DNA from: Sipunculus nudus
Taxonomy: Eukaryota; Annelida; Sipuncula; Golfingiida; Sipunculidae
Direction of reading: 5' to 3'
Length of the DNA: 64,000 bases
NCBI GenBank assembly: GCA_026874595.1
Contig: CM049320.1
Span: 54,091,070 to 54,155,069 of the forward strand
The translations under genes and the position numbers were made by a program. Below, one piece after another: positions 1 through 64,000 of the stretch; the first letter of the stretch is position 1, and every line of letters starts with the position of its first letter. The notes beneath the pieces were generated by a model. The model was not told the origin of the DNA. It searched no databases and worked only from the letters and a program-made list of their open reading frames with translations.

Positions 1-111
1 AGGACAAATAACTGTCAGATCAATATTAAAATGCTGACATTACTATTAGATTAATTTTCAGGTTTTTCTTTAAAAAAGCGTCTTGTTTCTTCTGTGCACT
101 CTTCTAACCAG

Positions 112-304
112 GTGGCAAAGCCGAGTATTGTTTGTCTTGAATACCTGGCAGGACCACCGCTGTCTACAACCTATTTGGTCAGATTATCGATTACTTGGCG
201 TTTCTCTGTTTAGTTTTGGTTATGAGAACAGAAATAAGTTTTTGCAGTGTAGGATTTCACTTTCAAATAATGCTTCCTGTCTGTTGCTCTCCATAATCAA
301 TTAA
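112..304 (+). CDS. Possible terminal exon of an unidentified plus-strand gene
   Basis: A pyrimidine-rich acceptor (ttctaaccag) ends at 111 and is followed by 64 open codons in one frame, ending at a TAA at 302-304. An AATAAA signal at 679-684 would close a 3'UTR of about 380 nt. The translation (starting WQSRVLFVLNTWQDHRCLQP) matches no family I recognise, and a second frame is open for about 33 codons. No upstream exon is visible because the window starts here. This could equally be chance. Confidence 0.15.
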
Positions 305-1461
305 GAAGATTAGATGTAGCTTGTTCCTTTCAATTATATAATATAATTGTATGTAAATAGGCAGACCTGCATATGAAAACCTGATATTCAGATACCTGGA
401 ATCAGGTGTCTATGAAGACAATTCTTAGCTACATGTAACTTGCCTGAGTTGTGGCCTTGCTCTTTTTTCCGTCGTCTGTGGTGTGTCTGCCCTTCAGTAT
501 GTCCGAAAATTTGCTTAGTATAAATCATTCAAATTTAGCAGACTGAAAGGACCTTCCAGATGTGAAAGTTCAAATTTAAGTCACAGTGCCTATATTCTTT
601 TGGCTGAATGGACGTGTAAATGTTTTAAGCCAAATTCCTGGGCAAATGTACGTGTTGTTGCATGTTTTGTAATTTATAAATAAAAGATTTGACTGATTGT
701 AATGAAATAGTACTCAATTCTATTGCCACCCCATGCAATTAGCACGTAATACTAGTTTTGCACGGCTAGGATTATAACCAGAACACGTGCCCTGCAGAAA
801 GTTTATGGTAAATCCTTGGAAACCGGACAACAAGACAATATATCATACATTAATGTGGTTGACAAAGAAAACGCCGAATCCTTGTGACGGTTTAATGCGA
901 TTAAAATATATTACTTCTGGTCTGGCAAATTATAAATGCATTTTAGCTTCGAGATTACGAAACAGCTTGATCTACTTGTCTTCATGTGCGCTTTAGGTAG
1001 ACATTTCGCAACATTTGCGTTGCTCTTCACCTCCCATGACATATTTAACACCAGAAAGAGATGTATTCGGTTTCCAGGGATAGGCACATATATACTAGTA
1101 AAATAACCCAAAGGGTACGATTTTGGATGGCATATTTTATATCATGCCAATAAGTGAAGCTAATGCACACATTCAGGCCTAACTGTGTACAATGGGCCAA
1201 GTTATCATACCAAAAGCATGTGGTGGGTATTTTATAAACTTTTTGATCAATCATCTTTGTCGTTAAAATCTGCTTCCAAAACTGGTAATTAAAAGAAAGA
1301 ACTCCCAAAGCGCATCGCAATCCATCCCTTCTCCTACAGTTATGTCTGCATTTAGGACAATTTATTCAACCTTCATCAGGGCATTCTATATAGGTTCACT
1401 TAAATTGTTAAAAAAAACAATAGTTGATATCGATATTAAATATAATTTGAAGAATTTCCTA

Positions 1462-2061
1462 TTACTCAAAATTCTTCTTTTCGCAAAAGCCCAATAGAGA
1501 CCATACATGCCAGAACCCATTGGTGATGTAATTAGAAAACGAGTAAACGTGGTGCATATGAAGTTGCTGGCGGGTAATTCTGAGACCCCAAACCTCCCAT
1601 TCCCCCGACTCGTCCAAAAAGATAAGTAAAATTGTAAAGTGAGCGAGTTTGCCTGGAGAGTAATCACATAAAACATCAGCAAGGGCCAAACTATCTGAAT
1701 AAATTGGACTCCTCAAAGGCTTTTTTATAATGTCAAAAAACAATTGACTCATAGGCCATGACTCAGCTAATTTAACAGGTGTCCATGTATTAATTATAAA
1801 TGTTATAATCTGGTGAAATATATTTGTTACAGAACCCTGAAGAGTTGATAGAAAGACTTCCAGGGTGTCTAAAATCATGCTTGTGCCCATACTGTTTAGA
1901 AAATAGGTTAAAGTGTCCTTATTTAGTCTTTCCAGGAAAATTTTACCCGAAAGTCCCTTGATCCTAAGTAAGACATGTCGACGTTCAACTTCTACAATAT
2001 GTACGAATCTGGATAATATTGTGTTTAAATCATTTTCATTCACATAGCTCGAAAAATGCAT
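1462..2061 (-). CDS. Unrecognised 199-codon ORF
   Basis: This is the longest uninterrupted ATG-started ORF on the minus strand, unusually long for DNA this AT-rich, which suggests real coding or recently coding sequence. An in-frame TAA lies just upstream of the ATG, so it could be a complete first or only exon. An acceptor-like 'atcacag' also sits 4-5 nt upstream, so an internal exon is possible. The translation is mixed hydrophobic and charged (segments such as HIVEVERRHVLLRIKGLSGK and LDESGEWEVWGLRITRQQL). It has no signal peptide, cysteine pattern or repeat and matches no family I recognise. It lies downstream of the vWD/C8 exons on the same strand, but its acceptor phase does not fit the preceding exon directly. 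Confidence 0.4.
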   Translation of the reverse strand: MHFSSYVNENDLNTILSRFVHIVEVERRHVLLRIKGLSGKIFLERLNKDTLTYFLNSMGTSMILDTLEVFLSTLQGSVTNIFHQIITFIINTWTPVKLAESWPMSQLFFDIIKKPLRSPIYSDSLALADVLCDYSPGKLAHFTILLIFLDESGEWEVWGLRITRQQLHMHHVYSFSNYITNGFWHVWSLLGFCEKKNFE

Positions 2062-2204
2062 GTCACTGTGATCTTATTTCAGGTTTTGAAAGAATAATTA
2101 CAGATACCGTACTGGAACTGAATCAAGTTTCCAGGTCCAAATGTAACAAATTGTGCTAATTTGACGAACGATCTGCCATGTTATATATTATAGATCACAG
2201 AATA

Positions 2205-2655
2205 ATGGCCAAAAGTAAGGAGACTTGCCAAGAACCTCCCGGAACGTTTCATTAGAAGGTCCTACATCCAGCTGTCACGTTTTGCGCCTTGTCTGACTGT
2301 CTGGGTGCTCAAATCATGCTTGTGGTCAGTATCTCGCAGAATACAAGTCACCATAAATAAATTTTAGATTTCCAAGGAGATTTACCTGGATGTCGCGTAA
2401 GAAGATTTCCGGCCTACCACATACAGTATGTACCAATCTGACATTCAGGGTGTTGTAATCATGTTTTTTGCTTCTAGCCGGCAGAATAGACCTCACCATG
2501 AACTAGTTTTATATTTCCGAGGAGCTTTGCCAAGCATCTCCGTGATTGAAAGAAGATCCTAGGCTTAATGAATACAACGTGAACGGTAGGACGACAGGTA
2601 GGACGATGGACAGGTGATCGCCATATCTCAGATGACTTAGAGTCAGCTGAGATAA
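2205..2655. repeat. Diverged internally repeated dispersed element
   Basis: Two diverged direct copies of about 80 bp (from about 2310 and 2455) share 'atcatg', 'gcagaata', 'caccat' and 'tttccaagga/tttccgagga' blocks. The tail (gacgatggac, then atctcagatgacttagagtc) resembles a tail at about 14,920-14,965 (gacggacaaag, then agctcagatgacttatagtc). It looks like one dispersed repeat family with a conserved end. No coding capacity is seen. Confidence 0.4.
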
Positions 2656-4564
2656 AAAATAAGAAACAATATCATGCAGAGCAGTCTGGGCCTAGTACAG
2701 AAAGGGCAGGGGTAGGGTGTGGGACACTTCATTGACACGTTGCTCACAACGCCCTTTTCACCTGGCAAACTTGAACCCGAGATATTATTGAGACATCATA
2801 ATGGCACTTTGGTTTGGTGACCATGGCAACGAACAGTGTCGGTTTCTCCTTTTAGCCCATTTACGTTAAAGATAGATGTATTGGGATAACTAAAACATCT
2901 TACAATTCTGTCTGCTGTAAAAGATATACTCTGTTGGAGTATGAGTAAAAAACGAAAAGCCATTAAAAATGGAACACGCGTAGAGAGATCTATATCATGA
3001 TCTGCTTTTTTACGTGGCAGTTTTTATCCCATTATCATTTTTTATCTGTTCACCATGCTTATCCGTGTGCACAAAGATATGGCGTTGGAACTGGTCATAT
3101 GATGTATAAAAGGTAACACGATAAAGATATAACTTATGAAGGATTTCTCTCTTGGGCTTGTGTAGTACTATACATGGGACTGTAGTATTAGTGTATGCAT
3201 GGGTATTTGTGATAATCAAAGCGGAATTTTACAATATTGTCCTTTCAAATGTTATTTATTTTTAGATGTTTCCTACTAGCGATTCTGTAGGACCTTCTTG
3301 TTTGTATAATCCTGTTTCGGGAAGAATTTTAGCAAAAGACCATGTAAGTGTACAAAATACATTATTTAAGAAAATAAAACATTAAACATTACAAGAAAAC
3401 AGCAGTGTTACACATAGACCCTACATGACCAGTTTTTACTCAATAAGGATTATTACGGCACCATATTTTAGTTTTCGTAGTCAAAATATCAAAGGATTAA
3501 AAAAATTACTAACACCCACAAAAATCCCAGTAAACGACTGAGTGGAACCACTCACCAAGATGGAACAATATACCTGTAATTCAGCCAACCCATCAACACC
3601 ATTTCATTTGCATTTAATATTTTTAGTGTTAAAACATGTTTGGCAGAGGTGATTTTCTTCCATTCCAGATTAAATTTCGTAAAAATCATGATGAACCTAT
3701 TGTATGTTTAATCATATTTTACTAAACTGAGACGTGAAAACTAAGCCGCATTTTGCTATTAATTCACAAGTATTATCATTCAAGCATATCATATTATACA
3801 TCCAGTCAGTCCACTTCAAACAAAATTCAGATTCCTTGGAAGATCACATCAAAGACAGAAGAAAGTCGTGCAACAATAATTGTCGATGCATGAATATTTA
3901 ATTAAATACCTGTTTCATTTGGCATTACGTTCTAGGAACATGAGTAAGGAAACCCATATAAATGTACCTCTCTTGTACCAAAGAGATTTAATGTGTAAAT
4001 CACCCCATGGAGTCAAAACTCATGACATCCTATAATATGATAACACTATAATGAACATACGAATCACAATAGCTTGATCATTGGAACAAGATGTGAAAAC
4101 AAGCTCTAAGCAATTAATGGCTTTACTTGCTCAGATCAACCTGTGGTAAAATCAGACAAAACAATGGGGTCCATCCAAAAACATCACAACCCTTAACCCT
4201 TTATACCCAAGAACAATTAATGTAAAATGAGTCTCTTCTTAACCAATTATATGCGAAAGAGTTTCCAAGTTCTTCATCTGGTCAGTCCCAAACAGATAAC
4301 TTTTTCTGTGCTTATTTTGTTTCCTTATGATAACGTATCCTGCAAAACACCAAAAAGTATAAATACCTACGGTCCTCTTGGGGGTAGTACCTGAGATACA
4401 ATGCTTGTAAAGAGATACCGCAAATCAAAGTAATATACAAGAATTAATAGTAGGATTGATGCTTTACAACATCGACTTTTACATGCAACTCTACAGAATG
4501 TTACCACTTAAAAAAAGTTCCCTGAAAGTTTTGTTATTTATTGTATTTGTATTTTATTACTTAC
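2656..4564. other. Non-coding stretch, probably intron or intergenic
   Basis: No convincing exon, TIR or satellite was found in this AT-rich stretch. The only coding-like item is the weak plus-strand candidate at 3266-3343. Confidence 0.4.
3266..3343 (+). CDS. Weak candidate plus-strand exon (26 codons)
   Basis: A 'tatttatttttag' acceptor precedes an open 78-nt block that begins ATG (MFPTSDSVGPSCLYNPVSGR and on) and ends directly before a consensus GTAAGT donor. The splice sites are good, but there is no recognised homology and no neighbouring exon on this strand. Confidence 0.18.
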
Positions 4565-4597
4565 AGAGGAACCAAGGGGGCGTCACAAACGGTTCAA
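4565..4597 (-). CDS. Candidate 33-nt exon downstream of C8
   Basis: The acceptor 'tttctttgcag' and consensus donor GTAAGT flank 33 nt, read in phase 1 as EPFVTPPWFL. It fits the C8 exon's phase-1 donor and resembles the short proline-containing linkers upstream. A trypsin-inhibitor-like domain would be usual after C8 but was not found in the remaining 4.5 kb. Confidence 0.4.
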
Positions 4598-4910
4598 CTG
4601 CAAAGAAAATTATTTGTGAACATATCATCAAATGTGTATTTACGTTTAACGTTTGTTGATTGATTAGAAATTATGCAGACATTTATATTATTGCTACATT
4701 TTGGGTTATTTTTTGACATTTAAGGAGTATGGTAACACATCTGTTGCCTCAATATTCAAAGTGATAAGAAAATTGTGAGTTTGAAACATTAACTGAGTTT
4801 GAAACTGAACATTTACCTTTGCCCTTCCCTATGATGCAGTCAAGACTATGGTCATTTTTTCCTTGCAGAGAAGTGTATAAATATGCACAGTAACTCAAAA
4901 TGCTACTTAC

Positions 4911-5200
4911 ATTCACACGGCGAGTTTTCCCACCAATTTCCCACTTGAAACTCCATATGCCTGCATATGTCGTCCACAACCATGAGATGCTCACAAAGTG
5001 CATATAGCATTGCATCGTAATCATTATAAAGGGCACAGATATCGTATATACATGTTTTATGAAAGTCATATCTGCGCGTAGTGGAACACTGTCCAAATGG
5101 TCCCTTGGAATCAGCGATCAGTCCGCACCAGTCATCTGAATCGGCCATTACCTGAGCTTTGTTAGAGCATGGACGGCCAAGAGTGGTGTTTCTGCCGCAG
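4911..5200 (-). CDS. C8 domain exon of the vWD mucin-like gene
   Basis: The 290-nt exon encodes 96 full codons with the C8 pattern that follows vWD domains: DDWCGLIADSKGPFGQC, then CIYDICALYNDYDAML, CEHL, DDIC and WWENSPC. The cysteines sit at the expected spacings of the Pfam C8 family (CGL...GPF..C, CxYDxC, LCexL, C, W...C). The acceptor is ttttttctgtggcgtcag and the donor GTAAGT. It enters in phase 2, matching the GA| donor of the preceding exon, and leaves in phase 1. C8 disulfide-bonds with vWD in extracellular assemblies. All key residues look intact. Confidence 0.85.
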
Positions 5201-6567
5201 CTGACGCCACAGAAAAAAGTAATACACATTATTTTCTAAATGTTTTGAATACAAAGTCAAGAGAGCAGTAGTATTATTATATAAGATTCGATGTAAACCA
5301 ATATCAAGGCAAAATATACAACCCCAGGAGGATTTCATTTTACAGGTGGTAACAACAATTTCATATTTATTAGTGCAAAACGGAAAATTGAAGAATTTGA
5401 GAGGTCCTTACTATAAAAAAATGCCCCATGTTTAGGTTTACACTATCTCTTGTTTTATGTCTTTACGTTACTTAAACGTTGACATTCGGATCACTGGGTA
5501 AATGAGTTGCGTGATGAATGTGTACTATTGGAATTTGATGCATTTACACAATGTTAAAAGAATATATACTAATTGTAAGTGTTTTAATTTTACATCGGTT
5601 GTTCAGCTATTACACATTCTAAGCATTCTTCTTTTCGACATATGGGATTTGCTAAAACAACCTTAAGTTGCTAAAACAACCTTAAGTTGTTCTCTAAATG
5701 TAAACAAAACATGAATGACAAAAATGAATATAAATATTTATTCATGTATATTTAAATCTTAAAACGTGATTTAATCCTATGTGAACAACATTACATAAAG
5801 TGACATTCAAGTGTTGTGTCGTTTGGTATTCTGTAACTTCAACAGGTCAAAATGAAATGAGTGATAGCGCGGCCATTGCAGGAGCCGACGACTCTCGATC
5901 CCGCACAAAATGCACTGGTTGGGGGGGGGGGGTGTTAATTTGTCAATAAGTCCGACAATCTGGAAAATCCACGGAAACATTTTGAAGGATTTTCTATGCA
6001 GTGACAGCTAAGGTTATTCCCTCAGGGTCTGGATAACGCGTGGGGCATTCTGTGTGTAAATTGTTTGGATGTGCTTTATCAATGGATGGACCAACAAGCT
6101 AAATAAGTCTTTTCAAATACAATAAAAAGGCGAAAGACTAAAATATGTGTGGGGAAAAGCACGTGTTTTTAAGATTTATAAGAAGAAGCAATTTTTTTTT
6201 TAGAAATTCATATAAAACGGTTGTTAGTCAAAGAATTTAGGTAAGACATAAACCATTTGCAACTAAAATATGGTTCAACTTCTGACAAAAATAACAGCTT
6301 AGACATCGGTTGTTTCTATGGGTATATTTTTTCTGGCAATTAACAGAATCTATGTCATCATGGCCTAATCCCATACATTTAGGGAGAGTACCCACGGACC
6401 TCACAGAAGATTATGACAAACAATTTACGCAGTAGTGATACGGCATGCCAACGGAATTCCAGGAATTCCAAGATTAGCATATCTTAATCACATATATTTA
6501 AAGATATTTTGAGATTCTATTAGGTATAATGTTTCCAGTTTGTTCTAATACGTATTTTGATACTTAC
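5201..6567 (-). other. Intron between vWD and C8 exons
   Basis: No further exon is seen. It contains a short direct repeat (gctaaaacaaccttaagtt twice in tandem, near 5651-5690) and a run of about 13-14 G near 5920. Confidence 0.6.
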
Positions 6568-6657
6568 TCTTTCACCATCCAGCTGTCTTATAATCCTCTA
6601 AAGCCTTCTGGGGTAGCTTGATAGATTACTCCATTGTTGATAAGGTCATCATTTGGA
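6568..6657 (-). CDS. vWD domain C-terminal exon with in-frame stop
   Basis: Acceptor tgttacag and donor GTAAGT bound a 90-nt exon. In the frame set by both neighbours (entry phase 2, exit phase 2) it reads PNDDLINNGVIYQATPEGF, then RGL, a TAA, and DSWMVK. The nDl....G and SW.v elements are what the end of a vWD domain shows, and the residues after the stop still match the family. All three frames are closed, so reading frame choice does not rescue it. The usual GLCGN motif is missing at the junction before this exon. Either the gene is a recent pseudogene, this is a sequence error or allele, or the exon boundaries differ. Confidence 0.55.
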
Positions 6658-6974
6658 CTGTAACATTCAATGTCGAACAGGTATGTTATTGATGGCATTT
6701 AAACGCTTTTCGTGAGATTTTTATTTAAAAATCATTCTATCGACCTCGGTGCATTAATTTCAGCACAACTGCAACAACAGAACTAATTTAGGAAATGTAC
6801 ACTTGCTGGATAAAAGGATAGAATAGTGTCTTTTTCTGGCCGTTTATTTATTAATTCCATGTATAAATACCCTCTCGATTATATGGGCGCTATACAATCT
6901 GTACATTTAATATATTTTAGTACTGAAACCCACTTTCCATTGCAATTGCCACATAAACCGGTCAGGTTTCTAAC

Positions 6975-7138
6975 CATCGGTCTCCGACGCACACCTCAAC
7001 ATATGATCTTAGATTCCAACTGATGACGACATCAATCATATACATGTAGAAAATGATTCTACCACTAATTAGTTCTATCAGAACATGACCGTGATGGATA
7101 GCTGCAAAGCTACTTGTAACCATGTAATCTGTTAAGTC
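6975..7138 (-). CDS. vWD domain middle exon
   Basis: The acceptor ttatatatattattttcag is strong. The reading DLTDYMVTSSFAAIHHGHVL continues to DVVISWNLRSYVEVCVGD, matching the beta-strand region of vWD (hydrophobic strands, then a W before 'rsyvEV'). It enters in phase 0, matching the preceding donor, and leaves in phase 2 if the weaker donor GTTAGA after 6975 is used. A donor GTGTGC about 16 nt earlier is an alternative, so the 3' end is uncertain. Confidence 0.65.
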
Positions 7139-7652
7139 CTGAAAATAATATATATAAAGATATACATGTGTCTTTATGTAGCCATATGTAAACAATCTAT
7201 GATTTCATTTCTTCGTATTCGAATTGTTGAAAATATATTCCGAATGATTTTTTCCGTAGTCATTTTAACAAGGTATATTTTTTTTGCTTAATACCGACGC
7301 ACAGATATAATGGATAGCATTTCTAATGTTTAATTATGTTTCTTTGTTATTCAATGTTCTAAATAAATGAATGATGTATAAACATGCCTTTTTCAAATAT
7401 CATTTAAATATTTAGAAAGAAGCATAAAATATGAAAAACTTTTTAAGATTTACATAACACAGAAGTGCCTTCAATATTAAATACAAAGACCATTTAAAAC
7501 GCTTCCTCTAAGAAACTTTACGATATATAGTGTCAAGTTAGAAAAGGCAAATGTCTTGACATATGGGACATAGGGCCTATATCGAGCCTAACAATAGTTT
7601 CAGAATGCAGAAACTAATTTCAGTATAAAGGTAAACCAGCGTCACGACTTAC

Positions 7653-7897
7653 CACAGCAACAGTGGTTGAATTAAGTGCATAGGTGACATTCTCATAAAC
7701 TATTATAATAGCACGGACCCAAGTAACACTAGTAATATTGAAGTTGTATTCATTTTCAACCCAGACTGTGAAGATACCATTTTCATCCGAAGCCAAATTA
7801 TAAGTGCAAGGACCTTGAAAGTTTACTATTGGACCCCCATCAAATTGGCTGTAATGTGGATCCGAATAGACGGCGCAGCAGGTAGGTCTTGGACAGG
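7653..7897 (-). CDS. vWD domain N-terminal exon
   Basis: Acceptor ttgtttcag and donor GTAAGT bound 245 nt, giving 81 codons after two phase-1 bases. The start of a vWD domain is unmistakable: CCAVYSDPHYSQFDGG, then VNFQGPCTYNLASDENGIF. This is the family's C...DPHY..FDG....F.G.C.Y.L signature. Several N-x-S/T sites (NIT, NVT, NST) suit a secreted glycoprotein. Its phase-1 entry is the same as that of every PT exon upstream, and with the 30-nt exon at 15383 it would read on as PTCP-A-CPRPTC. Confidence 0.85.
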
Positions 7898-8403
7898 CTG
7901 AAACAAGATGTTGTTTGAAAGTGATCAGTAAGCAAACATATTTCCCATTTTATTGTGAACTATCGTTGTGTGATGATATGTATTCAGTGGCCATGAGTAT
8001 TTAAATATTGTTTTACACAATATAATCTGTCAGATACGTGATACTGTATTGTTTGTCAAATACAATAAAACGTGTCATAACTGAAATGGCTTATGCTGAA
8101 TGAATATGCATAGGCTACAATAGACAAAAGATAGGGTATCCAAACGACATGTGGGGCTCTTGCGGTTAACATGCGCAGATCTAATGACTAGTGGACCAGG
8201 CCGATTATACGGTCACAAATGCCACAACAAATAGCCCTTTATTTTAGCAAACACAAAAACACAGTCACATGCACACACACACAAAAAAAAACAAAAACAA
8301 ATTACAATACAGTTTACTTACGGGAACCATAATTGCCCTCCTTTTGAAACGTTGGGTTATAAATATATGTTTGGAGTTTGGACTGTTATTATTATTATTA
8401 TAT

Positions 8404-8408
<5 letters not shown>

Positions 8409-8455
<47 letters not shown>
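8409..8455. repeat. (AT)n microsatellite
   Basis: An uninterrupted AT dinucleotide run of about 47 bp, preceded by a short (att)n stretch. Confidence 0.95.
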
Positions 8456-8457
<2 letters not shown>

Positions 8458-9458
8458 TGAATATCCTTACACGGCCGGTGTCTGTTGAAGAAAATGCAAC
8501 AGGAGAGGGAATGAGTGGCTCAGACGCGGACTGAAGTAATTTTTGTGATTTACTTTTCAATTAACTGAGTGCTATTTATTTAAGTTAAATGACAGTCTAA
8601 AAAGTCAATCAGAAGTAATTATATCTATCATACAAATCTAGTTTAAATATTTGAAAACAGAATAAATATCAGTAATAATGTAACAGGAAAATTGAAGAAA
8701 TACATGCGCGATCACAAAAAAAGTGTGACACCGGTTTAAACAGAATTATAGATATCCAAAGCTTTTGCAGCTTTAAGTATTTATTTTTCTGTTTCAGGCT
8801 TTATTATTATTGATTGCCTCTATTCATACATGCAAATATTTTATATTATAGGCATGAGCTTCTTTAACTAATTTGGTGTTGCTTCTGTTCTGCGAGCGCT
8901 AAAAACCTAAATAAAGCATTGTAGTTCCGAAGATAACCGTGAGAGGGCAGCCTTTCTTTTTTTTACAACTTTACGGTAGACAGTGACCATTGAGATGTAA
9001 ACAGGTGAGGGAGCGGAGCTCTAGAGGTTGTCAAGAGGTTTGGGAAGTAATATAGCTATATATTTTTCTATTATGATCTTTAGTGGGACGAAATTACAAG
9101 ATTTTACTTAAAGTTGGTTTGTATTTGTCATTTATGTGTCTATTTTGTTATACAATGCATGATACTTGCATGATACAAGGTACTTCATTATCGCTCAATA
9201 CAAATCGTTGCCATGTTGAGAGTCAAATGAATGCTTACAGTTCTGAGATACCAGTAATATTTTTCTTTGGTGTAATAACGTGTTACTTCAGGTATTCCGC
9301 TCTGTATTTTAGGCCAAGCGTATGTTTCAAATGCAAATGGGATGTTTTTCTTCAATCCAAGCAGTCAGGAATCACCATATACAGTGAGCCGATTTTCAGA
9401 TAAACAGTGAGTAACATGATGTATACTGGTAGTTCAAGTAATTTCAACTATATATAAT

Positions 9459-12400
9459 ATGGAGTGCACAAAAGATACCCTTGATAGATTTATATTTTCA
9501 CTTAATGCCCGTGGCCTCGGTAATGCTACTAAGAGAAGAGAAGTATTTTACTGGTTACAAGTTAAGAAGGTAGAAATAATTTTTATCCAAGAAACTCACA
9601 GCAGAAGGGAGGTTGAACATATCTGGAGAGCAGAGTGGGGACATCAAATATTTTTTTTAATCACGGGAGTAATCAAGCTAGGGGAGTTGCTATTTTAATT
9701 AAGAATAATGTTGCATGTGAAATAATAGAACAAAAGAGAGATACGCAGGGAAGATACATCATTTTAGACTGCAACATAGATGATAGCAGGATAACACTTG
9801 CAAATATATATGGGCCAAACATTGATTCGGCACAATTTTTCAAAACATTCTTTCTGGATATTGAAAATATGGCAAATGACCACAGGATTCTGGGTGGGGA
9901 TTGGATTATGTCATTGGACAGTTTATTGGACAGATCAAATGGATTATATGAGAGAAAAAAAATCAAGAAGAATAATATTAGATTATATGGAAGAGACAGA
10001 CGTAATTGATATATGGAGACTTAAAAATCCAAATACTAAAAGATATACATGGTCAAAAGATAACCCCACACCAGTCTGGAGTCGTCTAGATTTTTTTCTG
10101 GTATCAATGGGAGTTATAGAATGGGTAAAAGCTATTGATATTATACCAGCTTACAAAACAGACCATTTGGGCATATCAATAACAATAAAAACAAGTAAAC
10201 ATAATAAAGGAAAAGGTTATTGGAAACCAAACTGTAGCCTGTTGCAAAATGAAGAATATGTTAAATGTATAAAATCAACTATTTCAAATACGATTTATGA
10301 AAATGAAGGTTCAAATCCGAGCCTATTTTGGGAGGTCATAAAAATGAATATCCGGAGAGATTCCATCTCATATAGTATATCTCTAAACAAGGAAAAATAT
10401 TCACGACTAAAAGATCTTGAAGAGAGGCTGCAAGTCCTACAGCAAAACCAAGTGATACATAATAAAGAGGAAGAAAAAACAATTAAGAAAGAGCTAGAGA
10501 AATTAGTAGAAGAAAAAACCAGAGGCGCAATAGTGCGCAGCAGAGCAAGATGGTTTGAACAGGGGGAAAAGTCAACAAAATATTTTTTAAACTTAGAGGA
10601 AAGAAATTATAATAAAAAAGTACTTAATAAACTTGTCTTAAATGATGGTAGGATTATAGAGAACACCCATGATATCTTAAAAGAGGAAAAACTGTTTTAT
10701 GAAAACCTATACAAAGCTAAAACTTATATTCAAACAGTTCAGGGGCAAGATTTTTTTAAAGATCATAAAAATAATTAAAAAAAAACTTTCAGATAATGAG
10801 AGGACCATTTGTGATAGTGTAATAACAGAAAAAGAAGTTCTAGAAGCTCTAAAAAAGCTTTCCGAAAAATAAAACACCTGACTTGGATGGGATACCAGGA
10901 TAATTTTATAAATTCTTCTGGAAAGACACAAAACAATATTTCATGGAGAAAATATAAATGAGATGATTAATATCATTAATAGTGCAAATGAATTAAGTAT
11001 ATTTTGGTTATATTTTGACAATTGATTTTTAAAAAAAGATGGATTAAGACATTATACATTAACTGTAGTACATGTATTATAAATAACGGATGGATTTCAG
11101 ACTTTTTCACACCAACAAGAGGTGTAAGACAAGGCTGTCCACTTTCACCATATTTATTTATTTTATCTGCAGAACTGTTAGCTACTGAAATAAGACACAA
11201 TCACAAATTAAAAGGAATTACTTTTAATAGATATGAGTATAAAATACTCCAATATGCTGATGACACTGTAACGTTGTTATCTGATATTAATAGTATTAGA
11301 GAAACATTAAGAATATTTGAAAACTTTTAGAATTCCTGTGGACTTGAATTAAATAAAGATAAAAGTTTCATAATGCCTTTAGTAAATAAAACACCTAATT
11401 TAGAAGAAAACAAGAGACAAGTGCAGGACCTAGGTCTACAGTGGTCTACTGGACCTGTTAATATTCCGGGTATATCATTACGGTCATCACTAGTTAGCTT
11501 AATTGAAGATAACCATAAAGAAAAACTGAATACAATCAGAAGAACCTTGCAGGCTTGGTCAATGAGAAATTTGACAACTATAGGGAAAATTACTATTCTG
11601 AAATGCAGTGCTTTGTCACAATTAATATATCTATTTTCAACACTGCCTGGTCCCTCATTTGACTATTTTAAGGAACTAAATAATATTATCTATGAATTCA
11701 TATGGTCTAATAAACCAGAAAAAGTGAAACGCAATACCTTATTGCACCATACAATAAAGGTAGTCTTAATATGATGCATACCCAATCACACAGAATGAAG
11801 CTATTAAAATCAGTTGGGTGCAAAAACTTCTGCAGAGGCATGATGAAGATATATGGAAAAATCACATTCTTGATCTGTTTCCACTTAGGCAGTTCATCTT
11901 TAGATGTAATTTATCAGCAGCGGACTGCAAGTCAGTTTTAAATGTTGGGAACCCTTTCTGGAGAGAGACAATGGATGCATGGTGTAACTTTAATTTTGCT
12001 ACACCTTGTACCATGGAAGATATTATGAACCAAACTTTAGAGTATAACTCAAATATTAAAATTGCTAATAATGTGATTTGCTATAATAAATGGAATAAAG
12101 CAAATATAAGGTACATACGAGATATTGTGCACATAGGTAAAGAAAATTGTAGATTTTTAAGGTACGAAGAATTAAGTGCAAAATTAAATATGCAGATTAA
12201 TTTTTTAACATATCAAGGAATTTTAGAGGCAATACCTAATTCATGGAAAAAACTTGTTAAGTCGAGTGGATTCCCCAACAACAAAGTTAAACATCAAGTT
12301 GATGACATAACACATAGGAGGAAAATTACTAAACTAGTGTATAATAAACTAACAGAGAAAATCTTTGAAATTCCAGAAAATACACTAAGCATTTGGAAAA

Positions 12401-12933
12401 GAGATTATAATCTTAATAACTTTAATGAGGTACTTGCCTCATTTTCTAAAATTCCAAAACTGACGAACGCAGTTCAACTTCGAATGTTCCAATATAAAAT
12501 ATTAAGGAGAACATTGTATTTAAATAATAGATTGTTTAAAATCAAATTAGTTGAAAATCCATACTGTACATTCTGCAAAGAATTGGATGAAACATATGAG
12601 CACTTGTTCTGGTCATGCACATTTACCAAATTACTGTGGAGAGAATTCTCTTCATGGATGTTTTTGAAAAAGGTTTTACCTTATCGCCAAATGTTTGAAG
12701 GTCAATCCATAATTATAGGGGTATATACAGGATTAATTGGTAGTCTGATTTTATATGTTAAAAGATATATTTACATTAGCAGGTGTAAGAAGGTGAAACC
12801 ATCCTCGAAAGGGGCAGTAGTATATATTAGACAACTTATAGACATAGAGAAATATATTGCTAATAAGAATGATAAGCTAAACACACATATGGAAAAATGG
12901 GGAAAACTCTTGCCTGCTGAAAGTCTTACTTGA
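9459..12933 (+). pseudogene. Broken LINE ORF2: endonuclease, reverse transcriptase, zinc knuckle
   Basis: The N-terminus (LNARGLGNATKRREVFYWL, IFIQETHS, then NHGSNQARGVAILI, IYGPN, RILGGD) is an APE-type endonuclease. A long coiled middle (RARWFEQGEKSTKYFLNLEE) follows. Reverse transcriptase motifs appear as TRGVRQGCPLSPYLFILSAE and YADDT. The C-terminus has a zf-RVT-like knuckle (CTFCKELDETYEHLFWSC). Arrangement and motifs suit L1/Tx1-like non-LTR elements. It is dead: frameshifts near 9650 (T8) and 9955 (A8) and near 10,780, 10,870 and 11,770; a TAG at 11328-11330; and a deletion near 11,000 that removed the RT fingers. Opposite in strand to the host gene. Confidence 0.85.
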
Positions 12934-13230
12934 ATTAAACAAGTTCAAGTACAAAATAAAAAGTAAAGTGAGCAATAAAGACAGGTTTGAATATTTCAAT
13001 GGGAATAGGTTAATACACATTCTTGGCATTTTAATATATGAACTAAATATGGTATTTATTGGGCCACTATCTACTCATCAATGCTATATATTTGTTATCA
13101 CCTTAATATGAAATATAATAGAAGATCAGAAAAAACAAGAAGTGTGTCACCAAACTATATTATATGCATTGTATACAGACTGATCTTGTGAACCATTTTT
13201 CTGAATTGATGTATTGTTATGATTAATAAT

Positions 13231-13235
<5 letters not shown>

Positions 13236-13261
<26 letters not shown>
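13236..13261. repeat. (AT)n at LINE 3' end
   Basis: Short AT run marking the probable 3' boundary of the LINE. Confidence 0.85.
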
Positions 13262-13269
<8 letters not shown>

Positions 13270-14389
13270 ATGCACTTAAGTCGTTCCTTCTCAAGTTTCC
13301 CATACGATTTGAAAGAGCTGCCGTCACATTTTTTTTGTAATGTACCTATTATTGAAAAACTATTGAATGTATCGCTTCCAAACTCCTTTCGTAAATGACA
13401 TGTGTCTGTAAAAGTTTCAATCTTTTCAAGAGTTCCAAGAATTACCACGGCCTCTCCCAGAAATGATGTAAAGCAGATATTATGGCATTTTTTTCATCCT
13501 TGTGTCTGTGCTCGGTATAGATAAGGAGAAAATTCAAAATATGGTAAATCAGAAACCAATATGACCTTTAAAAATAGTAAAGTTCACAGAACCATGATCA
13601 AATTGATTACACCTTAGTAGGGTAAATCCTGTGTAAATACCAATCAAATTGAAAGAATGAATTGACAGAATAACAGTAATAATAATAATGATAAGAAGAA
13701 GAATGCCAAAAAAAAAAAGAAATATCTTCAAATATGGATACGTTGATATAACCAGCCTTCTTGTAACTGTTGTGGGATGTCCACCTTTTCCTCCCGGTAA
13801 CCCTAACCCTCCCCACCCTCCCTCACCAAATCGTCCACTGATCTTTTATCTTAACACTTTAGGAAAGACTGTATTTTGTATAACAAATTACATTAGGAAG
13901 TTCTTTCTTTTGCTTTTATATGTTTGAAAATGTTGACTTCACACTTCGTAATTTGCAAATTACTCCAGAAGTATTAAAGATATCGTTACCAGTCATACCA
14001 TTGCACTCTTTGTTGTAAATGGCAGATGTTTAGAAAAAAAATCAACTTTCCAGGCTATATGGTTTATCTGGAGACGGAAAAGTTTGGTCAATTATATCAC
14101 ATGGTTCCGTGTGAGTGAGTTCCAATTTGTACCGCAAGCAATGTTCGAAACCAGATACGATGGTAGGTTTTTCATCCGTTTGTCAGTATCCCGTAAAAAT
14201 TACCATTAAATATTTGCACTTTTAATCCCTGTGAGCTTGAAAAAAAGTCAAGGTATTTAAAACTGGGTCTTATTATTTGGAACATAGGAAGGTATATTCT
14301 GTGTGAGTATAATTGAAATTTGATAAAAAAATACAGACTAATAATAGGTTACTGCTTGTTGCATTTGGCTTCAAATTTCTTATTTAGAT
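13262..14389. other. Intronic sequence without supported gene
   Basis: Some open frames exist on the minus strand next to the LINE tail (13263-13448), without splice sites or homology that I recognise. A C-rich patch (cctcccggtaaccctaaccc) lies near 13,790. Confidence 0.4.
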
Positions 14390-15360
14390 ATGCATTAACA
14401 TGTATACAAGCTTGAAAAATGAATCAACAGTGCTTACAGGAAGAAGATGTGCTATAATCAAAGTTGGGCAAAATTTAGGGTTCTTATTTTTGGTTTATGC
14501 TAACAACGTAGAAAAAAAATAAAATTTTGATCTATTTCTTCTAAACAAAACAAAGTTCAATATACTTTTATGCTAGAGATAACGCTCTAGCTTAAAAAAT
14601 AATATTGTTAAATGAGTAATTACATTTCCTGAATTTAAAAAAAATGCGTTTGGGTGCAGAGTTTCAAGAATTAAGCAAAACTTACCTAATTTTTATTATG
14701 TTCACAGGAAATATATAGAGAAATATAAGAAGTATTTTCAGTATCGGATCACTGGTCTTGATATTATGCGGTCACCAAGTGTTATAAATTGGTTTCTAAT
14801 GGAAAATATATGTATTTCCTTAATATATCAAAGGAACGAGGTCATAGTGACCCAATTTGGATTCGAAGGTCTGACGGGTTAAGAGGTGTTTTATTTGAAG
14901 GCGTGTGCAAGGCGACCTGAAGGACGGACAAAGAACCATATCTTAAGCTCAGATGACTTATAGTCAGTTGTTCTAAAAATATGATAATATGTTACTCATT
15001 CGCAAAGCGGAGGTAGAAAAAGTAGAAAACATTGATCTATCGATTAAAAAAACAAAGCAGCAGTGTTACCTTCCTTTAGGACTTTGAATAAACCTTTAAT
15101 CCCAATATTGAAGCCTAGCAGACAATCCGATTTTATTTTCTTTTGCAAATAGTCCTTCAGTTTTTAGGTTCATATCAACGCCTTAGAAGTAAGCAGTATC
15201 CTGGTGAATTTGTTAAGATTGGCGCATGTACTTGTTTAAAATGTGTAGGTAATTAAAATTTATTATCTCAAGAAAAATTTCAGCTAAATAATTAAGACAT
15301 TTTTTATGGACAATGTTAGAAAATGGGAAATTATAGAAATCCGCATAATTCATGTGTTAA
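14390..15360. repeat. Dispersed duplicated block, copy 1
   Basis: It shares a run of diverged blocks, in the same order, with 39,960-40,610: 'ggaacgaggtcatagtgaccc/ggaacgaattcgtagtgaccc', 'atattatgc.gt..tcaagt', 'gtagaaaacattgat.tat', 'ggactttgaa.aaa.cc.tt'. No coding capacity is seen. Confidence 0.5.
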
Positions 15361-15382
15361 GTGTCATCCCTCAAATACTCAC

Positions 15383-15412
15383 CTGGACATGTTGGACTTT
15401 CAGTTGTTGACC
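15383..15412 (-). CDS. PT exon, 30 nt (STTESPTCP)
   Basis: Acceptor tttctttacaaag, donor GTGAGT. Phase 1 at both ends, encoding STTESPTCP. It is the last PT exon before the vWD domain. Its 5' half was copied into each 3-kb array unit as a decayed exon. Confidence 0.65.
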
Positions 15413-16083
15413 CTTTGTAAAGAAATGAGTCCGACATAAAATACTCTGTTTGAATATCAGTCAACAAGCATTAGGATTAATATCATTATCACTATGTATT
15501 TTCCGTTCCATAAGGTATTGGATTTTATAGAAAGAGACTGGGTAAAGCGAATTACATGTTTTATCATTATCATAACGTTGTAAGTATTATTGGAAACAAT
15601 AAACGTTCAAAAATGTAATAAAATAATAATGAGTTAACTTTCCCATAAATATTATTGTTGTTGTATTTCACACCAAAAGAATCTTTATATTTCATAATCC
15701 ATTCTATGAAAGCAATAAACAAAGAGTCAATAAACTGTAACTGTATAAAGTAATTCTATACATGAAAAATTACGATATATATATATATTAATATCATTAT
15801 CACTATGTATTTTCCGTTCCATAAGGTATTGGATTTTATAGAAAGAGACTGGGTAAAGCGAATTACATGTTTTATCATTATCATAACGTTGTAAGTATTA
15901 TTGGAAACAATAAACGTTCAAAAATGTAATAAAATAATAATGAGTTAACTTTCCCATAAATATTATTGTTGTTGTATTTCACACCAAAAGAATCTTTATA
16001 TTTCATAATCCATTCTATGAAAGCAATAAACAAAGAGTCAATAAACTGTAACTGTATAAAGTAATTCTATACATGAAAAATTA

Positions 16084-16086
<3 letters not shown>

Positions 16087-16126
<40 letters not shown>
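16087..16126. repeat. (AT)n microsatellite
   Basis: AT run at the end of 311-bp repeat copy 2. Confidence 0.9.
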
Positions 16127-16127
<1 letters not shown>

Positions 16128-16347
16128 CTTGAGATAATAAATTATCATAATGTTGTAAGTATTATTGGAAACAATAAACGTTCAAAAATGTAATAAAATA
16201 ATAATGAGTTAACTTTCCCATAAATATTATTGTTGTTGTATTTCACACCAAAAGAATCTTTATATTTCATAATCCATTCTATGAAAGCAATAAACAAAGA
16301 GTCAATAAACTGTAACTGTATAAAGTAATTCTATACATGAAAAATTA

Positions 16348-16349
<2 letters not shown>

Positions 16350-16402
<53 letters not shown>
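16350..16402. repeat. (AT)n microsatellite
   Basis: AT run at the end of copy 3 and at the tail of the adjacent minus-oriented Penelope-like fragment. Confidence 0.9.
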
Positions 16403-16408
<6 letters not shown>

Positions 16409-16592
16409 AGTGTTACCCTCCGATGTAAAGTGCTCTTTGGCCTACAGACTAGGCCAGAGCGGTATAACTCTGAAGAAAAACAACAAAATTAATTCACAAC
16501 AATCTGTTTTACGGGATGCGACCCGATCATCAGGTGAATGTGGTTAGAATCTAATTTCTAACCACATTCACATAATTTCTAACCACATTCAG
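16403..16592 (-). mobile_element. Penelope-like terminal fragment with hammerhead-like core, copy 1
   Basis: On the minus strand a hammerhead-like core reads CTGATGA (16533-16527), then a CGGG/CCCG stem around TCGCAT, then AAAA where GAAA is expected. About 100 bp and an (AT)n tail follow. A 16-bp perfect inverted repeat (16534-16549 with 16556-16571, gtgaatgtggttagaa) abuts the core, and a third arm copy starts at 16577. This is the layout of Penelope-like terminal repeats; the family call is inference. A second copy lies at 19,560-19,750. Confidence 0.45.
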
Positions 16593-17579
16593 TTGTTGAC
16601 CCTTTGTAAAGAAATGAGTCCGATATAAAATGGTCTGTTTGAATATCAGCCAAAAAGTATACGGTTTAATATCATGATCTGTATGTATTTCCCGTTTAAT
16701 AAACCATTGGATATTGTAGAAAGAGACTGTGTTCAAGCTAATTAAATGTTTTAATATTATAATTGTGCTGGTATTCTTGGAAACAATAAGCGTTCCTAAA
16801 AGTTATATAATTATGAGTCAACTTGATCATAAAAAAATTTTTTATTAATAATCAAAAATTTATATTGATCATTGAATGAAACTATTTCACTGGCAAGGTT
16901 ACGTCTATTCATAAGAAATTGTGAGCGTATCATTGTGTGCTTGCGTAAAATGTGTAAGCAAATAACATTAATGATCTCAAGGAAAATCTCAGCCAAACCT
17001 TTAAAAGAAAATGGTTTTTTTTTTCAAATAAAGAATATTAAAAAAATTGAAAATTATTTATGTCCACATTATTCATGTGTTAACTTTCATTAATTTAGTA
17101 CTCAAATGGCAGCGGACATAATTTGTCCGACATTAAATAGTTCACCTATCCGCTGGAGTATATTTTAAAAAGCTGTGACGCTTATTCGAACATGGACGGA
17201 AAAATGAGACACGAAATGATTTAAGATTAGTTTGCAAAGTTCTATAATAAGCTGAGGACCCTTCACCATTTGTTGTATATTTTTAAACAATAAAATTTGT
17301 TTTTTTTTTATCCATGATATAATAACATTATGCAAAAAAAGGTATTGAACAAAGAAACTATTGATATAAAGGATTAATCGCAGTTTTACTTTTTATAGCT
17401 ATATGGTAATTAATGGAAACCATTTAACTAGCAATTACAATCTATCCACAGAAATAAAAATTCCAGAAAAAAAAATCAAATACAATATGTTGTTTTCCTT
17501 TAAATGTACATTATCGGCATACGGGAAATTATAAATATTCCCATTATTCTGTGTTAATCATCATCCATTAAGTACTCAC

Positions 17580-17663
17580 AAATCGGCGGCGTAGTAATGT
17601 CTGTAACTGTACTTGTATAACTTGCTGTAGTATTGGCGTCTACACTTGTATTCATTATGGTCA
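17580..17663 (-). CDS. PT exon, 84 nt, array unit 1
   Basis: Acceptor ttttacag, donor GTGAGT, phase 1/1. It encodes 27 residues, TTMNTSVDANTTASY through TPPI, which are Thr/Ser/Asn-rich with N-glycosylation sequons. Compared with units 2 and 3 it has V for T and S for N substitutions. Confidence 0.7.
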
Positions 17664-17890
17664 CTGTAAAACAAATGTGTCCGACATTTAATATGCTGTC
17701 TATATCACCCAACATGCATCAGGTTTAAAAGTATATATATTCCTACTTTATGTTGACAAGATTTTTATGCCTTAGTATTTGTTAAGTATCTTCCACCTTA
17801 CGGAACTTATTTAATTTTTAATGCCGTTTGGTATTTCGAATTTAAAAGGAAACATTAAAAAGTGTTAAGACAATCACATTGGTCTCAATG

Positions 17891-18000
17891 GACTTTACCA
17901 GGGCTGTACCAGCCGTATGGAATACACTTCCGGAGCACATGAGACGTTGTTAATACAATGAAAGTCATATAAAACACATTTATTCAGAACTACTATCACA
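17891..18000 (+). pseudogene. CR1-like LINE C-terminal fossil, array unit 1
   Basis: The plus strand reads FTRAVPAVWNTLPEHMRR, then degenerate HIK-H sequence. This resembles the 'raAPrlWNsLPe.lR...FK..LKThLF' tail at the C-terminus of many CR1/jockey-type LINE proteins. No reverse transcriptase remains. Confidence 0.55.
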
Positions 18001-18194
18001 TGAATTATATACAACAATCTCATTGAATGTTATTTTTATTATTTTAAATATAATTTACTTTAAGTCTCTTCAGTCTTCCTTTTAATCAGGTAAGGATCTT
18101 ATTATATTCTGTTTTAATTTAAGAATATCATTTTTAGGATCTTTATAACACATTCGCGGCCAAGCTAAATATTCTCTGAGTGCAACGCCCTGCA

Positions 18195-18196
<2 letters not shown>

Positions 18197-18256
<60 letters not shown>
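18197..18256. repeat. (GA)n microsatellite
   Basis: Long GA run; the same position is shorter in unit 2 (about 21,424-21,462) and unit 3 (about 24,285-24,315). Confidence 0.95.
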
Positions 18257-18261
<5 letters not shown>

Positions 18262-19490
18262 TAGAGAGGGGGGAGGGGAAACGTTTACACCAGGCCCGGC
18301 AAAGTCAAGGGGCTCACGCAATAGCGGCTCCTGTACACGGCCCGATCGATCGTTGATATATTAGTGAAAATAATAGGTGGAGATTTAAAAAACGTCACGG
18401 TAGTAATCATGTATGATTATCAAACTATTTCACTTTCTTGATTTTTATGGAACATGATAGGGTTTGTGTCCCATTCTACTTTGTGGTTGCTATAAACATT
18501 CTACTTGCACGTGTGGAAATAAGACACAGGGGTTATGAAGTTGCTCGATTGAATACCGCGCAAGTCCGATTCCACCATCTGTCTTTTTATTTTTCCTTCA
18601 TTTTATAAACTGGTATTTTTACTGCAAAAAAAATTTGTTTTTACTTTCATTACGAACATCCTGATTGTATTGTACCAATCAAAATTGTATTATCTTATAT
18701 TACACACAGTGATAGAGCTTTTTAGATACTGAGGTGGTAGCATGATGCAATGGACTTCGTCATTATCACCGTCAAACTAAGTCGGGAAATGTACTAAAAC
18801 TGCGTGTGATCAAAGTGTAACTTAATATGATCAACACTACGGTTTATTGTAAAATACTATATAAAGATTTGCCTGAAAGTCATAAGTCGGGTTTGCCTTT
18901 GCTGAATTCTAAAGTGCGGTTGGGAATGCCGGTATAGGGCTAACATGTTCCGCAAGTGATCGTCCGAGATTGCTTTCAGAATTTATCAATTTACATGCAC
19001 TTGTTGGCGAAGGTACTTATACATGTTTATTGCTATCTTTAAATATATAAGATACGTGAAATAACTCCAAATAAGCCAAACCAATAATTTGAATCCGCGT
19101 TCTGATTACCCTGCCTATCTGTGTGTCGGTTATTTTGGACGCGACCTTTAGTTGATTGCGCATGAGGCAGTCCTCACGGGGTAATAAGCCTGGAGGACCT
19201 CATGCTTCGCCATCTCGTGTTCACATCTAAAGTGTGATGTGTCACAACTTGGTCTCACAAGCGGGTTTGCCGAAAGTTAGTGGCCAAAATACGCCCAAAT
19301 ATAAAACTAGACACATTTTTTTACGGTCCTCGGTGTTGTTTAATTTTAAGGAATACTCCTTCATGAAATCAATTTTACACAATTTTGTATTTTACACCAA
19401 AAATATCTATAATTTCATAATCCATTCTATAAAAGCATTAAACAAAGAGTCAATAAACTTGGAAAGTATTTCTATACATGAAAATTTACG

Positions 19491-19492
<2 letters not shown>

Positions 19493-19562
<70 letters not shown>
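19493..19562. repeat. (AT)n microsatellite
   Basis: Interrupted AT run between unit 1 and the second Penelope-like fragment. Confidence 0.9.
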
Positions 19563-19563
<1 letters not shown>

Positions 19564-19750
19564 TATATATAGAAAGTAGTGTTACCCTCCGATGTAAAGT
19601 GCTCTTTGGCCTACAGAGCTGTAAAACTCTTAAGTAAAACAACAAAATTAATTCACAACAATCTGTATTACGGGATGCGACCCGATCATCAGGTGAATGT
19701 GGTTAGAATCTAATTTCTAACCACATTCACATGATTTCTAACCACATTCA
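19563..19750 (-). mobile_element. Penelope-like terminal fragment with hammerhead-like core, copy 2
   Basis: Duplicate of 16,403-16,592. CTGATGA at 19692-19686, the same CGGG/CCCG stem, then TAAT in place of GAAA. The same hairpin arms are at 19,693-19,730. Confidence 0.45.
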
Positions 19751-20263
19751 GTTGTTGACCTTTTGTAAAGAAATGAGTTCGATATAAAAAGGTCTGTTTG
19801 AATATCAGCCAAAAAGTATCAGGTTTAATATCATGATCTGTATGTCTTTCCCGTTTAATAAACCATCGGATATTGTAGAAAGAGACTGTGTTCAAGCTAG
19901 TTAAATGTTTTAATAATATGATGGTGCTGGTATTCTTGGAAACAATAAGGGTTCCTAAAAATTATATAATTATAAGTCAACTTGATCATTAAAAAATCTT
20001 TTATTAATAATCAAAAATTTATATTGATCATTGAATGAAACTATTTCACTGTCAAGGATAGGTCTATTCATAAGAAATTGTGAGCGTATCATTGTGTGCT
20101 TGCGTAAAATTTGTAAGCAAATAACATTAATGATCTCAAGGAAAATCTCAGCCAAACCTTTCAAAGAAAATGTTTTTTTTTTTTAAATGAAGTATATTAA
20201 GAAATTGAAAATTATTTATGTCCACATTATTCATGTGTTAACTTTCATAAATTTAGTACTCAC

Positions 20264-20275
20264 CTGGCTGCGGAC
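20264..20275 (-). CDS. Putative 12-nt micro-exon, unit 2
   Basis: Acceptor 'caaattag' and donor GTGAGT leave only GTCCGCAGCCAG, phase 1/1, adding PQP. It is the 3' end of the 36-nt PT exon type, whose 5' part and original acceptor were deleted. Splice sites and frame survive, but use of so small an exon is uncertain. Confidence 0.3.
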
Positions 20276-20808
20276 CTAATTTGTCCGACATAAAATAGTT
20301 TACATATCCGCTACCAAGAATTAGATTTTAATATTTGTGATGAGTATGTATTTCCATTTTTAATTTCACAAGATTTTATGCCTCAGCTTTGTGGAGTATA
20401 TTTTAAAAAGCTGTGACGCTTATTCGAACATGGACGGAAAAATGAGACACGAAATGATTTAAGATTAGTTTGCATAATTAGCTGAGGACCCTTCACCATT
20501 TGTTGTATATTTTTTTAACAATAAAATTTGTTTTTTTTTTATCCATGATATAATAACATTATGCCAAAAAGGTATTGAACCAAGAAATCATTGATATAAA
20601 GTATTAATGGCAATTTTACTTTTTATAGCTATATGGTAATTAATGGAAACCATTTAACTAGCAATGATAATCTATTCACAGAAATAAAAATTCCAGAAAA
20701 AAAATCAAATACAATATGTTGTTTTCCTTTAGATGTACATTATCAGCATACGGGAAATTATAAATATTCCCATTATTCTGTGTTAATCATCATCCATTAA
20801 GTACTCAC

Positions 20809-20892
20809 ATATCGGTGGCGTAGTAATGTCTGTAACTGTACTTGTATAATTTGCTGTAGTGTTGGCATCTGTACTTGTATTCATTGTGGTCA
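20809..20892 (-). CDS. PT exon, 84 nt, array unit 2
   Basis: Acceptor ttttacag, donor GTGAGT, phase 1/1. Encodes TTMNTSTDANTTANY through VTDITTPPI. By eye its protein sequence equals that of the unit 3 copy. Confidence 0.7.
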
Positions 20893-21120
20893 CTGTAAAA
20901 CAAATGTGTCCGACATTTAATATGCTGTCTATATCAGCCAACATGCATCAGGTTTAAAATAATATATATTTCCTACTTTATGTTGACAAGATTTTTATGC
21001 CTTAGTATTTGTTAAGTGTCTTACACCTAACGGAACTTGTTTAATTTTTAATGCCGTTTGGTATTTCGAATTTAAAAGAAAACATAAAAAAGTGTTAAAA
21101 CAATCACATTGGTGTCAATG

Positions 21121-21230
21121 GACTTCATTAGGGCTGTACCAGCCGTATGGAATACATTTCCGGAGCACATGAGACGTTAATACAATGAAAGTCACATAAA
21201 ATCACATTTATTCAGAACTACTATCACATG
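21121..21230 (+). pseudogene. CR1-like LINE C-terminal fossil, unit 2
   Basis: Reads FIRAVPAVWNTFPEHMRR; orthologous to the unit 1 fossil at the same distance (about 230 bp) from the 84-nt exon. Confidence 0.5.
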
Positions 21231-23116
21231 AATTATATACAACAATCTCATTGAATGTTATTTTTATCATTTTAAATATAATTTAGTTTAAGTCTCTTCA
21301 GTCTTCCTTTCAATCAGGTAAGGATCTTATTATATTCTGTTTTAATTTAGGAATATCATTTTTAGGATCTTTATAACACATTCGCGGCCAAGCTAAATAT
21401 TCTCTGGGTGCAACGCCCTGCAGCAGAGAGAAAGAGAGAGGGGATAGAGAGAGAGAGAGAGGAGGGGAAATGTTTACACCAGGCCCGGCAAAGTCAAGGG
21501 GCTCACGCAATAGCGGCTCCTGTACACGCCCCGATCGACCGTTGATATATTAGTGAAAATAATAGATGGAGATTTAAAAACCGTCACGGTAGTAATCATG
21601 TATGATTATCAAACTATTTCACTTTCTTGATTTTTATGGAACATGATAGGGTTCGTGTCCCATTCTACTTTGTGGTTGCTATAAGCATTCCACTTGCACG
21701 TGTGGAAATAAGACACAGGGGTTATGAAGTTGCTCGATTGAATACTGCGCAAGTCCGATTCCTCCATGTGCCTTTTTATTTTTCCTTCATTTTATAAACT
21801 GGTATTTTTACTGCAAAAAAAATTGTTTTTACTTTCATTACAAACGTCCTAATTGTATTTAACCAATCAAAATTGTTTTATCTTATATTACACACAGTGA
21901 TAGAGCTTTTTAGATACTGAGGTGGTAGCATGATGCAATGGACTTCGTCATTATCACCGTCAAACTAAGTCGGGAAATGTACTAAAACTGCGTGTGATCA
22001 AAGTGTAACCTAATATGATCAACACTACGGTTTATTGTATAATACTATATAAAGATTTGTCTGAAAGTCATAAGTCGGGTTTGCCTTTGCTGAATTCTAA
22101 AGTGCGGTTGGGAATGCCGGTATAGGGCTAACATGTTCCGCAAGTGATCGTCTGAGTTTTCTTTCAGAATTTATCAATTTACATACACTTGTTGGCGAAG
22201 GTACTTAAACATGTTTATTGCTATCTTTAAATGTATAAGATACGTGAAATAACTCCAAATAAGCCAAACCAATAATTTGAATCCGCGTTCTGATTACCCT
22301 GCCGATCTGTGTGTCAGTTATTTGGGACGCGCCCTTTAGTTGATTGCGCATGAGGCAATCCTCACGGTGTAATAAACCTGAAGGACCTCATGCTTCGCCA
22401 TCTCGTGTTCACACCTAAAGTGTGATCTGTCCCACCTTGGTCTCACAAGCGGGTTTGCCGAAAGTTAGTGGCCAAAATACGCCCAAATATAAAACTAGAC
22501 ACATTTTTTACGGTCCCCACTGTTGTTTAGTTCTAAGGAATACTCCTTCATGGAATCAATGTTACACAATTTTGTATTTTACATAATCTAATTATTTAAC
22601 CACATTCAGTTGTTGACCCTTTGTAAAGAAATGAGTCCTATATAAAATGGTCTGTTTGAATATCAGCCAAAAAGTATCAGGTTTAATATCATGATCTGTA
22701 TTTATTTCCTGTTTAATAAACCATTGGATATTGTAGAAAGAGACTATGTTCAAGCTAATTAAATGTTTTAATATTTTAATGGTGCTGGTATTCTTGGAAA
22801 CAATAAGCGTTCCTAAAAGTTATATAATTATGAGTCAACTTGATCATAAAAAAATCTTTTATTAATAATCCATAATTTATATTGATCATTGAATAAAACT
22901 ATTTCACTGGCAAGGATAGGTCTATTCATAAGAAATTGTGAGCGTATCATTGTGTGCTTGCGTTAAATGTGTAAGCAAATAACATTAATGATCTCAAGGA
23001 AAATCTCAGCCAAACCTTTCAAAGAAAATTTTTTTTTTAATGAAGAATATTAAGAAATTGAAAATTATTTATGTCCACATTATTCATGTGTTAACTTTCA
23101 TTAATTTAGTACTCAC

Positions 23117-23128
23117 CTGGCGGCGGAC
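23117..23128 (-). CDS. Putative 12-nt micro-exon, unit 3
   Basis: Acceptor 'caaattag', donor GTGAGT, GTCCGCCGCCAG, phase 1/1, adding PPP. Same origin as the unit 2 micro-exon. Confidence 0.3.
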
Positions 23129-23666
23129 CTAATTTGTCCGACATAAAATAGTTTACATATCCGCTACCAAGAATTAGATTTTAATATTTGTGATGAGTAT
23201 GTATTTCCATTTTTAATTTCACAAGATTTTATGCCTCAGCTTTGTGGAGTATATTTTAAAAAGCTGTGACGCTTATTCGAACATGGACGGAAAAATGAGA
23301 CACGAAATCATTTGAGATTAGTTTGCAAAGTTCTATAATTAGATGAGGACCCTTCACCATTTGTTGTATATTTTTTTAACAATAAAATTTGTTTTATTTA
23401 TCCATGATATAATAACATTATGCAAAAAAGGTATTGAACCAAGAAATTATTGATATAAAGGATTAATGACAATTTTACTTTTTATAGCTATATGGTAATT
23501 GATGGAAACCATTGAACTAGCAATGATAATATATTCACAGAAATAAAAATTCCAGAAAAATATCAAATACAATATGTTGTTTTCCTTTAAATGTACATTA
23601 TCGGCATACGGGAAATTATAAATATTCCCATTATTCTGTGTTAATCATCATCCATTAAGTACTCAC

Positions 23667-23750
23667 ATATCGGTGGCGTAGTAATGTCTGTAACTGTACT
23701 TGTATAATTTGCTGTAGTGTTGGCATCTGTACTTGTATTCATTGTGGTCA
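23667..23750 (-). CDS. PT exon, 84 nt, array unit 3
   Basis: Acceptor ttttacag, donor GTGAGT, phase 1/1. Protein TTMNTSTDANTTANY through TPPI. Confidence 0.7.
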
Positions 23751-23978
23751 CTGTAAAACAAATGTGTCCGACATTTAATATGCTGTCTATATCAGACAAC
23801 ATGCATCAGGTTTAAAATAATATATATTTCCTACTTTATGTTGACAAGATTTTTATGCCTTAGTATTTGTTAAGTGTCTTACACCTAACGGAACTTATTT
23901 AATTTTTAATGCCGTTTGGTATTTAGAATTTAAAAGAAAACATAAAAAAGTGTTAAGACAATCACATTGTTGTCAATG

Positions 23979-24090
23979 GACTTCACCAGGGCTGTACCAG
24001 CCGTATGGAATACACTTCCGGAGCACATGAGACGTTGTTAATACAATAATAGTCATATAAAACACATTTATTCAGAACTACTATCACATG
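23979..24090 (+). pseudogene. CR1-like LINE C-terminal fossil, unit 3
   Basis: Reads FTRAVPAVWNTLPEHMRR; the third tandem copy of the same fossil. Confidence 0.5.
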
Positions 24091-25415
24091 AATTATATTC
24101 AACAATCTCTCTGAATGTTTTTATTATTATTTTAAATATAATTTAGTTTAAGTCTCTTCAGTCTTCCTTTTAATCAGGTAAGGATCTTATTATATTCTGT
24201 TTTAATTTAAGAGTATTATTTTTAGGATCTTTATAACACATTAGCGGCCAAGCTAAATATTCTCTGAGTGCAACGCCCTGCAGCAGAGAGAAAGAGAGAG
24301 AGAGAGAGAGAGAGGAGGGGAAATGTTTACACCAGGCCCGGCAAAGTCAAGGGGCTCACGCAATAGCGGCTCCTGTACACGCCCCGATCGACCGTTGATA
24401 TATTAGTGAAAATAATAGATGGAGATTTAAAAACCGTCACGGTAGTAATCATGTATGATTATCAAACTATTTCACTTTCTTGATTTTTATGGAACATGAT
24501 AGGGTTCGTGTCCCATTCTACTTTGTGGTTGCTATAAGCATTCCACTTGCACGTGTGGAAATAAGACACAGGGGTTATGAAGTTGCTCGATTGAATACTG
24601 CGCAAGTCCGATTCCACCATGTGCCTTTTTATTTTTCCTTCATTTTATAAACTGGTATTTTTACTGCAAAAAAAAATTGTTTTTACTTTCATTACAAACA
24701 TCCTAAATGTATTTAACCAATCAAAATTGTATTATCTTATATTACACACAGTGATAGAGCTTTTTAGATACTGAGGTGGTAGCATGATGCAATGGACTTC
24801 GTCATTATCACCGTCAAACTAAGTCGGGAAATGTACTAAAACTGCGTGTGATCAAAGTGTAACCTAATATGATCAACACTACGGTTTATTGTATAATACT
24901 ATATAAAGATTTGTCTGAAAGTCATAAGTCGGGTTTGCCTTTGCTGAATTCTAAAGTGCGGTTGGGAATGCCGGTATAGGGCTAACATGTTCCGCAAGTG
25001 ATCGTCTGAGTTTTCTTTCAGAATTTATCAATTTACATACACTTGTTGGCGAAGGTACTTAAACATGTTTATTGCTATCTTTAAATGTATAAGATACGTG
25101 AAATAACTCCAAATAAGCCAAACCAATAATTTGAATCCGCGTTCTGATTACCCTGCCGATCTGTGTGTCAGTTATTTGGGACGCGCCCTTTAGTTGATTC
25201 CGCATGAGGCAGTCCTCACGGGGTAATAAGCCTGAAGGACCTTATGCTTCGCCATCTCGTGTTCACACCCAAAGTGTGATGTGTCACACCTTGGTCTCAC
25301 AAGCGGGTTTGCCGAAAGTTAGTGGCCAAAATACGCCCAAATATAAAACTAGACACATTTTTTTACGGTCCTCGCTGTTGTTTAATTAGGAATACTCCAT
25401 TGAATCAATTTTAAA

Positions 25416-26177
25416 CTACTGGGGGTAAAGAACTTTTCACAGCAAAGGCAGGGAGCCGTGGACGCGGTCACAGTCTCCACACCTTTCTTGCTTTCGAGTT
25501 ATCAAGCGCACTGATGGATTACAGATTTTTTCAATTCCTCAGAATTATTTCTGAGTTGAACCTCTAATAAATTGCCAGAAAATTGCCTTTGATTCTCGTA
25601 CCACCATACAAATCAACAACATGAAAGAAACGACATGTTGGTAGATTTTCAATAAAAGTGTGGTCATTGATCAGAACAGGAATGACTACAGATAAATATT
25701 CTCGAACAATTATTTTTTTGTAATTTAATAAAACAATTTCACTGGTAATGACAGGTCTGTTCATGAAATAATGGGTGCTTGATTTTCCTCTTAAAGCTGA
25801 AGATATAGAATTTTTGTATTGTACAGGAAACGATTGTATTTCAACGCCTTGGGATTGAGCAATATTATGGGTTATTGTTCAGGAAACAAATTTTGATTCG
25901 TGCCTGTACTTAATTGAAATGTGTTAGTAATAAAATTGATAATCTGATAATCTGACAATCTCAGAAAAAAATTTAAAAAAATATTCTTTCTTTATATTGA
26001 TAATACATATAAATGGAAAATTATAAATATCCTGGGAGGGTAGTTCCTGCCTGTACTTGCTTAAATCTGAAGGCAATAAAAATAATTAGCTCAAGTAAAA
26101 TCCCGGATAAACAATTCAAATAAAATGTTCTTTAATAAATAAACAATTCTAGGAAATGTCAATGCATAAGTACTCAC
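25416..26177 (-). other. Intron sequence of an older PT unit
   Basis: Shares blocks with 40,800-41,560 (for example 'attgccagaaaattgccttt/attgccagaaaatttgcttt', 'gacatgttggtagattttca'), so it is intronic sequence of the block that also carries the 39-nt exon type. No exon inside. Confidence 0.5.
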
Positions 26178-26216
26178 CTTGCCATGGCGGAGTTGTAGGC
26201 CTTGGAGAGGTTGGCT
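26178..26216 (-). CDS. PT exon, 39 nt (PTSPRPTTPPWQ)
   Basis: Acceptor ttcttttacaaag, donor GTGAGT, phase 1/1. The WQ ending differs from the SP of its sister exon at 27651. Confidence 0.7.
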
Positions 26217-26339
26217 CTTTGTAAAAGAAATGAACCCGACGTAAACAATTAAACAAACTGTTCTATTTTAAATGGAAAATATATTGAAATGGAAAAAATA
26301 TAAATATCTACATTAATAATGTGCTAACTGTCATTCCTT

Positions 26340-26372
26340 ATGTATAGCTGTTGGCCCTATGTAAAACAAATA
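26340..26372 (-). pseudogene. Decayed PT exon, donor half lost
   Basis: An intact acceptor (gttttacatag) is followed by GGCCAACAGC, then intron-like sequence and an in-frame TGA; no donor. The same deletion junction occurs at about 33,840. Confidence 0.5.
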
Positions 26373-27239
26373 AAATATTATGTTGTGAATATCAGCCAAC
26401 ATGTATCAGGTTATTCGGTAGGATCAGTTGACAGGATTTTATCCTTCAGATTTGTTCAGGATAATTATTTTTTATTCAGTGATGCATATTCGAGGATGTT
26501 GGAAAACACAAAATGAAACATGCGATAAGATTTGACATCTATTTTGAAATATCTCAACTTACCTCAGGACCCGTTAGGAACATAATTTTATAAGGGCCTT
26601 TGGTATAAGATCAGAGAGTTCATAGACATTAACTTATAAAATTATTGTGCTTCAGTATTATATAATTAGATTAGGGACAGTTTTATTTCAGATTGCCACT
26701 TCCTATAACGGTCAATATTTCGATATTGATTAGCTCTGACACAAGTGTTAAGATATTAAATGTTCTTCCACATTTCTCTGTCCCTGGATTAATTTTCTGT
26801 TTGTTCTATTGTTCGATTTTAGAGATTATAGAAAGGAATTTCATCAAGTTAAAGAATTCCAGGTGTTACAATTGGTTAGAGTAAGGGAACGTTAAGTTCG
26901 TTTCAAATATATATTTCACAAAGAATTGCCTTTGCGTCACATTCGATCACAATGTTCAACAACATACAAGAATCGACATGTTCATATTTTCAATAAACGG
27001 ATGGATACTGTAGAAGGAAACTGGTCAACGAATTGACTGTTTTATCATTTAAACGGTGCAAGTATTCTTGTAAACAATAAAAGTTCCAAAATGTAATATA
27101 ATAATAATGCGTTTACCTTCTCATGAATATTTTTTGTTGTTTTTTTTTTCAAATAATAACATTTCTTATTTCATAATCCATGGTATAAAACATTGAGCAA
27201 GAAGTCAATAAACAGAGAAAGTATTTCTATACGTGAAGA

Positions 27240-27383
27240 TTCCCTATATTTAAATATACACTTCCCACTTAATTACCAACTGACGAAGAAGTCTTTGTAC
27301 TTCGAAAGCTCTTGTGTTAATAAACTAGTTAGTTTATCTAAAAGGCATCACTGTTTATCTAAAATTTCGCTATATATATATAT

Positions 27384-27415
<32 letters not shown>

Positions 27416-27417
27416 TT
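27240..27417 (+). mobile_element. Penelope-like terminal fragment with hammerhead-like core
   Basis: Plus strand: CTGACGA (27280-27286), an unpaired A, a 5-bp perfect stem GAAGT (27288-27292) with ACTTC (27299-27303), then GAAA (27304-27307). 'aaactagttag' and 'aaaggcatcactgtttatct' follow, then an (AT)n tail. The same block recurs at 60,180 and 61,880. Conserved catalytic-core bases suggest a hammerhead ribozyme of the kind known in Penelope-like elements. I could not define stems I and III. Confidence 0.5.
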
Positions 27418-27650
27418 ACTTTGGTCATTTAATGAAACAATTTTCCTGGCAAATTACAGATCAGACAAATTTTATTTTGCGTCTGTGCTGGCGTAAAATG
27501 TGTTAGCAATTAACATTAATAACCTCAAGTAAGATTTCAGCTACACCTTTCAAACAAAATGTTTTTTTTTCAAATGAACAATTTTTAGAAATGGAAAATT
27601 ATAAATATTTTAAGTATTGATGTGTTAACTTTCATTTTTTGAGTACTCAC

Positions 27651-27689
27651 CTGGCGATGGCGGAGTTGTAGGCCTTGGAGATGTTGGCT
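27651..27689 (-). CDS. PT exon, 39 nt (PTSPRPTTPPSP)
   Basis: Acceptor cttttacaaag, donor GTGAGT, phase 1/1. Closest sister is 26178. Confidence 0.7.
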
Positions 27690-28375
27690 CTTTGTAAAAG
27701 AAATGAACCCGACGTAAACAATTAACAAACTTTTCTGTCTTAAATGGAAAATATATTGAAAGGAAAAAAAATATAAATATCCACATAAAAAATTTGCTAA
27801 CTGCCAAGGTTTGTTGCCGGACCACAGCTGTGAAGATGAATAGGTGTTATCATCTGTTCCTGCGGGATAAATATAACCCATTACAAATAGAAAAGTATAT
27901 AAATATATTTATATATGTGTGTGCGCATGACAGGGAGGTGGGGAGCATAAATTAGATGATCAAAATTATTTCATTGTTGAACTGACCAATACACAATGAC
28001 TTAATATGGAGAAAATACGGATAAAGTAATTGCAAGTTGGCAACACGAAGGCTGTGGGTTTCGTACTTCGATTTAAGGACGGTCGTCCATTCTTTGGAGT
28101 ACGTATACCTAAATCGAAAGACGTCTTAAAAACTTTGGTCAGCCCTGACCTGGTTAATGTATCGCATATTATGCAAATGTAAATTATCAAGCATTATATT
28201 AATAAGATATGGATACCGGTCTTCTAGTCATTCGCATCATTTTAAAGGACTTGCACACCTTTCTTTCACGCGGACGATATTAACGTGGTGATTTTATCTT
28301 TCACAGCTGACATGTCTTGTATGAAAAATTGCTGTGTATTTATCACGTAATATGTGCAATTAATTTACATAACGT

Positions 28376-28669
28376 TCACCTATTGTACATGTATATTTGT
28401 AATAAAAACGACTTTATCAAATAACCATTCTTTGATACCGATTCGTTACGGTGATTGTATATTATTGACTCGTCACTCGAATTGTCATCATCCCCGCTCA
28501 CGGTCGGCTCAAGCATGTACGGCTGTATATTTTCCCTCCCCGGTATCCTTGTATCTTTACCTTTATGATCACTAAAGTTGTCGTAGCTTGAAGAGTCAAA
28601 ATCGACTGTTGAATCCGTGATGGACTCGAAACTTTCAGAAAGGACACCGTTACAAAAAACAGTGGCCAT
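28376..28669 (-). CDS. First-exon candidate with IQPYMLEP motif and acidic Ser-rich stretch
   Basis: ATG at 28669 opens 97 codons: MATVFCNGVLSESFESITDS, then GRENIQPYMLEPTVSGDDDN and SSDES. 'IQPYMxEP' followed by acidic serines resembles the N-terminus of invertebrate proteins with the P2X7-receptor-type cytoplasmic (ballast-like) domain; this is family memory, not proof. The frame is open upstream of the ATG to the hAT insertion. The exon probably ends at a donor (GTATCA) near NES rather than at the ORF stop. No second exon found. It sits inside an intron of the mucin-like gene, on the same strand, so it may be a nested or decayed gene fragment. Confidence 0.35.
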   Translation of the reverse strand: MATVFCNGVLSESFESITDSTVDFDSSSYDNFSDHKGKDTRIPGRENIQPYMLEPTVSGDDDNSSDESIIYNHRNESVSKNGYLIKSFLLQIYMYNR

Positions 28670-28716
28670 TGTATATACACAGGCTGACTGCCGTAGTAAG
28701 CCGGCAGTTCCTGAGC

Positions 28717-28724
28717 TGACGTCA
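28717..28724. promoter_or_regulatory. Perfect CRE (TGACGTCA)
   Basis: Palindromic CREB/ATF site 48-55 bp upstream of the 28669 ATG, in locally GC-richer DNA. It fits a promoter for the IQPYMLEP exon. A single 8-bp match is weak evidence alone. Confidence 0.35.
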
Positions 28725-28800
28725 CAGCCTGTGCCTGCACTTGAGAACCCGAGCGGCTCTGTAGCACTGACCGTGTCGCGAGTAGCCACTAGATTTGGGT

Positions 28801-28905
28801 CCGAGTACTTTTAAAGTACTCGAATACAAGTACTGAGTACAAGTATAAGTATTTTTGCACTTTTTTTCAAAAGTACACGGGTACGAGTACCGAGTACTCA
28901 AAATA
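28801..28905. repeat. Left subterminal AGTACT/GAGTAC repeats of the hAT element
   Basis: Many overlapping palindromic AGTACT and GAGTACT units, mirrored at 30,731-30,866. Such arrays are the usual transposase-binding zone in hAT elements and can fold into long hairpins. Confidence 0.8.
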
Positions 28906-30730
28906 TACACATGAGTGCCTTAATTAGTACTTTTTTAACCAAACTTGTTTTATGATGTTATTAAATTAAATATATACTTACAAAGTTAAAACATATTTTT
29001 ATTTATGAAAACCAAGGACAAAATAAAAATATAATCATGTTGTGTTATGCTTTATCAAAATACTGAGGCGAAATGCAAACTCTAGGGCTAATTAACACAT
29101 CATTTACAGTTGAAATATATCAAAGCATTAACTTATTATAGTAGACAGTTTGCATTAAAGAAACATCTGGTCTTGTAGATTCTCAAAAATAAATTTCTTT
29201 GCCAGGACAAGATACACAATTTACTGAATGTTGTATTTTGCACATTCAAAATACTGGTGGGAATGTTTAGAAACTTTAACATAAAAAGTGACATTAAAGT
29301 CAATATATAAAAGTTATATTGCTAAAGGGAATCTCACTTACATTGTATAAAGCCTATAACCATATGTTAACCATATGTAATCAAATAATAACAATGATAA
29401 CAATAATAATAACAACCATATGTTATTATGCATATAATATCACATTATGAATAATATATGGCTGTAGCCTAATGAAGATATTTAATGACAACCGGTATAT
29501 GTGAAAATAGTATAAAACAACATATCTGACAGACTGAACATGTCATTCATCATGGGTAATAACGACAGTTACATCAGTGGCATATTACATCAAGGAATTA
29601 TACGTAATGATAGTAATACGTAATATTAATAGAATATTAGAGGTTTTCAAAGTTAGTAAGAGTAATATTACTATTGATAGAAAAGAAATTTGAACCAGTA
29701 AAGGTAAAAGTACCTCAAGTGATAATAGCTATTACTGTTCTATTACAACCCTAGGCTAACACATCCGATGAATTGAGTGTTTGTTAGATTAGGTTGATAG
29801 ATCACAGTAAAGGGCCCAGTGTAGTGTGATTAGTTAATGCGGGGTGCTTTCATTGTCGAATGGGCACTGGACAGAAGGCTTTGCTTGGGTGGTTCTCTTT
29901 GTTGATCCATGATGTAGGCTTGGTCATTGACGTTGGAGAAGTCATTTTTTTAGCGTCCACAATATGTTGGGCAAGTTATTGTCAGCTGATAGTAGAATGT
30001 GATGCTGCAGCCTATGTTGTAGTAGCTACCGGGTGTATGATCTGATAGTCACAGCTTTATTGGGTTTATCAGTTTAGAATCAACAGTTGAGTCTTAGATG
30101 TGCCACAGGCTGTGTACAGAGCTCATCAAAGACTGAAATTCCCACAGAAAATTGGCTAAACTTACAATCACATTTAGTTTCATATATAAATCAATTCAAG
30201 CTTGATTAGCCAAGGCCTCGGAGCACTGTCGAGTTTATGTAATGATGAAGAGGTTCTGAGTATATTTAATTGTATTGAATTGTGGCAAACCTTAACTTCT
30301 TTATGTTTGGATCATTCAAAAATTAGAATATTTTTCTTAAAATATTACTCAGTATGAATTTGCTGATTTAATGTTTTATTGAATACTATGTTAAACTTAT
30401 CTTGCTGGAAATATATAATGCTGTTCACATGTACACATGAATTGCATGAATGTATTAATAATGAAATAGTTCAATTTATTTATATTTTATATAATATAAA
30501 AGTAATGGTATTAGTAATAAGAGCCAAGTATTAGTAATAGTAGTAGATATCGATGCGAAACTGCTGTAATAGTTTGTTATAGTAACAGATGGATTACTTA
30601 AAGTACTATTATACAGATATTATATAATATATATTATATATAATATCTTACTATAATATACTATAATAAATTACTACTAATATTATAAATTGAGATTAAA
30701 GAAATTTAAATGATATATGAAATACCCAAA

Positions 30731-30866
30731 AGTACTCATGAATTACTCATATGAGTAACGAGTACTTTCAAAGTACTTTTGTGATTTTTAAAAAGTACTC
30801 GAGTACGAGTACTGAGTACTGAAAAAAGTACTCATAAGTACGAGTACTATGAGTACGAGTACTTTT
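30731..30866. repeat. Right subterminal AGTACT/GAGTAC repeats
   Basis: Denser than the left copy; includes nested inverted units such as AGTACTCGAGTAC. Confidence 0.8.
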
Positions 30867-31377
30867 GGAACCAACCCTGGTAGCCACATATTTGCCTAAC
30901 TGCTCATTAATCAAGCTCAGTCAGCACAGGTTACCAGCGGTATGTCACTTAAATAGGGGTAAGATGCACTATACACAAATGGGGTATATTGTGCTCAGTT
31001 TTATATAGTTAGATTAGGGGCAGTATTATTTCAGATTGCCACTTCCTATAACGGTCAAAATTTCGATATTGATTAGCTCTAACAAATGTGTTAAGATATT
31101 AAATGTTCTTCTACATTTCTCTGTCCCTGGATTAATTTTCCGTTTGTCCTATTGTTCAATTGTTTAGAGTGAAGAATGGAATATCATCATGTTAAAGAAT
31201 TCCCGATGTTACAATTGGTTAGGGTTAGGGAACGTTAAGTTCGTTTCAAATGTATATTTTCCAAACAATTGCCTTTGCGTCACATTCGACCACAACATTT
31301 CTTATTTCATAATCCATGGTATAAAACATAGAGCAAAAAGTCAATAAACAGAGAAAGTTTTTCTATACCTGAAGATT

Positions 31378-31379
<2 letters not shown>

Positions 31380-31415
<36 letters not shown>
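31380..31415. repeat. (AT)n microsatellite
   Basis: AT run in the same intron position as the (AT)n at 27371-27417. Confidence 0.9.
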
Positions 31416-31418
<3 letters not shown>

Positions 31419-31650
31419 CTTTGGTCATTTAATGAATCAATTTTCCTGCCAAATTACAGATTACACGAAATTTATTTTGTGTCTGTGCTGGCGTAAATTG
31501 TGTTAGCAATTAACATTAATAACCTCTAGTAAGATTTCAGCTAAACCTTTCAAACAAAATGTTTTTATTTCAAATGAACAAATTTTAGAAATGGAAAATT
31601 ATAAATATTTACAATATTCATGTGTTAACTTTCATTTATTGAGTACTCAC

Positions 31651-31686
31651 CTGGCGATGGACAGGTAGGACATGGAGTTGATGGCC
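31651..31686 (-). CDS. PT exon, 36 nt (PSTPCPTCPSP)
   Basis: Acceptor ttttttttagtag, donor GTGAGT, phase 1/1. Carries two cysteines in a CPTC arrangement. Confidence 0.7.
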
Positions 31687-31782
31687 CTACTAAAAAAAAA
31701 TGAGTCATACATAAAAGAGTCTGTTTGAATATCAGCCAACATGCATCAGGTTTAATATTATTATAAGTACATATTTCCCGCA

Positions 31783-31803
31783 GGACATGGAGTTTTTGGC
31801 ACT
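31783..31803 (-). pseudogene. Decayed 36-nt PT exon
   Basis: Acceptor gttttacatag followed by TGCCAAAAACTCCATGTCCT, fused to intron sequence (GCGGGAAATATG); the donor and 3' third are deleted. Confidence 0.55.
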
Positions 31804-32161
31804 ATGTAAAACAAAGGAGGCTGACATAAACTAATTGAATATTGAATATCAGGCAACATGCATTAATTAAATATTGTGATATGTTTGTATTTCCCACGTT
31901 TACAAGATTTTATGCCTCTGTTTTGTACGGAAAACTATAAAATATCCAAATATATGGATTGTTTCCTGTAATCCTGAAAGTGTTTAGGTATTTAAAATTA
32001 ATAATCTGAAGGAAAATTTCAGTTGGTCAATTAAATAATCTGTTCTGTTTTAAATGGACAATATCTGGAAATGAATAAATTATATATATATCCGCATAAA
32101 TAATGTGATTACAGTCATTCCTCATGATTCATGTCTTAGCTTTCATTAATTGAGTACTCAC

Positions 32162-32197
32162 CTGGCGGGGGACAGGTAGGACATGGAGTTGTTGGCC
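32162..32197 (-). CDS. PT exon, 36 nt (PTTPCPTCPPP)
   Basis: Acceptor ttttttttcatag, donor GTGAGT, phase 1/1. Lies about 80 bp from a Tigger-like MITE. Confidence 0.7.
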
Positions 32198-32278
32198 CTA
32201 TGAAAAAAAAGAGTCCGACATGAAATAGTCTGTATGAATATCAGCCAACATGCATCAGGTTTAATATGATAATAAGTA

Positions 32279-32875
32279 TAGTAGAGCGCCGTATTTCCGA
32301 ATGCCGAATTTCCGATAATTCGTTTTTCCGAAATTTAAAATGGGCAACCGAAAATTTATTCGTATTTCCGAAATGTTTTTCAAGCATGTACACCGCAAAT
32401 GAATTTTTGTATTTAGGAGTCACAAAGGCCTGCATTCAGGTTGTTAAGCCGATTGTTGACCCTAATTAATTAGTTCTGGGTCGATGCTGTCACACAAAGG
32501 TATGATAACTACAGCTAGTCGCGCAACGCCAGGCTTTGTATACCCCTAGTAAGCGCCTAAGCAGTTATCCAAGAGCACTTGTGTATCGAATGTCTATCGA
32601 TCACGATTGTCTTGCTGTCACTTGCAAGAGACATGTATCCAAAGAAAAGAAAACGGATTGCGTTATGCACGTGCCGCACTGGCACCGCCTGCGGGCTGTT
32701 AAAGAAACTAACCAAGCTGCAATAAAGGCGGTGTCATTTGACCTTTCCCTACTATTTTATTTAAAAATGGCACACAAGTATTCCTTAAACAGGTTAAAAG
32801 TTCCGGTTGTAAATTTTCATTTTTCCGAAAACAAAGCTTGTCCCCGACGCTTTCGGAAAAAACGGCGCTCTACTG
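32279..32875. mobile_element. pogo/Tigger-like MITE, 597 bp
   Basis: The termini are inverted (left TAGTAGAGCGCCGTATTTCC; right, read inward, CAGTAGAGCGCCGTTTTTTC). They are flanked by TA duplications at 32277-32278 and 32876-32877. Host sequence 'aataagta'+'cgtatttcccgtttaata' rejoins exactly as in sister introns. CAGTAGAG...CCGAA ends resemble pogo/Tigger elements. Short internal ORFs show no transposase motifs. Confidence 0.8.
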
Positions 32876-33109
32876 TACGTATTTCCCGTTTAATACACCA
32901 TTGGAAATTGTAAAAAGAAAATGTGCTCCAGAAAATTATATGTTTCATTATTATCACGGTATTAGTATTCTTGGAAACAATAACGTTCCAAAATATAATA
33001 TAATAAATATGAGTTGTATATATATATATAATACATTATCTATGCTCTCTGGTATACGGATCGAGCCCTCTGTTGACGCAAGGTAACGAACTTATATTGA
33101 TTTATATAA

Positions 33110-33131
33110 TATATATATATATATATATATG
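33110..33131. repeat. (AT)n microsatellite
   Basis: Short AT run in the recurring intron position. Confidence 0.85.
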
Positions 33132-33484
33132 TTGGTCATTTAATGAAACAATTTTAAGGGCAAGGACAGGTCACTTCAAACAAAAATCCAGGTGTAATAT
33201 ACCCCGCTTTACCTGGAATGGAGTGTAAATATCATTGTGCAAAAAAGATGCTAAATTCACCCCATAAAATTTATCAGTACCCTGGGTAATATGCTCAGAT
33301 TACACAGGTTTTAATTCTTATATGCGCCTGCGTAAAATGTGTAGGCAATTTTTAACCCTTATCGCACGGATAATCTTAGCTAAATAATTCAAATAAAATG
33401 CCCTTTTTCAAATATATAATAACAGGGTAACGTCAATTATAGATATAATTTGTCATGTGTTAACTTTCATTAATTGATACTCAC

Positions 33485-33520
33485 CTGGCGGCGGAAATGT
33501 GGGACATGGAGTCGTTGGCC
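33485..33520 (-). CDS. PT exon, 36 nt (PTTPCPTFPPP)
   Basis: Acceptor gttttacatag, donor GTGAGT, phase 1/1. The second cysteine is replaced by Phe, leaving one unpaired Cys. Confidence 0.7.
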
Positions 33521-33835
33521 CTATGTAAAACAAATTATACTGACATAAACTAATCTGTTGGAATATCAGGCAACATGCATGAGGTTTAATATTGTGATAT
33601 GTATGTATTTCCCAAGTTGACAAGATTTTATGCCTCAGTTTTGTACAAGAATAGAATATATTTCCACATATATTAATTCGTGCCTCTACTTCCTGAAAAT
33701 GTTTAAGTATTTAAAATTTATTATCTAAAGGAAAATTTTAGTCAAACAACTAATAAAGTTCATTTGTTTTAAATGGACAATATCTGGAAATGAAAAATTA
33801 TAAATATCCACATAAATATTGTGTTAACAGTCATT

Positions 33836-33872
33836 CCTTATGTATAGTAGTTGGCTCTATGTAAAACAAATA
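33836..33872 (-). pseudogene. Decayed PT exon, donor half lost
   Basis: Acceptor gttttacatag then AGCCAACTACTATACATAAG and a stop; shares its deletion junction (tatacataagg) with the relic at 26,340. Confidence 0.5.
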
Positions 33873-34994
33873 AACTATTCTGTTTGAACATCACTCAACA
33901 TGCATCAGGTTTAAGAGTAGGATCAGTTGACAGGTATTTATGCCTCAGATTTGTTGAGGATATATATTTTTTTTATTCAGTGACGCATATTTGAAGATGT
34001 TGGAAAACATAAAACAAAATATGTGATAGATTTAACATCTTTTTGAAATTATCGAGACTTACAGCAGGACTCTTTTAGAAAACCGTTTGGTTAGGGCATT
34101 TGGCATGAGATCGGACAGTTCATAGAGGTAAACTTATACAATTATAATATTGTGCTTCAGTTTTATATAGTTAGATTATGCTCAGTTTTATTTCAGATTG
34201 GAACTTCCTTTTACGGACGATGTTTTGATATTAATCAGATCTGACACAAGTGTTATAATGTTCTTCCACATTTCTAAGTCTCTGGTTTCATTTTCCTTTC
34301 GTCCAACTGATCGATTGTAAAGAGGGTAGAAGAGATTTTCATCAAGTTAAATAATTCTAGATGTTACAATTGGTAAGGGTTTGGGAACGGTTAGTTCGTT
34401 TCAAATGTATACTTTACAAAATAACGCCTTTGCGTCACATTCGACCACACAGTTCAACAAAATACAAGAATCGACATGTTCATAAATGTTCAATAAACTG
34501 TCGGATACTTTGAAGAAAACTGTGGTCAATTTAAATTAATGTTTTATTATTATAACGGTGCCAGTATTCATGTAAACAATAAAAGTTCCAAAATGTAATA
34601 CAATTATTAGGAGTTAACCTTCTTATGAATACTTTTTTGTATTTTTCAAACAAAAACATTCCTTATTTCATAATCCGTGGTTTAAAATTTTCAGCAATAA
34701 GTTAAAAAAGGGAAAGTTTTTCTAAACATGAACATTCCCAAAATATATATATCTAACTAAATATTTAACTTGGATATAATGAATCAACTTTTACTGGCAA
34801 ATTACAGATTACACAAGATTTATTTTGTCTCTCCTTGCGTAAAATGTGTAAGCAATTAACATTAATAATCTCAGTAAAATTTCCGCTAAACCTTTCAAAC
34901 AAAATGTTCATTTTCAAATGAGCAATATTTAGAAATAGAAAATTATAAATATCCACATAAATTATGTGTTAACTTTCATAAATTGAGAACTCAC

Positions 34995-35030
34995 CCGGCG
35001 GCGGACATTTAGGACATGGAGTTGATGGCC
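34995..35030 (-). CDS. PT exon, 36 nt (PSTPCPKCPPP)
   Basis: Acceptor ttttttttcatag, donor GTGAGT, phase 1/1. Lys replaces the Thr between the two cysteines. Confidence 0.7.
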
Positions 35031-35241
35031 CTATGAAAAAAAAAATTAGTCCGACATGAAATAGTCTCTTTGAATATCAGCCGACATGCAACAGGTTTTA
35101 TATGATTATCAGTATGTAATACACTATTGGAAATTTTAGAAAGACACTGTGTTCAAGAGAATTATATGTTTCATTATTATCACGGTGCCGGTATTCTTTG
35201 AAACAATTAACTTTCCAAATATAATAAAATAATTATGAGTT

Positions 35242-35245
35242 ATAA

Positions 35246-35281
<36 letters not shown>
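35242..35281. repeat. (AT)n microsatellite
   Basis: AT run in the intron between the 34995 and 35637 exons. Confidence 0.9.
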
Positions 35282-35284
<3 letters not shown>

Positions 35285-35636
35285 GTTATTTAATGAAACA
35301 ATTTTACTGGCAATGACAGGTCTCTTCATATGCATTTGCGAGTGTATCATATCTCGCTTTACCTGAAATGGATGGCAAATAGCATTGTACAAAATGATAA
35401 TATATTCACGCCTAAAAATTTAGCAATACCCTGGGTAATTTGCTCAGATTACACATATTGTAATTCTTATCTGTGCCCGCGTAAAATGTGTAAGCAATTT
35501 TAAAAATTATCTCATGGATAATCACAGCTGAACAATTAAAATAAATTATCCTTTTCCAAATGTATAATAACAGGATATGGTCAATTAAAAATATCCACAT
35601 AATTTATGTGTTAACTTTCATTAAGTAGTAACTTAC

Positions 35637-35672
35637 CTGGCGGCGGACATGTAGGACATGGAGTTGTTGGCA
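35637..35672 (-). CDS. PT exon, 36 nt (PTTPCPTCPPP)
   Basis: Acceptor gttttacatag, donor GTAAGT, phase 1/1. Same peptide as 32162, but it starts with TG rather than GG. Confidence 0.7.
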
Positions 35673-36213
35673 CTATGTAAAACAAATATATCCGAAATTA
35701 ACAAATCTGATTTGATATCAGCAAACATGCATTAGGTTTCATATTGTGATATGAATGTATTTCCCAAGTTGACAAGATTTTATGCCTCAGATTTGTACAA
35801 GAAAGATGATATATCCACATTAATTTTTTGAAGAAAAGCACAAAATAAAACATGATTTAATATCTATTTGGAAACTTACCTCATGACCCATTTAGAACAC
35901 TGTTTGGTAAGGGCATTTGGCAAGAGATCGCACAGTTCATACAGACTACCTTTTTCACTTTATTTTTCAGTTATTGTGCTTCAGTTTTATATTGTTAGAT
36001 TGTGGCCAGTATTATTTCAGAATGCAACTTCCTTTGACGTGTAATGTTTAGGTATTGATCTGCTCTGAGACAAGTGTTGAGATATTAAATGCTCGTGTAT
36101 TTTTCTAATAGAGAATTTCAACAGGTTAAAGAACCCAATGTTGCATGATGTTACAATTGGTTAAGGGCAGGGACGGTTGGTCCGGAATGTATTTCTATAC
36201 ATGAATATTCTCG

Positions 36214-36215
<2 letters not shown>

Positions 36216-36267
<52 letters not shown>
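36216..36267. repeat. (AT)n microsatellite
   Basis: AT run with a single C interruption. Confidence 0.9.
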
Positions 36268-36627
36268 TATTCTAGTCATTTAATGAAGCAATCTTACTAG
36301 CAATGACAGGTCTATTCATACGAAATTGTGAGTGTATGATACCCCTCTTATCCTGGAAGGGATGGAATATTTACATTGTACAGAAAACGATGATATATTC
36401 ACGCCTTTAAATTAAACAGTATCCTTGGTAATTTTGTTCAAATTGCACTAATGATATTTCGTGTCTGTGCTTGCATTAAATGTGTAAGTAATAATAATGA
36501 ATTATCTCAAGGAAAAGCTAACCTAAACCAATCAAATAAAATGTTCCTTTTTCAAGGGAAAGTATTTAGAAAAGGAAAATTATAAATATCAACATATTTT
36601 GTGTTCATTGTCGTTCCTTGAAAACTA

Positions 36628-36660
36628 ATCTGGCGGTAGACCAGTAGGACATGGAAATGA
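36628..36660 (-). pseudogene. Decayed 36-nt PT exon
   Basis: Still recognisable as CCATGTCCTACTGGTC and CCGCCAG, but the donor is ATTAGT and the acceptor region is disrupted. Confidence 0.5.
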
Positions 36661-37063
36661 TATATTTTTGTAAAACAAAAGTGTTCGACATGAAATAGTC
36701 TGTTTGAACATCCGCTAACAAGAATAAGGTTTAATATTGTGATATGTATTACCGTTTCAGTTTGAAAAGATTTTATGCTTCAGATCTGTTGACTACATTT
36801 TTTTTAATTCTGTGACGCTTATTCGGAAATGGAAGGAAACAAAAAAATAAGACACACGAAAAGATTTAAGATTTGTTTGAAAATTTATAAAATAAACTCA
36901 GTTTGTTTTATAATTTTAAATAACAAATTTTATTATTCAAAAATCCAGCAAAACAATTCAAGTACATTATGTTTGTTTTTCTTTTAAATGTACAATATAA
37001 GGAAATTTGAAATTATAAATATTCCTAATATTCCCTGTAAACTCTCATCCCATGAAGACTCGC

Positions 37064-37150
37064 ATATCGGCGGCGTAGCTGTAGTGTTAGCAACTGTACT
37101 TGAATTCATTGTTGTAGTGTTGGCATTCGTACTTGTATTCATTGTGGTCA
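37064..37150 (-). CDS. PT exon, 87 nt, with internal duplication and GC donor
   Basis: Acceptor gttttacag. The protein is TTMNTSTNANT, then TTMNSSTVANTTATPPI: an 11-residue unit repeated in tandem inside one exon. It is phase 1/1. The donor reads GCGAGT where sister exons have GTGAGT, making this a GC-AG intron or a weakened exon. It shares ancestry with the 84-nt exons of the 3-kb array. Confidence 0.6.
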
Positions 37151-37368
37151 CTGTAAAACGAATGTGTCCGACATAAAATGTTCTGTCTATATATCAACCA
37201 ACATGCATCAGGTTTAAAATTATATATATTTCCTGCTTTCAGTTGACTAGTTGTTAATACCTTAGTATTTTTTAGTATCTTCCACCTAATTTAAATTCCA
37301 ATGCCCCTTGGTATTTCAAATATTAAGGAAAACATAAAAAAGTGTAAGGATAAGCTCATTGGTGCCAA

Positions 37369-37545
37369 GGGCCTTCACCAGGGCTGCACCAGCCGTTTGG
37401 AATACACTTCCAGAACACATGAAACGCCAAGACAGCTTTATTACGGTTATAGTTTTATTAAAAAGAAATTCAAAACAGCCTATCATATGTATTATATACG
37501 CCATCTCATGAAATTTCATTGTCATAATTTTAATGTAACGTAGTT
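37369..37545 (+). pseudogene. CR1-like LINE C-terminal fossil, outlying copy
   Basis: Reads AFTRAAPAVWNTLPEHMKR, then SFIKKKFKT. It lies about 220 bp from the 87-nt exon, the same spacing as in the 3-kb units, so fossil and exon were duplicated as one block. Confidence 0.6.
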
Positions 37546-37779
37546 AGAGTCTCTTCAGCCTTTCTTTTGATCAGTTCAGGATCTTACTATATTCTGTTTA
37601 ATTTTAAATTTTATTCCTGTTGGTATCTTTTAAATGATCTCATAGTGAAAGTATTGTTTGAAGTTTAGTCTGTCCAGCACTTATGAACATTATACATATT
37701 TTACATGTTTAATTAGGTATTCATACGTACAATCATAATACTGGCCAAGCTCTAAATTCTTTCGGTATTCTGATGAAGT

Positions 37780-38816
37780 ATATATTTTTCTACAAGAAAC
37801 GCATAGTGAATCAAATAGTGAAACCAGATGGAAATCAGAAAGGGTAAACTTTTCTTGAGTCATGGTTCAAGTCAGGCAAGGGGGATTTGTGTTCTTATAA
37901 AGAACAAAGCAGCTGTTAATGATTAAAATGTTAAGTGATACATAAGGAAGATATTTGATACTTTAATTAATACTTTAATTTATATTTTAGGTAACAGGTA
38001 TCCAAGAAAATTTGATTATTGGAGGAGATTTCTATTTAATTTTAGACCCAGTTATTAATAAAAAAAAGGAGCTATTATCTTCATTCATCCAAATCTAGAG
38101 AAACAATAAAAACTGGACTGAATTAGCAAATCACACAAAAATATGTAGACAACAGCATCCAGCTAAGTCATTATCTTTTGTTTATCTTTGTTTATCTTTA
38201 ACCATGTCTGAAGGGAAGCATAGTAAAGGCATTTGGAAATTAAATTGCAGTCTTCTTAACGATCAAGATTACATAAAGGAAATTAATGAATATATTAAAG
38301 ACACAGTTGATAATTATAAATATGCCAATCCAAACCTTTTGTTGGACACAATTAAAATTTAGGTTCCTGGTCAAACTATAGCCTTTGCAACATGGAAAAA
38401 TAAAAAAAGGATAAAAAGTTACAGGATGTGAAAAGAAGTTGATAAATTACAATGTATTTATAATGAAACAAAATAAGTAGAAGATAAAATAAATTGGTAG
38501 AATCATAAAAAGACAAAGTTTTTTAAAGACAATCATTTAATAACAAAAAATATGGCATTTAAAATGAAATGACATGTTTTTAGGAGTCATTATATACTCC
38601 TACAAATAAAAGTAACTTCTTTAAACATTGAACAACAACATTAAAAGAAGATGATGAGTATAAATGTGAAATGGAACTGACAGAATTTGATTTTTTTAAA
38701 CTATAAAGTCATTAAAATTAAATAAATTTCCAGGACCAGATGGGTTACCAGCTGAGTTCTTTAAAACTTTTTGGGATGACTTGAAATACTACTTTATCTA
38801 TGTTATTAAATATTCA
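37780..38816 (+). pseudogene. Second L1/Tx1-like LINE fossil
   Basis: Pieces in order: IFLQETHSESNSETRW, SHGSSQARGICVLIKNKA, ENLIIGGDFYLILDP, KGIWKLNCSLLNDQDYIKEI, and KFPGPDGLPAEFFKTFWDDL (start of reverse transcriptase). The GIWKLNCSLLND piece aligns with GYWKPNCSLLQN in the 9.5-kb element, so they belong to one family. Many stops and frameshifts. It ends abruptly at about 38,816, where a different repeat (ccgcacccgtggaaaatccacgg) begins. Confidence 0.75.
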
Positions 38817-39376
38817 CTAGCCGCACCCGTGGAAAATCCACGGCTCTATCTGATGCACATTTTTGTAATGAGCTGATAGGAACTAAACGAAGCATATTTT
38901 AGTACTAAGGTTTTTGCAGGAACTTTTTGTCATGTTATCACTAATATGAATTACTTCTGCTAGAATTCTCAAGGAACACCCTCCCCATTAAATATCAACA
39001 TATAAACATAAAATTTTCAATTTCAGAAATCACAACCAAAAAATGGGAAAGACACGTGAGGCATATACAGGGTGTACGCATTTTCAAGTGAGAAAATTTT
39101 TTTTTTTCGAAAAACAACATCGGTCCGACAACTTCATTGCTCGGGAAATATCGTAGATATAACGATTGTACAAAGAAGCATTCTACCGTGAAATTACACG
39201 AAAGATGCTTTTTATTAGTTGAAGGTCAGGCGACATTGTGAAACGCAAAGTTAGTTTAGTCAGTCGAGGGTTTAGTCTAAGGAATGTTAACAGACACATG
39301 CATTCTTTGTATACACATGCATATGTCGTTGGAGTCTCTTGTACGAGAAACGTATAACTGCCAATGTGAAAAAAAA
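38817..39376. repeat. Unidentified repeat junction and AT-rich sequence
   Basis: Starts with 'gccgcacccgtggaaaatcc', which contains a short inverted repeat (ccgtgg/ccacgg). No ORF or TIR pair could be defined. Confidence 0.3.
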
Positions 39377-39499
39377 ATGGCCCAGAAAATATATTCCAAC
39401 AGTACTAAATTTTTGGTTTATTGTACTGTAAATTGTCATAGAAAAAGCAGGTCTGGTGCAAAATTGACAGCACTTCCAGATAAAAAGAAAACAGGTTGA
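39377..39499 (+). pseudogene. Short THAP-like N-terminal fragment
   Basis: ATG-started 41-codon ORF with FLVYCTVNCHRKSRSGAKLT and ALPDKKK. The Cx3C (CTVNC)...LP arrangement resembles the start of THAP zinc-finger domains (C..pgC....g...h.lPkd). The following frames are closed, so at best this is a decayed fragment, possibly of a P-type transposase. Confidence 0.25.
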
Positions 39500-39959
39500 T
39501 TTATTCCGATGAAAGCATTTAGCAAAGAAACCACTTCAGCCTTAGTTCGTTGTATTGTCTTTCAGCAAATTAACGGAAAATGTAATAAACAGATTTTCCT
39601 GAAATTTGCAGAGGGGTAGAGTAAAACTGCGTCCGTAATCCGCAAGAGATGGAGAGAACCCTTACAAGTCTGTGCAATCCCCCCCCCGGTTCCTTTTGAA
39701 AAAAAAAACTCTTTTCAAACAACCAATAAATCGGCCGAACTATAAACCATGGTTATCATGGAAAGATTTTTCTGAATGTATTAAAAACAACATATTTGTA
39801 AACCTATAAAACGGTACTCGTGTAAAGGGTCTCAGCCCCTCTTCTTGTATATGTTTGGACTCATGTAATTGTACAGGTACATCATGTTTGTGGATGTGTT
39901 GTTTGGTCATATGCAGTGATATGTAATTTCTGTTGAATTAATAAAAGTGCTTTTGGGCC

Positions 39960-40610
39960 CATAACTTCTAGTAAGTTTGGGTATGCACAAAGGATATTTT
40001 TTTCTTTAATATCTAGAAGGAACGAATTCGTAGTGACCCAATTTTTAAATTATGCTGATAACTTTTAAAAAAATCAGCTTCTAGTAATTACATATTATTG
40101 ATCTAATTTGCGGTATGCAGAAAGGAAATATATAGAGATATGGTTATTTATATATGATCAATATCAGAGCAATGTATTTGATATTATGCAGTTTTCAAGT
40201 TTAACAATGGGTTTTTAATAGAAAATTTATGTTCTTTTCATTATTATCTAGAAGGAACGAAGTCTTAGTGACATATTTTGCATTCGCAGGGCTAACGGTT
40301 TCAAAACGTGCCCTGTTATCGGAAAAGAAACATGACAATAGCTCAGCTCCTTATGTTTTTTTTATAAAAATGAAAATAGTGCACTCTTTTGCAAAACTGA
40401 GATAAAAATGGTAGAAAACATTGATATATCCTTTATTATACATGAAAGCAATATTAATTTCGTTTCAAAAGGACTTTGAAGAAATCCCTTAATTCCAAAA
40501 CAGAATTCAGTCAGACAATTTGAAAAATGACATTTTCTTCGGCAATATAATTTTAGTTAATGTTCTTCAATTTTTAAGCTAAAAAGTACTGGGAATTATA
40601 TTTAGATTTA
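39960..40610. repeat. Dispersed duplicated block, copy 2
   Basis: Diverged homologue of 14,390-15,360 in the same orientation; contains two internal copies of 'ctagaaggaacgaa.tc.tagtgac'. Confidence 0.5.
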
Positions 40611-41618
40611 TTAATAATGTGCAGTATGTGAATCCTAACACAATATGCAGTAAGAACTCATACATAGAAAACCGAACAATTTCAGGGTGCAACCTTTTAT
40701 AAAGATCAATGTTTGGTAGTTTTCAGTTTACAAAGTTATATGCCTCCGGTTTTGGTGGTATATTACACAGAAAAATTAAAAAGCGCCAATAAAAAAATTA
40801 TATCTGAGAGGAACCTCTAATACATTGCCAGAAAATTTGCTTTGCATCACATTCGACCATACAGATCAACCACATGCCAAAAACGACATGTTGGTAGATT
40901 TTCAATAAACCGTTAGATATTATAGAAAAAAAGTGTGGTCAAACTATTAAATTTTATTAGTATAATGGTGCCAGTTTATTTGAAACAGGAAAAATTCTAA
41001 AATATAATATATTTTAATTGAAAAAAAAAATTTGCTGTATTTTTAATGACATAGCTTTTTATTTCAAAATCCGAGTATAAAAACATTCCACAATAATGTC
41101 TTTTTGTTCATTTAATGAACAATTTCACTGGCAATGACTGGTCTTTCATAAAAAAAAGTTCGCTTGATTTCCTTCTTTAAATTAAAGATACCGGAAATAT
41201 GTATTGTATAGAAAACGATCACATATCCACGTCTTGTATTTAGCCAGATCCTTTGAAATTTGTTCAGGTTACACATCTTATTCGTGCCTTCATTTGATTT
41301 AAATGTGTTAGTAATTTAAATTGATTAATCTGAATTAAAATCGGAGCAAAAAAACAAAAATTTTTTAATATTTCTTTTTATTGACAATACATGTTATCGT
41401 AAAATTATAAATATCCTTGGGAAATTGTTCAGATCGCACAAATGTTAATTTCTGCCTGCTCAAATCTTAAGGCAATTATTAATAGTTACGTCAAGTAAAA
41501 TCCCACCTCGACAAATTCAACCAAAATGTTCTTTTTTAAATGGACAATTCCAGTAAATGGAAAATTATAATAATTTCCACATAATTCTTGTGTTAACTGT
41601 CATTGCATTATTACTTAC
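40611..41618 (-). other. Intron sequence of an older PT unit
   Basis: Shares ordered blocks with 25,540-26,170, upstream of the same exon type. No exon seen. Confidence 0.5.
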
Positions 41619-41657
41619 ATGGCGGCGGCGCAGTTGTAGGTTTGGGAGAGTTTGGCT
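41619..41657 (-). CDS. PT exon, 39 nt (PNSPKPTTAPPP)
   Basis: Acceptor gttttacacag, donor GTAAGT, phase 1/1, ending in T rather than G. Homologous to 26178 and 27651. Confidence 0.65.
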
Positions 41658-42392
41658 CTGTGTAAAACAAATAAACCCGATATAAAATAGTCTGTTTGAA
41701 TATAAGCCAACATGCATCAGGTATAACTATAACTCAAATTGTGTTTCCCGTTCCAGTTGGGAGGATTTTATGCCTCAATTTTGTTGAAAATATTATTTTT
41801 TATTAAATGACCCATATTCGAAGATGTAGGAAAACATAAACTTAGTTTAAAATATGTACAAAAAATGCCTTTGCGTCAAATTCGACCACTTAGTTCAACA
41901 ACATACCAGAATCGAAATGTCCGTAAAAGTTCCATTAGATACTGGAGAAGAAAACTATGGTCAAGCAGTATATTAGTGGCAGTATTCTTGGAACCCATAA
42001 ACGTTCCAAAAATGGAATATAATCTTTAGGAGTTAACCTTCTCATATATATTGTATATATTGTTGTATTTTTCACCCAAAAAATCTTAATCCATCGTATA
42101 AAAGTGTTTAACAAAAAGTCAATAAACAAGAAAGTAATATATATATATATATAGAAAATGAGGTAATATATAAGCCTTAAAATTTCGCTGTTACCTGGGT
42201 AATTTTTTGCAGATTACACATAATTTAGTTCGAATCAGTGCTTGCGTAATATATGTGAGCATTTTAAATAAATTATCTCAAGGAAACTCTCAGCTAACCC
42301 TTCAAATCAAAGTGTTTTTTTTCAAATGAATAATACCAGGAAATGGTCAATTATAAATATCCACATAATTGAGCTATAACTTTAAGTACTTC

Positions 42393-42422
42393 CCAGATGG
42401 CGGACATGTAGGACATGGACCT
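42393..42422 (-). pseudogene. Decayed 36-nt PT exon
   Basis: Acceptor tttttcatag then GTCCATGTCCTACATGTCCG, CCATCTGG; part of the 5' end is deleted and the donor is GGAAGT. Confidence 0.5.
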
Positions 42423-44665
42423 ATGAAAAATATATGCATTCGGTTTAATATTGCGAAATGTATGTATTTCCCGTTTCAAGTTAACGATGATATATCCACA
42501 CATATTAAATAGTGCCTTTATTTCCATAAACTTTTATATGTAATTAAAATAATTATTCCAAGGAAATTTTAGTTAAACAATTTAATAAATGTAAAATCAT
42601 GAATATCCACATAAATAATATGCAATAATAATAAGGGATAACATTCAGTTTATAAAGGCCATATCGGTGATTTGTCCACTTTAACGTAGTAAGAGCATTA
42701 TTTAGGTTGATATTATCTCTGAAACAGATTTTTCGTTAATAGGATGTTCCTTTCGATTTTCCTTGTACCGATTTCGTTTTGCCATATTTTCCATGGTATA
42801 GAACAGAGAATGTCATCATCTAGGTAAATTAGTGCTTCACGTGATACAATTTGTAACATTAAGCTCGTGTCAAGCGAATACTTTGCAGGAAAATTTATTT
42901 CGCGCACCTTCTACCAAAGAGATCATCAACATGTCAGAATCTATAAGGTCTTAGCAAGAAATTCTAGCGGATTAGATGTTTTTCTTTACGAACATTTAGA
43001 GTATGAATGGGTAAATTAACGGATATGTATTAATCTCTCCAATTCATACTGTACAAGTTTATATGAATGCCACACTTGAAACATGAAGCATGAAAGTATG
43101 AAGTAAGTAATTAGTGTACAAAAACCATTTTTTAAACAACAGTTAAATGAATAACCTTTAACAAACTGGAACAGTTTGAGAAAAAAATCATCATTCCTTG
43201 AAATCGCTGACTGCATGCTGAAGCTTGTACGTCGCCTAAGGCTGTTGAGAACACCTTCTATTTAATATAGAACCTCATGATTTTATATGTCAACAATTAT
43301 TCTTGTGTTACAGGGTTGGTTAAACCCCATCAGCGGAGCGAAATCGTGATGTATATTCTTTTTACTAACACCTTTAAAAACATTGAATTACCAAACGTAA
43401 CCATATAAATCCTTCAGCAAGCCTCTTATGAATTATTTAAGTCCGTGGTACAATCAATGTTAAAAAAATAAAGTATATATATATATATATATTTATGTTA
43501 CTTTTTAGCTTACAGTCAATTCCACTCCAGTCTTAGGAAGAGTGGATGAGTAGGAGAAAGGTTGGGGGGAGGGTAAAATGTGATTTAAATGCAATAAACT
43601 CTTGGTTAAGAAACCAGTTTTCAGAACAATTTATGCTTGGAATGAACGGCTAAGTATATTACCTGGACATCAGCAGCTGTTGGCAGAAAGCATTATGCCT
43701 GTTATTTGCACACGTTTGTTTTAATTTTAGCAGGAGAGGAGGTTGTTTTAAAATGATATTATGCATGTGCGGGTCTAATAATTTATGTGTTAATTTTTTA
43801 CTTCAGGCAGGGAGACATGATATCGTTTGTTTTTTTATTGGTAACTAGAAAGATTATCTCTTATCTGCTATTTCTAAAGATTTTACCACAATGACTATTC
43901 CTGAAGGGTTTCATTTCAGATTATTATTCCTGTCTTGTTGCAAAGTTGAACAAAAAAAATTGAGAAGAAAAGTGTATTCAACTGATTAAACCTTATACGG
44001 CTGTCACACATGGAACTCGGGGCGTAAAAGTACGAGATATATTAGGCGCCTTTAACATTACGTGCGGTTTTGAAATACCCATTAGGTTACAAGTATCTAT
44101 TGTGTTGTCAGTGACCCGAAGTCTCCCTCTGAACTACAGATAGAGAGGAGATTTATCTTAATGATATTATGTTTGTGCAGATCTGATCATTTACTTGTTT
44201 CTTTTATAGGTCACCAATGGAGACATGATCTGTCTAATTTTAGTGGTAACAACCTAGGTTCATAATGTGAAATATATAAAACTAATGGGCAAATGATTAA
44301 ATTGAGTCTTGCAAAATAAATTACCCAGTAATCTGTAAAATGGAAAAAGCTATAGGAAGTGCTGTCTTCTATTTGGTGGATTTAGATATGGCATAACTAA
44401 CAGGCAACTTTGACCGAGGTTTCATTGAATTTTTCATCACTCAGCTTACAAATTAGTGATGTCCATTGAATTAGCAATAGTTATTTTTCCTTCTGCTTCT
44501 TTTAACCTTTTCTAAGGTGTTGTACTCTCTTTGTACGAAGTAAATAATACGTTTTAACAAAAGTAAAGGACATGTTATTCCTTTTAAAATAAACAACGTC
44601 AGCAAGTTCTTAAGGATAACACTTTTCCTATTCCTTACATGATTTATCAGAGGTATATTACCAAC
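42423..44665 (-). other. Intron sequence without exon
   Basis: AT-rich with an (AT)n run at about 43,473-43,490. Two regions (43,740-43,860 and 44,160-44,250) share 'atgatattatg', 'gcagggagacatgat/ccaatggagacatgat' and 'tggtaac', a weak internal direct repeat. No coding signal. Confidence 0.45.
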
Positions 44666-44725
44666 CTGTCGTCGGCGGTGTTGTAGTTTTGGCTGGTGTA
44701 TCTCCCGGTGTTGTGACATGGGGCA
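44666..44725 (-). CDS. PT exon, 60 nt, divergent copy
   Basis: Acceptor gttttaatgcag, donor GTTGGT (weak), phase 1/1. Encodes PHVTTPGDTPAKTTTPPTT. It aligns with the tandem-array exon but has clearly diverged, so it predates the array. Confidence 0.65.
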
Positions 44726-45020
44726 CTGCATTAAAACATAACACTGCGTATTTGACATGAAACGATATGTTTGATTATCACTCAAACTGCTTTCGTTTTG
44801 ACAGTATTTGCAGTATATATTCCCTTTTTTCGATGACAGTGTTTTATGGCATAGCTTTTTATAAAGTAAATTATACAGAACGGCCCCATTTCAACAATTA
44901 AATCAGAAGGGCAATTTTCATCAGTAAATATAAGTAAATATGAAATTAATGCTTAATGTAAGGTTATGTCAAGAACATGCTTTGATAAGAATATTCTTTA
45001 TGAGCTCCGCCAGTTTATAC

Positions 45021-46594
45021 AGGGGTTTGTTTCAGTAACTTTCTAAATGACTTATGCCAAAGCCCGACACTAAAGCCCGAAAACAGACTTGCCTAAGTCA
45101 GATAGATAAGTCCGTTTCAATAACAATGGTTTAAAAATCAAGACTTTAGCCAGACTCAGCGCGATCTGTCGGCAGACAGTTAGTAGAACAAAAATATATT
45201 GACTAGAAGAAGAGACAACATATACTTGAAATAGGGTCATTAACACTATGTGGATGCAAGATTTTAACCGTAATGGCTCTAGACTTAAACATTGCACTTA
45301 TTAATATATGTCTGACTAAATGTTTCAAGTGACATGTCATGGAAACTTTCATTTTGCACTTCAACAACTCTTATTAATAGGTAATTATTTTTTTATATCT
45401 ATAGTTCAATAATATTTTAATAGTAACAGCCAAGGCTATCTGCACTACGGTCGTGCCAATAAGAAGTATAATCCGCACAACGGCCTCTCATATTATAATA
45501 TAGAATCTAACAATAGGCTGGTAACCCCCGCCTCAGCACAACATTCAGTCGAAATTTGTAGTTTTTGCTGGCTGTTTACGCAAACTTTAACACGAAAATA
45601 CTTTAATATATACAATTAAAACGCAATCAGTCTATAACAATAAACTGGAGAAGCCTAGGCCGGGCCAAATAAACGAACTATCCTTGGCCAGCTGCCAAGG
45701 CTGATTTCTTTACCAATCTGTTGGCATGTTTATCTTTGTTCATCAGGTGAGTTTGTTTTTCTTGTTGTCAATTTCCAAACAATTATCATTACTCATGAAC
45801 TAATAGTAAACTATTAGAATATTCAGTGTAAGATATATTTGAGAATGTAGGGCGGTCGTGCGGATAGACAGTTCGAAGAGTGTCATCTAATATCACTTAA
45901 CATAATATGAGAAACGTGTTAATCTCCGTTTTTGGGGGGATTAATTATTTTACTTTATTTTCATTCTTAACTCATGTAGCAGTCAGGGTGGATAGTAAGA
46001 TGAAGGATATTATAGTAATTTATTTATAGCAATTGATACCTTTGTGAGATACACACGTAAATCGAACATAATCAAATAGAATAACAACTCGAACAAAACC
46101 TGTTTGGTTCAGGTTAACACAAGGTTGTCAAGGACATTTTATTTAGCAACCTGCGTCTGCAAAAACATATGCTAGTTTCACTGAGTTAATATATATTTGC
46201 AACTGTTTAGATGCACTGTTTCATAGGCCTCTTAATATATTTTGTACTTCGCCCCGCCCATCCCCTCATGAATTGCCTGCGTACCGCTGACAGTTGCACA
46301 ACAAGCATCAGAATGACAGTTATTGGCAATTGACAGGCAGTCAACGCATGAATCTCCCTGTCAACAACCGAAAGGGATAGAGTGGGTCTCGACATTGCGC
46401 CTTTCAAGTTCAATTTCGTAAAGTGGCTATATTTCTGACTTAAGCCCCGGTATAGCAGGTCTGGAGGTCGAGCCCCAAACGGACTTTGTCATTTTTTTTG
46501 GTATTTAATGGAAACAGGTTTGATTCTTTAGCTGGGTGACTGAAGTCAAAATCGACCATTTTTGGGCTTAAGTCAGTTAAGTAAAACACCTCCC
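45021..46594. mobile_element. Putative TIR DNA element, copy 1
   Basis: The left end, AGGGGTTTGTTTCAGTAACT...TGACTTATGCC, and the right end read inward, GGGAGGTGTTTTACTTAACTGACTTAAGCCC, form imperfect inverted termini. Several subterminal GACTTAAG(C/T)C palindromes are present. No transposase; no target duplication identified. Confidence 0.45.
46253..46370 (-). other. Cysteine-rich exon-like stretch inside the TIR element
   Basis: An acceptor-like 'ttcggttgttgacag' precedes GDSCVDCLSIANNCHSDACC and ATVSGTQAIHEGMG. The copy at about 52,430-52,520 keeps GDSCIDCLSIANNCHSDARC. The spacing loosely recalls GDNF-receptor/GAS1-type domains. No clear donor; other frames are also partly open. Speculative. 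Confidence 0.2.
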
Positions 46595-47685
46595 GCCTGA
46601 TGTCACAAAAATGACTTTACTGAAGTTTTCCATTTCTCTATAAATGAGAGAAGGATATAAAAATAATTAAATCTTTAAAAAATAACCATTTGTGTTAATT
46701 TCCTTTAGAAAGGGTAACCAGCTTCTACAATATATTTTTTGTTTGCAGTTACTAGCCTTTATATTTTGTAGTAAGATATTTGACTGGAAAGAAATGCTGG
46801 ACGCGTTAAAAAAGAACTCCTAAATTTTAGTATCAGAAACAAAAACAAAATACGGCGAAATATAAGTTCCTTAATTTTTACAATTAAGCATAATGTTGAC
46901 ATTTCCTTTTTCACAAGGTATGAGGTTTCGTTCATTTAATTTGTATGTTTTTTCTGGGGATGACATACCTTGAGCATATTTATGTTAGCAAACGGATAAA
47001 GTCTGTCACGTGCCCACGTGAAACGGATAGGAGATTAGTTTTTGTAGAAAACAGTGTTTAATACAGGCATGCCAGCTTAAGAGTTACCTGGGTGATTTGT
47101 TGAGATTGCTTTAAAAATTAATTCTACTCAACTAAAGGCGAAACGTTGAATTAAGTATAAAGATTTATCATATGTTGAAAGATTCTGTGACTAATGTTAA
47201 ATTAAAGTTGAAATGAAATGTTATTTGCGGAAACGACCGGTCCGTTGGTTTCCAATAATGTATCGGGACACGTCCGACTGGAAAGAAATGTGGGACGTTT
47301 GAAAAAAAAAACTTTATAATTTTAGTGTCAGAAACAAAAACAAAATATGACAAAATATGAGTTCATAAGTTTTTTTCAATTAAGCATAAAGGTGACACTT
47401 CCCTTTTCATAAGGTATGAGGTTTCGTTCATTTAATTTGTATCTATTTCTTGGGATTACATACCTTCAGCATATTTATGTTAGGAAACGCATATAGTCCA
47501 GGTGCTACTTAACAGAGTTGGAATAACCAATCCCAAAATAACTGTGGTAAATAGGTTTAAAAAATAGTATGTTAATTTTTCTCGAAAGATCAATCTCGGC
47601 AAGTGATCAATTATATTTTTTTCCGTATTCCTTTCGTTAACTATCAGAGGTTTCGTACTAATTTGTCGTCGCAGTTAGTACTGAC

Positions 47686-47745
47686 CTGGCGCTGCTGGTG
47701 TTGTAGTTGGGGCAGGTGGAGGTGCCGGTGTTGTGGTCGGAGGCA
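47686..47745 (-). CDS. PT exon, 60 nt, array copy (consensus)
   Basis: Acceptor tttcttcgcag, donor GTCAGT, phase 1/1. Encodes PPTTTPAPPPAPTTTPAAP. Confidence 0.75.
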
Positions 47746-48678
47746 CTGCGAAGAAACAAATGCAGTCGACATAAAACATTCTTTTGATTATCAGCCTACA
47801 AGCATTATGTTTGTCAGTATGATCAGTATATATTCCCGGATAATGAGTTAATTGTTGGAAATTACTGGTTCAATATTCTTTTTTTTATTTTATTTGTACT
47901 TACCAACATATGATTTATTTTCGTGAGTTCTAATATAATAATACATGCCTTCTTACGATAAAGAGAGGGGCAAAGAGAATAAGTTTGTGACAATCTAACG
48001 TACGTGCCCACTTGAAACGGATAGGAGAGTTCTTTTTGTAGAAAACAGAGTTAAATGCAGTCATGCCAGCTTAAGAGTTACCTTGGTGATTTGTTGAGAT
48101 TGCTTTAAAAAATAATTCTACTCAAATAAAGGCAAAAGGTTGAATTAAGTAAAAAGATTTAATATATGTTGACAGTTTCTGTGACTAATGTTAAATTAAA
48201 CTTGAAATGAAATGTTATTTGCGGAAACGACCTGTCCGTTGGTTTCCAATAATGTATCGGGAAACGTCCGACTGGAAAGAAATGTGGGACGATTGAAAAG
48301 AAAAGAACTTTATAATTTTAGTGTCAGAAACAAAAACAAAATATGACGAAATATCAGTTCCTTAGTTTTTTCAATTAAGCATAAAGGTGACATTTCCCTT
48401 TTCATAAGGTATGAGGTTTCGTTCCATTAATTTGTATCTATTTCTGGGAATTACATACCTTCAGCATATTTATGTTAGCAAACGGATATAGTCCAGGTGC
48501 TACTTAACAGAGTTGGAATAACCAATCCCAAATAACTGTGGTAAATAGGTTTAAAAATAGTATGTTAATTTTTCTCGAAAGATCAATCTCGGCAAGTGAT
48601 CAATTATATTTTTTTCCGTATTCCTTTTGTTAACTATCAGATGTTTCGTACTAATTTGTCGTCGCAGTTAGTACTAAC

Positions 48679-48738
48679 CTGGCGCTGCTGGTGTTGTAGT
48701 TGGGGCAGGTGGAGGTGCCGGTGTTGTGGTCGGAGGCA
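48679..48738 (-). CDS. PT exon, 60 nt, array copy
   Basis: Same peptide as 47686; donor is GTTAGT. Confidence 0.75.
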
Positions 48739-49669
48739 CTGCGAAGAAACAAATGCATTCGACATAAAACATTCTTTTGATTATCAGCCAACAAGCATCA
48801 GGTTTGTCAGTATGATTAGTATATATTCCCGGATAATGAGTTAATTGTTGGAAATTACTGGTTCAATATTCTTTTTTATTTTATTTGTACGTACCAACAT
48901 ATGCTTTATTTTCGTGAGTTCTAATATAATAATACATGCCTTCTTACGATAAAGAGAGGAGCAAATAGAATAAGTTTGTGACAATCTAACGTACGTGCCC
49001 ACGTCAAACGGATAGGATAGTTCTTTTTGTAGAAAACAGAGTTAAATGCACCAATGCCAGCTTAAGAGTTACCTTGGTGATTTGTTGAGATTTCTTTCAA
49101 AAATAATTCTACTCAAATAAAGTCGAAAGGTTGAATTAAGTATAAAGATTTAATATATGTTGACAGATTCTGTGACTAATGTTAAATTAAACTTGAAATG
49201 ATATGTTATTTGCGGAAACGACCTGTCCGTTGGTTTCCAATAGTGTATCGGGAAACGTCCGACTGGAAAGAAATGTGGGACGATTGAAAAAAAAGAACTT
49301 TATAATTTTAGTGTCAGAAACAAAAACAAAATATGACGAAATATCAGTTCCTTAGTTTTTTCAATTAAGCATAAAGGTGACATATCCCTTTTCATAAGGT
49401 ATGAGGTTTCGTTCATTTAATTTGTATCTATTTCTGGGGATTACATACCTTCAGCATATTTATGTTAGCAAACGGATATAGTCCAGGTGCTACTTAACAG
49501 AGTTGGAATAACCAATCCCAAAATAACTGTGGTCAATAGGTTTAAAAATAGTATGTTAATTTTTCTCGAAAGATCAATCTCGGCAAGTGATCAATTATAT
49601 TTTTTTCCGTATTCCTTTTGTTAACTATCAGATGTAACGTACTAATTTGTCGTCGCAGTTAGTACTAAC

Positions 49670-49729
49670 CTGGCGCTGCTGGTGTTGTAGTTGGGGCAGG
49701 TGGAGGTGCCGGTGTTGTGGTCGGAGGCA
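49670..49729 (-). CDS. PT exon, 60 nt, array copy
   Basis: Consensus peptide; donor GTTAGT. Confidence 0.75.
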
Positions 49730-50661
49730 CTGCGAAGAAACAAATGCATTCGACATAAAACATTCTTTTGATTATCAGCCAACAAGCATCAGGTTTGTCA
49801 GTATGATTAGTATATATTCCCGGATAATGAGTTAATTGTTGGAAATTACTGGTTCAATATTCTTTTTTATTTTATTTGTACGTACCAACATATTATTTAT
49901 TTTCGTGAGTTCTAATATAATAATACATGCCTTCTTACGATAAAGAGAGGAGCAAATAGAATATGTTTGTGACAATCTAACGTACGTGCCCACGTCAAAC
50001 GGATAGGATAGTTCTTTTTGTAGAAAACAGAGTTAAATGCACCAATGCCAGCTTAAGAGTTACCTTGGTGATTTGTTGAGATTTCTTTAAAAAATAATTC
50101 TACTCAAATAAAGTCGAAAGGTTGAATTAAGTATAAAGATTTAATATATGTTGACAGATTCTGTGACTAATGTTAAATTAAACTTGAAATGATATGTTAT
50201 TTGCGGAAACGACCTGTCCGTTGGTTTCCAATAATGTATCGGGAAACGTCCGACTGGAAAGAAATGTGGGACGATTGAAAAAAAAAGAACTTTATAATTT
50301 TAGTGTCAGAAACAAAAACAAAATATGACGAAATATCAGTTCCTTAGTTTTTTCAATTAAGCATAAAGGTGACATATCCCTTTTCATAAGGTATGAGGTT
50401 TCGTTCATTTAATTTGTATCTATTTCTGGGGATTACATACCTTCAGCATATTTATGTTAGCAAACGGATATAGTCCAGGTGCTACTTAACAGAGTTGGAA
50501 TAACCAATCCCAAAATAACTGTGGTCAAAAGGTTTAAAAATAGTATGTTAATTTTTCTCGAAAGATCAATCTCGGCAAGTGATCAATTATATTTTTTTCC
50601 GTATTCCTTTCGTTAACTATCAGAGGTTTTGTACTAATTTGTCGTCGCAGTTAGTACTGAC

Positions 50662-50721
50662 CTGGCGCTGCTGGTGTTGTAGTTGGGGCAGGTGGAGGTG
50701 CCGGTGTTGTGGTCGGAGGCA
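50662..50721 (-). CDS. PT exon, 60 nt, array copy
   Basis: Consensus peptide; donor GTCAGT, as in copies 47686 and 55835. Confidence 0.75.
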
Positions 50722-51100
50722 CTGCGAAGAAACAAATGCATTCGACAAAAAACATTCTGTTGATTATCAGCCAACAAGCATCAGGTTTGTCAGTATGATC
50801 AATATATATTCCCGGATGATGAGATAATTGTTGGAAATTACTGGTCCAATATTCTTTTTTATTTTATTTGTATGTACCAACAGATGATTTATTTTCGTGA
50901 GTTCTAATATAATAATACATGCCATTTTACGATAAAGAGAGGGGCAAACTGAATAAGTTTGTGACATTCTAACGTACGTGCCCACGTGGAACGGATAGGA
51001 GAGTTTTTTTTGTAGAAAACAGTGTTAAATGCAGGCATGCCTGCTTAAGATTTCTCTGGGTGATATGTTGAGATTGCTTTGAAAATTAATTCTACTCAAC

Positions 51101-53283
51101 AAGAACATGCTTTGATAAGAATATTCTTTATGAGCTCCGCCAGTTTATACAGGGGTGTGTTTCAATAACTTTCTAAATGACTTAAGCCAAAGCCCGGCAC
51201 TAAAGCCCGAAAACAGACTTGCCTAAGTCAAATAGATAAGTCCGTTTCAATAAAAATGGTTTAAAAATACAGACTTTAGCCAGACTCAGCGCCATCTGTC
51301 GGCAGACAGTTATTAGAATAAAATTATATAGACTAGACAATTATATAGACTAGAAGAGACAACATATACTTTAAATAGGGTCATTAACACTATGTGGATG
51401 CAAGATTTTTACCGTAATGGCTCTAGACTTAAATATTGCACTTATTAATATATGTCTGACTAAATGTTTCAAGTGACATGTCATGGAAACTTACATTTTG
51501 CACTTCAACAACACTTGTTAATGGGTAATTATTTTCTTATATCTATAGTTCAATAATATTTTAATAGTAACAGCCAAGGCTATCTGCACGACGGTCGTGC
51601 CAATAAGAAGTAAAATCCGCACGACGGCCTCTCATATTATAATATAGAATCTAACAATAGGCTGGTAACCCCCGCCTCAGCAATACATTAAGTTGAAATT
51701 TGTAGTTTTTGCTGGCTGATTTACGCAAACTTTAACACGAAAATACTTTAATATATACAATTAAAACGCAATCGGTGTATAACAATAAACTGGAGAAGCC
51801 TGGGCCGGGCCAAATAAACGAACTATCCTTGGCCAGCTGCCAAGGCTGATTTCTTCACCGATCTGGTGGCATGTTTATCTCTGTTCATCAGGTGAGTTTG
51901 TTTTTCTTGTTGTCAATTTCCAAACAATTATCATTACTCATGAACTAATTAAATAGTAAACTATTAGAATATTCAGTGTAAGATATATTTGAGAATGTAG
52001 GGCGGTCGTGCGGATAGACAGTACCAAGAGTGTCATCTAATATCACTTAAAATAATATGAGAAACGTGTTAATCTCCGTTTTTTGAGGGGATTAATTATT
52101 TTACTTTATTTTTATACTTAAATCACGTAGCAGTCAGGGTGGATAGTTAGATGAAGGATATTATAGTAATTTATTTGTTGCAATTGATACCTTCGTAAGA
52201 TACTCACGTAAATCGAACATAATTAAATAGAATAACATCTCGAACAAAACCTGTTTGGTTCAGGTTAACACAAGGTTGTCAAGGACATTTTATTTAGCCA
52301 CCTGCATCTGCAAAAACATATGCCAGTTATACTGAGTTAATATATATTTGCAACTGTTTAGATGCACTGTTTCATAGGCCTCTTAATATATTTTGTACTT
52401 CGCCCGCCCAGCCCCTCATGGATTGCCTGTGTACCGCTGACAGTTGCACAACGAGCATCAGAATGACAGTTATTGGCAATTGACAGGCAGTCAATGCATG
52501 AATCTCCCTGTCAAAAACCGAAAGGGATAGAGTGGGTCTCGACATTGCGCCTATCAAGTTCAATTTCGTGAAGAATACGCCTCAAAACTGTGTAAAGTGG
52601 CTATTTTTCTGACTTAAGCCCCGAAATAGCAGGTCTGGAGGTCAAGCCCCAAACTGACTTAAGTCATTTTTTTTGTATTTTATGGAAACAGGTTTAATTC
52701 TTTAGATGGGTGACTGAAGTCAAAATCGACCATTTTTGGGCTTAAGTCAGTTAATTGAAACACCTCCCGCCTGATGTCACAAAAATGACTTTTCCTGAAG
52801 TTTTCAATTTCTCTATAAATTAGAGAAGAATATAAAAATTAAATCTTTAAAAAATAACCATCTGTGTTAATTTCCTTTAGAAAGGGTTACCAGCTTCTAC
52901 AATATATTTTTGTTTGCAGTTACTAGTCTTTATATTTTGTAGTAAGATATTTGACTGGAAAGAAATGCTGGACGCGTGAAAAAAGAACTCTTCAATTTAA
53001 GTGTCAGAAACAAAAACTAAATATGACGAAACATGAGTTCTTAAGATTTTTTCAATTAAGCATAATGGTGACATTTCCCTTTTCATAAGGTATGAGGTTT
53101 CGTTCAGTTAATTTGTATCTGTTTCTGGGGATTACATACCTTGAGCATATTTATGTTAGCAAACGGATAAAGTATGTTACGTGCCCACGTGAAACGGATA
53201 GGAGACTAGTTTTTGTACAAAACAGTGTTAAATACAGGCATGCCAGCTTAAGAGTTTCCTGGGTGATTTGTTGAGATTGCTTT
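51101..53283. repeat. Segmental duplication, copy 2, inserted in the array
   Basis: Colinear copy of 44,971-47,127 lying between the fourth and fifth array exons, which raises their spacing from 992 to 3,186 bp. Confidence 0.85.
51151..52768. mobile_element. Putative TIR DNA element, copy 2
   Basis: Right end GGGAGGTGTTTCAATTAACT and left end AGGGGTGTGTTTCAATAACT match better here than in copy 1. The element moved with the segmental duplication, not by its own transposition. Confidence 0.45.
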
Positions 53284-53449
53284 AAAAATTAAATCCATGA
53301 CCTTGATTTTTAAATAAATCTTATTTCTTTACGGAAGGTGTCAGAAACATATTTCAAATAATATACCTTTTTCACTTTTTTCAACGGAGAATATCAGGAA
53401 ATGGGAAAGTGCAACTATCTGGGCAATGCATTCGTTAATACTATTCCTT

Positions 53450-53530
53450 AACATCCAATATGTTATCACCGGACATGTATTACGGGAAACAGTTTGCTGG
53501 TGTTGTATTCGAAGCTACTATGTACAATCA
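53450..53530 (-). pseudogene. Decayed exon of a third 60-nt subtype
   Basis: Acceptor tgtacatag then TAGCTTCGAATACAACACCA; the 3' part is disrupted and has no donor. Related to the relics at 57914, 58983 and 59725. Confidence 0.45.
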
Positions 53531-53847
53531 TGTCTACTTTTGACATAAATATATTGTTCACACTATTTTGATCTGTTTATTTTGCTGGTCTGTTTTTATT
53601 AAACCTCACATAAAACATCCATTATTTTTCCGAGGTATTCCACTAAAGGCGATACGTTAAATTAAGTATTAAAATTTAATATATATAGGAATATTCTGTG
53701 ACTAATTGTAGATGAACTCGAAATGAAAAAAATAAATAAAGTTTGTTTATCTTTCTCAAAAGATCAATCTCGGCAAAAGATCCATTTTAATCATTTCGCT
53801 AACTATCAGAGGTTTTGTACTAATTTGTCGTCGCAGTTAGAACTAAC

Positions 53848-53907
53848 CTGGCGCTGCTGCTGTTGTAGTTGGGGCAGGTGGAGGTGCCGGTGTTGTGGTC
53901 GGAGGCA
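53848..53907 (-). CDS. PT exon, 60 nt, array copy with P-to-A change
   Basis: Donor GTTAGT. PPTTTPAPPPAPTTTAAAP. Confidence 0.75.
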
Positions 53908-54839
53908 CTGCGAAGAAACAAATGCATTCGACATTAAACATTCTGTTGATTATCAGCCAACAAGCATCAGGTTTGTCAGTATGATCAGTATATTCTCGGA
54001 TAATGAGTTAATTGTTGGAAATTACTGGTTGAATATTCTTTTTTTATTTTATTTGTACGTACCAACATATGATTTATTTTCGTGAGTTCTAATATAATAA
54101 TACATGCCTTCTTACGATAAAGAGAGGGGCAAAGAGAATAAGTTTGTGACAATCTAAAATACGTGCCCACGTGAAACGGATAGGAGAGTTCTTTTTGTAG
54201 AAAACAGAGTTAAATGCAGGTATGGCAGCTTAAGAGTTACCTTGGTGATTTGTTGAGATTGCTTTAAAAAATAATTCTACTCAAATAAAGGCGAAAGGTT
54301 GAATTAAGTATAAAGATTAAATATATGTTGACAGATTCTGTGTCTAATGTTAAATTAAACTTGAAATGAAATGTTATTTGCGGAAACGACCTGTCCGTTG
54401 GTTTCCAATAATGTATCGGGAAACGTCCGACCGGAAAGAAATGTGGGACGATTGAAAAAAAAAGAACTTTATAATTTTAGTGTCAGAAACAAAAACAAAA
54501 TATGACGAAATATCAGTTCCTTAGTTTTTTCAATTAAGCATAAAGGTGACATTTCCCTTTTCATAAGCTATGAGGTTTCGTTCATTTAATTTGTATCTAT
54601 TTCTGGGGATTACATACCTTCAGCATATTTATGTTAGCAAACGGATATAGTCCAGGTGCTACTTAACAGAGTTGGAATAACCAATCCCAAAATAACTGTG
54701 GTAAATAGGTTTAAAAAATAGTATGTTAATTTTTCTCGAAAGATCAATCTCGGCAAGTGATCAATTATATTTTTTTCCGTATTCCTTTCGTTAACTATCG
54801 GGGGTTTCGTACTAATTTGTCGTCGCAGTTAGTACTAAC

Positions 54840-54899
54840 CTGGCGCTGCTGGTGTTGTAGTTGGGGCAGGTGGAGGTGCCGGTGTTGTGGTCGGAGGCA
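54840..54899 (-). CDS. PT exon, 60 nt, array copy
   Basis: Consensus peptide; acceptor ttttcttcgcag, donor GTTAGT. Confidence 0.75.
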
Positions 54900-55834
54900 C
54901 TGCGAAGAAAAAAATGCATTCGACATAAAACATTCTGTTGATTATCAGCCAACAAGCATCAGGTTTGTCAGTATGATCAGTATATATTCCCGGAAAATGA
55001 GTTAATTGTTGGAAATTACTGGTTGAATATTTTTTTTTTATTTTATTTGTAGGTACCAACATATGATTTATTTTCGTGAGTTCTGATATAATAATACATG
55101 CCTTCTTACGATAAAGAGAGGGGCAAGCAGAATAAGTTTGTGACATTCTAACGTACGTGCCCACGTGAAACGGATAGGAGAGTTCTTTTTGTAGAAAACA
55201 GAGTTAAATGCAGGCATGCCAGCTTAAGAGTAAATTGGGTGATTTTTTTAGATTTCTTGAAAAATTAATTCTACTCAACTAAAGGCGAAAGGTTGAATTA
55301 AGTATAAAGATTTAATATATGTTGACAGATCCTGTGACTAATGTTAAATTAAACTTGAAATGAAATGTTATTTGCGGAAACGACCTGCCCGTTGGTTTCC
55401 AATAATTTATCGGGAAACGTCCGACTGGAAAGAAATATGGGACGATTGAAAAAAAAAAGAACTTTATAATTTTAGTGTCAGAAACAAAAACAATATATGA
55501 CGAAATATCAGTTCCTTAGTTTTTTCAATTAAGCAAAAAGGTGACATTTCACTTTTCAAAGGGTATGAGGTTTCGTTCATTTAATTTGTATCTATTTCTG
55601 GGGATTACATACCTTCAGCATATTTATGTTAGCAAACGGATATAGTCCAGGTGCTACTTAACAGAGTTGGAATAACCAATCCCAAAATAACTGTGGTAAA
55701 TAGGTTTAAAAAATAGTATGTTAATTTTTCTCGAAATATCAATCTCTGCATGTGATCAATTATATTTTTTTCCGTTTTCCTTTCGTTAACTATCAGAGGT
55801 TTTGTACTAATTTGTCGTCGCAGTTAGTACTGAC

Positions 55835-55894
55835 CTGGCGCTGCTGGTGTTGTAGTTGGGGCAGGTAGAGGTGCCGGTGTTGTGGTCGGAGGCA
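55835..55894 (-). CDS. PT exon, 60 nt, array copy with P-to-L change
   Basis: PPTTTPAPLPAPTTTPAAP; donor GTCAGT. Confidence 0.75.
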
Positions 55895-57321
55895 CTGCGA
55901 AGAAACAAATGCATTCGACATAAAACATTCTGTTGATTATCAGCCAACAAGCATCAGGTTTGGCAGTATGATCAGTATATATTCCCGGATAATGAGTTAA
56001 TTGTTTGAAATTACTGGTTAAATATTCTTTTTTATTTTATTTGTACGTACCAACATATGATTTATTTTCGTGAGTTCTAATATAATAATACATGCCTTCT
56101 TTCGATAAAGAGAGGGGCAAACAGAATAAGTTTGTGACAATCTAACGTACGTGCCCGCGTCAAACGGATAGGAGAGTTCTTTTTGTAGAAAACAGATTTA
56201 AATGCAGGCATGCCAGCTTGAGAGTTAATTAGGTGATTTGTTGAGATTGCCTTAAAAATTAATTCTACTCAACTAAAGGCGAAACGTTGAATTAAGTATA
56301 AAGATTTTATATATGTTGACAGATTCTGTGACTAATGATAAATTAACGTGAAATGAAATGTTATATGCGGAAACGACCTGTCCCTTGGTTTCCAATAATG
56401 TATCGGAAAACGTCCGACTAGAAAGAAATGTAGGACGTTTGACAAAAAAAGAACTTTATAATTTTAGTGTCAGAAACAAAAACAAAATATGACGAAATAT
56501 GAGTTCCTAAGCTTTTTCAATTAAGCATAAAGGTGGCATTTCCCTTTTCATAAGGTATGAGGTTTTGTTCATTTAATGTGTATATTTTCTATGGATTACA
56601 TACCTTGAGCATATTTATTTTAGCAAACGGATAAAGTATGTTACGTGCCCACGTGAAACGGATAGGAGATTTGTTTTTGTAGAAAACAGTGTTAAATACA
56701 AGCATGCCAGCTTAAGAGTTAATTAGGTAATTTGTTGAGATTGCTTTAAAATTAATTCTACTCAACTAAAGGCGAAACGTTGAATTAAGTATAAAGATTT
56801 AATATATGTTGACAGATTCTGTGACTAATGTTAAATTAAACTTGAAATGAAATGTTATTTGCGGAAACGACCTGTCCGTTGGTTTCCAATAATGTATCGG
56901 GAAACGTCCGACTGGAAAGAAATGTGGGACGATTGAAAAAAAAAAACTTTATAATTTTAGTGTCAGAAACAAAAACAAAATATGACGAAATATCAGTTCC
57001 TTAGTTTTTTCAATTAAGCATAAAGGTGACATTTCCCTTTTCATAAGGTATGAGGTTTCGTTCGATTAATTTGTATCTATTTCTGGGGATTACATACCTT
57101 TAGCATATTTATGTTAGCAAACGGATATAGTCCAGGTGCTACTTAACAGAGTTGGAATAACCAATCCCAAAATAACTGTGGTTAATAGGTTTAATAAAAC
57201 AGTATGTAAATTTTTCTCGAAATATCAATCTCGGCAAGTGATCAATTATATTTTTTTTCCGTATTCCTTTCGTTAACTATCAGAGGTTTTGTACTAATTT
57301 GTCGCCGCAGTTAGTACTAAC

Positions 57322-57381
57322 CTGACGCTGCCGGTGTTGTAGTTGGGGCAGGTGGAAGTGTCGGTGTTGTGGTCGGAAGCA
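57322..57381 (-). CDS. PT exon, 60 nt, most 5' and most divergent array copy
   Basis: LPTTTPTLPPAPTTTPAAS; the acceptor is 'tttgttcgaag', weaker than the usual cgcag; donor GTTAGT. Phase 1/1 retained. Confidence 0.65.
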
Positions 57382-57913
57382 CTTCGAACAAACAAATGCA
57401 TTCGACATAAAACATTCTGTTGAATATCAGCCAACAAGCATCAGGTTTGACAGTATGATCAGTATATACTTCCGGTTTACTTAATAAATTATCATAAAAT
57501 TACTGGTTCAATATTATTTTTCAATTAGTTTGTACGTACCAACTTATGATTTTTTAATGATTTCTCTTGTTAATACATGCCATATTACGATAAGAAAAGA
57601 GACAAACAGAATAAGTTTGTGACAATTTAACTTACGTGCCCACGTGAAATGGATAGCAGATTATTTTTTGTAGAAAATGGTGTTAAATAAAGGCATTCAA
57701 CTTTAGACTAACCCGGGTTATTTGTTGAGATTGCTTTAAAATAAAATCCATTACTTTGATTTTTTAAATAAATGTTGTTTCTTTACGGAATGTCACAGAA
57801 ACATATTTCAAATAATATAACATGTTTACGTTTTCAATGGACATTATCAGGTAATGGCATAGTACAGCTATCCGGACAATTCATTCGTTAATTATCATTC
57901 CGTAAGTTCTAAC

Positions 57914-57971
57914 CTGTCGTCGCCGCACTTGTATTAGGGGCAACAGTTTGCTGGTGTTGTGTCCGAAATTA
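57914..57971 (-). pseudogene. Decayed 60-nt exon subtype (58 nt, frameshifted)
   Basis: Acceptor tgtacatag and donor GTTAGA remain, but 58 nt lie between and the phase-1 frame hits TAA. The 3' part still reads TVAPNTSAATT in the phase that leads into the next exon. Confidence 0.5.
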
Positions 57972-58982
57972 CTATGTACAATCATGTCTACTTTTAACAT
58001 TATCATATTGTTTACAAAATAAATTTTGTTCATTTTGCTGGTCGGTTTTTATTATACCTCACAAAAAAAACCATCCATTATTTTTCAGAGGTATTCCACT
58101 AAAGGGGATGCGTTGAATTAAGTATTAACATTTAATATATATAGGCAGATTCTGTGCCTGATGATAAATGAACTCGAAATGACATGTTATATGCGGTAAC
58201 GACAGGTCCGATGTTTCCAATAAGGTATCGGGAAACGTTCGTCTTGAAGGAAATGTGGGAATGGGTAAAAAAGAACTCTTACATTTTAGTGTCAGAACCG
58301 GAAAAAAAATATGGCATAATATCATTTAATAGGTTATTCAATTAAGCATAAAAGTAACACTTTCCTTTTAATAACTTATGAGTTCATTAAATTTTTATCT
58401 ATTTCTGGGAATTACATACTTTGAGTATTTTTTTTATTTTCAAATAGATAAAGTTCAGGTGATAAAGAACAGAGTTGGAATAACAAATCCAAAAATTTGT
58501 AAGGTAAATAGGTTTTAATAAATAAAGTATGTTTATCTTTCTCAAAAGATCAATCTCGGCAAGTGATCAATTATAATTTTTTTCGTTATCCTTTCGTTAA
58601 CTACCAGAGATTTTGTACTAATAGGTTTGAAATATATATTTCTCCGATTTACTGAGTAAATTATCAAACATTTGCTGGTTGAATATTCTTTTTAACTTAC
58701 TGTTCGTATATGATTTTTTTTGTGATTTTTCATATTATACATGCCATTTTACGGTAACGGACAGAGGCAAAAATATATAAGCTTGTGTTATTTTTACTTT
58801 CCTCCCCACGTGAAACGGGGAGCAGATTTGATTTTGTAGAAAACAGTGCTAAATATAGGCATGCCAAATTTAGCGTTACCAGGATTATTTGTTGAGATTG
58901 CTTTAAAAATTATTACATGACTTTGATTTTTTTAATATGTTATTTCTTCACAGAAATTAATTATCATTCCGTAGGTCCTAAC

Positions 58983-59040
58983 CTGTCGTCGCCGGACCTG
59001 TATTAGTGGCAACAGTTCGCTGGTGTTGTATCCGAAGCTA
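58983..59040 (-). pseudogene. Decayed 60-nt exon subtype, second copy
   Basis: Also 58 nt with the same frameshift, so the lesion predates the duplication. An internal acceptor 'ctaatacag' would leave a 15-nt phase-1/1 exon (58983-58997, PATT), so a rescued micro-exon is possible. Confidence 0.45.
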
Positions 59041-59724
59041 CTATGTACAATCATGTCTAATTTTGACATATACATATTGTTCACACTATATTGATATGTT
59101 TATTTTGCTGGTCCGTATTAATTATAATTGATATAACCAATCCATTATTTTTTTCAGGGGTACTCAACTAAAGAAGAAACATTGAATTAAGTATTAAGAT
59201 TGAATACATATTGGCAGATTCTGTGCCTAATGTAAAATTAAACTTGAAATGAAATGTTATTTGGGTAAACGACCTGTCCGTTGGTTTCAAATAATATATC
59301 GGGAAACGTCCGTCTGGAAAGAAATGTGGGACGGGCGAAAAAAGAACTCTTACATTTAAGTATCTGAAACAGAAAACAAAAGCGTAATATGATTCAAAAG
59401 TTATTCAATTACGCATAAAGGTTCCTTTTAAGGTATGAAGACATTTTTACTTATCATCCAACGTGAAACGGATAGCAAAATTGTTTTTTTTTGTAGAAAA
59501 CAGTTTCATATATACAGGCATCCACACTCTAAAGTTACTTGGGTTATTTGTTGCTTTAAAAATAAAATCCATGGCATTGCTTTTAAAAAAAAGTTATTTC
59601 TTTACGGAAGGTCTCAGAAACATATTTTAAATAATAAAACTTCTTCACTTTTTAAATGTACAATATCAGGAAATTTTTAGGTGCAACTCTCCGGGCATTT
59701 CATTCGTTAATTATCATTCCGTAA

Positions 59725-59780
59725 GTTCCAAACTGTCGTCGCCGGACGTGTAACAGTGTGCTGGTGTCGGGGCCAGAGCT
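59725..59780 (-). pseudogene. Decayed 60-nt exon subtype, third copy
   Basis: Keeps ccggcgacgacag, but the donor is TTTGGA; the acceptor region reads attacatag. Confidence 0.45.
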
Positions 59781-59896
59781 ACTATGTAATATCATGTCTA
59801 CTTTTGACATTAGCATACTGTTCACACATTTTTTTAGTTTATTTTGCTTGTCTGTTTTAATTATACTTGATATAACCCATCCAACGTACCTCTTCA

Positions 59897-60720
59897 CAGA
59901 GAGAATAGGGTTGGGTATCCGGCTCGCGGCACATCCTCGATTAATCAGGCCGATTTTGGCAGCGGTTAGGGATTTCTATTGGAAATAACGGCTGTACCAC
60001 TTTGGACCAGGCAACCCTTCGACGTGACGTCATACTATGGATGACGTCGACCTTCATTCGGTTTTGCAGGAACTCCCGAGTGAGGAGATGTGTACTCACT
60101 AATCCACGCCCACCCAGGGCACCATGGTTATAATATTACTAAATTTTATTGTCGTTCTATCAGATAATATTTCTCTACACGTTCCAACTTAATATCCAAC
60201 TGACGAAGAAGCCTGTGAGATTCGAAAGCATGTGTGTTATTAAACTAGGCAGTCTATCTAAAAGGCGTCACTGTTTATCTTTACCGTCGCTTCAATTATA
60301 TATGAACTCGGCTATACTATTTATAACCATGGAAATTGAGGCTACGTCCAGCCGAATCAAGAGGGAACTACTAAATTTGAGAGAAAAAACTTGCTCAGGT
60401 AATTAGTGATCTATACTTCCTGACGCAATGTAGGAAACAAGATCAAATTCCGAAGGGACTCAAATAACAAACCGAACTACGTACAGCACGCCATTTGCGG
60501 TAAAACATACCGGGAGCAATCCAGGAAATTTAGAAACCACCTAATACACACAATGTACATTAACAGTACCTGGAAAAAAACTAAAAAATATCTACCAAGT
60601 GAACAGGTCATACTATAAGTGGATAATAAATACCATGACGATCTCCAGAACAGATTAAAAAAGAAAACAGGTAAGCTTGAGAAACTCAAACAACCGAAAC
60701 AACTTTAATACAAAGCAGAT
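59897..60720 (+). mobile_element. Penelope-like element: terminal repeat plus ORF start
   Basis: The terminal part ('tagggttgggtatccggctcgcggcaca', broken here as tagggttgggtatccggctc and gcggcaca) runs into CTGACGA (60200-60206) and GAAA (60224-60227). A degenerate ORF then starts MEIEATSSRIKRELLNLREK, followed by LYFLTQCRKQDQIPKGLK, HAICGKTYREQSRKFRNHLI and YHDDLQNRLKKKTGKL. 'FL..C....IPkGL' is the N-terminal conserved stretch of Penelope-like proteins. Stops and frameshifts break it, and reverse transcriptase and GIY-YIG are absent. Confidence 0.6.
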
Positions 60721-61270
60721 GATCTATCAAGATGATTAATAGATCCGATTATGCTCCGTTACATGACAAATCCAAAATAATCAATCTATCCATTCAATCT
60801 TTTTCTTCCCACTTTATTTTTAGTTTACTTTTGTCACTTTTTTCTTATCTACTTCATCACTTTGTTTTTATCTTTACCATGTTATTTTTTCTCCCTTTAC
60901 CTTATAAACTGTACCTTTTTTTCCAGTATTATATCTATTTATTATTTTACATATTATCATTATAATTTCTATTATTATTATTATTTCTGATCCAGTTTTT
61001 GATTACTATACCATGTACATTGTATTCGGTAACATATTTTCTCCTAATCTTTTGAATATAAATTATGTATACCTTATTTTTTGTTCAAATAGATCTCTCC
61101 TCTTTTTTAATTTTTTATACTTTCTGAATTACTTTGTCTCTCTTTAAATACTTTGTTTTAAGTTAATAGTGCACTTTTTGTTATACGATTATTATTTTCT
61201 TATCATACTAGTATTATTATGATTAAAATTATTATCCTTTTATTTTTATTATTATGATCATCATTATCAG

Positions 61271-61317
<47 letters not shown>

Positions 61318-61479
61318 GTATTAGTATTATCAGCACTATGTTTGTTATTTTGTTTATATCTATTACAACAATTTTTGCATAATCATCACTTGATTAATTT
61401 TCTGTTTTTAATTTTATTATTTATCTAACGTGTATTTTTTTTTTATTTCTTTACATACCGGCGAATTAGCGTGGAACAT
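60721..61479. other. T-rich low-complexity region
   Basis: Dominated by T-rich and ATT-rich sequence. Nothing coding is supported. Confidence 0.6.
61273..61317. repeat. (ATT)n microsatellite
   Basis: About 15 tandem ATT units. Confidence 0.95.
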
Positions 61480-61489
61480 CTAACATGCC

Positions 61490-62006
61490 AGAGGGTCGGG
61501 CTGGGTGAGACATCTCCTTGGCCGGACAGTGACTGCTAAATCGTACCCCCGACCCTCACAGAAGGAGTAGGGTTGGGCATCCGGCTCGCGGCACACCCTC
61601 GACCGATTAATCGGACGAACTTTGGCATTCGACATGCGACTCCAGTAGGGACTTCTATTTGAAATGGCGGGCTGTACCACAGAGGGCTGCAATTTGGACT
61701 AGGCGACCATTTGGTTTCGCGGAATTCCAGAGTGCGGCGATGTGTACACACTTACCACGCACATCCAGGGCATTATGGTTATAGTATTACTAAATATGCA
61801 GTCAGCTTTAAAATACACTGTTTCTGACATTATGGACTCTATAAGTCGTCTTTCCATCATGTAACATCTCTCTACACCTTCCCACTTAATTACCACCTGA
61901 TGAAGAAGCCTGTGTGCTTTGAGAGCTCGTTGGTTAATAAACTAGTTAGTCTACCTAAAAGGCGTCATTGTTTATCTTTACCTTTACTTTAACATGTCTA
62001 TACCAT

Positions 62007-62044
<38 letters not shown>
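61490..62044 (+). mobile_element. Penelope-like terminal repeat, solo copy
   Basis: Homologous to 59,897-60,290 (gggttgggcatccggctcgc; gggctgtaccac; tatggttatagtattactaaat). Hammerhead-like core CTGATGA (61897-61903), AAGC/GCTT stem, then GAGA (61921-61924) in place of GAAA. Ends in (AT)n. Confidence 0.55.

Positions 62045-62077
<33 letters not shown>
62010..62077. repeat. (AT)n(GA)n compound microsatellite
   Basis: AT run (62010-62044) passing directly into a GA run (62044-62077), at the tail of the Penelope-like copy. Confidence 0.95.
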
Positions 62078-62078
<1 letters not shown>

Positions 62079-62080
<2 letters not shown>

Positions 62081-63273
62081 CCCGACGGATACAGCAGATC
62101 CAATTTATGTCTCCTTAAGGGATACGTCGCCTGCTCTTTCTAATATTTCACAGTATAATGTTGTTATGGCATGCGTAATGGGGCCACGTAACATTGTGTT
62201 GATTGTGTTGACATCAATAGGGGAGCAGATGAAGGAGAGGGAATCTCCAATTAGTGAGAACCTTCTATAAGAAACACGTCAGAGAGCTAAACAACAAACA
62301 TATCCTTGTAATAACGTCGTCCGAGCACACTGTAGGCTTCATTGACCAGGCATCTAGAACCGACATAGACTAGCATGAAATTTTCGTATGTTTAGGCATA
62401 TTAAACACAATGATTTATTAGCAAATAAAAAAAATTAGAAATGAATAAATATACTAAGTTATACAATAACAAAAATAACTGGAGTCGTACGCACTTGACA
62501 GCAGCCTTCAGCGGTTTGACTATCTAACAACAAAATCCTGTAAAACACGGTCTCTTTTTTGTTTTGTGTATTGTAAAGCCAAAATTTATTACCAAGTTAC
62601 TGTGATATAAATCTTTAAACGATTAGTAATGTCTGAACACAAACCTCTTCCTTCTGGAAATAATATTCACAAATTACACATTGTTAAAGTATATTCTTAA
62701 CGAATGTAGACCATCTGGCCGAAAACCAAAATGCCAAAACAAATTTCCACGTATCCAAAATGCCGAAGTCTAGCTGTATCTTACAAACTCGCAGGATTAC
62801 CGTTATTGTTATTATGTCTTAGTGTATAAAATACAATATCCAATGACATTGATTTCATTATATACTGCTTCAGTTATAATTTATATTATTTATAAGAGAG
62901 CGCGAAAGGTTAATATACGCATCAACCTGTATAAGAAATATCGGGACCGTAGTGCTTTTCAATTTGCTAGATCTATGTTGAGCTGACTGTACAATTTTCT
63001 GAAGTATCCAAAGTTTCATAGAACATGGATCTTTATCCACTAAATTCTGCTGAACTGTCTTTATTCCTGACTTTGCGAATGCAAATTAAATGAACAACTA
63101 AATCAGTTACTCATTTAATCACTTTAAACCCAGGCCAACACTGTCAGCCTGCCAGGGGTCCATGGGATCACACCCGGCTTCTCTTGGTCACACCTTGGGC
63201 GTGATATGTCATACCAGGCCTGTACGCAAGAGTTTGCAGCAAAAAAAAAAATTAAAATAAACAATTTCCTTAC
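62079..63273. other. Intergenic or intronic stretch with a weak coding-like relic
   Basis: Near 62,150-62,380 the plus strand gives disjoint open pieces (MACVMGPRNIVLIVLTSIGE; HVRELNNKHILVITSSEHTV) in different frames. They could be a decayed retroelement. Nothing else is supported. Confidence 0.25.
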
Positions 63274-63402
63274 CTTCACCACTTCCCCTTGATACCCCAA
63301 GATCTCCTGACTGTTCGGAGAAGTCCGTAAACATAACATTCAGGCCTCGTTTGTTCCGCGTCTTCCTCATTGGCATGCCTCCATAGGAATGACGCTTGTC
63401 AA
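63274..63402 (-). CDS. Candidate 129-nt phase-1/1 exon
   Basis: Acceptor ttaattatcag and donor GTAAGG bound 129 nt, fully open in the symmetric phase-1 frame: DKRHSYGGMPMRKTRNKRGL, then NVMFTDFSEQSGDLGVSRGS, GE. Composition is far more balanced than the surroundings. It has the same strand and phase as the PT exons, so it may be an upstream exon of the mucin-like gene. Alternatively the KR and NKR dibasic sites would suit a processed secreted precursor. No family recognised. Confidence 0.5.
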
Positions 63403-63481
63403 CTGATAATTAATTAAATATACCCGGTATATATATTAAATGTAACACTATGCATTTATCTATGCAAGAAATCCAACTCAG

Positions 63482-63731
63482 TTCTAAAGGCCTCTCAAGC
63501 ACGTCCCTCTCACTGGGGTACCCCGGGTTACAAAACACATACCCGGACTATGAGGATCCGGAGAAACTCAGCATCACCCTAGGAGCATGGAGTGATTCTG
63601 GTGATCTGGCTGAACTGGGGGTCATATAAGGGACCAACGCTACTAACGCGGCCAAAGCACAGCGGGACATTCTGAAGAGTTACTACATCTCCGATGTCGG
63701 CAGCATCCCCTGGCAGCATGTCATGATTTAA
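63482..63731 (+). pseudogene. Plus-strand terminal-exon-like sequence with internal stop
   Basis: After acceptor 'atccaactcag' the frame reads SKGLSSTSLSLGYPGLQNTY, PDYEDPEKLSITLGAWSDSG, DLAELGVI, TAA, then GTNATNAAKAQRDILKSYYI, SDVGSIPWQHVMI and TAA. The same frame stays protein-like on both sides of the stop at 63627-63629 (82 codons overall), so a single nonsense change or error is likely. GC content is higher than in flanking DNA. Family not recognised. AATAAA at 63990-63995 could end the transcript. Confidence 0.4.
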
Positions 63732-63989
63732 GTTGTTTCATCTGCAGAGCTTTTGTAATCACCGAACCTTGATTATTTGGTAACAAACGTTATGGATTCT
63801 GCATAGGTTTATCAAATTATCTTGTAATTCATGGTTTTCTTTGTCATTTTTATGTTGAATTTCATTACGTTGATGTTTATTTGTATCTAACCATCTCACT
63901 CATTATAATATTTATTGTACATTTATATAATTTGTCACTCCCTTAAAATGCAACAATCCTCTTGAGATTTCCTGATTAAATATATTTGA

Positions 63990-63995
63990 AATAAA
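63990..63995 (+). terminator. Possible polyA signal
   Basis: AATAAA about 260 bp after the final TAA of the plus-strand terminal-exon-like sequence. In AT-rich DNA this hexamer is common. Confidence 0.3.
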
Positions 63996-64000
63996 TCAAT

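Follow-up and report, generated by a model that had tools for sequence, protein, structure and literature searches.

A Pro/Thr-rich array of phase-1 micro-exons in Sipunculus nudus, a candidate split domain of a mucin-like gene

Exons and domains at the locus

The window, a stretch of 64,000 nucleotides from Sipunculus nudus, contains on its minus strand exactly 22 Pro/Thr exons between positions 15383 and 57381 (Table 1). They are 30, 36, 39, 60, 84 or 87 nt long, each is flanked by phase-1 introns, and in genomic order they join to 1206 nt, or 402 codons, free of stops. The donor is GT in 21 of the 22 (GT-AG introns) and GC in one, the 87-nt exon. The original prediction of at least 22 phase-1 exons on one strand, with lengths divisible by three and 402 residues in total, was reproduced in full, and the composition of these exons is 32% Pro, 30% Thr and 5% Ser. 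These predicted exons support a mucin-like PTS domain that is divided among symmetric phase-1 micro-exons. Decayed exon relics and exons for VWD and C8 domains, both missed in the earlier reading, lie on the same strand.

Table 1. Features of the window (positions in window numbering)
Feature	Position	Strand	Remarks
60-nt Pro/Thr exon (LPTTTPTLPPAPTTTPAAS)	57322..57381	-	GT-AG, phase 1-1, open
60-nt exon (PPTTTPAPLPAPTTTPAAP)	55835..55894	-	
60-nt exon (PPTTTPAPPPAPTTTPAAP)	54840..54899	-	
60-nt exon	53848..53907	-	
60-nt exon	50662..50721	-	
60-nt exon	49670..49729	-	
60-nt exon	48679..48738	-	
60-nt exon	47686..47745	-	
60-nt exon (PHVTTPGDTPAKTTTPPTT)	44666..44725	-	diverged; donor gttggtaa
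39-nt exon (PNSPKPTTAPPP)	41619..41657	-	
87-nt exon	37064..37150	-	N-glycosylation sequons; least certain exon because of its non-canonical GC donor (gcgagt)
36-nt exon (PTTPCPTCPPP)	35637..35672	-	Cys-bearing
36-nt exon (PSTPCPKCPPP)	34995..35030	-	Cys-bearing
36-nt exon (PTTPCPTFPPP)	33485..33520	-	one Cys
36-nt exon (PTTPCPTCPPP)	32162..32197	-	Cys-bearing
36-nt exon (PSTPCPTCPSP)	31651..31686	-	Cys-bearing
39-nt exon (PTSPRPTTPPSP)	27651..27689	-	
39-nt exon (PTSPRPTTPPWQ)	26178..26216	-	
84-nt exon	23667..23750	-	N-glycosylation sequons
84-nt exon	20809..20892	-	sequence identical to exon 23667..23750
84-nt exon	17580..17663	-	diverged copy
30-nt exon (STTESPTCP)	15383..15412	-	final array exon ahead of VWD
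Ten decayed homologous sites	~16591, 19750, 20278, 22608, 23131, 26346, 31790, 33845, 36667, 42434 (16591..42468)	-	loss of exon or splice sites with the intron motif retained; weak match at 42434 (E 0.22)
992-bp exon-plus-intron tandem units	47534..57492	-	8 exon-core copies; 95–99% identity (5 units compared)
Three tandem units of ~2.9–3.2 kb	16580..24968	-	84-nt exon with decayed relics
VWD domain exon, first half	7653..7897	-	Pfam VWD 1e-7; phase-1 acceptor, phase-0 donor
Tentative second VWD exon	6935..7138	-	weak; VWD-like residues, ends LTGLCGNCNGK
C8 domain exon	4911..5200	-	Pfam C8 1.4e-8; boundaries by eye

The phase-1 acceptor of the VWD exon is the phase that the array demands. The tentative second VWD exon gave no Pfam match, and consists of a single 11-residue tblastn match (E 0.49) and a remainder read by eye, in which the reading frame seems interrupted. 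VWD matches number one on the contig of the window and at least 125 in the genome, with 150 of the 284 candidates scored and the 5′ end of the gene not reached. TIL matches are absent from this contig, compared with 82 genome-wide (E ≤0.1). Because the second VWD part is weak and seemingly interrupted, and the contig has no TIL, the 3′ module may represent a relic, or a gene of its own.

The Pro/Thr exons are short and were chosen by eye, which leaves room for chance or an artefact of exon selection. A loose exon scan of the window gave 27 overlapping candidates, all of them on the minus strand, and a stricter scan found 19 on the minus strand versus none in each of 20 dinucleotide shuffles. 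The stricter scan also found none in 12 other loci of the same genome (70,432 strand-bases; eight of the loci chosen for a Pro/Thr-like pattern), and in the 294 kb around the window it returned 47 minus-strand and 4 plus-strand candidates. Three of these four are homologous exons ~25 kb below the window start, which later served as training members of a profile but had been detected independently beforehand; one of the three is also a weak match to the first profile (E 0.079; E 0.26). A strict weighted splice-site scan gave few exons because its thresholds were too high. The CCNACNACNACNCC pattern is not enriched genome-wide relative to a backward control (1040 and 831 versus 1061 and 1051), and is therefore useless for locating further arrays. 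With no candidates in any shuffle, homologous flanks, and a frame that is kept even where donors were chosen blind to it (see below), an origin by chance or selection artefact is highly improbable.

Extent and ancestry of the array

A profile of the acceptor region identified 73 homologous minus-strand sites in the 294 kb around the window, a count that leaves out matches with E ≥0.5 and two plus-strand matches. Both splice sites are present at 50 of these, and 49 of the 50 are in frame and open, i.e., intact GT-AG exons. Donors were called as the first fit to the consensus without regard to frame, the form GTTGGTA having joined the pattern after one exon had been seen, and the GC-donor exon stands outside the 49. 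The other 23 sites lack one or both splice sites; two of them are in frame, a figure that is partly circular where the donor is lost and that is not counted as evidence. Taken over all 50 exons, the composition shifts to 42% Thr, 23% Pro and 3% Ser.

The window itself holds 32 homologous sites (22 intact and 10 decayed), and 13 of the 41 upstream sites are broken or uncertain. The extent first proposed, 15383–57381, is too small, since the array runs on along the same strand for at least 125 kb past 57381, with the last intact exon at 182,366 and the last relic at ~191,000 in window numbering. Two exon-poor gaps of ~31 kb each, at 69.8–101 kb and 126.6–157.5 kb, interrupt the upstream part.

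Nor are the exons independent units: they are homologous, partly as recent tandem copies, and their sequences indicate that all array exons descend from one exon-plus-intron unit. Besides the tandem units of the window, there are 22 units of 888 bp with a mean identity of 94.6% and five of ~1410 bp with a mean identity of 93.6%; within the 888-bp array, copies that have lost the donor have themselves been multiplied (5 copies). A dispersed transposable element was considered as the source of the repeats and rejected, as all 20 matches of a 113-nt acceptor-plus-exon query to the 1.43-Gb genome lie in the window. The same query also missed the diverged upstream and plus-strand copies, so that diverged arrays may exist elsewhere in the genome.

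Constraint on the exons and the proposed gene

Indel runs in pairwise comparisons of 23 aligned exons (hand-chosen representatives without the 84/87-nt family) are multiples of three in 56 of 56 cases, versus 94 of 602 in the flanking introns. Of the 513 residues that 30 distinct exons encode, 426 are Pro, Thr, Ser or Ala, versus 400.4 ± 5.6 under a neutral simulation of the length classes 36, 39, 54, 60 and 84 (30 of the 32 distinct exons), and none of 5000 simulations reached 426. As the copies are not independent, both sets of figures overstate the number of events. The absence of stop codons is not by itself significant (1.3 expected, P 0.26), and neither codon positions nor pN/pS pointed to constraint on the exact residues (pN/pS 0.92, from 36 synonymous and 72 non-synonymous changes over 25 tree edges). 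Conservation in the 36/39/30-nt set is not clearly higher in the exons than in the introns close by (0.755 for the exon, 0.69–0.84 for the downstream intron). These results indicate that the Pro/Thr/Ser/Ala composition is kept beyond neutral expectation and that the exact sequence is not. Ordered pairs of window exons join without creating a stop codon in 227 of 231 cases, so that exon skipping would rarely break the frame; among all 50 exons, only 7 of 1225 ordered pairs create a stop at the junction.

Searches for the 5′ end and for other domains covered part of the locus. A signal-peptide scan of 150–214 kb yielded a single distinct candidate on the minus strand; the plus strand, which served as control, yielded two, and none of the three is convincing. 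In the three minus-strand frames of six 10-kb stretches, Pfam returned only sub-threshold low-complexity matches beyond VWD and C8, and neither SEA nor EGF; the plus strand of two stretches, in a scan of the same type, had nothing above threshold. Of the 33 long ORFs in 57.5–214 kb, ten were examined, and their matches, one of them to a reverse transcriptase, all fell below threshold; the three frames of the gap stretch at 134–144 kb had no domain match above threshold.

Building on what can be read from the sequence (exon structure, common ancestry, the keeping of frame and composition, the in-phase VWD exon and the C8 exon), we consider that the locus probably covers the middle and 3′ portions of a single, very long gene on the minus strand, which would encode a mucin-like glycoprotein, either secreted or displayed at the surface. 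Once transcribed and joined into one mRNA, ~50 intact phase-1/phase-1 micro-exons of 30–87 nt, spread over ~167 kb, would supply the PTS domain, followed by the VWD and then the C8 exons, and the product would be O-glycosylated and act in mucus or at the surface. Repeated tandem duplication of a single ancestral exon, together with the intron sequence beside it, would have built the array, and local exon families would then have diverged into Thr-rich, Pro-rich, Cys-bearing and N-glycosylation-sequon-bearing modules. Since every module begins and ends in phase 1, its gain, loss or skipping keeps the frame, and copies with a lost splice site could drop out of the transcript; splicing may also be variable.

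A pN/pS close to one, the broken or uncertain sites in the window and upstream, the multiplication of donor-lost copies, one set in which the near introns match the exons in similarity, and a tentative second VWD exon whose frame seems interrupted all speak for a decaying array, a formerly expressed mucin gene that is now a pseudogene or barely expressed and spreads as exon-intron satellite DNA. This reading is rather unlikely when set against the open frame in nearly all splice-competent copies and a composition maintained above neutral expectation; many of the broken copies, moreover, have lost a splice site, which is tolerable for a phase-1 exon.

It is less probable still, and on balance doubtful, that the VWD-C8 end, the exons at 15–57 kb and those at 101–182 kb belong to different transcripts of at least two genes, or that the Pro/Thr array encodes an elastic or structural extracellular protein instead of a mucin. 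Such a division could be read from the long exon-poor gaps, from the homologous plus-strand cluster, which places related exons outside the minus-strand array, and from the failure to find a signal peptide or SEA in the scanned stretches. Against it, strand, phase and ancestor are the same throughout the array, the parts of the gaps that were examined contain sub-threshold matches only, and the Thr and Pro contents are mucin-like.

Comparison with other split-repeat proteins

The reading of the locus as one mucin-like gene retains, from the original prediction, the split PTS domain, and the VWD and C8 exons downstream also fit a mucin-type protein. The suggestion of an undescribed layout is not supported, since chicken Muc13 (PMC1552070) and Schistosoma mansoni SmPoMuc (PMC2576457) are precedents. 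Mucin PTS domains usually lie in one large repetitive exon. According to Lang et al. (2006, PMC1552070), the PTS repeats of chicken Muc13, at least 12 in number and 20 residues long, each occupy their own exon, and length control by exon skipping was already proposed there; an unpublished note in the same paper describes the zebrafish Muc13 PTS as multi-exon as well. In that text mucins combine a PTS domain with VWD or SEA. A Pro/Thr/Ser-rich region is present in the exons here, and the VWD exon downstream would be the candidate partner domain. As in Muc13, each predicted exon corresponds to one PTS repeat unit, of 20 residues in the 60-nt exons. Muc13, as described there, is a transmembrane mucin with SEA and EGF domains, and its repeats (at least 12) are near-identical. 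The present locus differs in its ~50 intact exons, which fall into eight lengths and several chemistries, in the presence of VWD-C8, and in having no SEA in the scanned stretches.

SmPoMuc, as described in the available text of PMC2576457, is a multi-gene family with 15 exons in complete genes, in which a 27-bp repeat exon (exon 2) lies in ~1-kb exon-plus-intron tandem units with near-identical, homogenised introns (>93–94%); up to 20 genomic copies are given, and 1 to 100 repeats per transcript. A small repeat exon within a ~1-kb tandem unit with conserved introns is likewise seen here (888-bp, 992-bp and ~1410-bp units). Unlike the present locus, SmPoMuc has no VWD-C8 described in that text.

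The order of a PTS region followed by VWD and C8 (Pfam) resembles the gel-forming mucins MUC2/MUC5/MUC6 and relatives. These have three N-terminal VWD domains, compared with the single match on this contig, and TIL after C8, which the contig lacks. Their PTS region occupies one large exon in the available text of PMC1552070, and is split here.

Many short symmetric exons that permit splicing-based tuning of length also occur in titin PEVK and elastin. Composition and protein class are different in these, and the likeness is one of layout, with no homology claimed. Within the available parts of the mucin and titin/elastin literature searched, no split PTS array of this size was found. Relative to Muc13 and SmPoMuc, this locus is set apart by its size, by the variety of exon chemistries derived from a single ancestor, and by its association with VWD-C8.

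A bolder and rather speculative extension, to which we give limited credence, is a splicing-programmed mucin with ~50 interchangeable modules, most of them led by a conserved intronic block of ~100 nt that would coordinate inclusion, so that length, cross-linking (Cys modules) and sugar load (N-glycan modules) would vary by tissue or individual. If true, its split PTS domain would exceed those of Muc13 and SmPoMuc in size and variety. Because the repeat units are separate exons, the birth, divergence, homogenisation and death of each can be traced individually, and both copy number and splicing could determine how many repeats there are. If supported by RNA, the locus would provide a testable case of splicing control over both the length and the chemistry of a mucin.

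Extent and ancestry of the exon array

As predicted originally, 22 Pro/Thr exons with phase-1 boundaries on one strand encode 402 residues, and this result is reproduced exactly: joined in genomic order, the exons comprise 1206 nt and 402 codons with zero stops, both boundaries are in phase 1 in 22 of 22, and the donor is GT in 21 and GCGAGT in one, an 87-nt exon that is the least certain of the set. If its GC donor is left unused, the 87-nt exon extends to a hydrophobic tail, GILGIFIISNFLILYI, followed by a stop; this is possibly an alternative membrane-anchored end, or chance.

In most exon families, about 90–100 nt of the intron 5' of the exon is similar. Within this block the word TGAT is largely conserved at two places, about 45 nt and about 60 nt ahead of the acceptor, and these words could hold a branch point. 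A profile of the acceptor block identifies 73 minus-strand sites (E < 0.5) in the 294 kb of contiguous chromosome scanned. The window contains 32 of these (22 intact, including the one with a GC donor, and 10 decayed), and the remaining 41 lie upstream and reach window coordinate 191,000 (28 intact, 13 broken or uncertain). The 50 intact exons, again counting the GC-donor exon, read without a stop through 926 residues and, judged by the positions of the intact sites, therefore cover 15,383 to 182,366, or about 167 kb. The exons of the original prediction are thus in place, but the array is larger than the extent it proposed.

In a tree of the sites, grouping follows location, and duplication has therefore been mostly local. 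Tandem units of 888 bp (n = 22, identity 85.7–99.8%), 992 bp, about 1410 bp and about 3 kb are present, the 888-bp array being located upstream of the window. Five 888-bp copies have a donor-destroying change in common, and four of these alternate with intact copies, a partial alternation that resembles a two-unit higher-order repeat. Furthermore, three homologous 60-nt phase-1 Pro/Thr exons on the plus strand, about 25 kb before the window begins, are a relative that is convergent with the main array.

Coordinates of the predicted features (window coordinates)
Feature	Position	Strand	Remarks
Plus-strand exon trio	-25517 to -22500	plus	L012, a stretch of the same contig (C15) at about 54.066–54.069 Mb
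C8 exon	4911–5200	minus	Pfam 1.4e-8
Tentative second VWD exon	6935–7138	minus	11-residue paralogue match, E 0.49; VWD-like residues by eye
VWD exon	7653–7897	minus	Pfam 1e-7; phase-1 acceptor, matching the requirement of the array
LINE-like retrotransposon	9420–12933	plus	RVT_1 1.6e-11, zf-RVT 7.9e-9
22 exons in the window	15383–57381	minus	
Hydrophobic extension of the 87-nt exon	36984–37193	minus	
87-nt exon	37064–37150	minus	GC donor
888-bp array	107,000–126,740		22 units (stretches L019, L020 and L025)

Chance and coding character

Under strict scan criteria, Pro/Thr-rich phase-1 exons number 19 on the minus strand of the window, against none in any of 20 dinucleotide shuffles and none at 12 further loci from this genome. 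A looser scan of the window, in which candidates overlap, gives 27 on the minus strand versus 0 on the plus strand. Across the 294 kb, the strict scan finds 47 minus-strand versus 4 plus-strand exons; three of these four are homologous to array exons, and the fourth looks like chance.

With the donor taken as the first fit to the consensus, disregarding frame, 49 of the 50 sites with both splice sites are open and have a length that is a multiple of three (32 distinct sequences among the 49). Among 23 aligned representatives, pairwise indel runs are divisible by three in 56 of 56 cases in exons versus 94 of 602 in flanking introns, these runs stemming from few independent events. Exon similarity is 0.75 in both aligned sets. 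In the 54/57/60-nt set, the introns score 0.57–0.77 near the exon and about 0.46–0.58 farther off; for the 36/39/30-nt exons, values drop to about 0.45 in the upstream intron and hold at 0.69–0.84 in the downstream intron, so that exons are not clearly more similar than the nearby introns. The absence of stops in the exons, taken alone, is not significant against neutral simulation (P 0.26). Pro, Thr, Ser and Ala account for 426 of 513 exon residues versus 400.4 ± 5.6 under a simple neutral simulation, and 0 of 5000 runs reach 426, although this simulation is optimistic because the consensus is used as ancestor and copies are taken as independent. At a pN/pS of 0.92, the exact residues show no constraint, whereas the content of Pro, Thr, Ser and Ala is constrained. 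Such kept composition with free sequence would be the pattern expected of a mucin-type domain.

The VWD and C8 exons and the assembly

The LINE-like element is presumed to lie inside the intron that separates the last array exon from VWD. The tentative second VWD exon, situated between the VWD and C8 exons, has no Pfam match and, in the sequence as assembled, contains an apparent change of frame, which would reflect either an assembly error or real decay. Among the matches listed, none is a second VWD match on the contig of the window, and a genome-wide TIL search (82 matches) gives none there. A search for the 5' end of the gene did not find it. The 1.43-Gb S. nudus genome has a large VWD family: at least 125 VWD, at least 53 C8 and at least 82 TIL matches are present, many of them clustered (for example on contigs C8, C11, C13 and C16).

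As for the assembly itself, bacterial terminal oxidase genes occur on contigs C60, C61, C62, C66, C72, C74, C75, C89 and C123. COX1 gives nine near-equal matches over eight contigs, one of which was examined over its full length, and among the 80 loci kept, relatives of the bacterial COX1 are just 52–58% identical. Contig C123 carries a separate operon, which we read as resembling a cbb3 oxidase. The oxidase-bearing contigs are either symbiont or contaminant.

Split mucins and the proposed working of the modules

In chicken Muc13, the PTS domain has one repeat per exon, the repeats being 20 residues long and at least 12 in number, and splicing is already suggested as a control of length (PMC1552070). 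SmPoMuc of Schistosoma mansoni is described as having a 27-bp repeat exon in units of about 1 kb, with up to 20 copies and transcripts that carry 1 to 100 repeats, and is compared by its authors to spider silk genes (PMC2576457). Because of these precedents, the split-PTS kind is already known, and the mucin reading of the original prediction is partly supported, for the layout of the array but not for its novelty. Compared with Muc13 and SmPoMuc, the S. nudus array is distinct in its size, in the variety of exon types that arose from a single ancestor, and in its VWD-C8 context, three features for which no match was found in the literature searched.

Because of the phase-1 symmetry, the reading frame would survive the skipping, loss or doubling of a module; of the 1225 ordered exon pairs, 1218 create no stop when joined. 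Copies that lack a splice site could leave the transcript silently. The modules are mainly ordered, 5' to 3', as Thr-rich 60-/54-nt, Pro-rich 60-nt, Cys-bearing 36-nt and N-sequon 84-nt exons, with the 87-nt exon placed among the 36/39-nt exons. This order suggests that a bottle-brush region, some of it cross-linkable and some N-glycosylated, would precede the VWD-C8 part.
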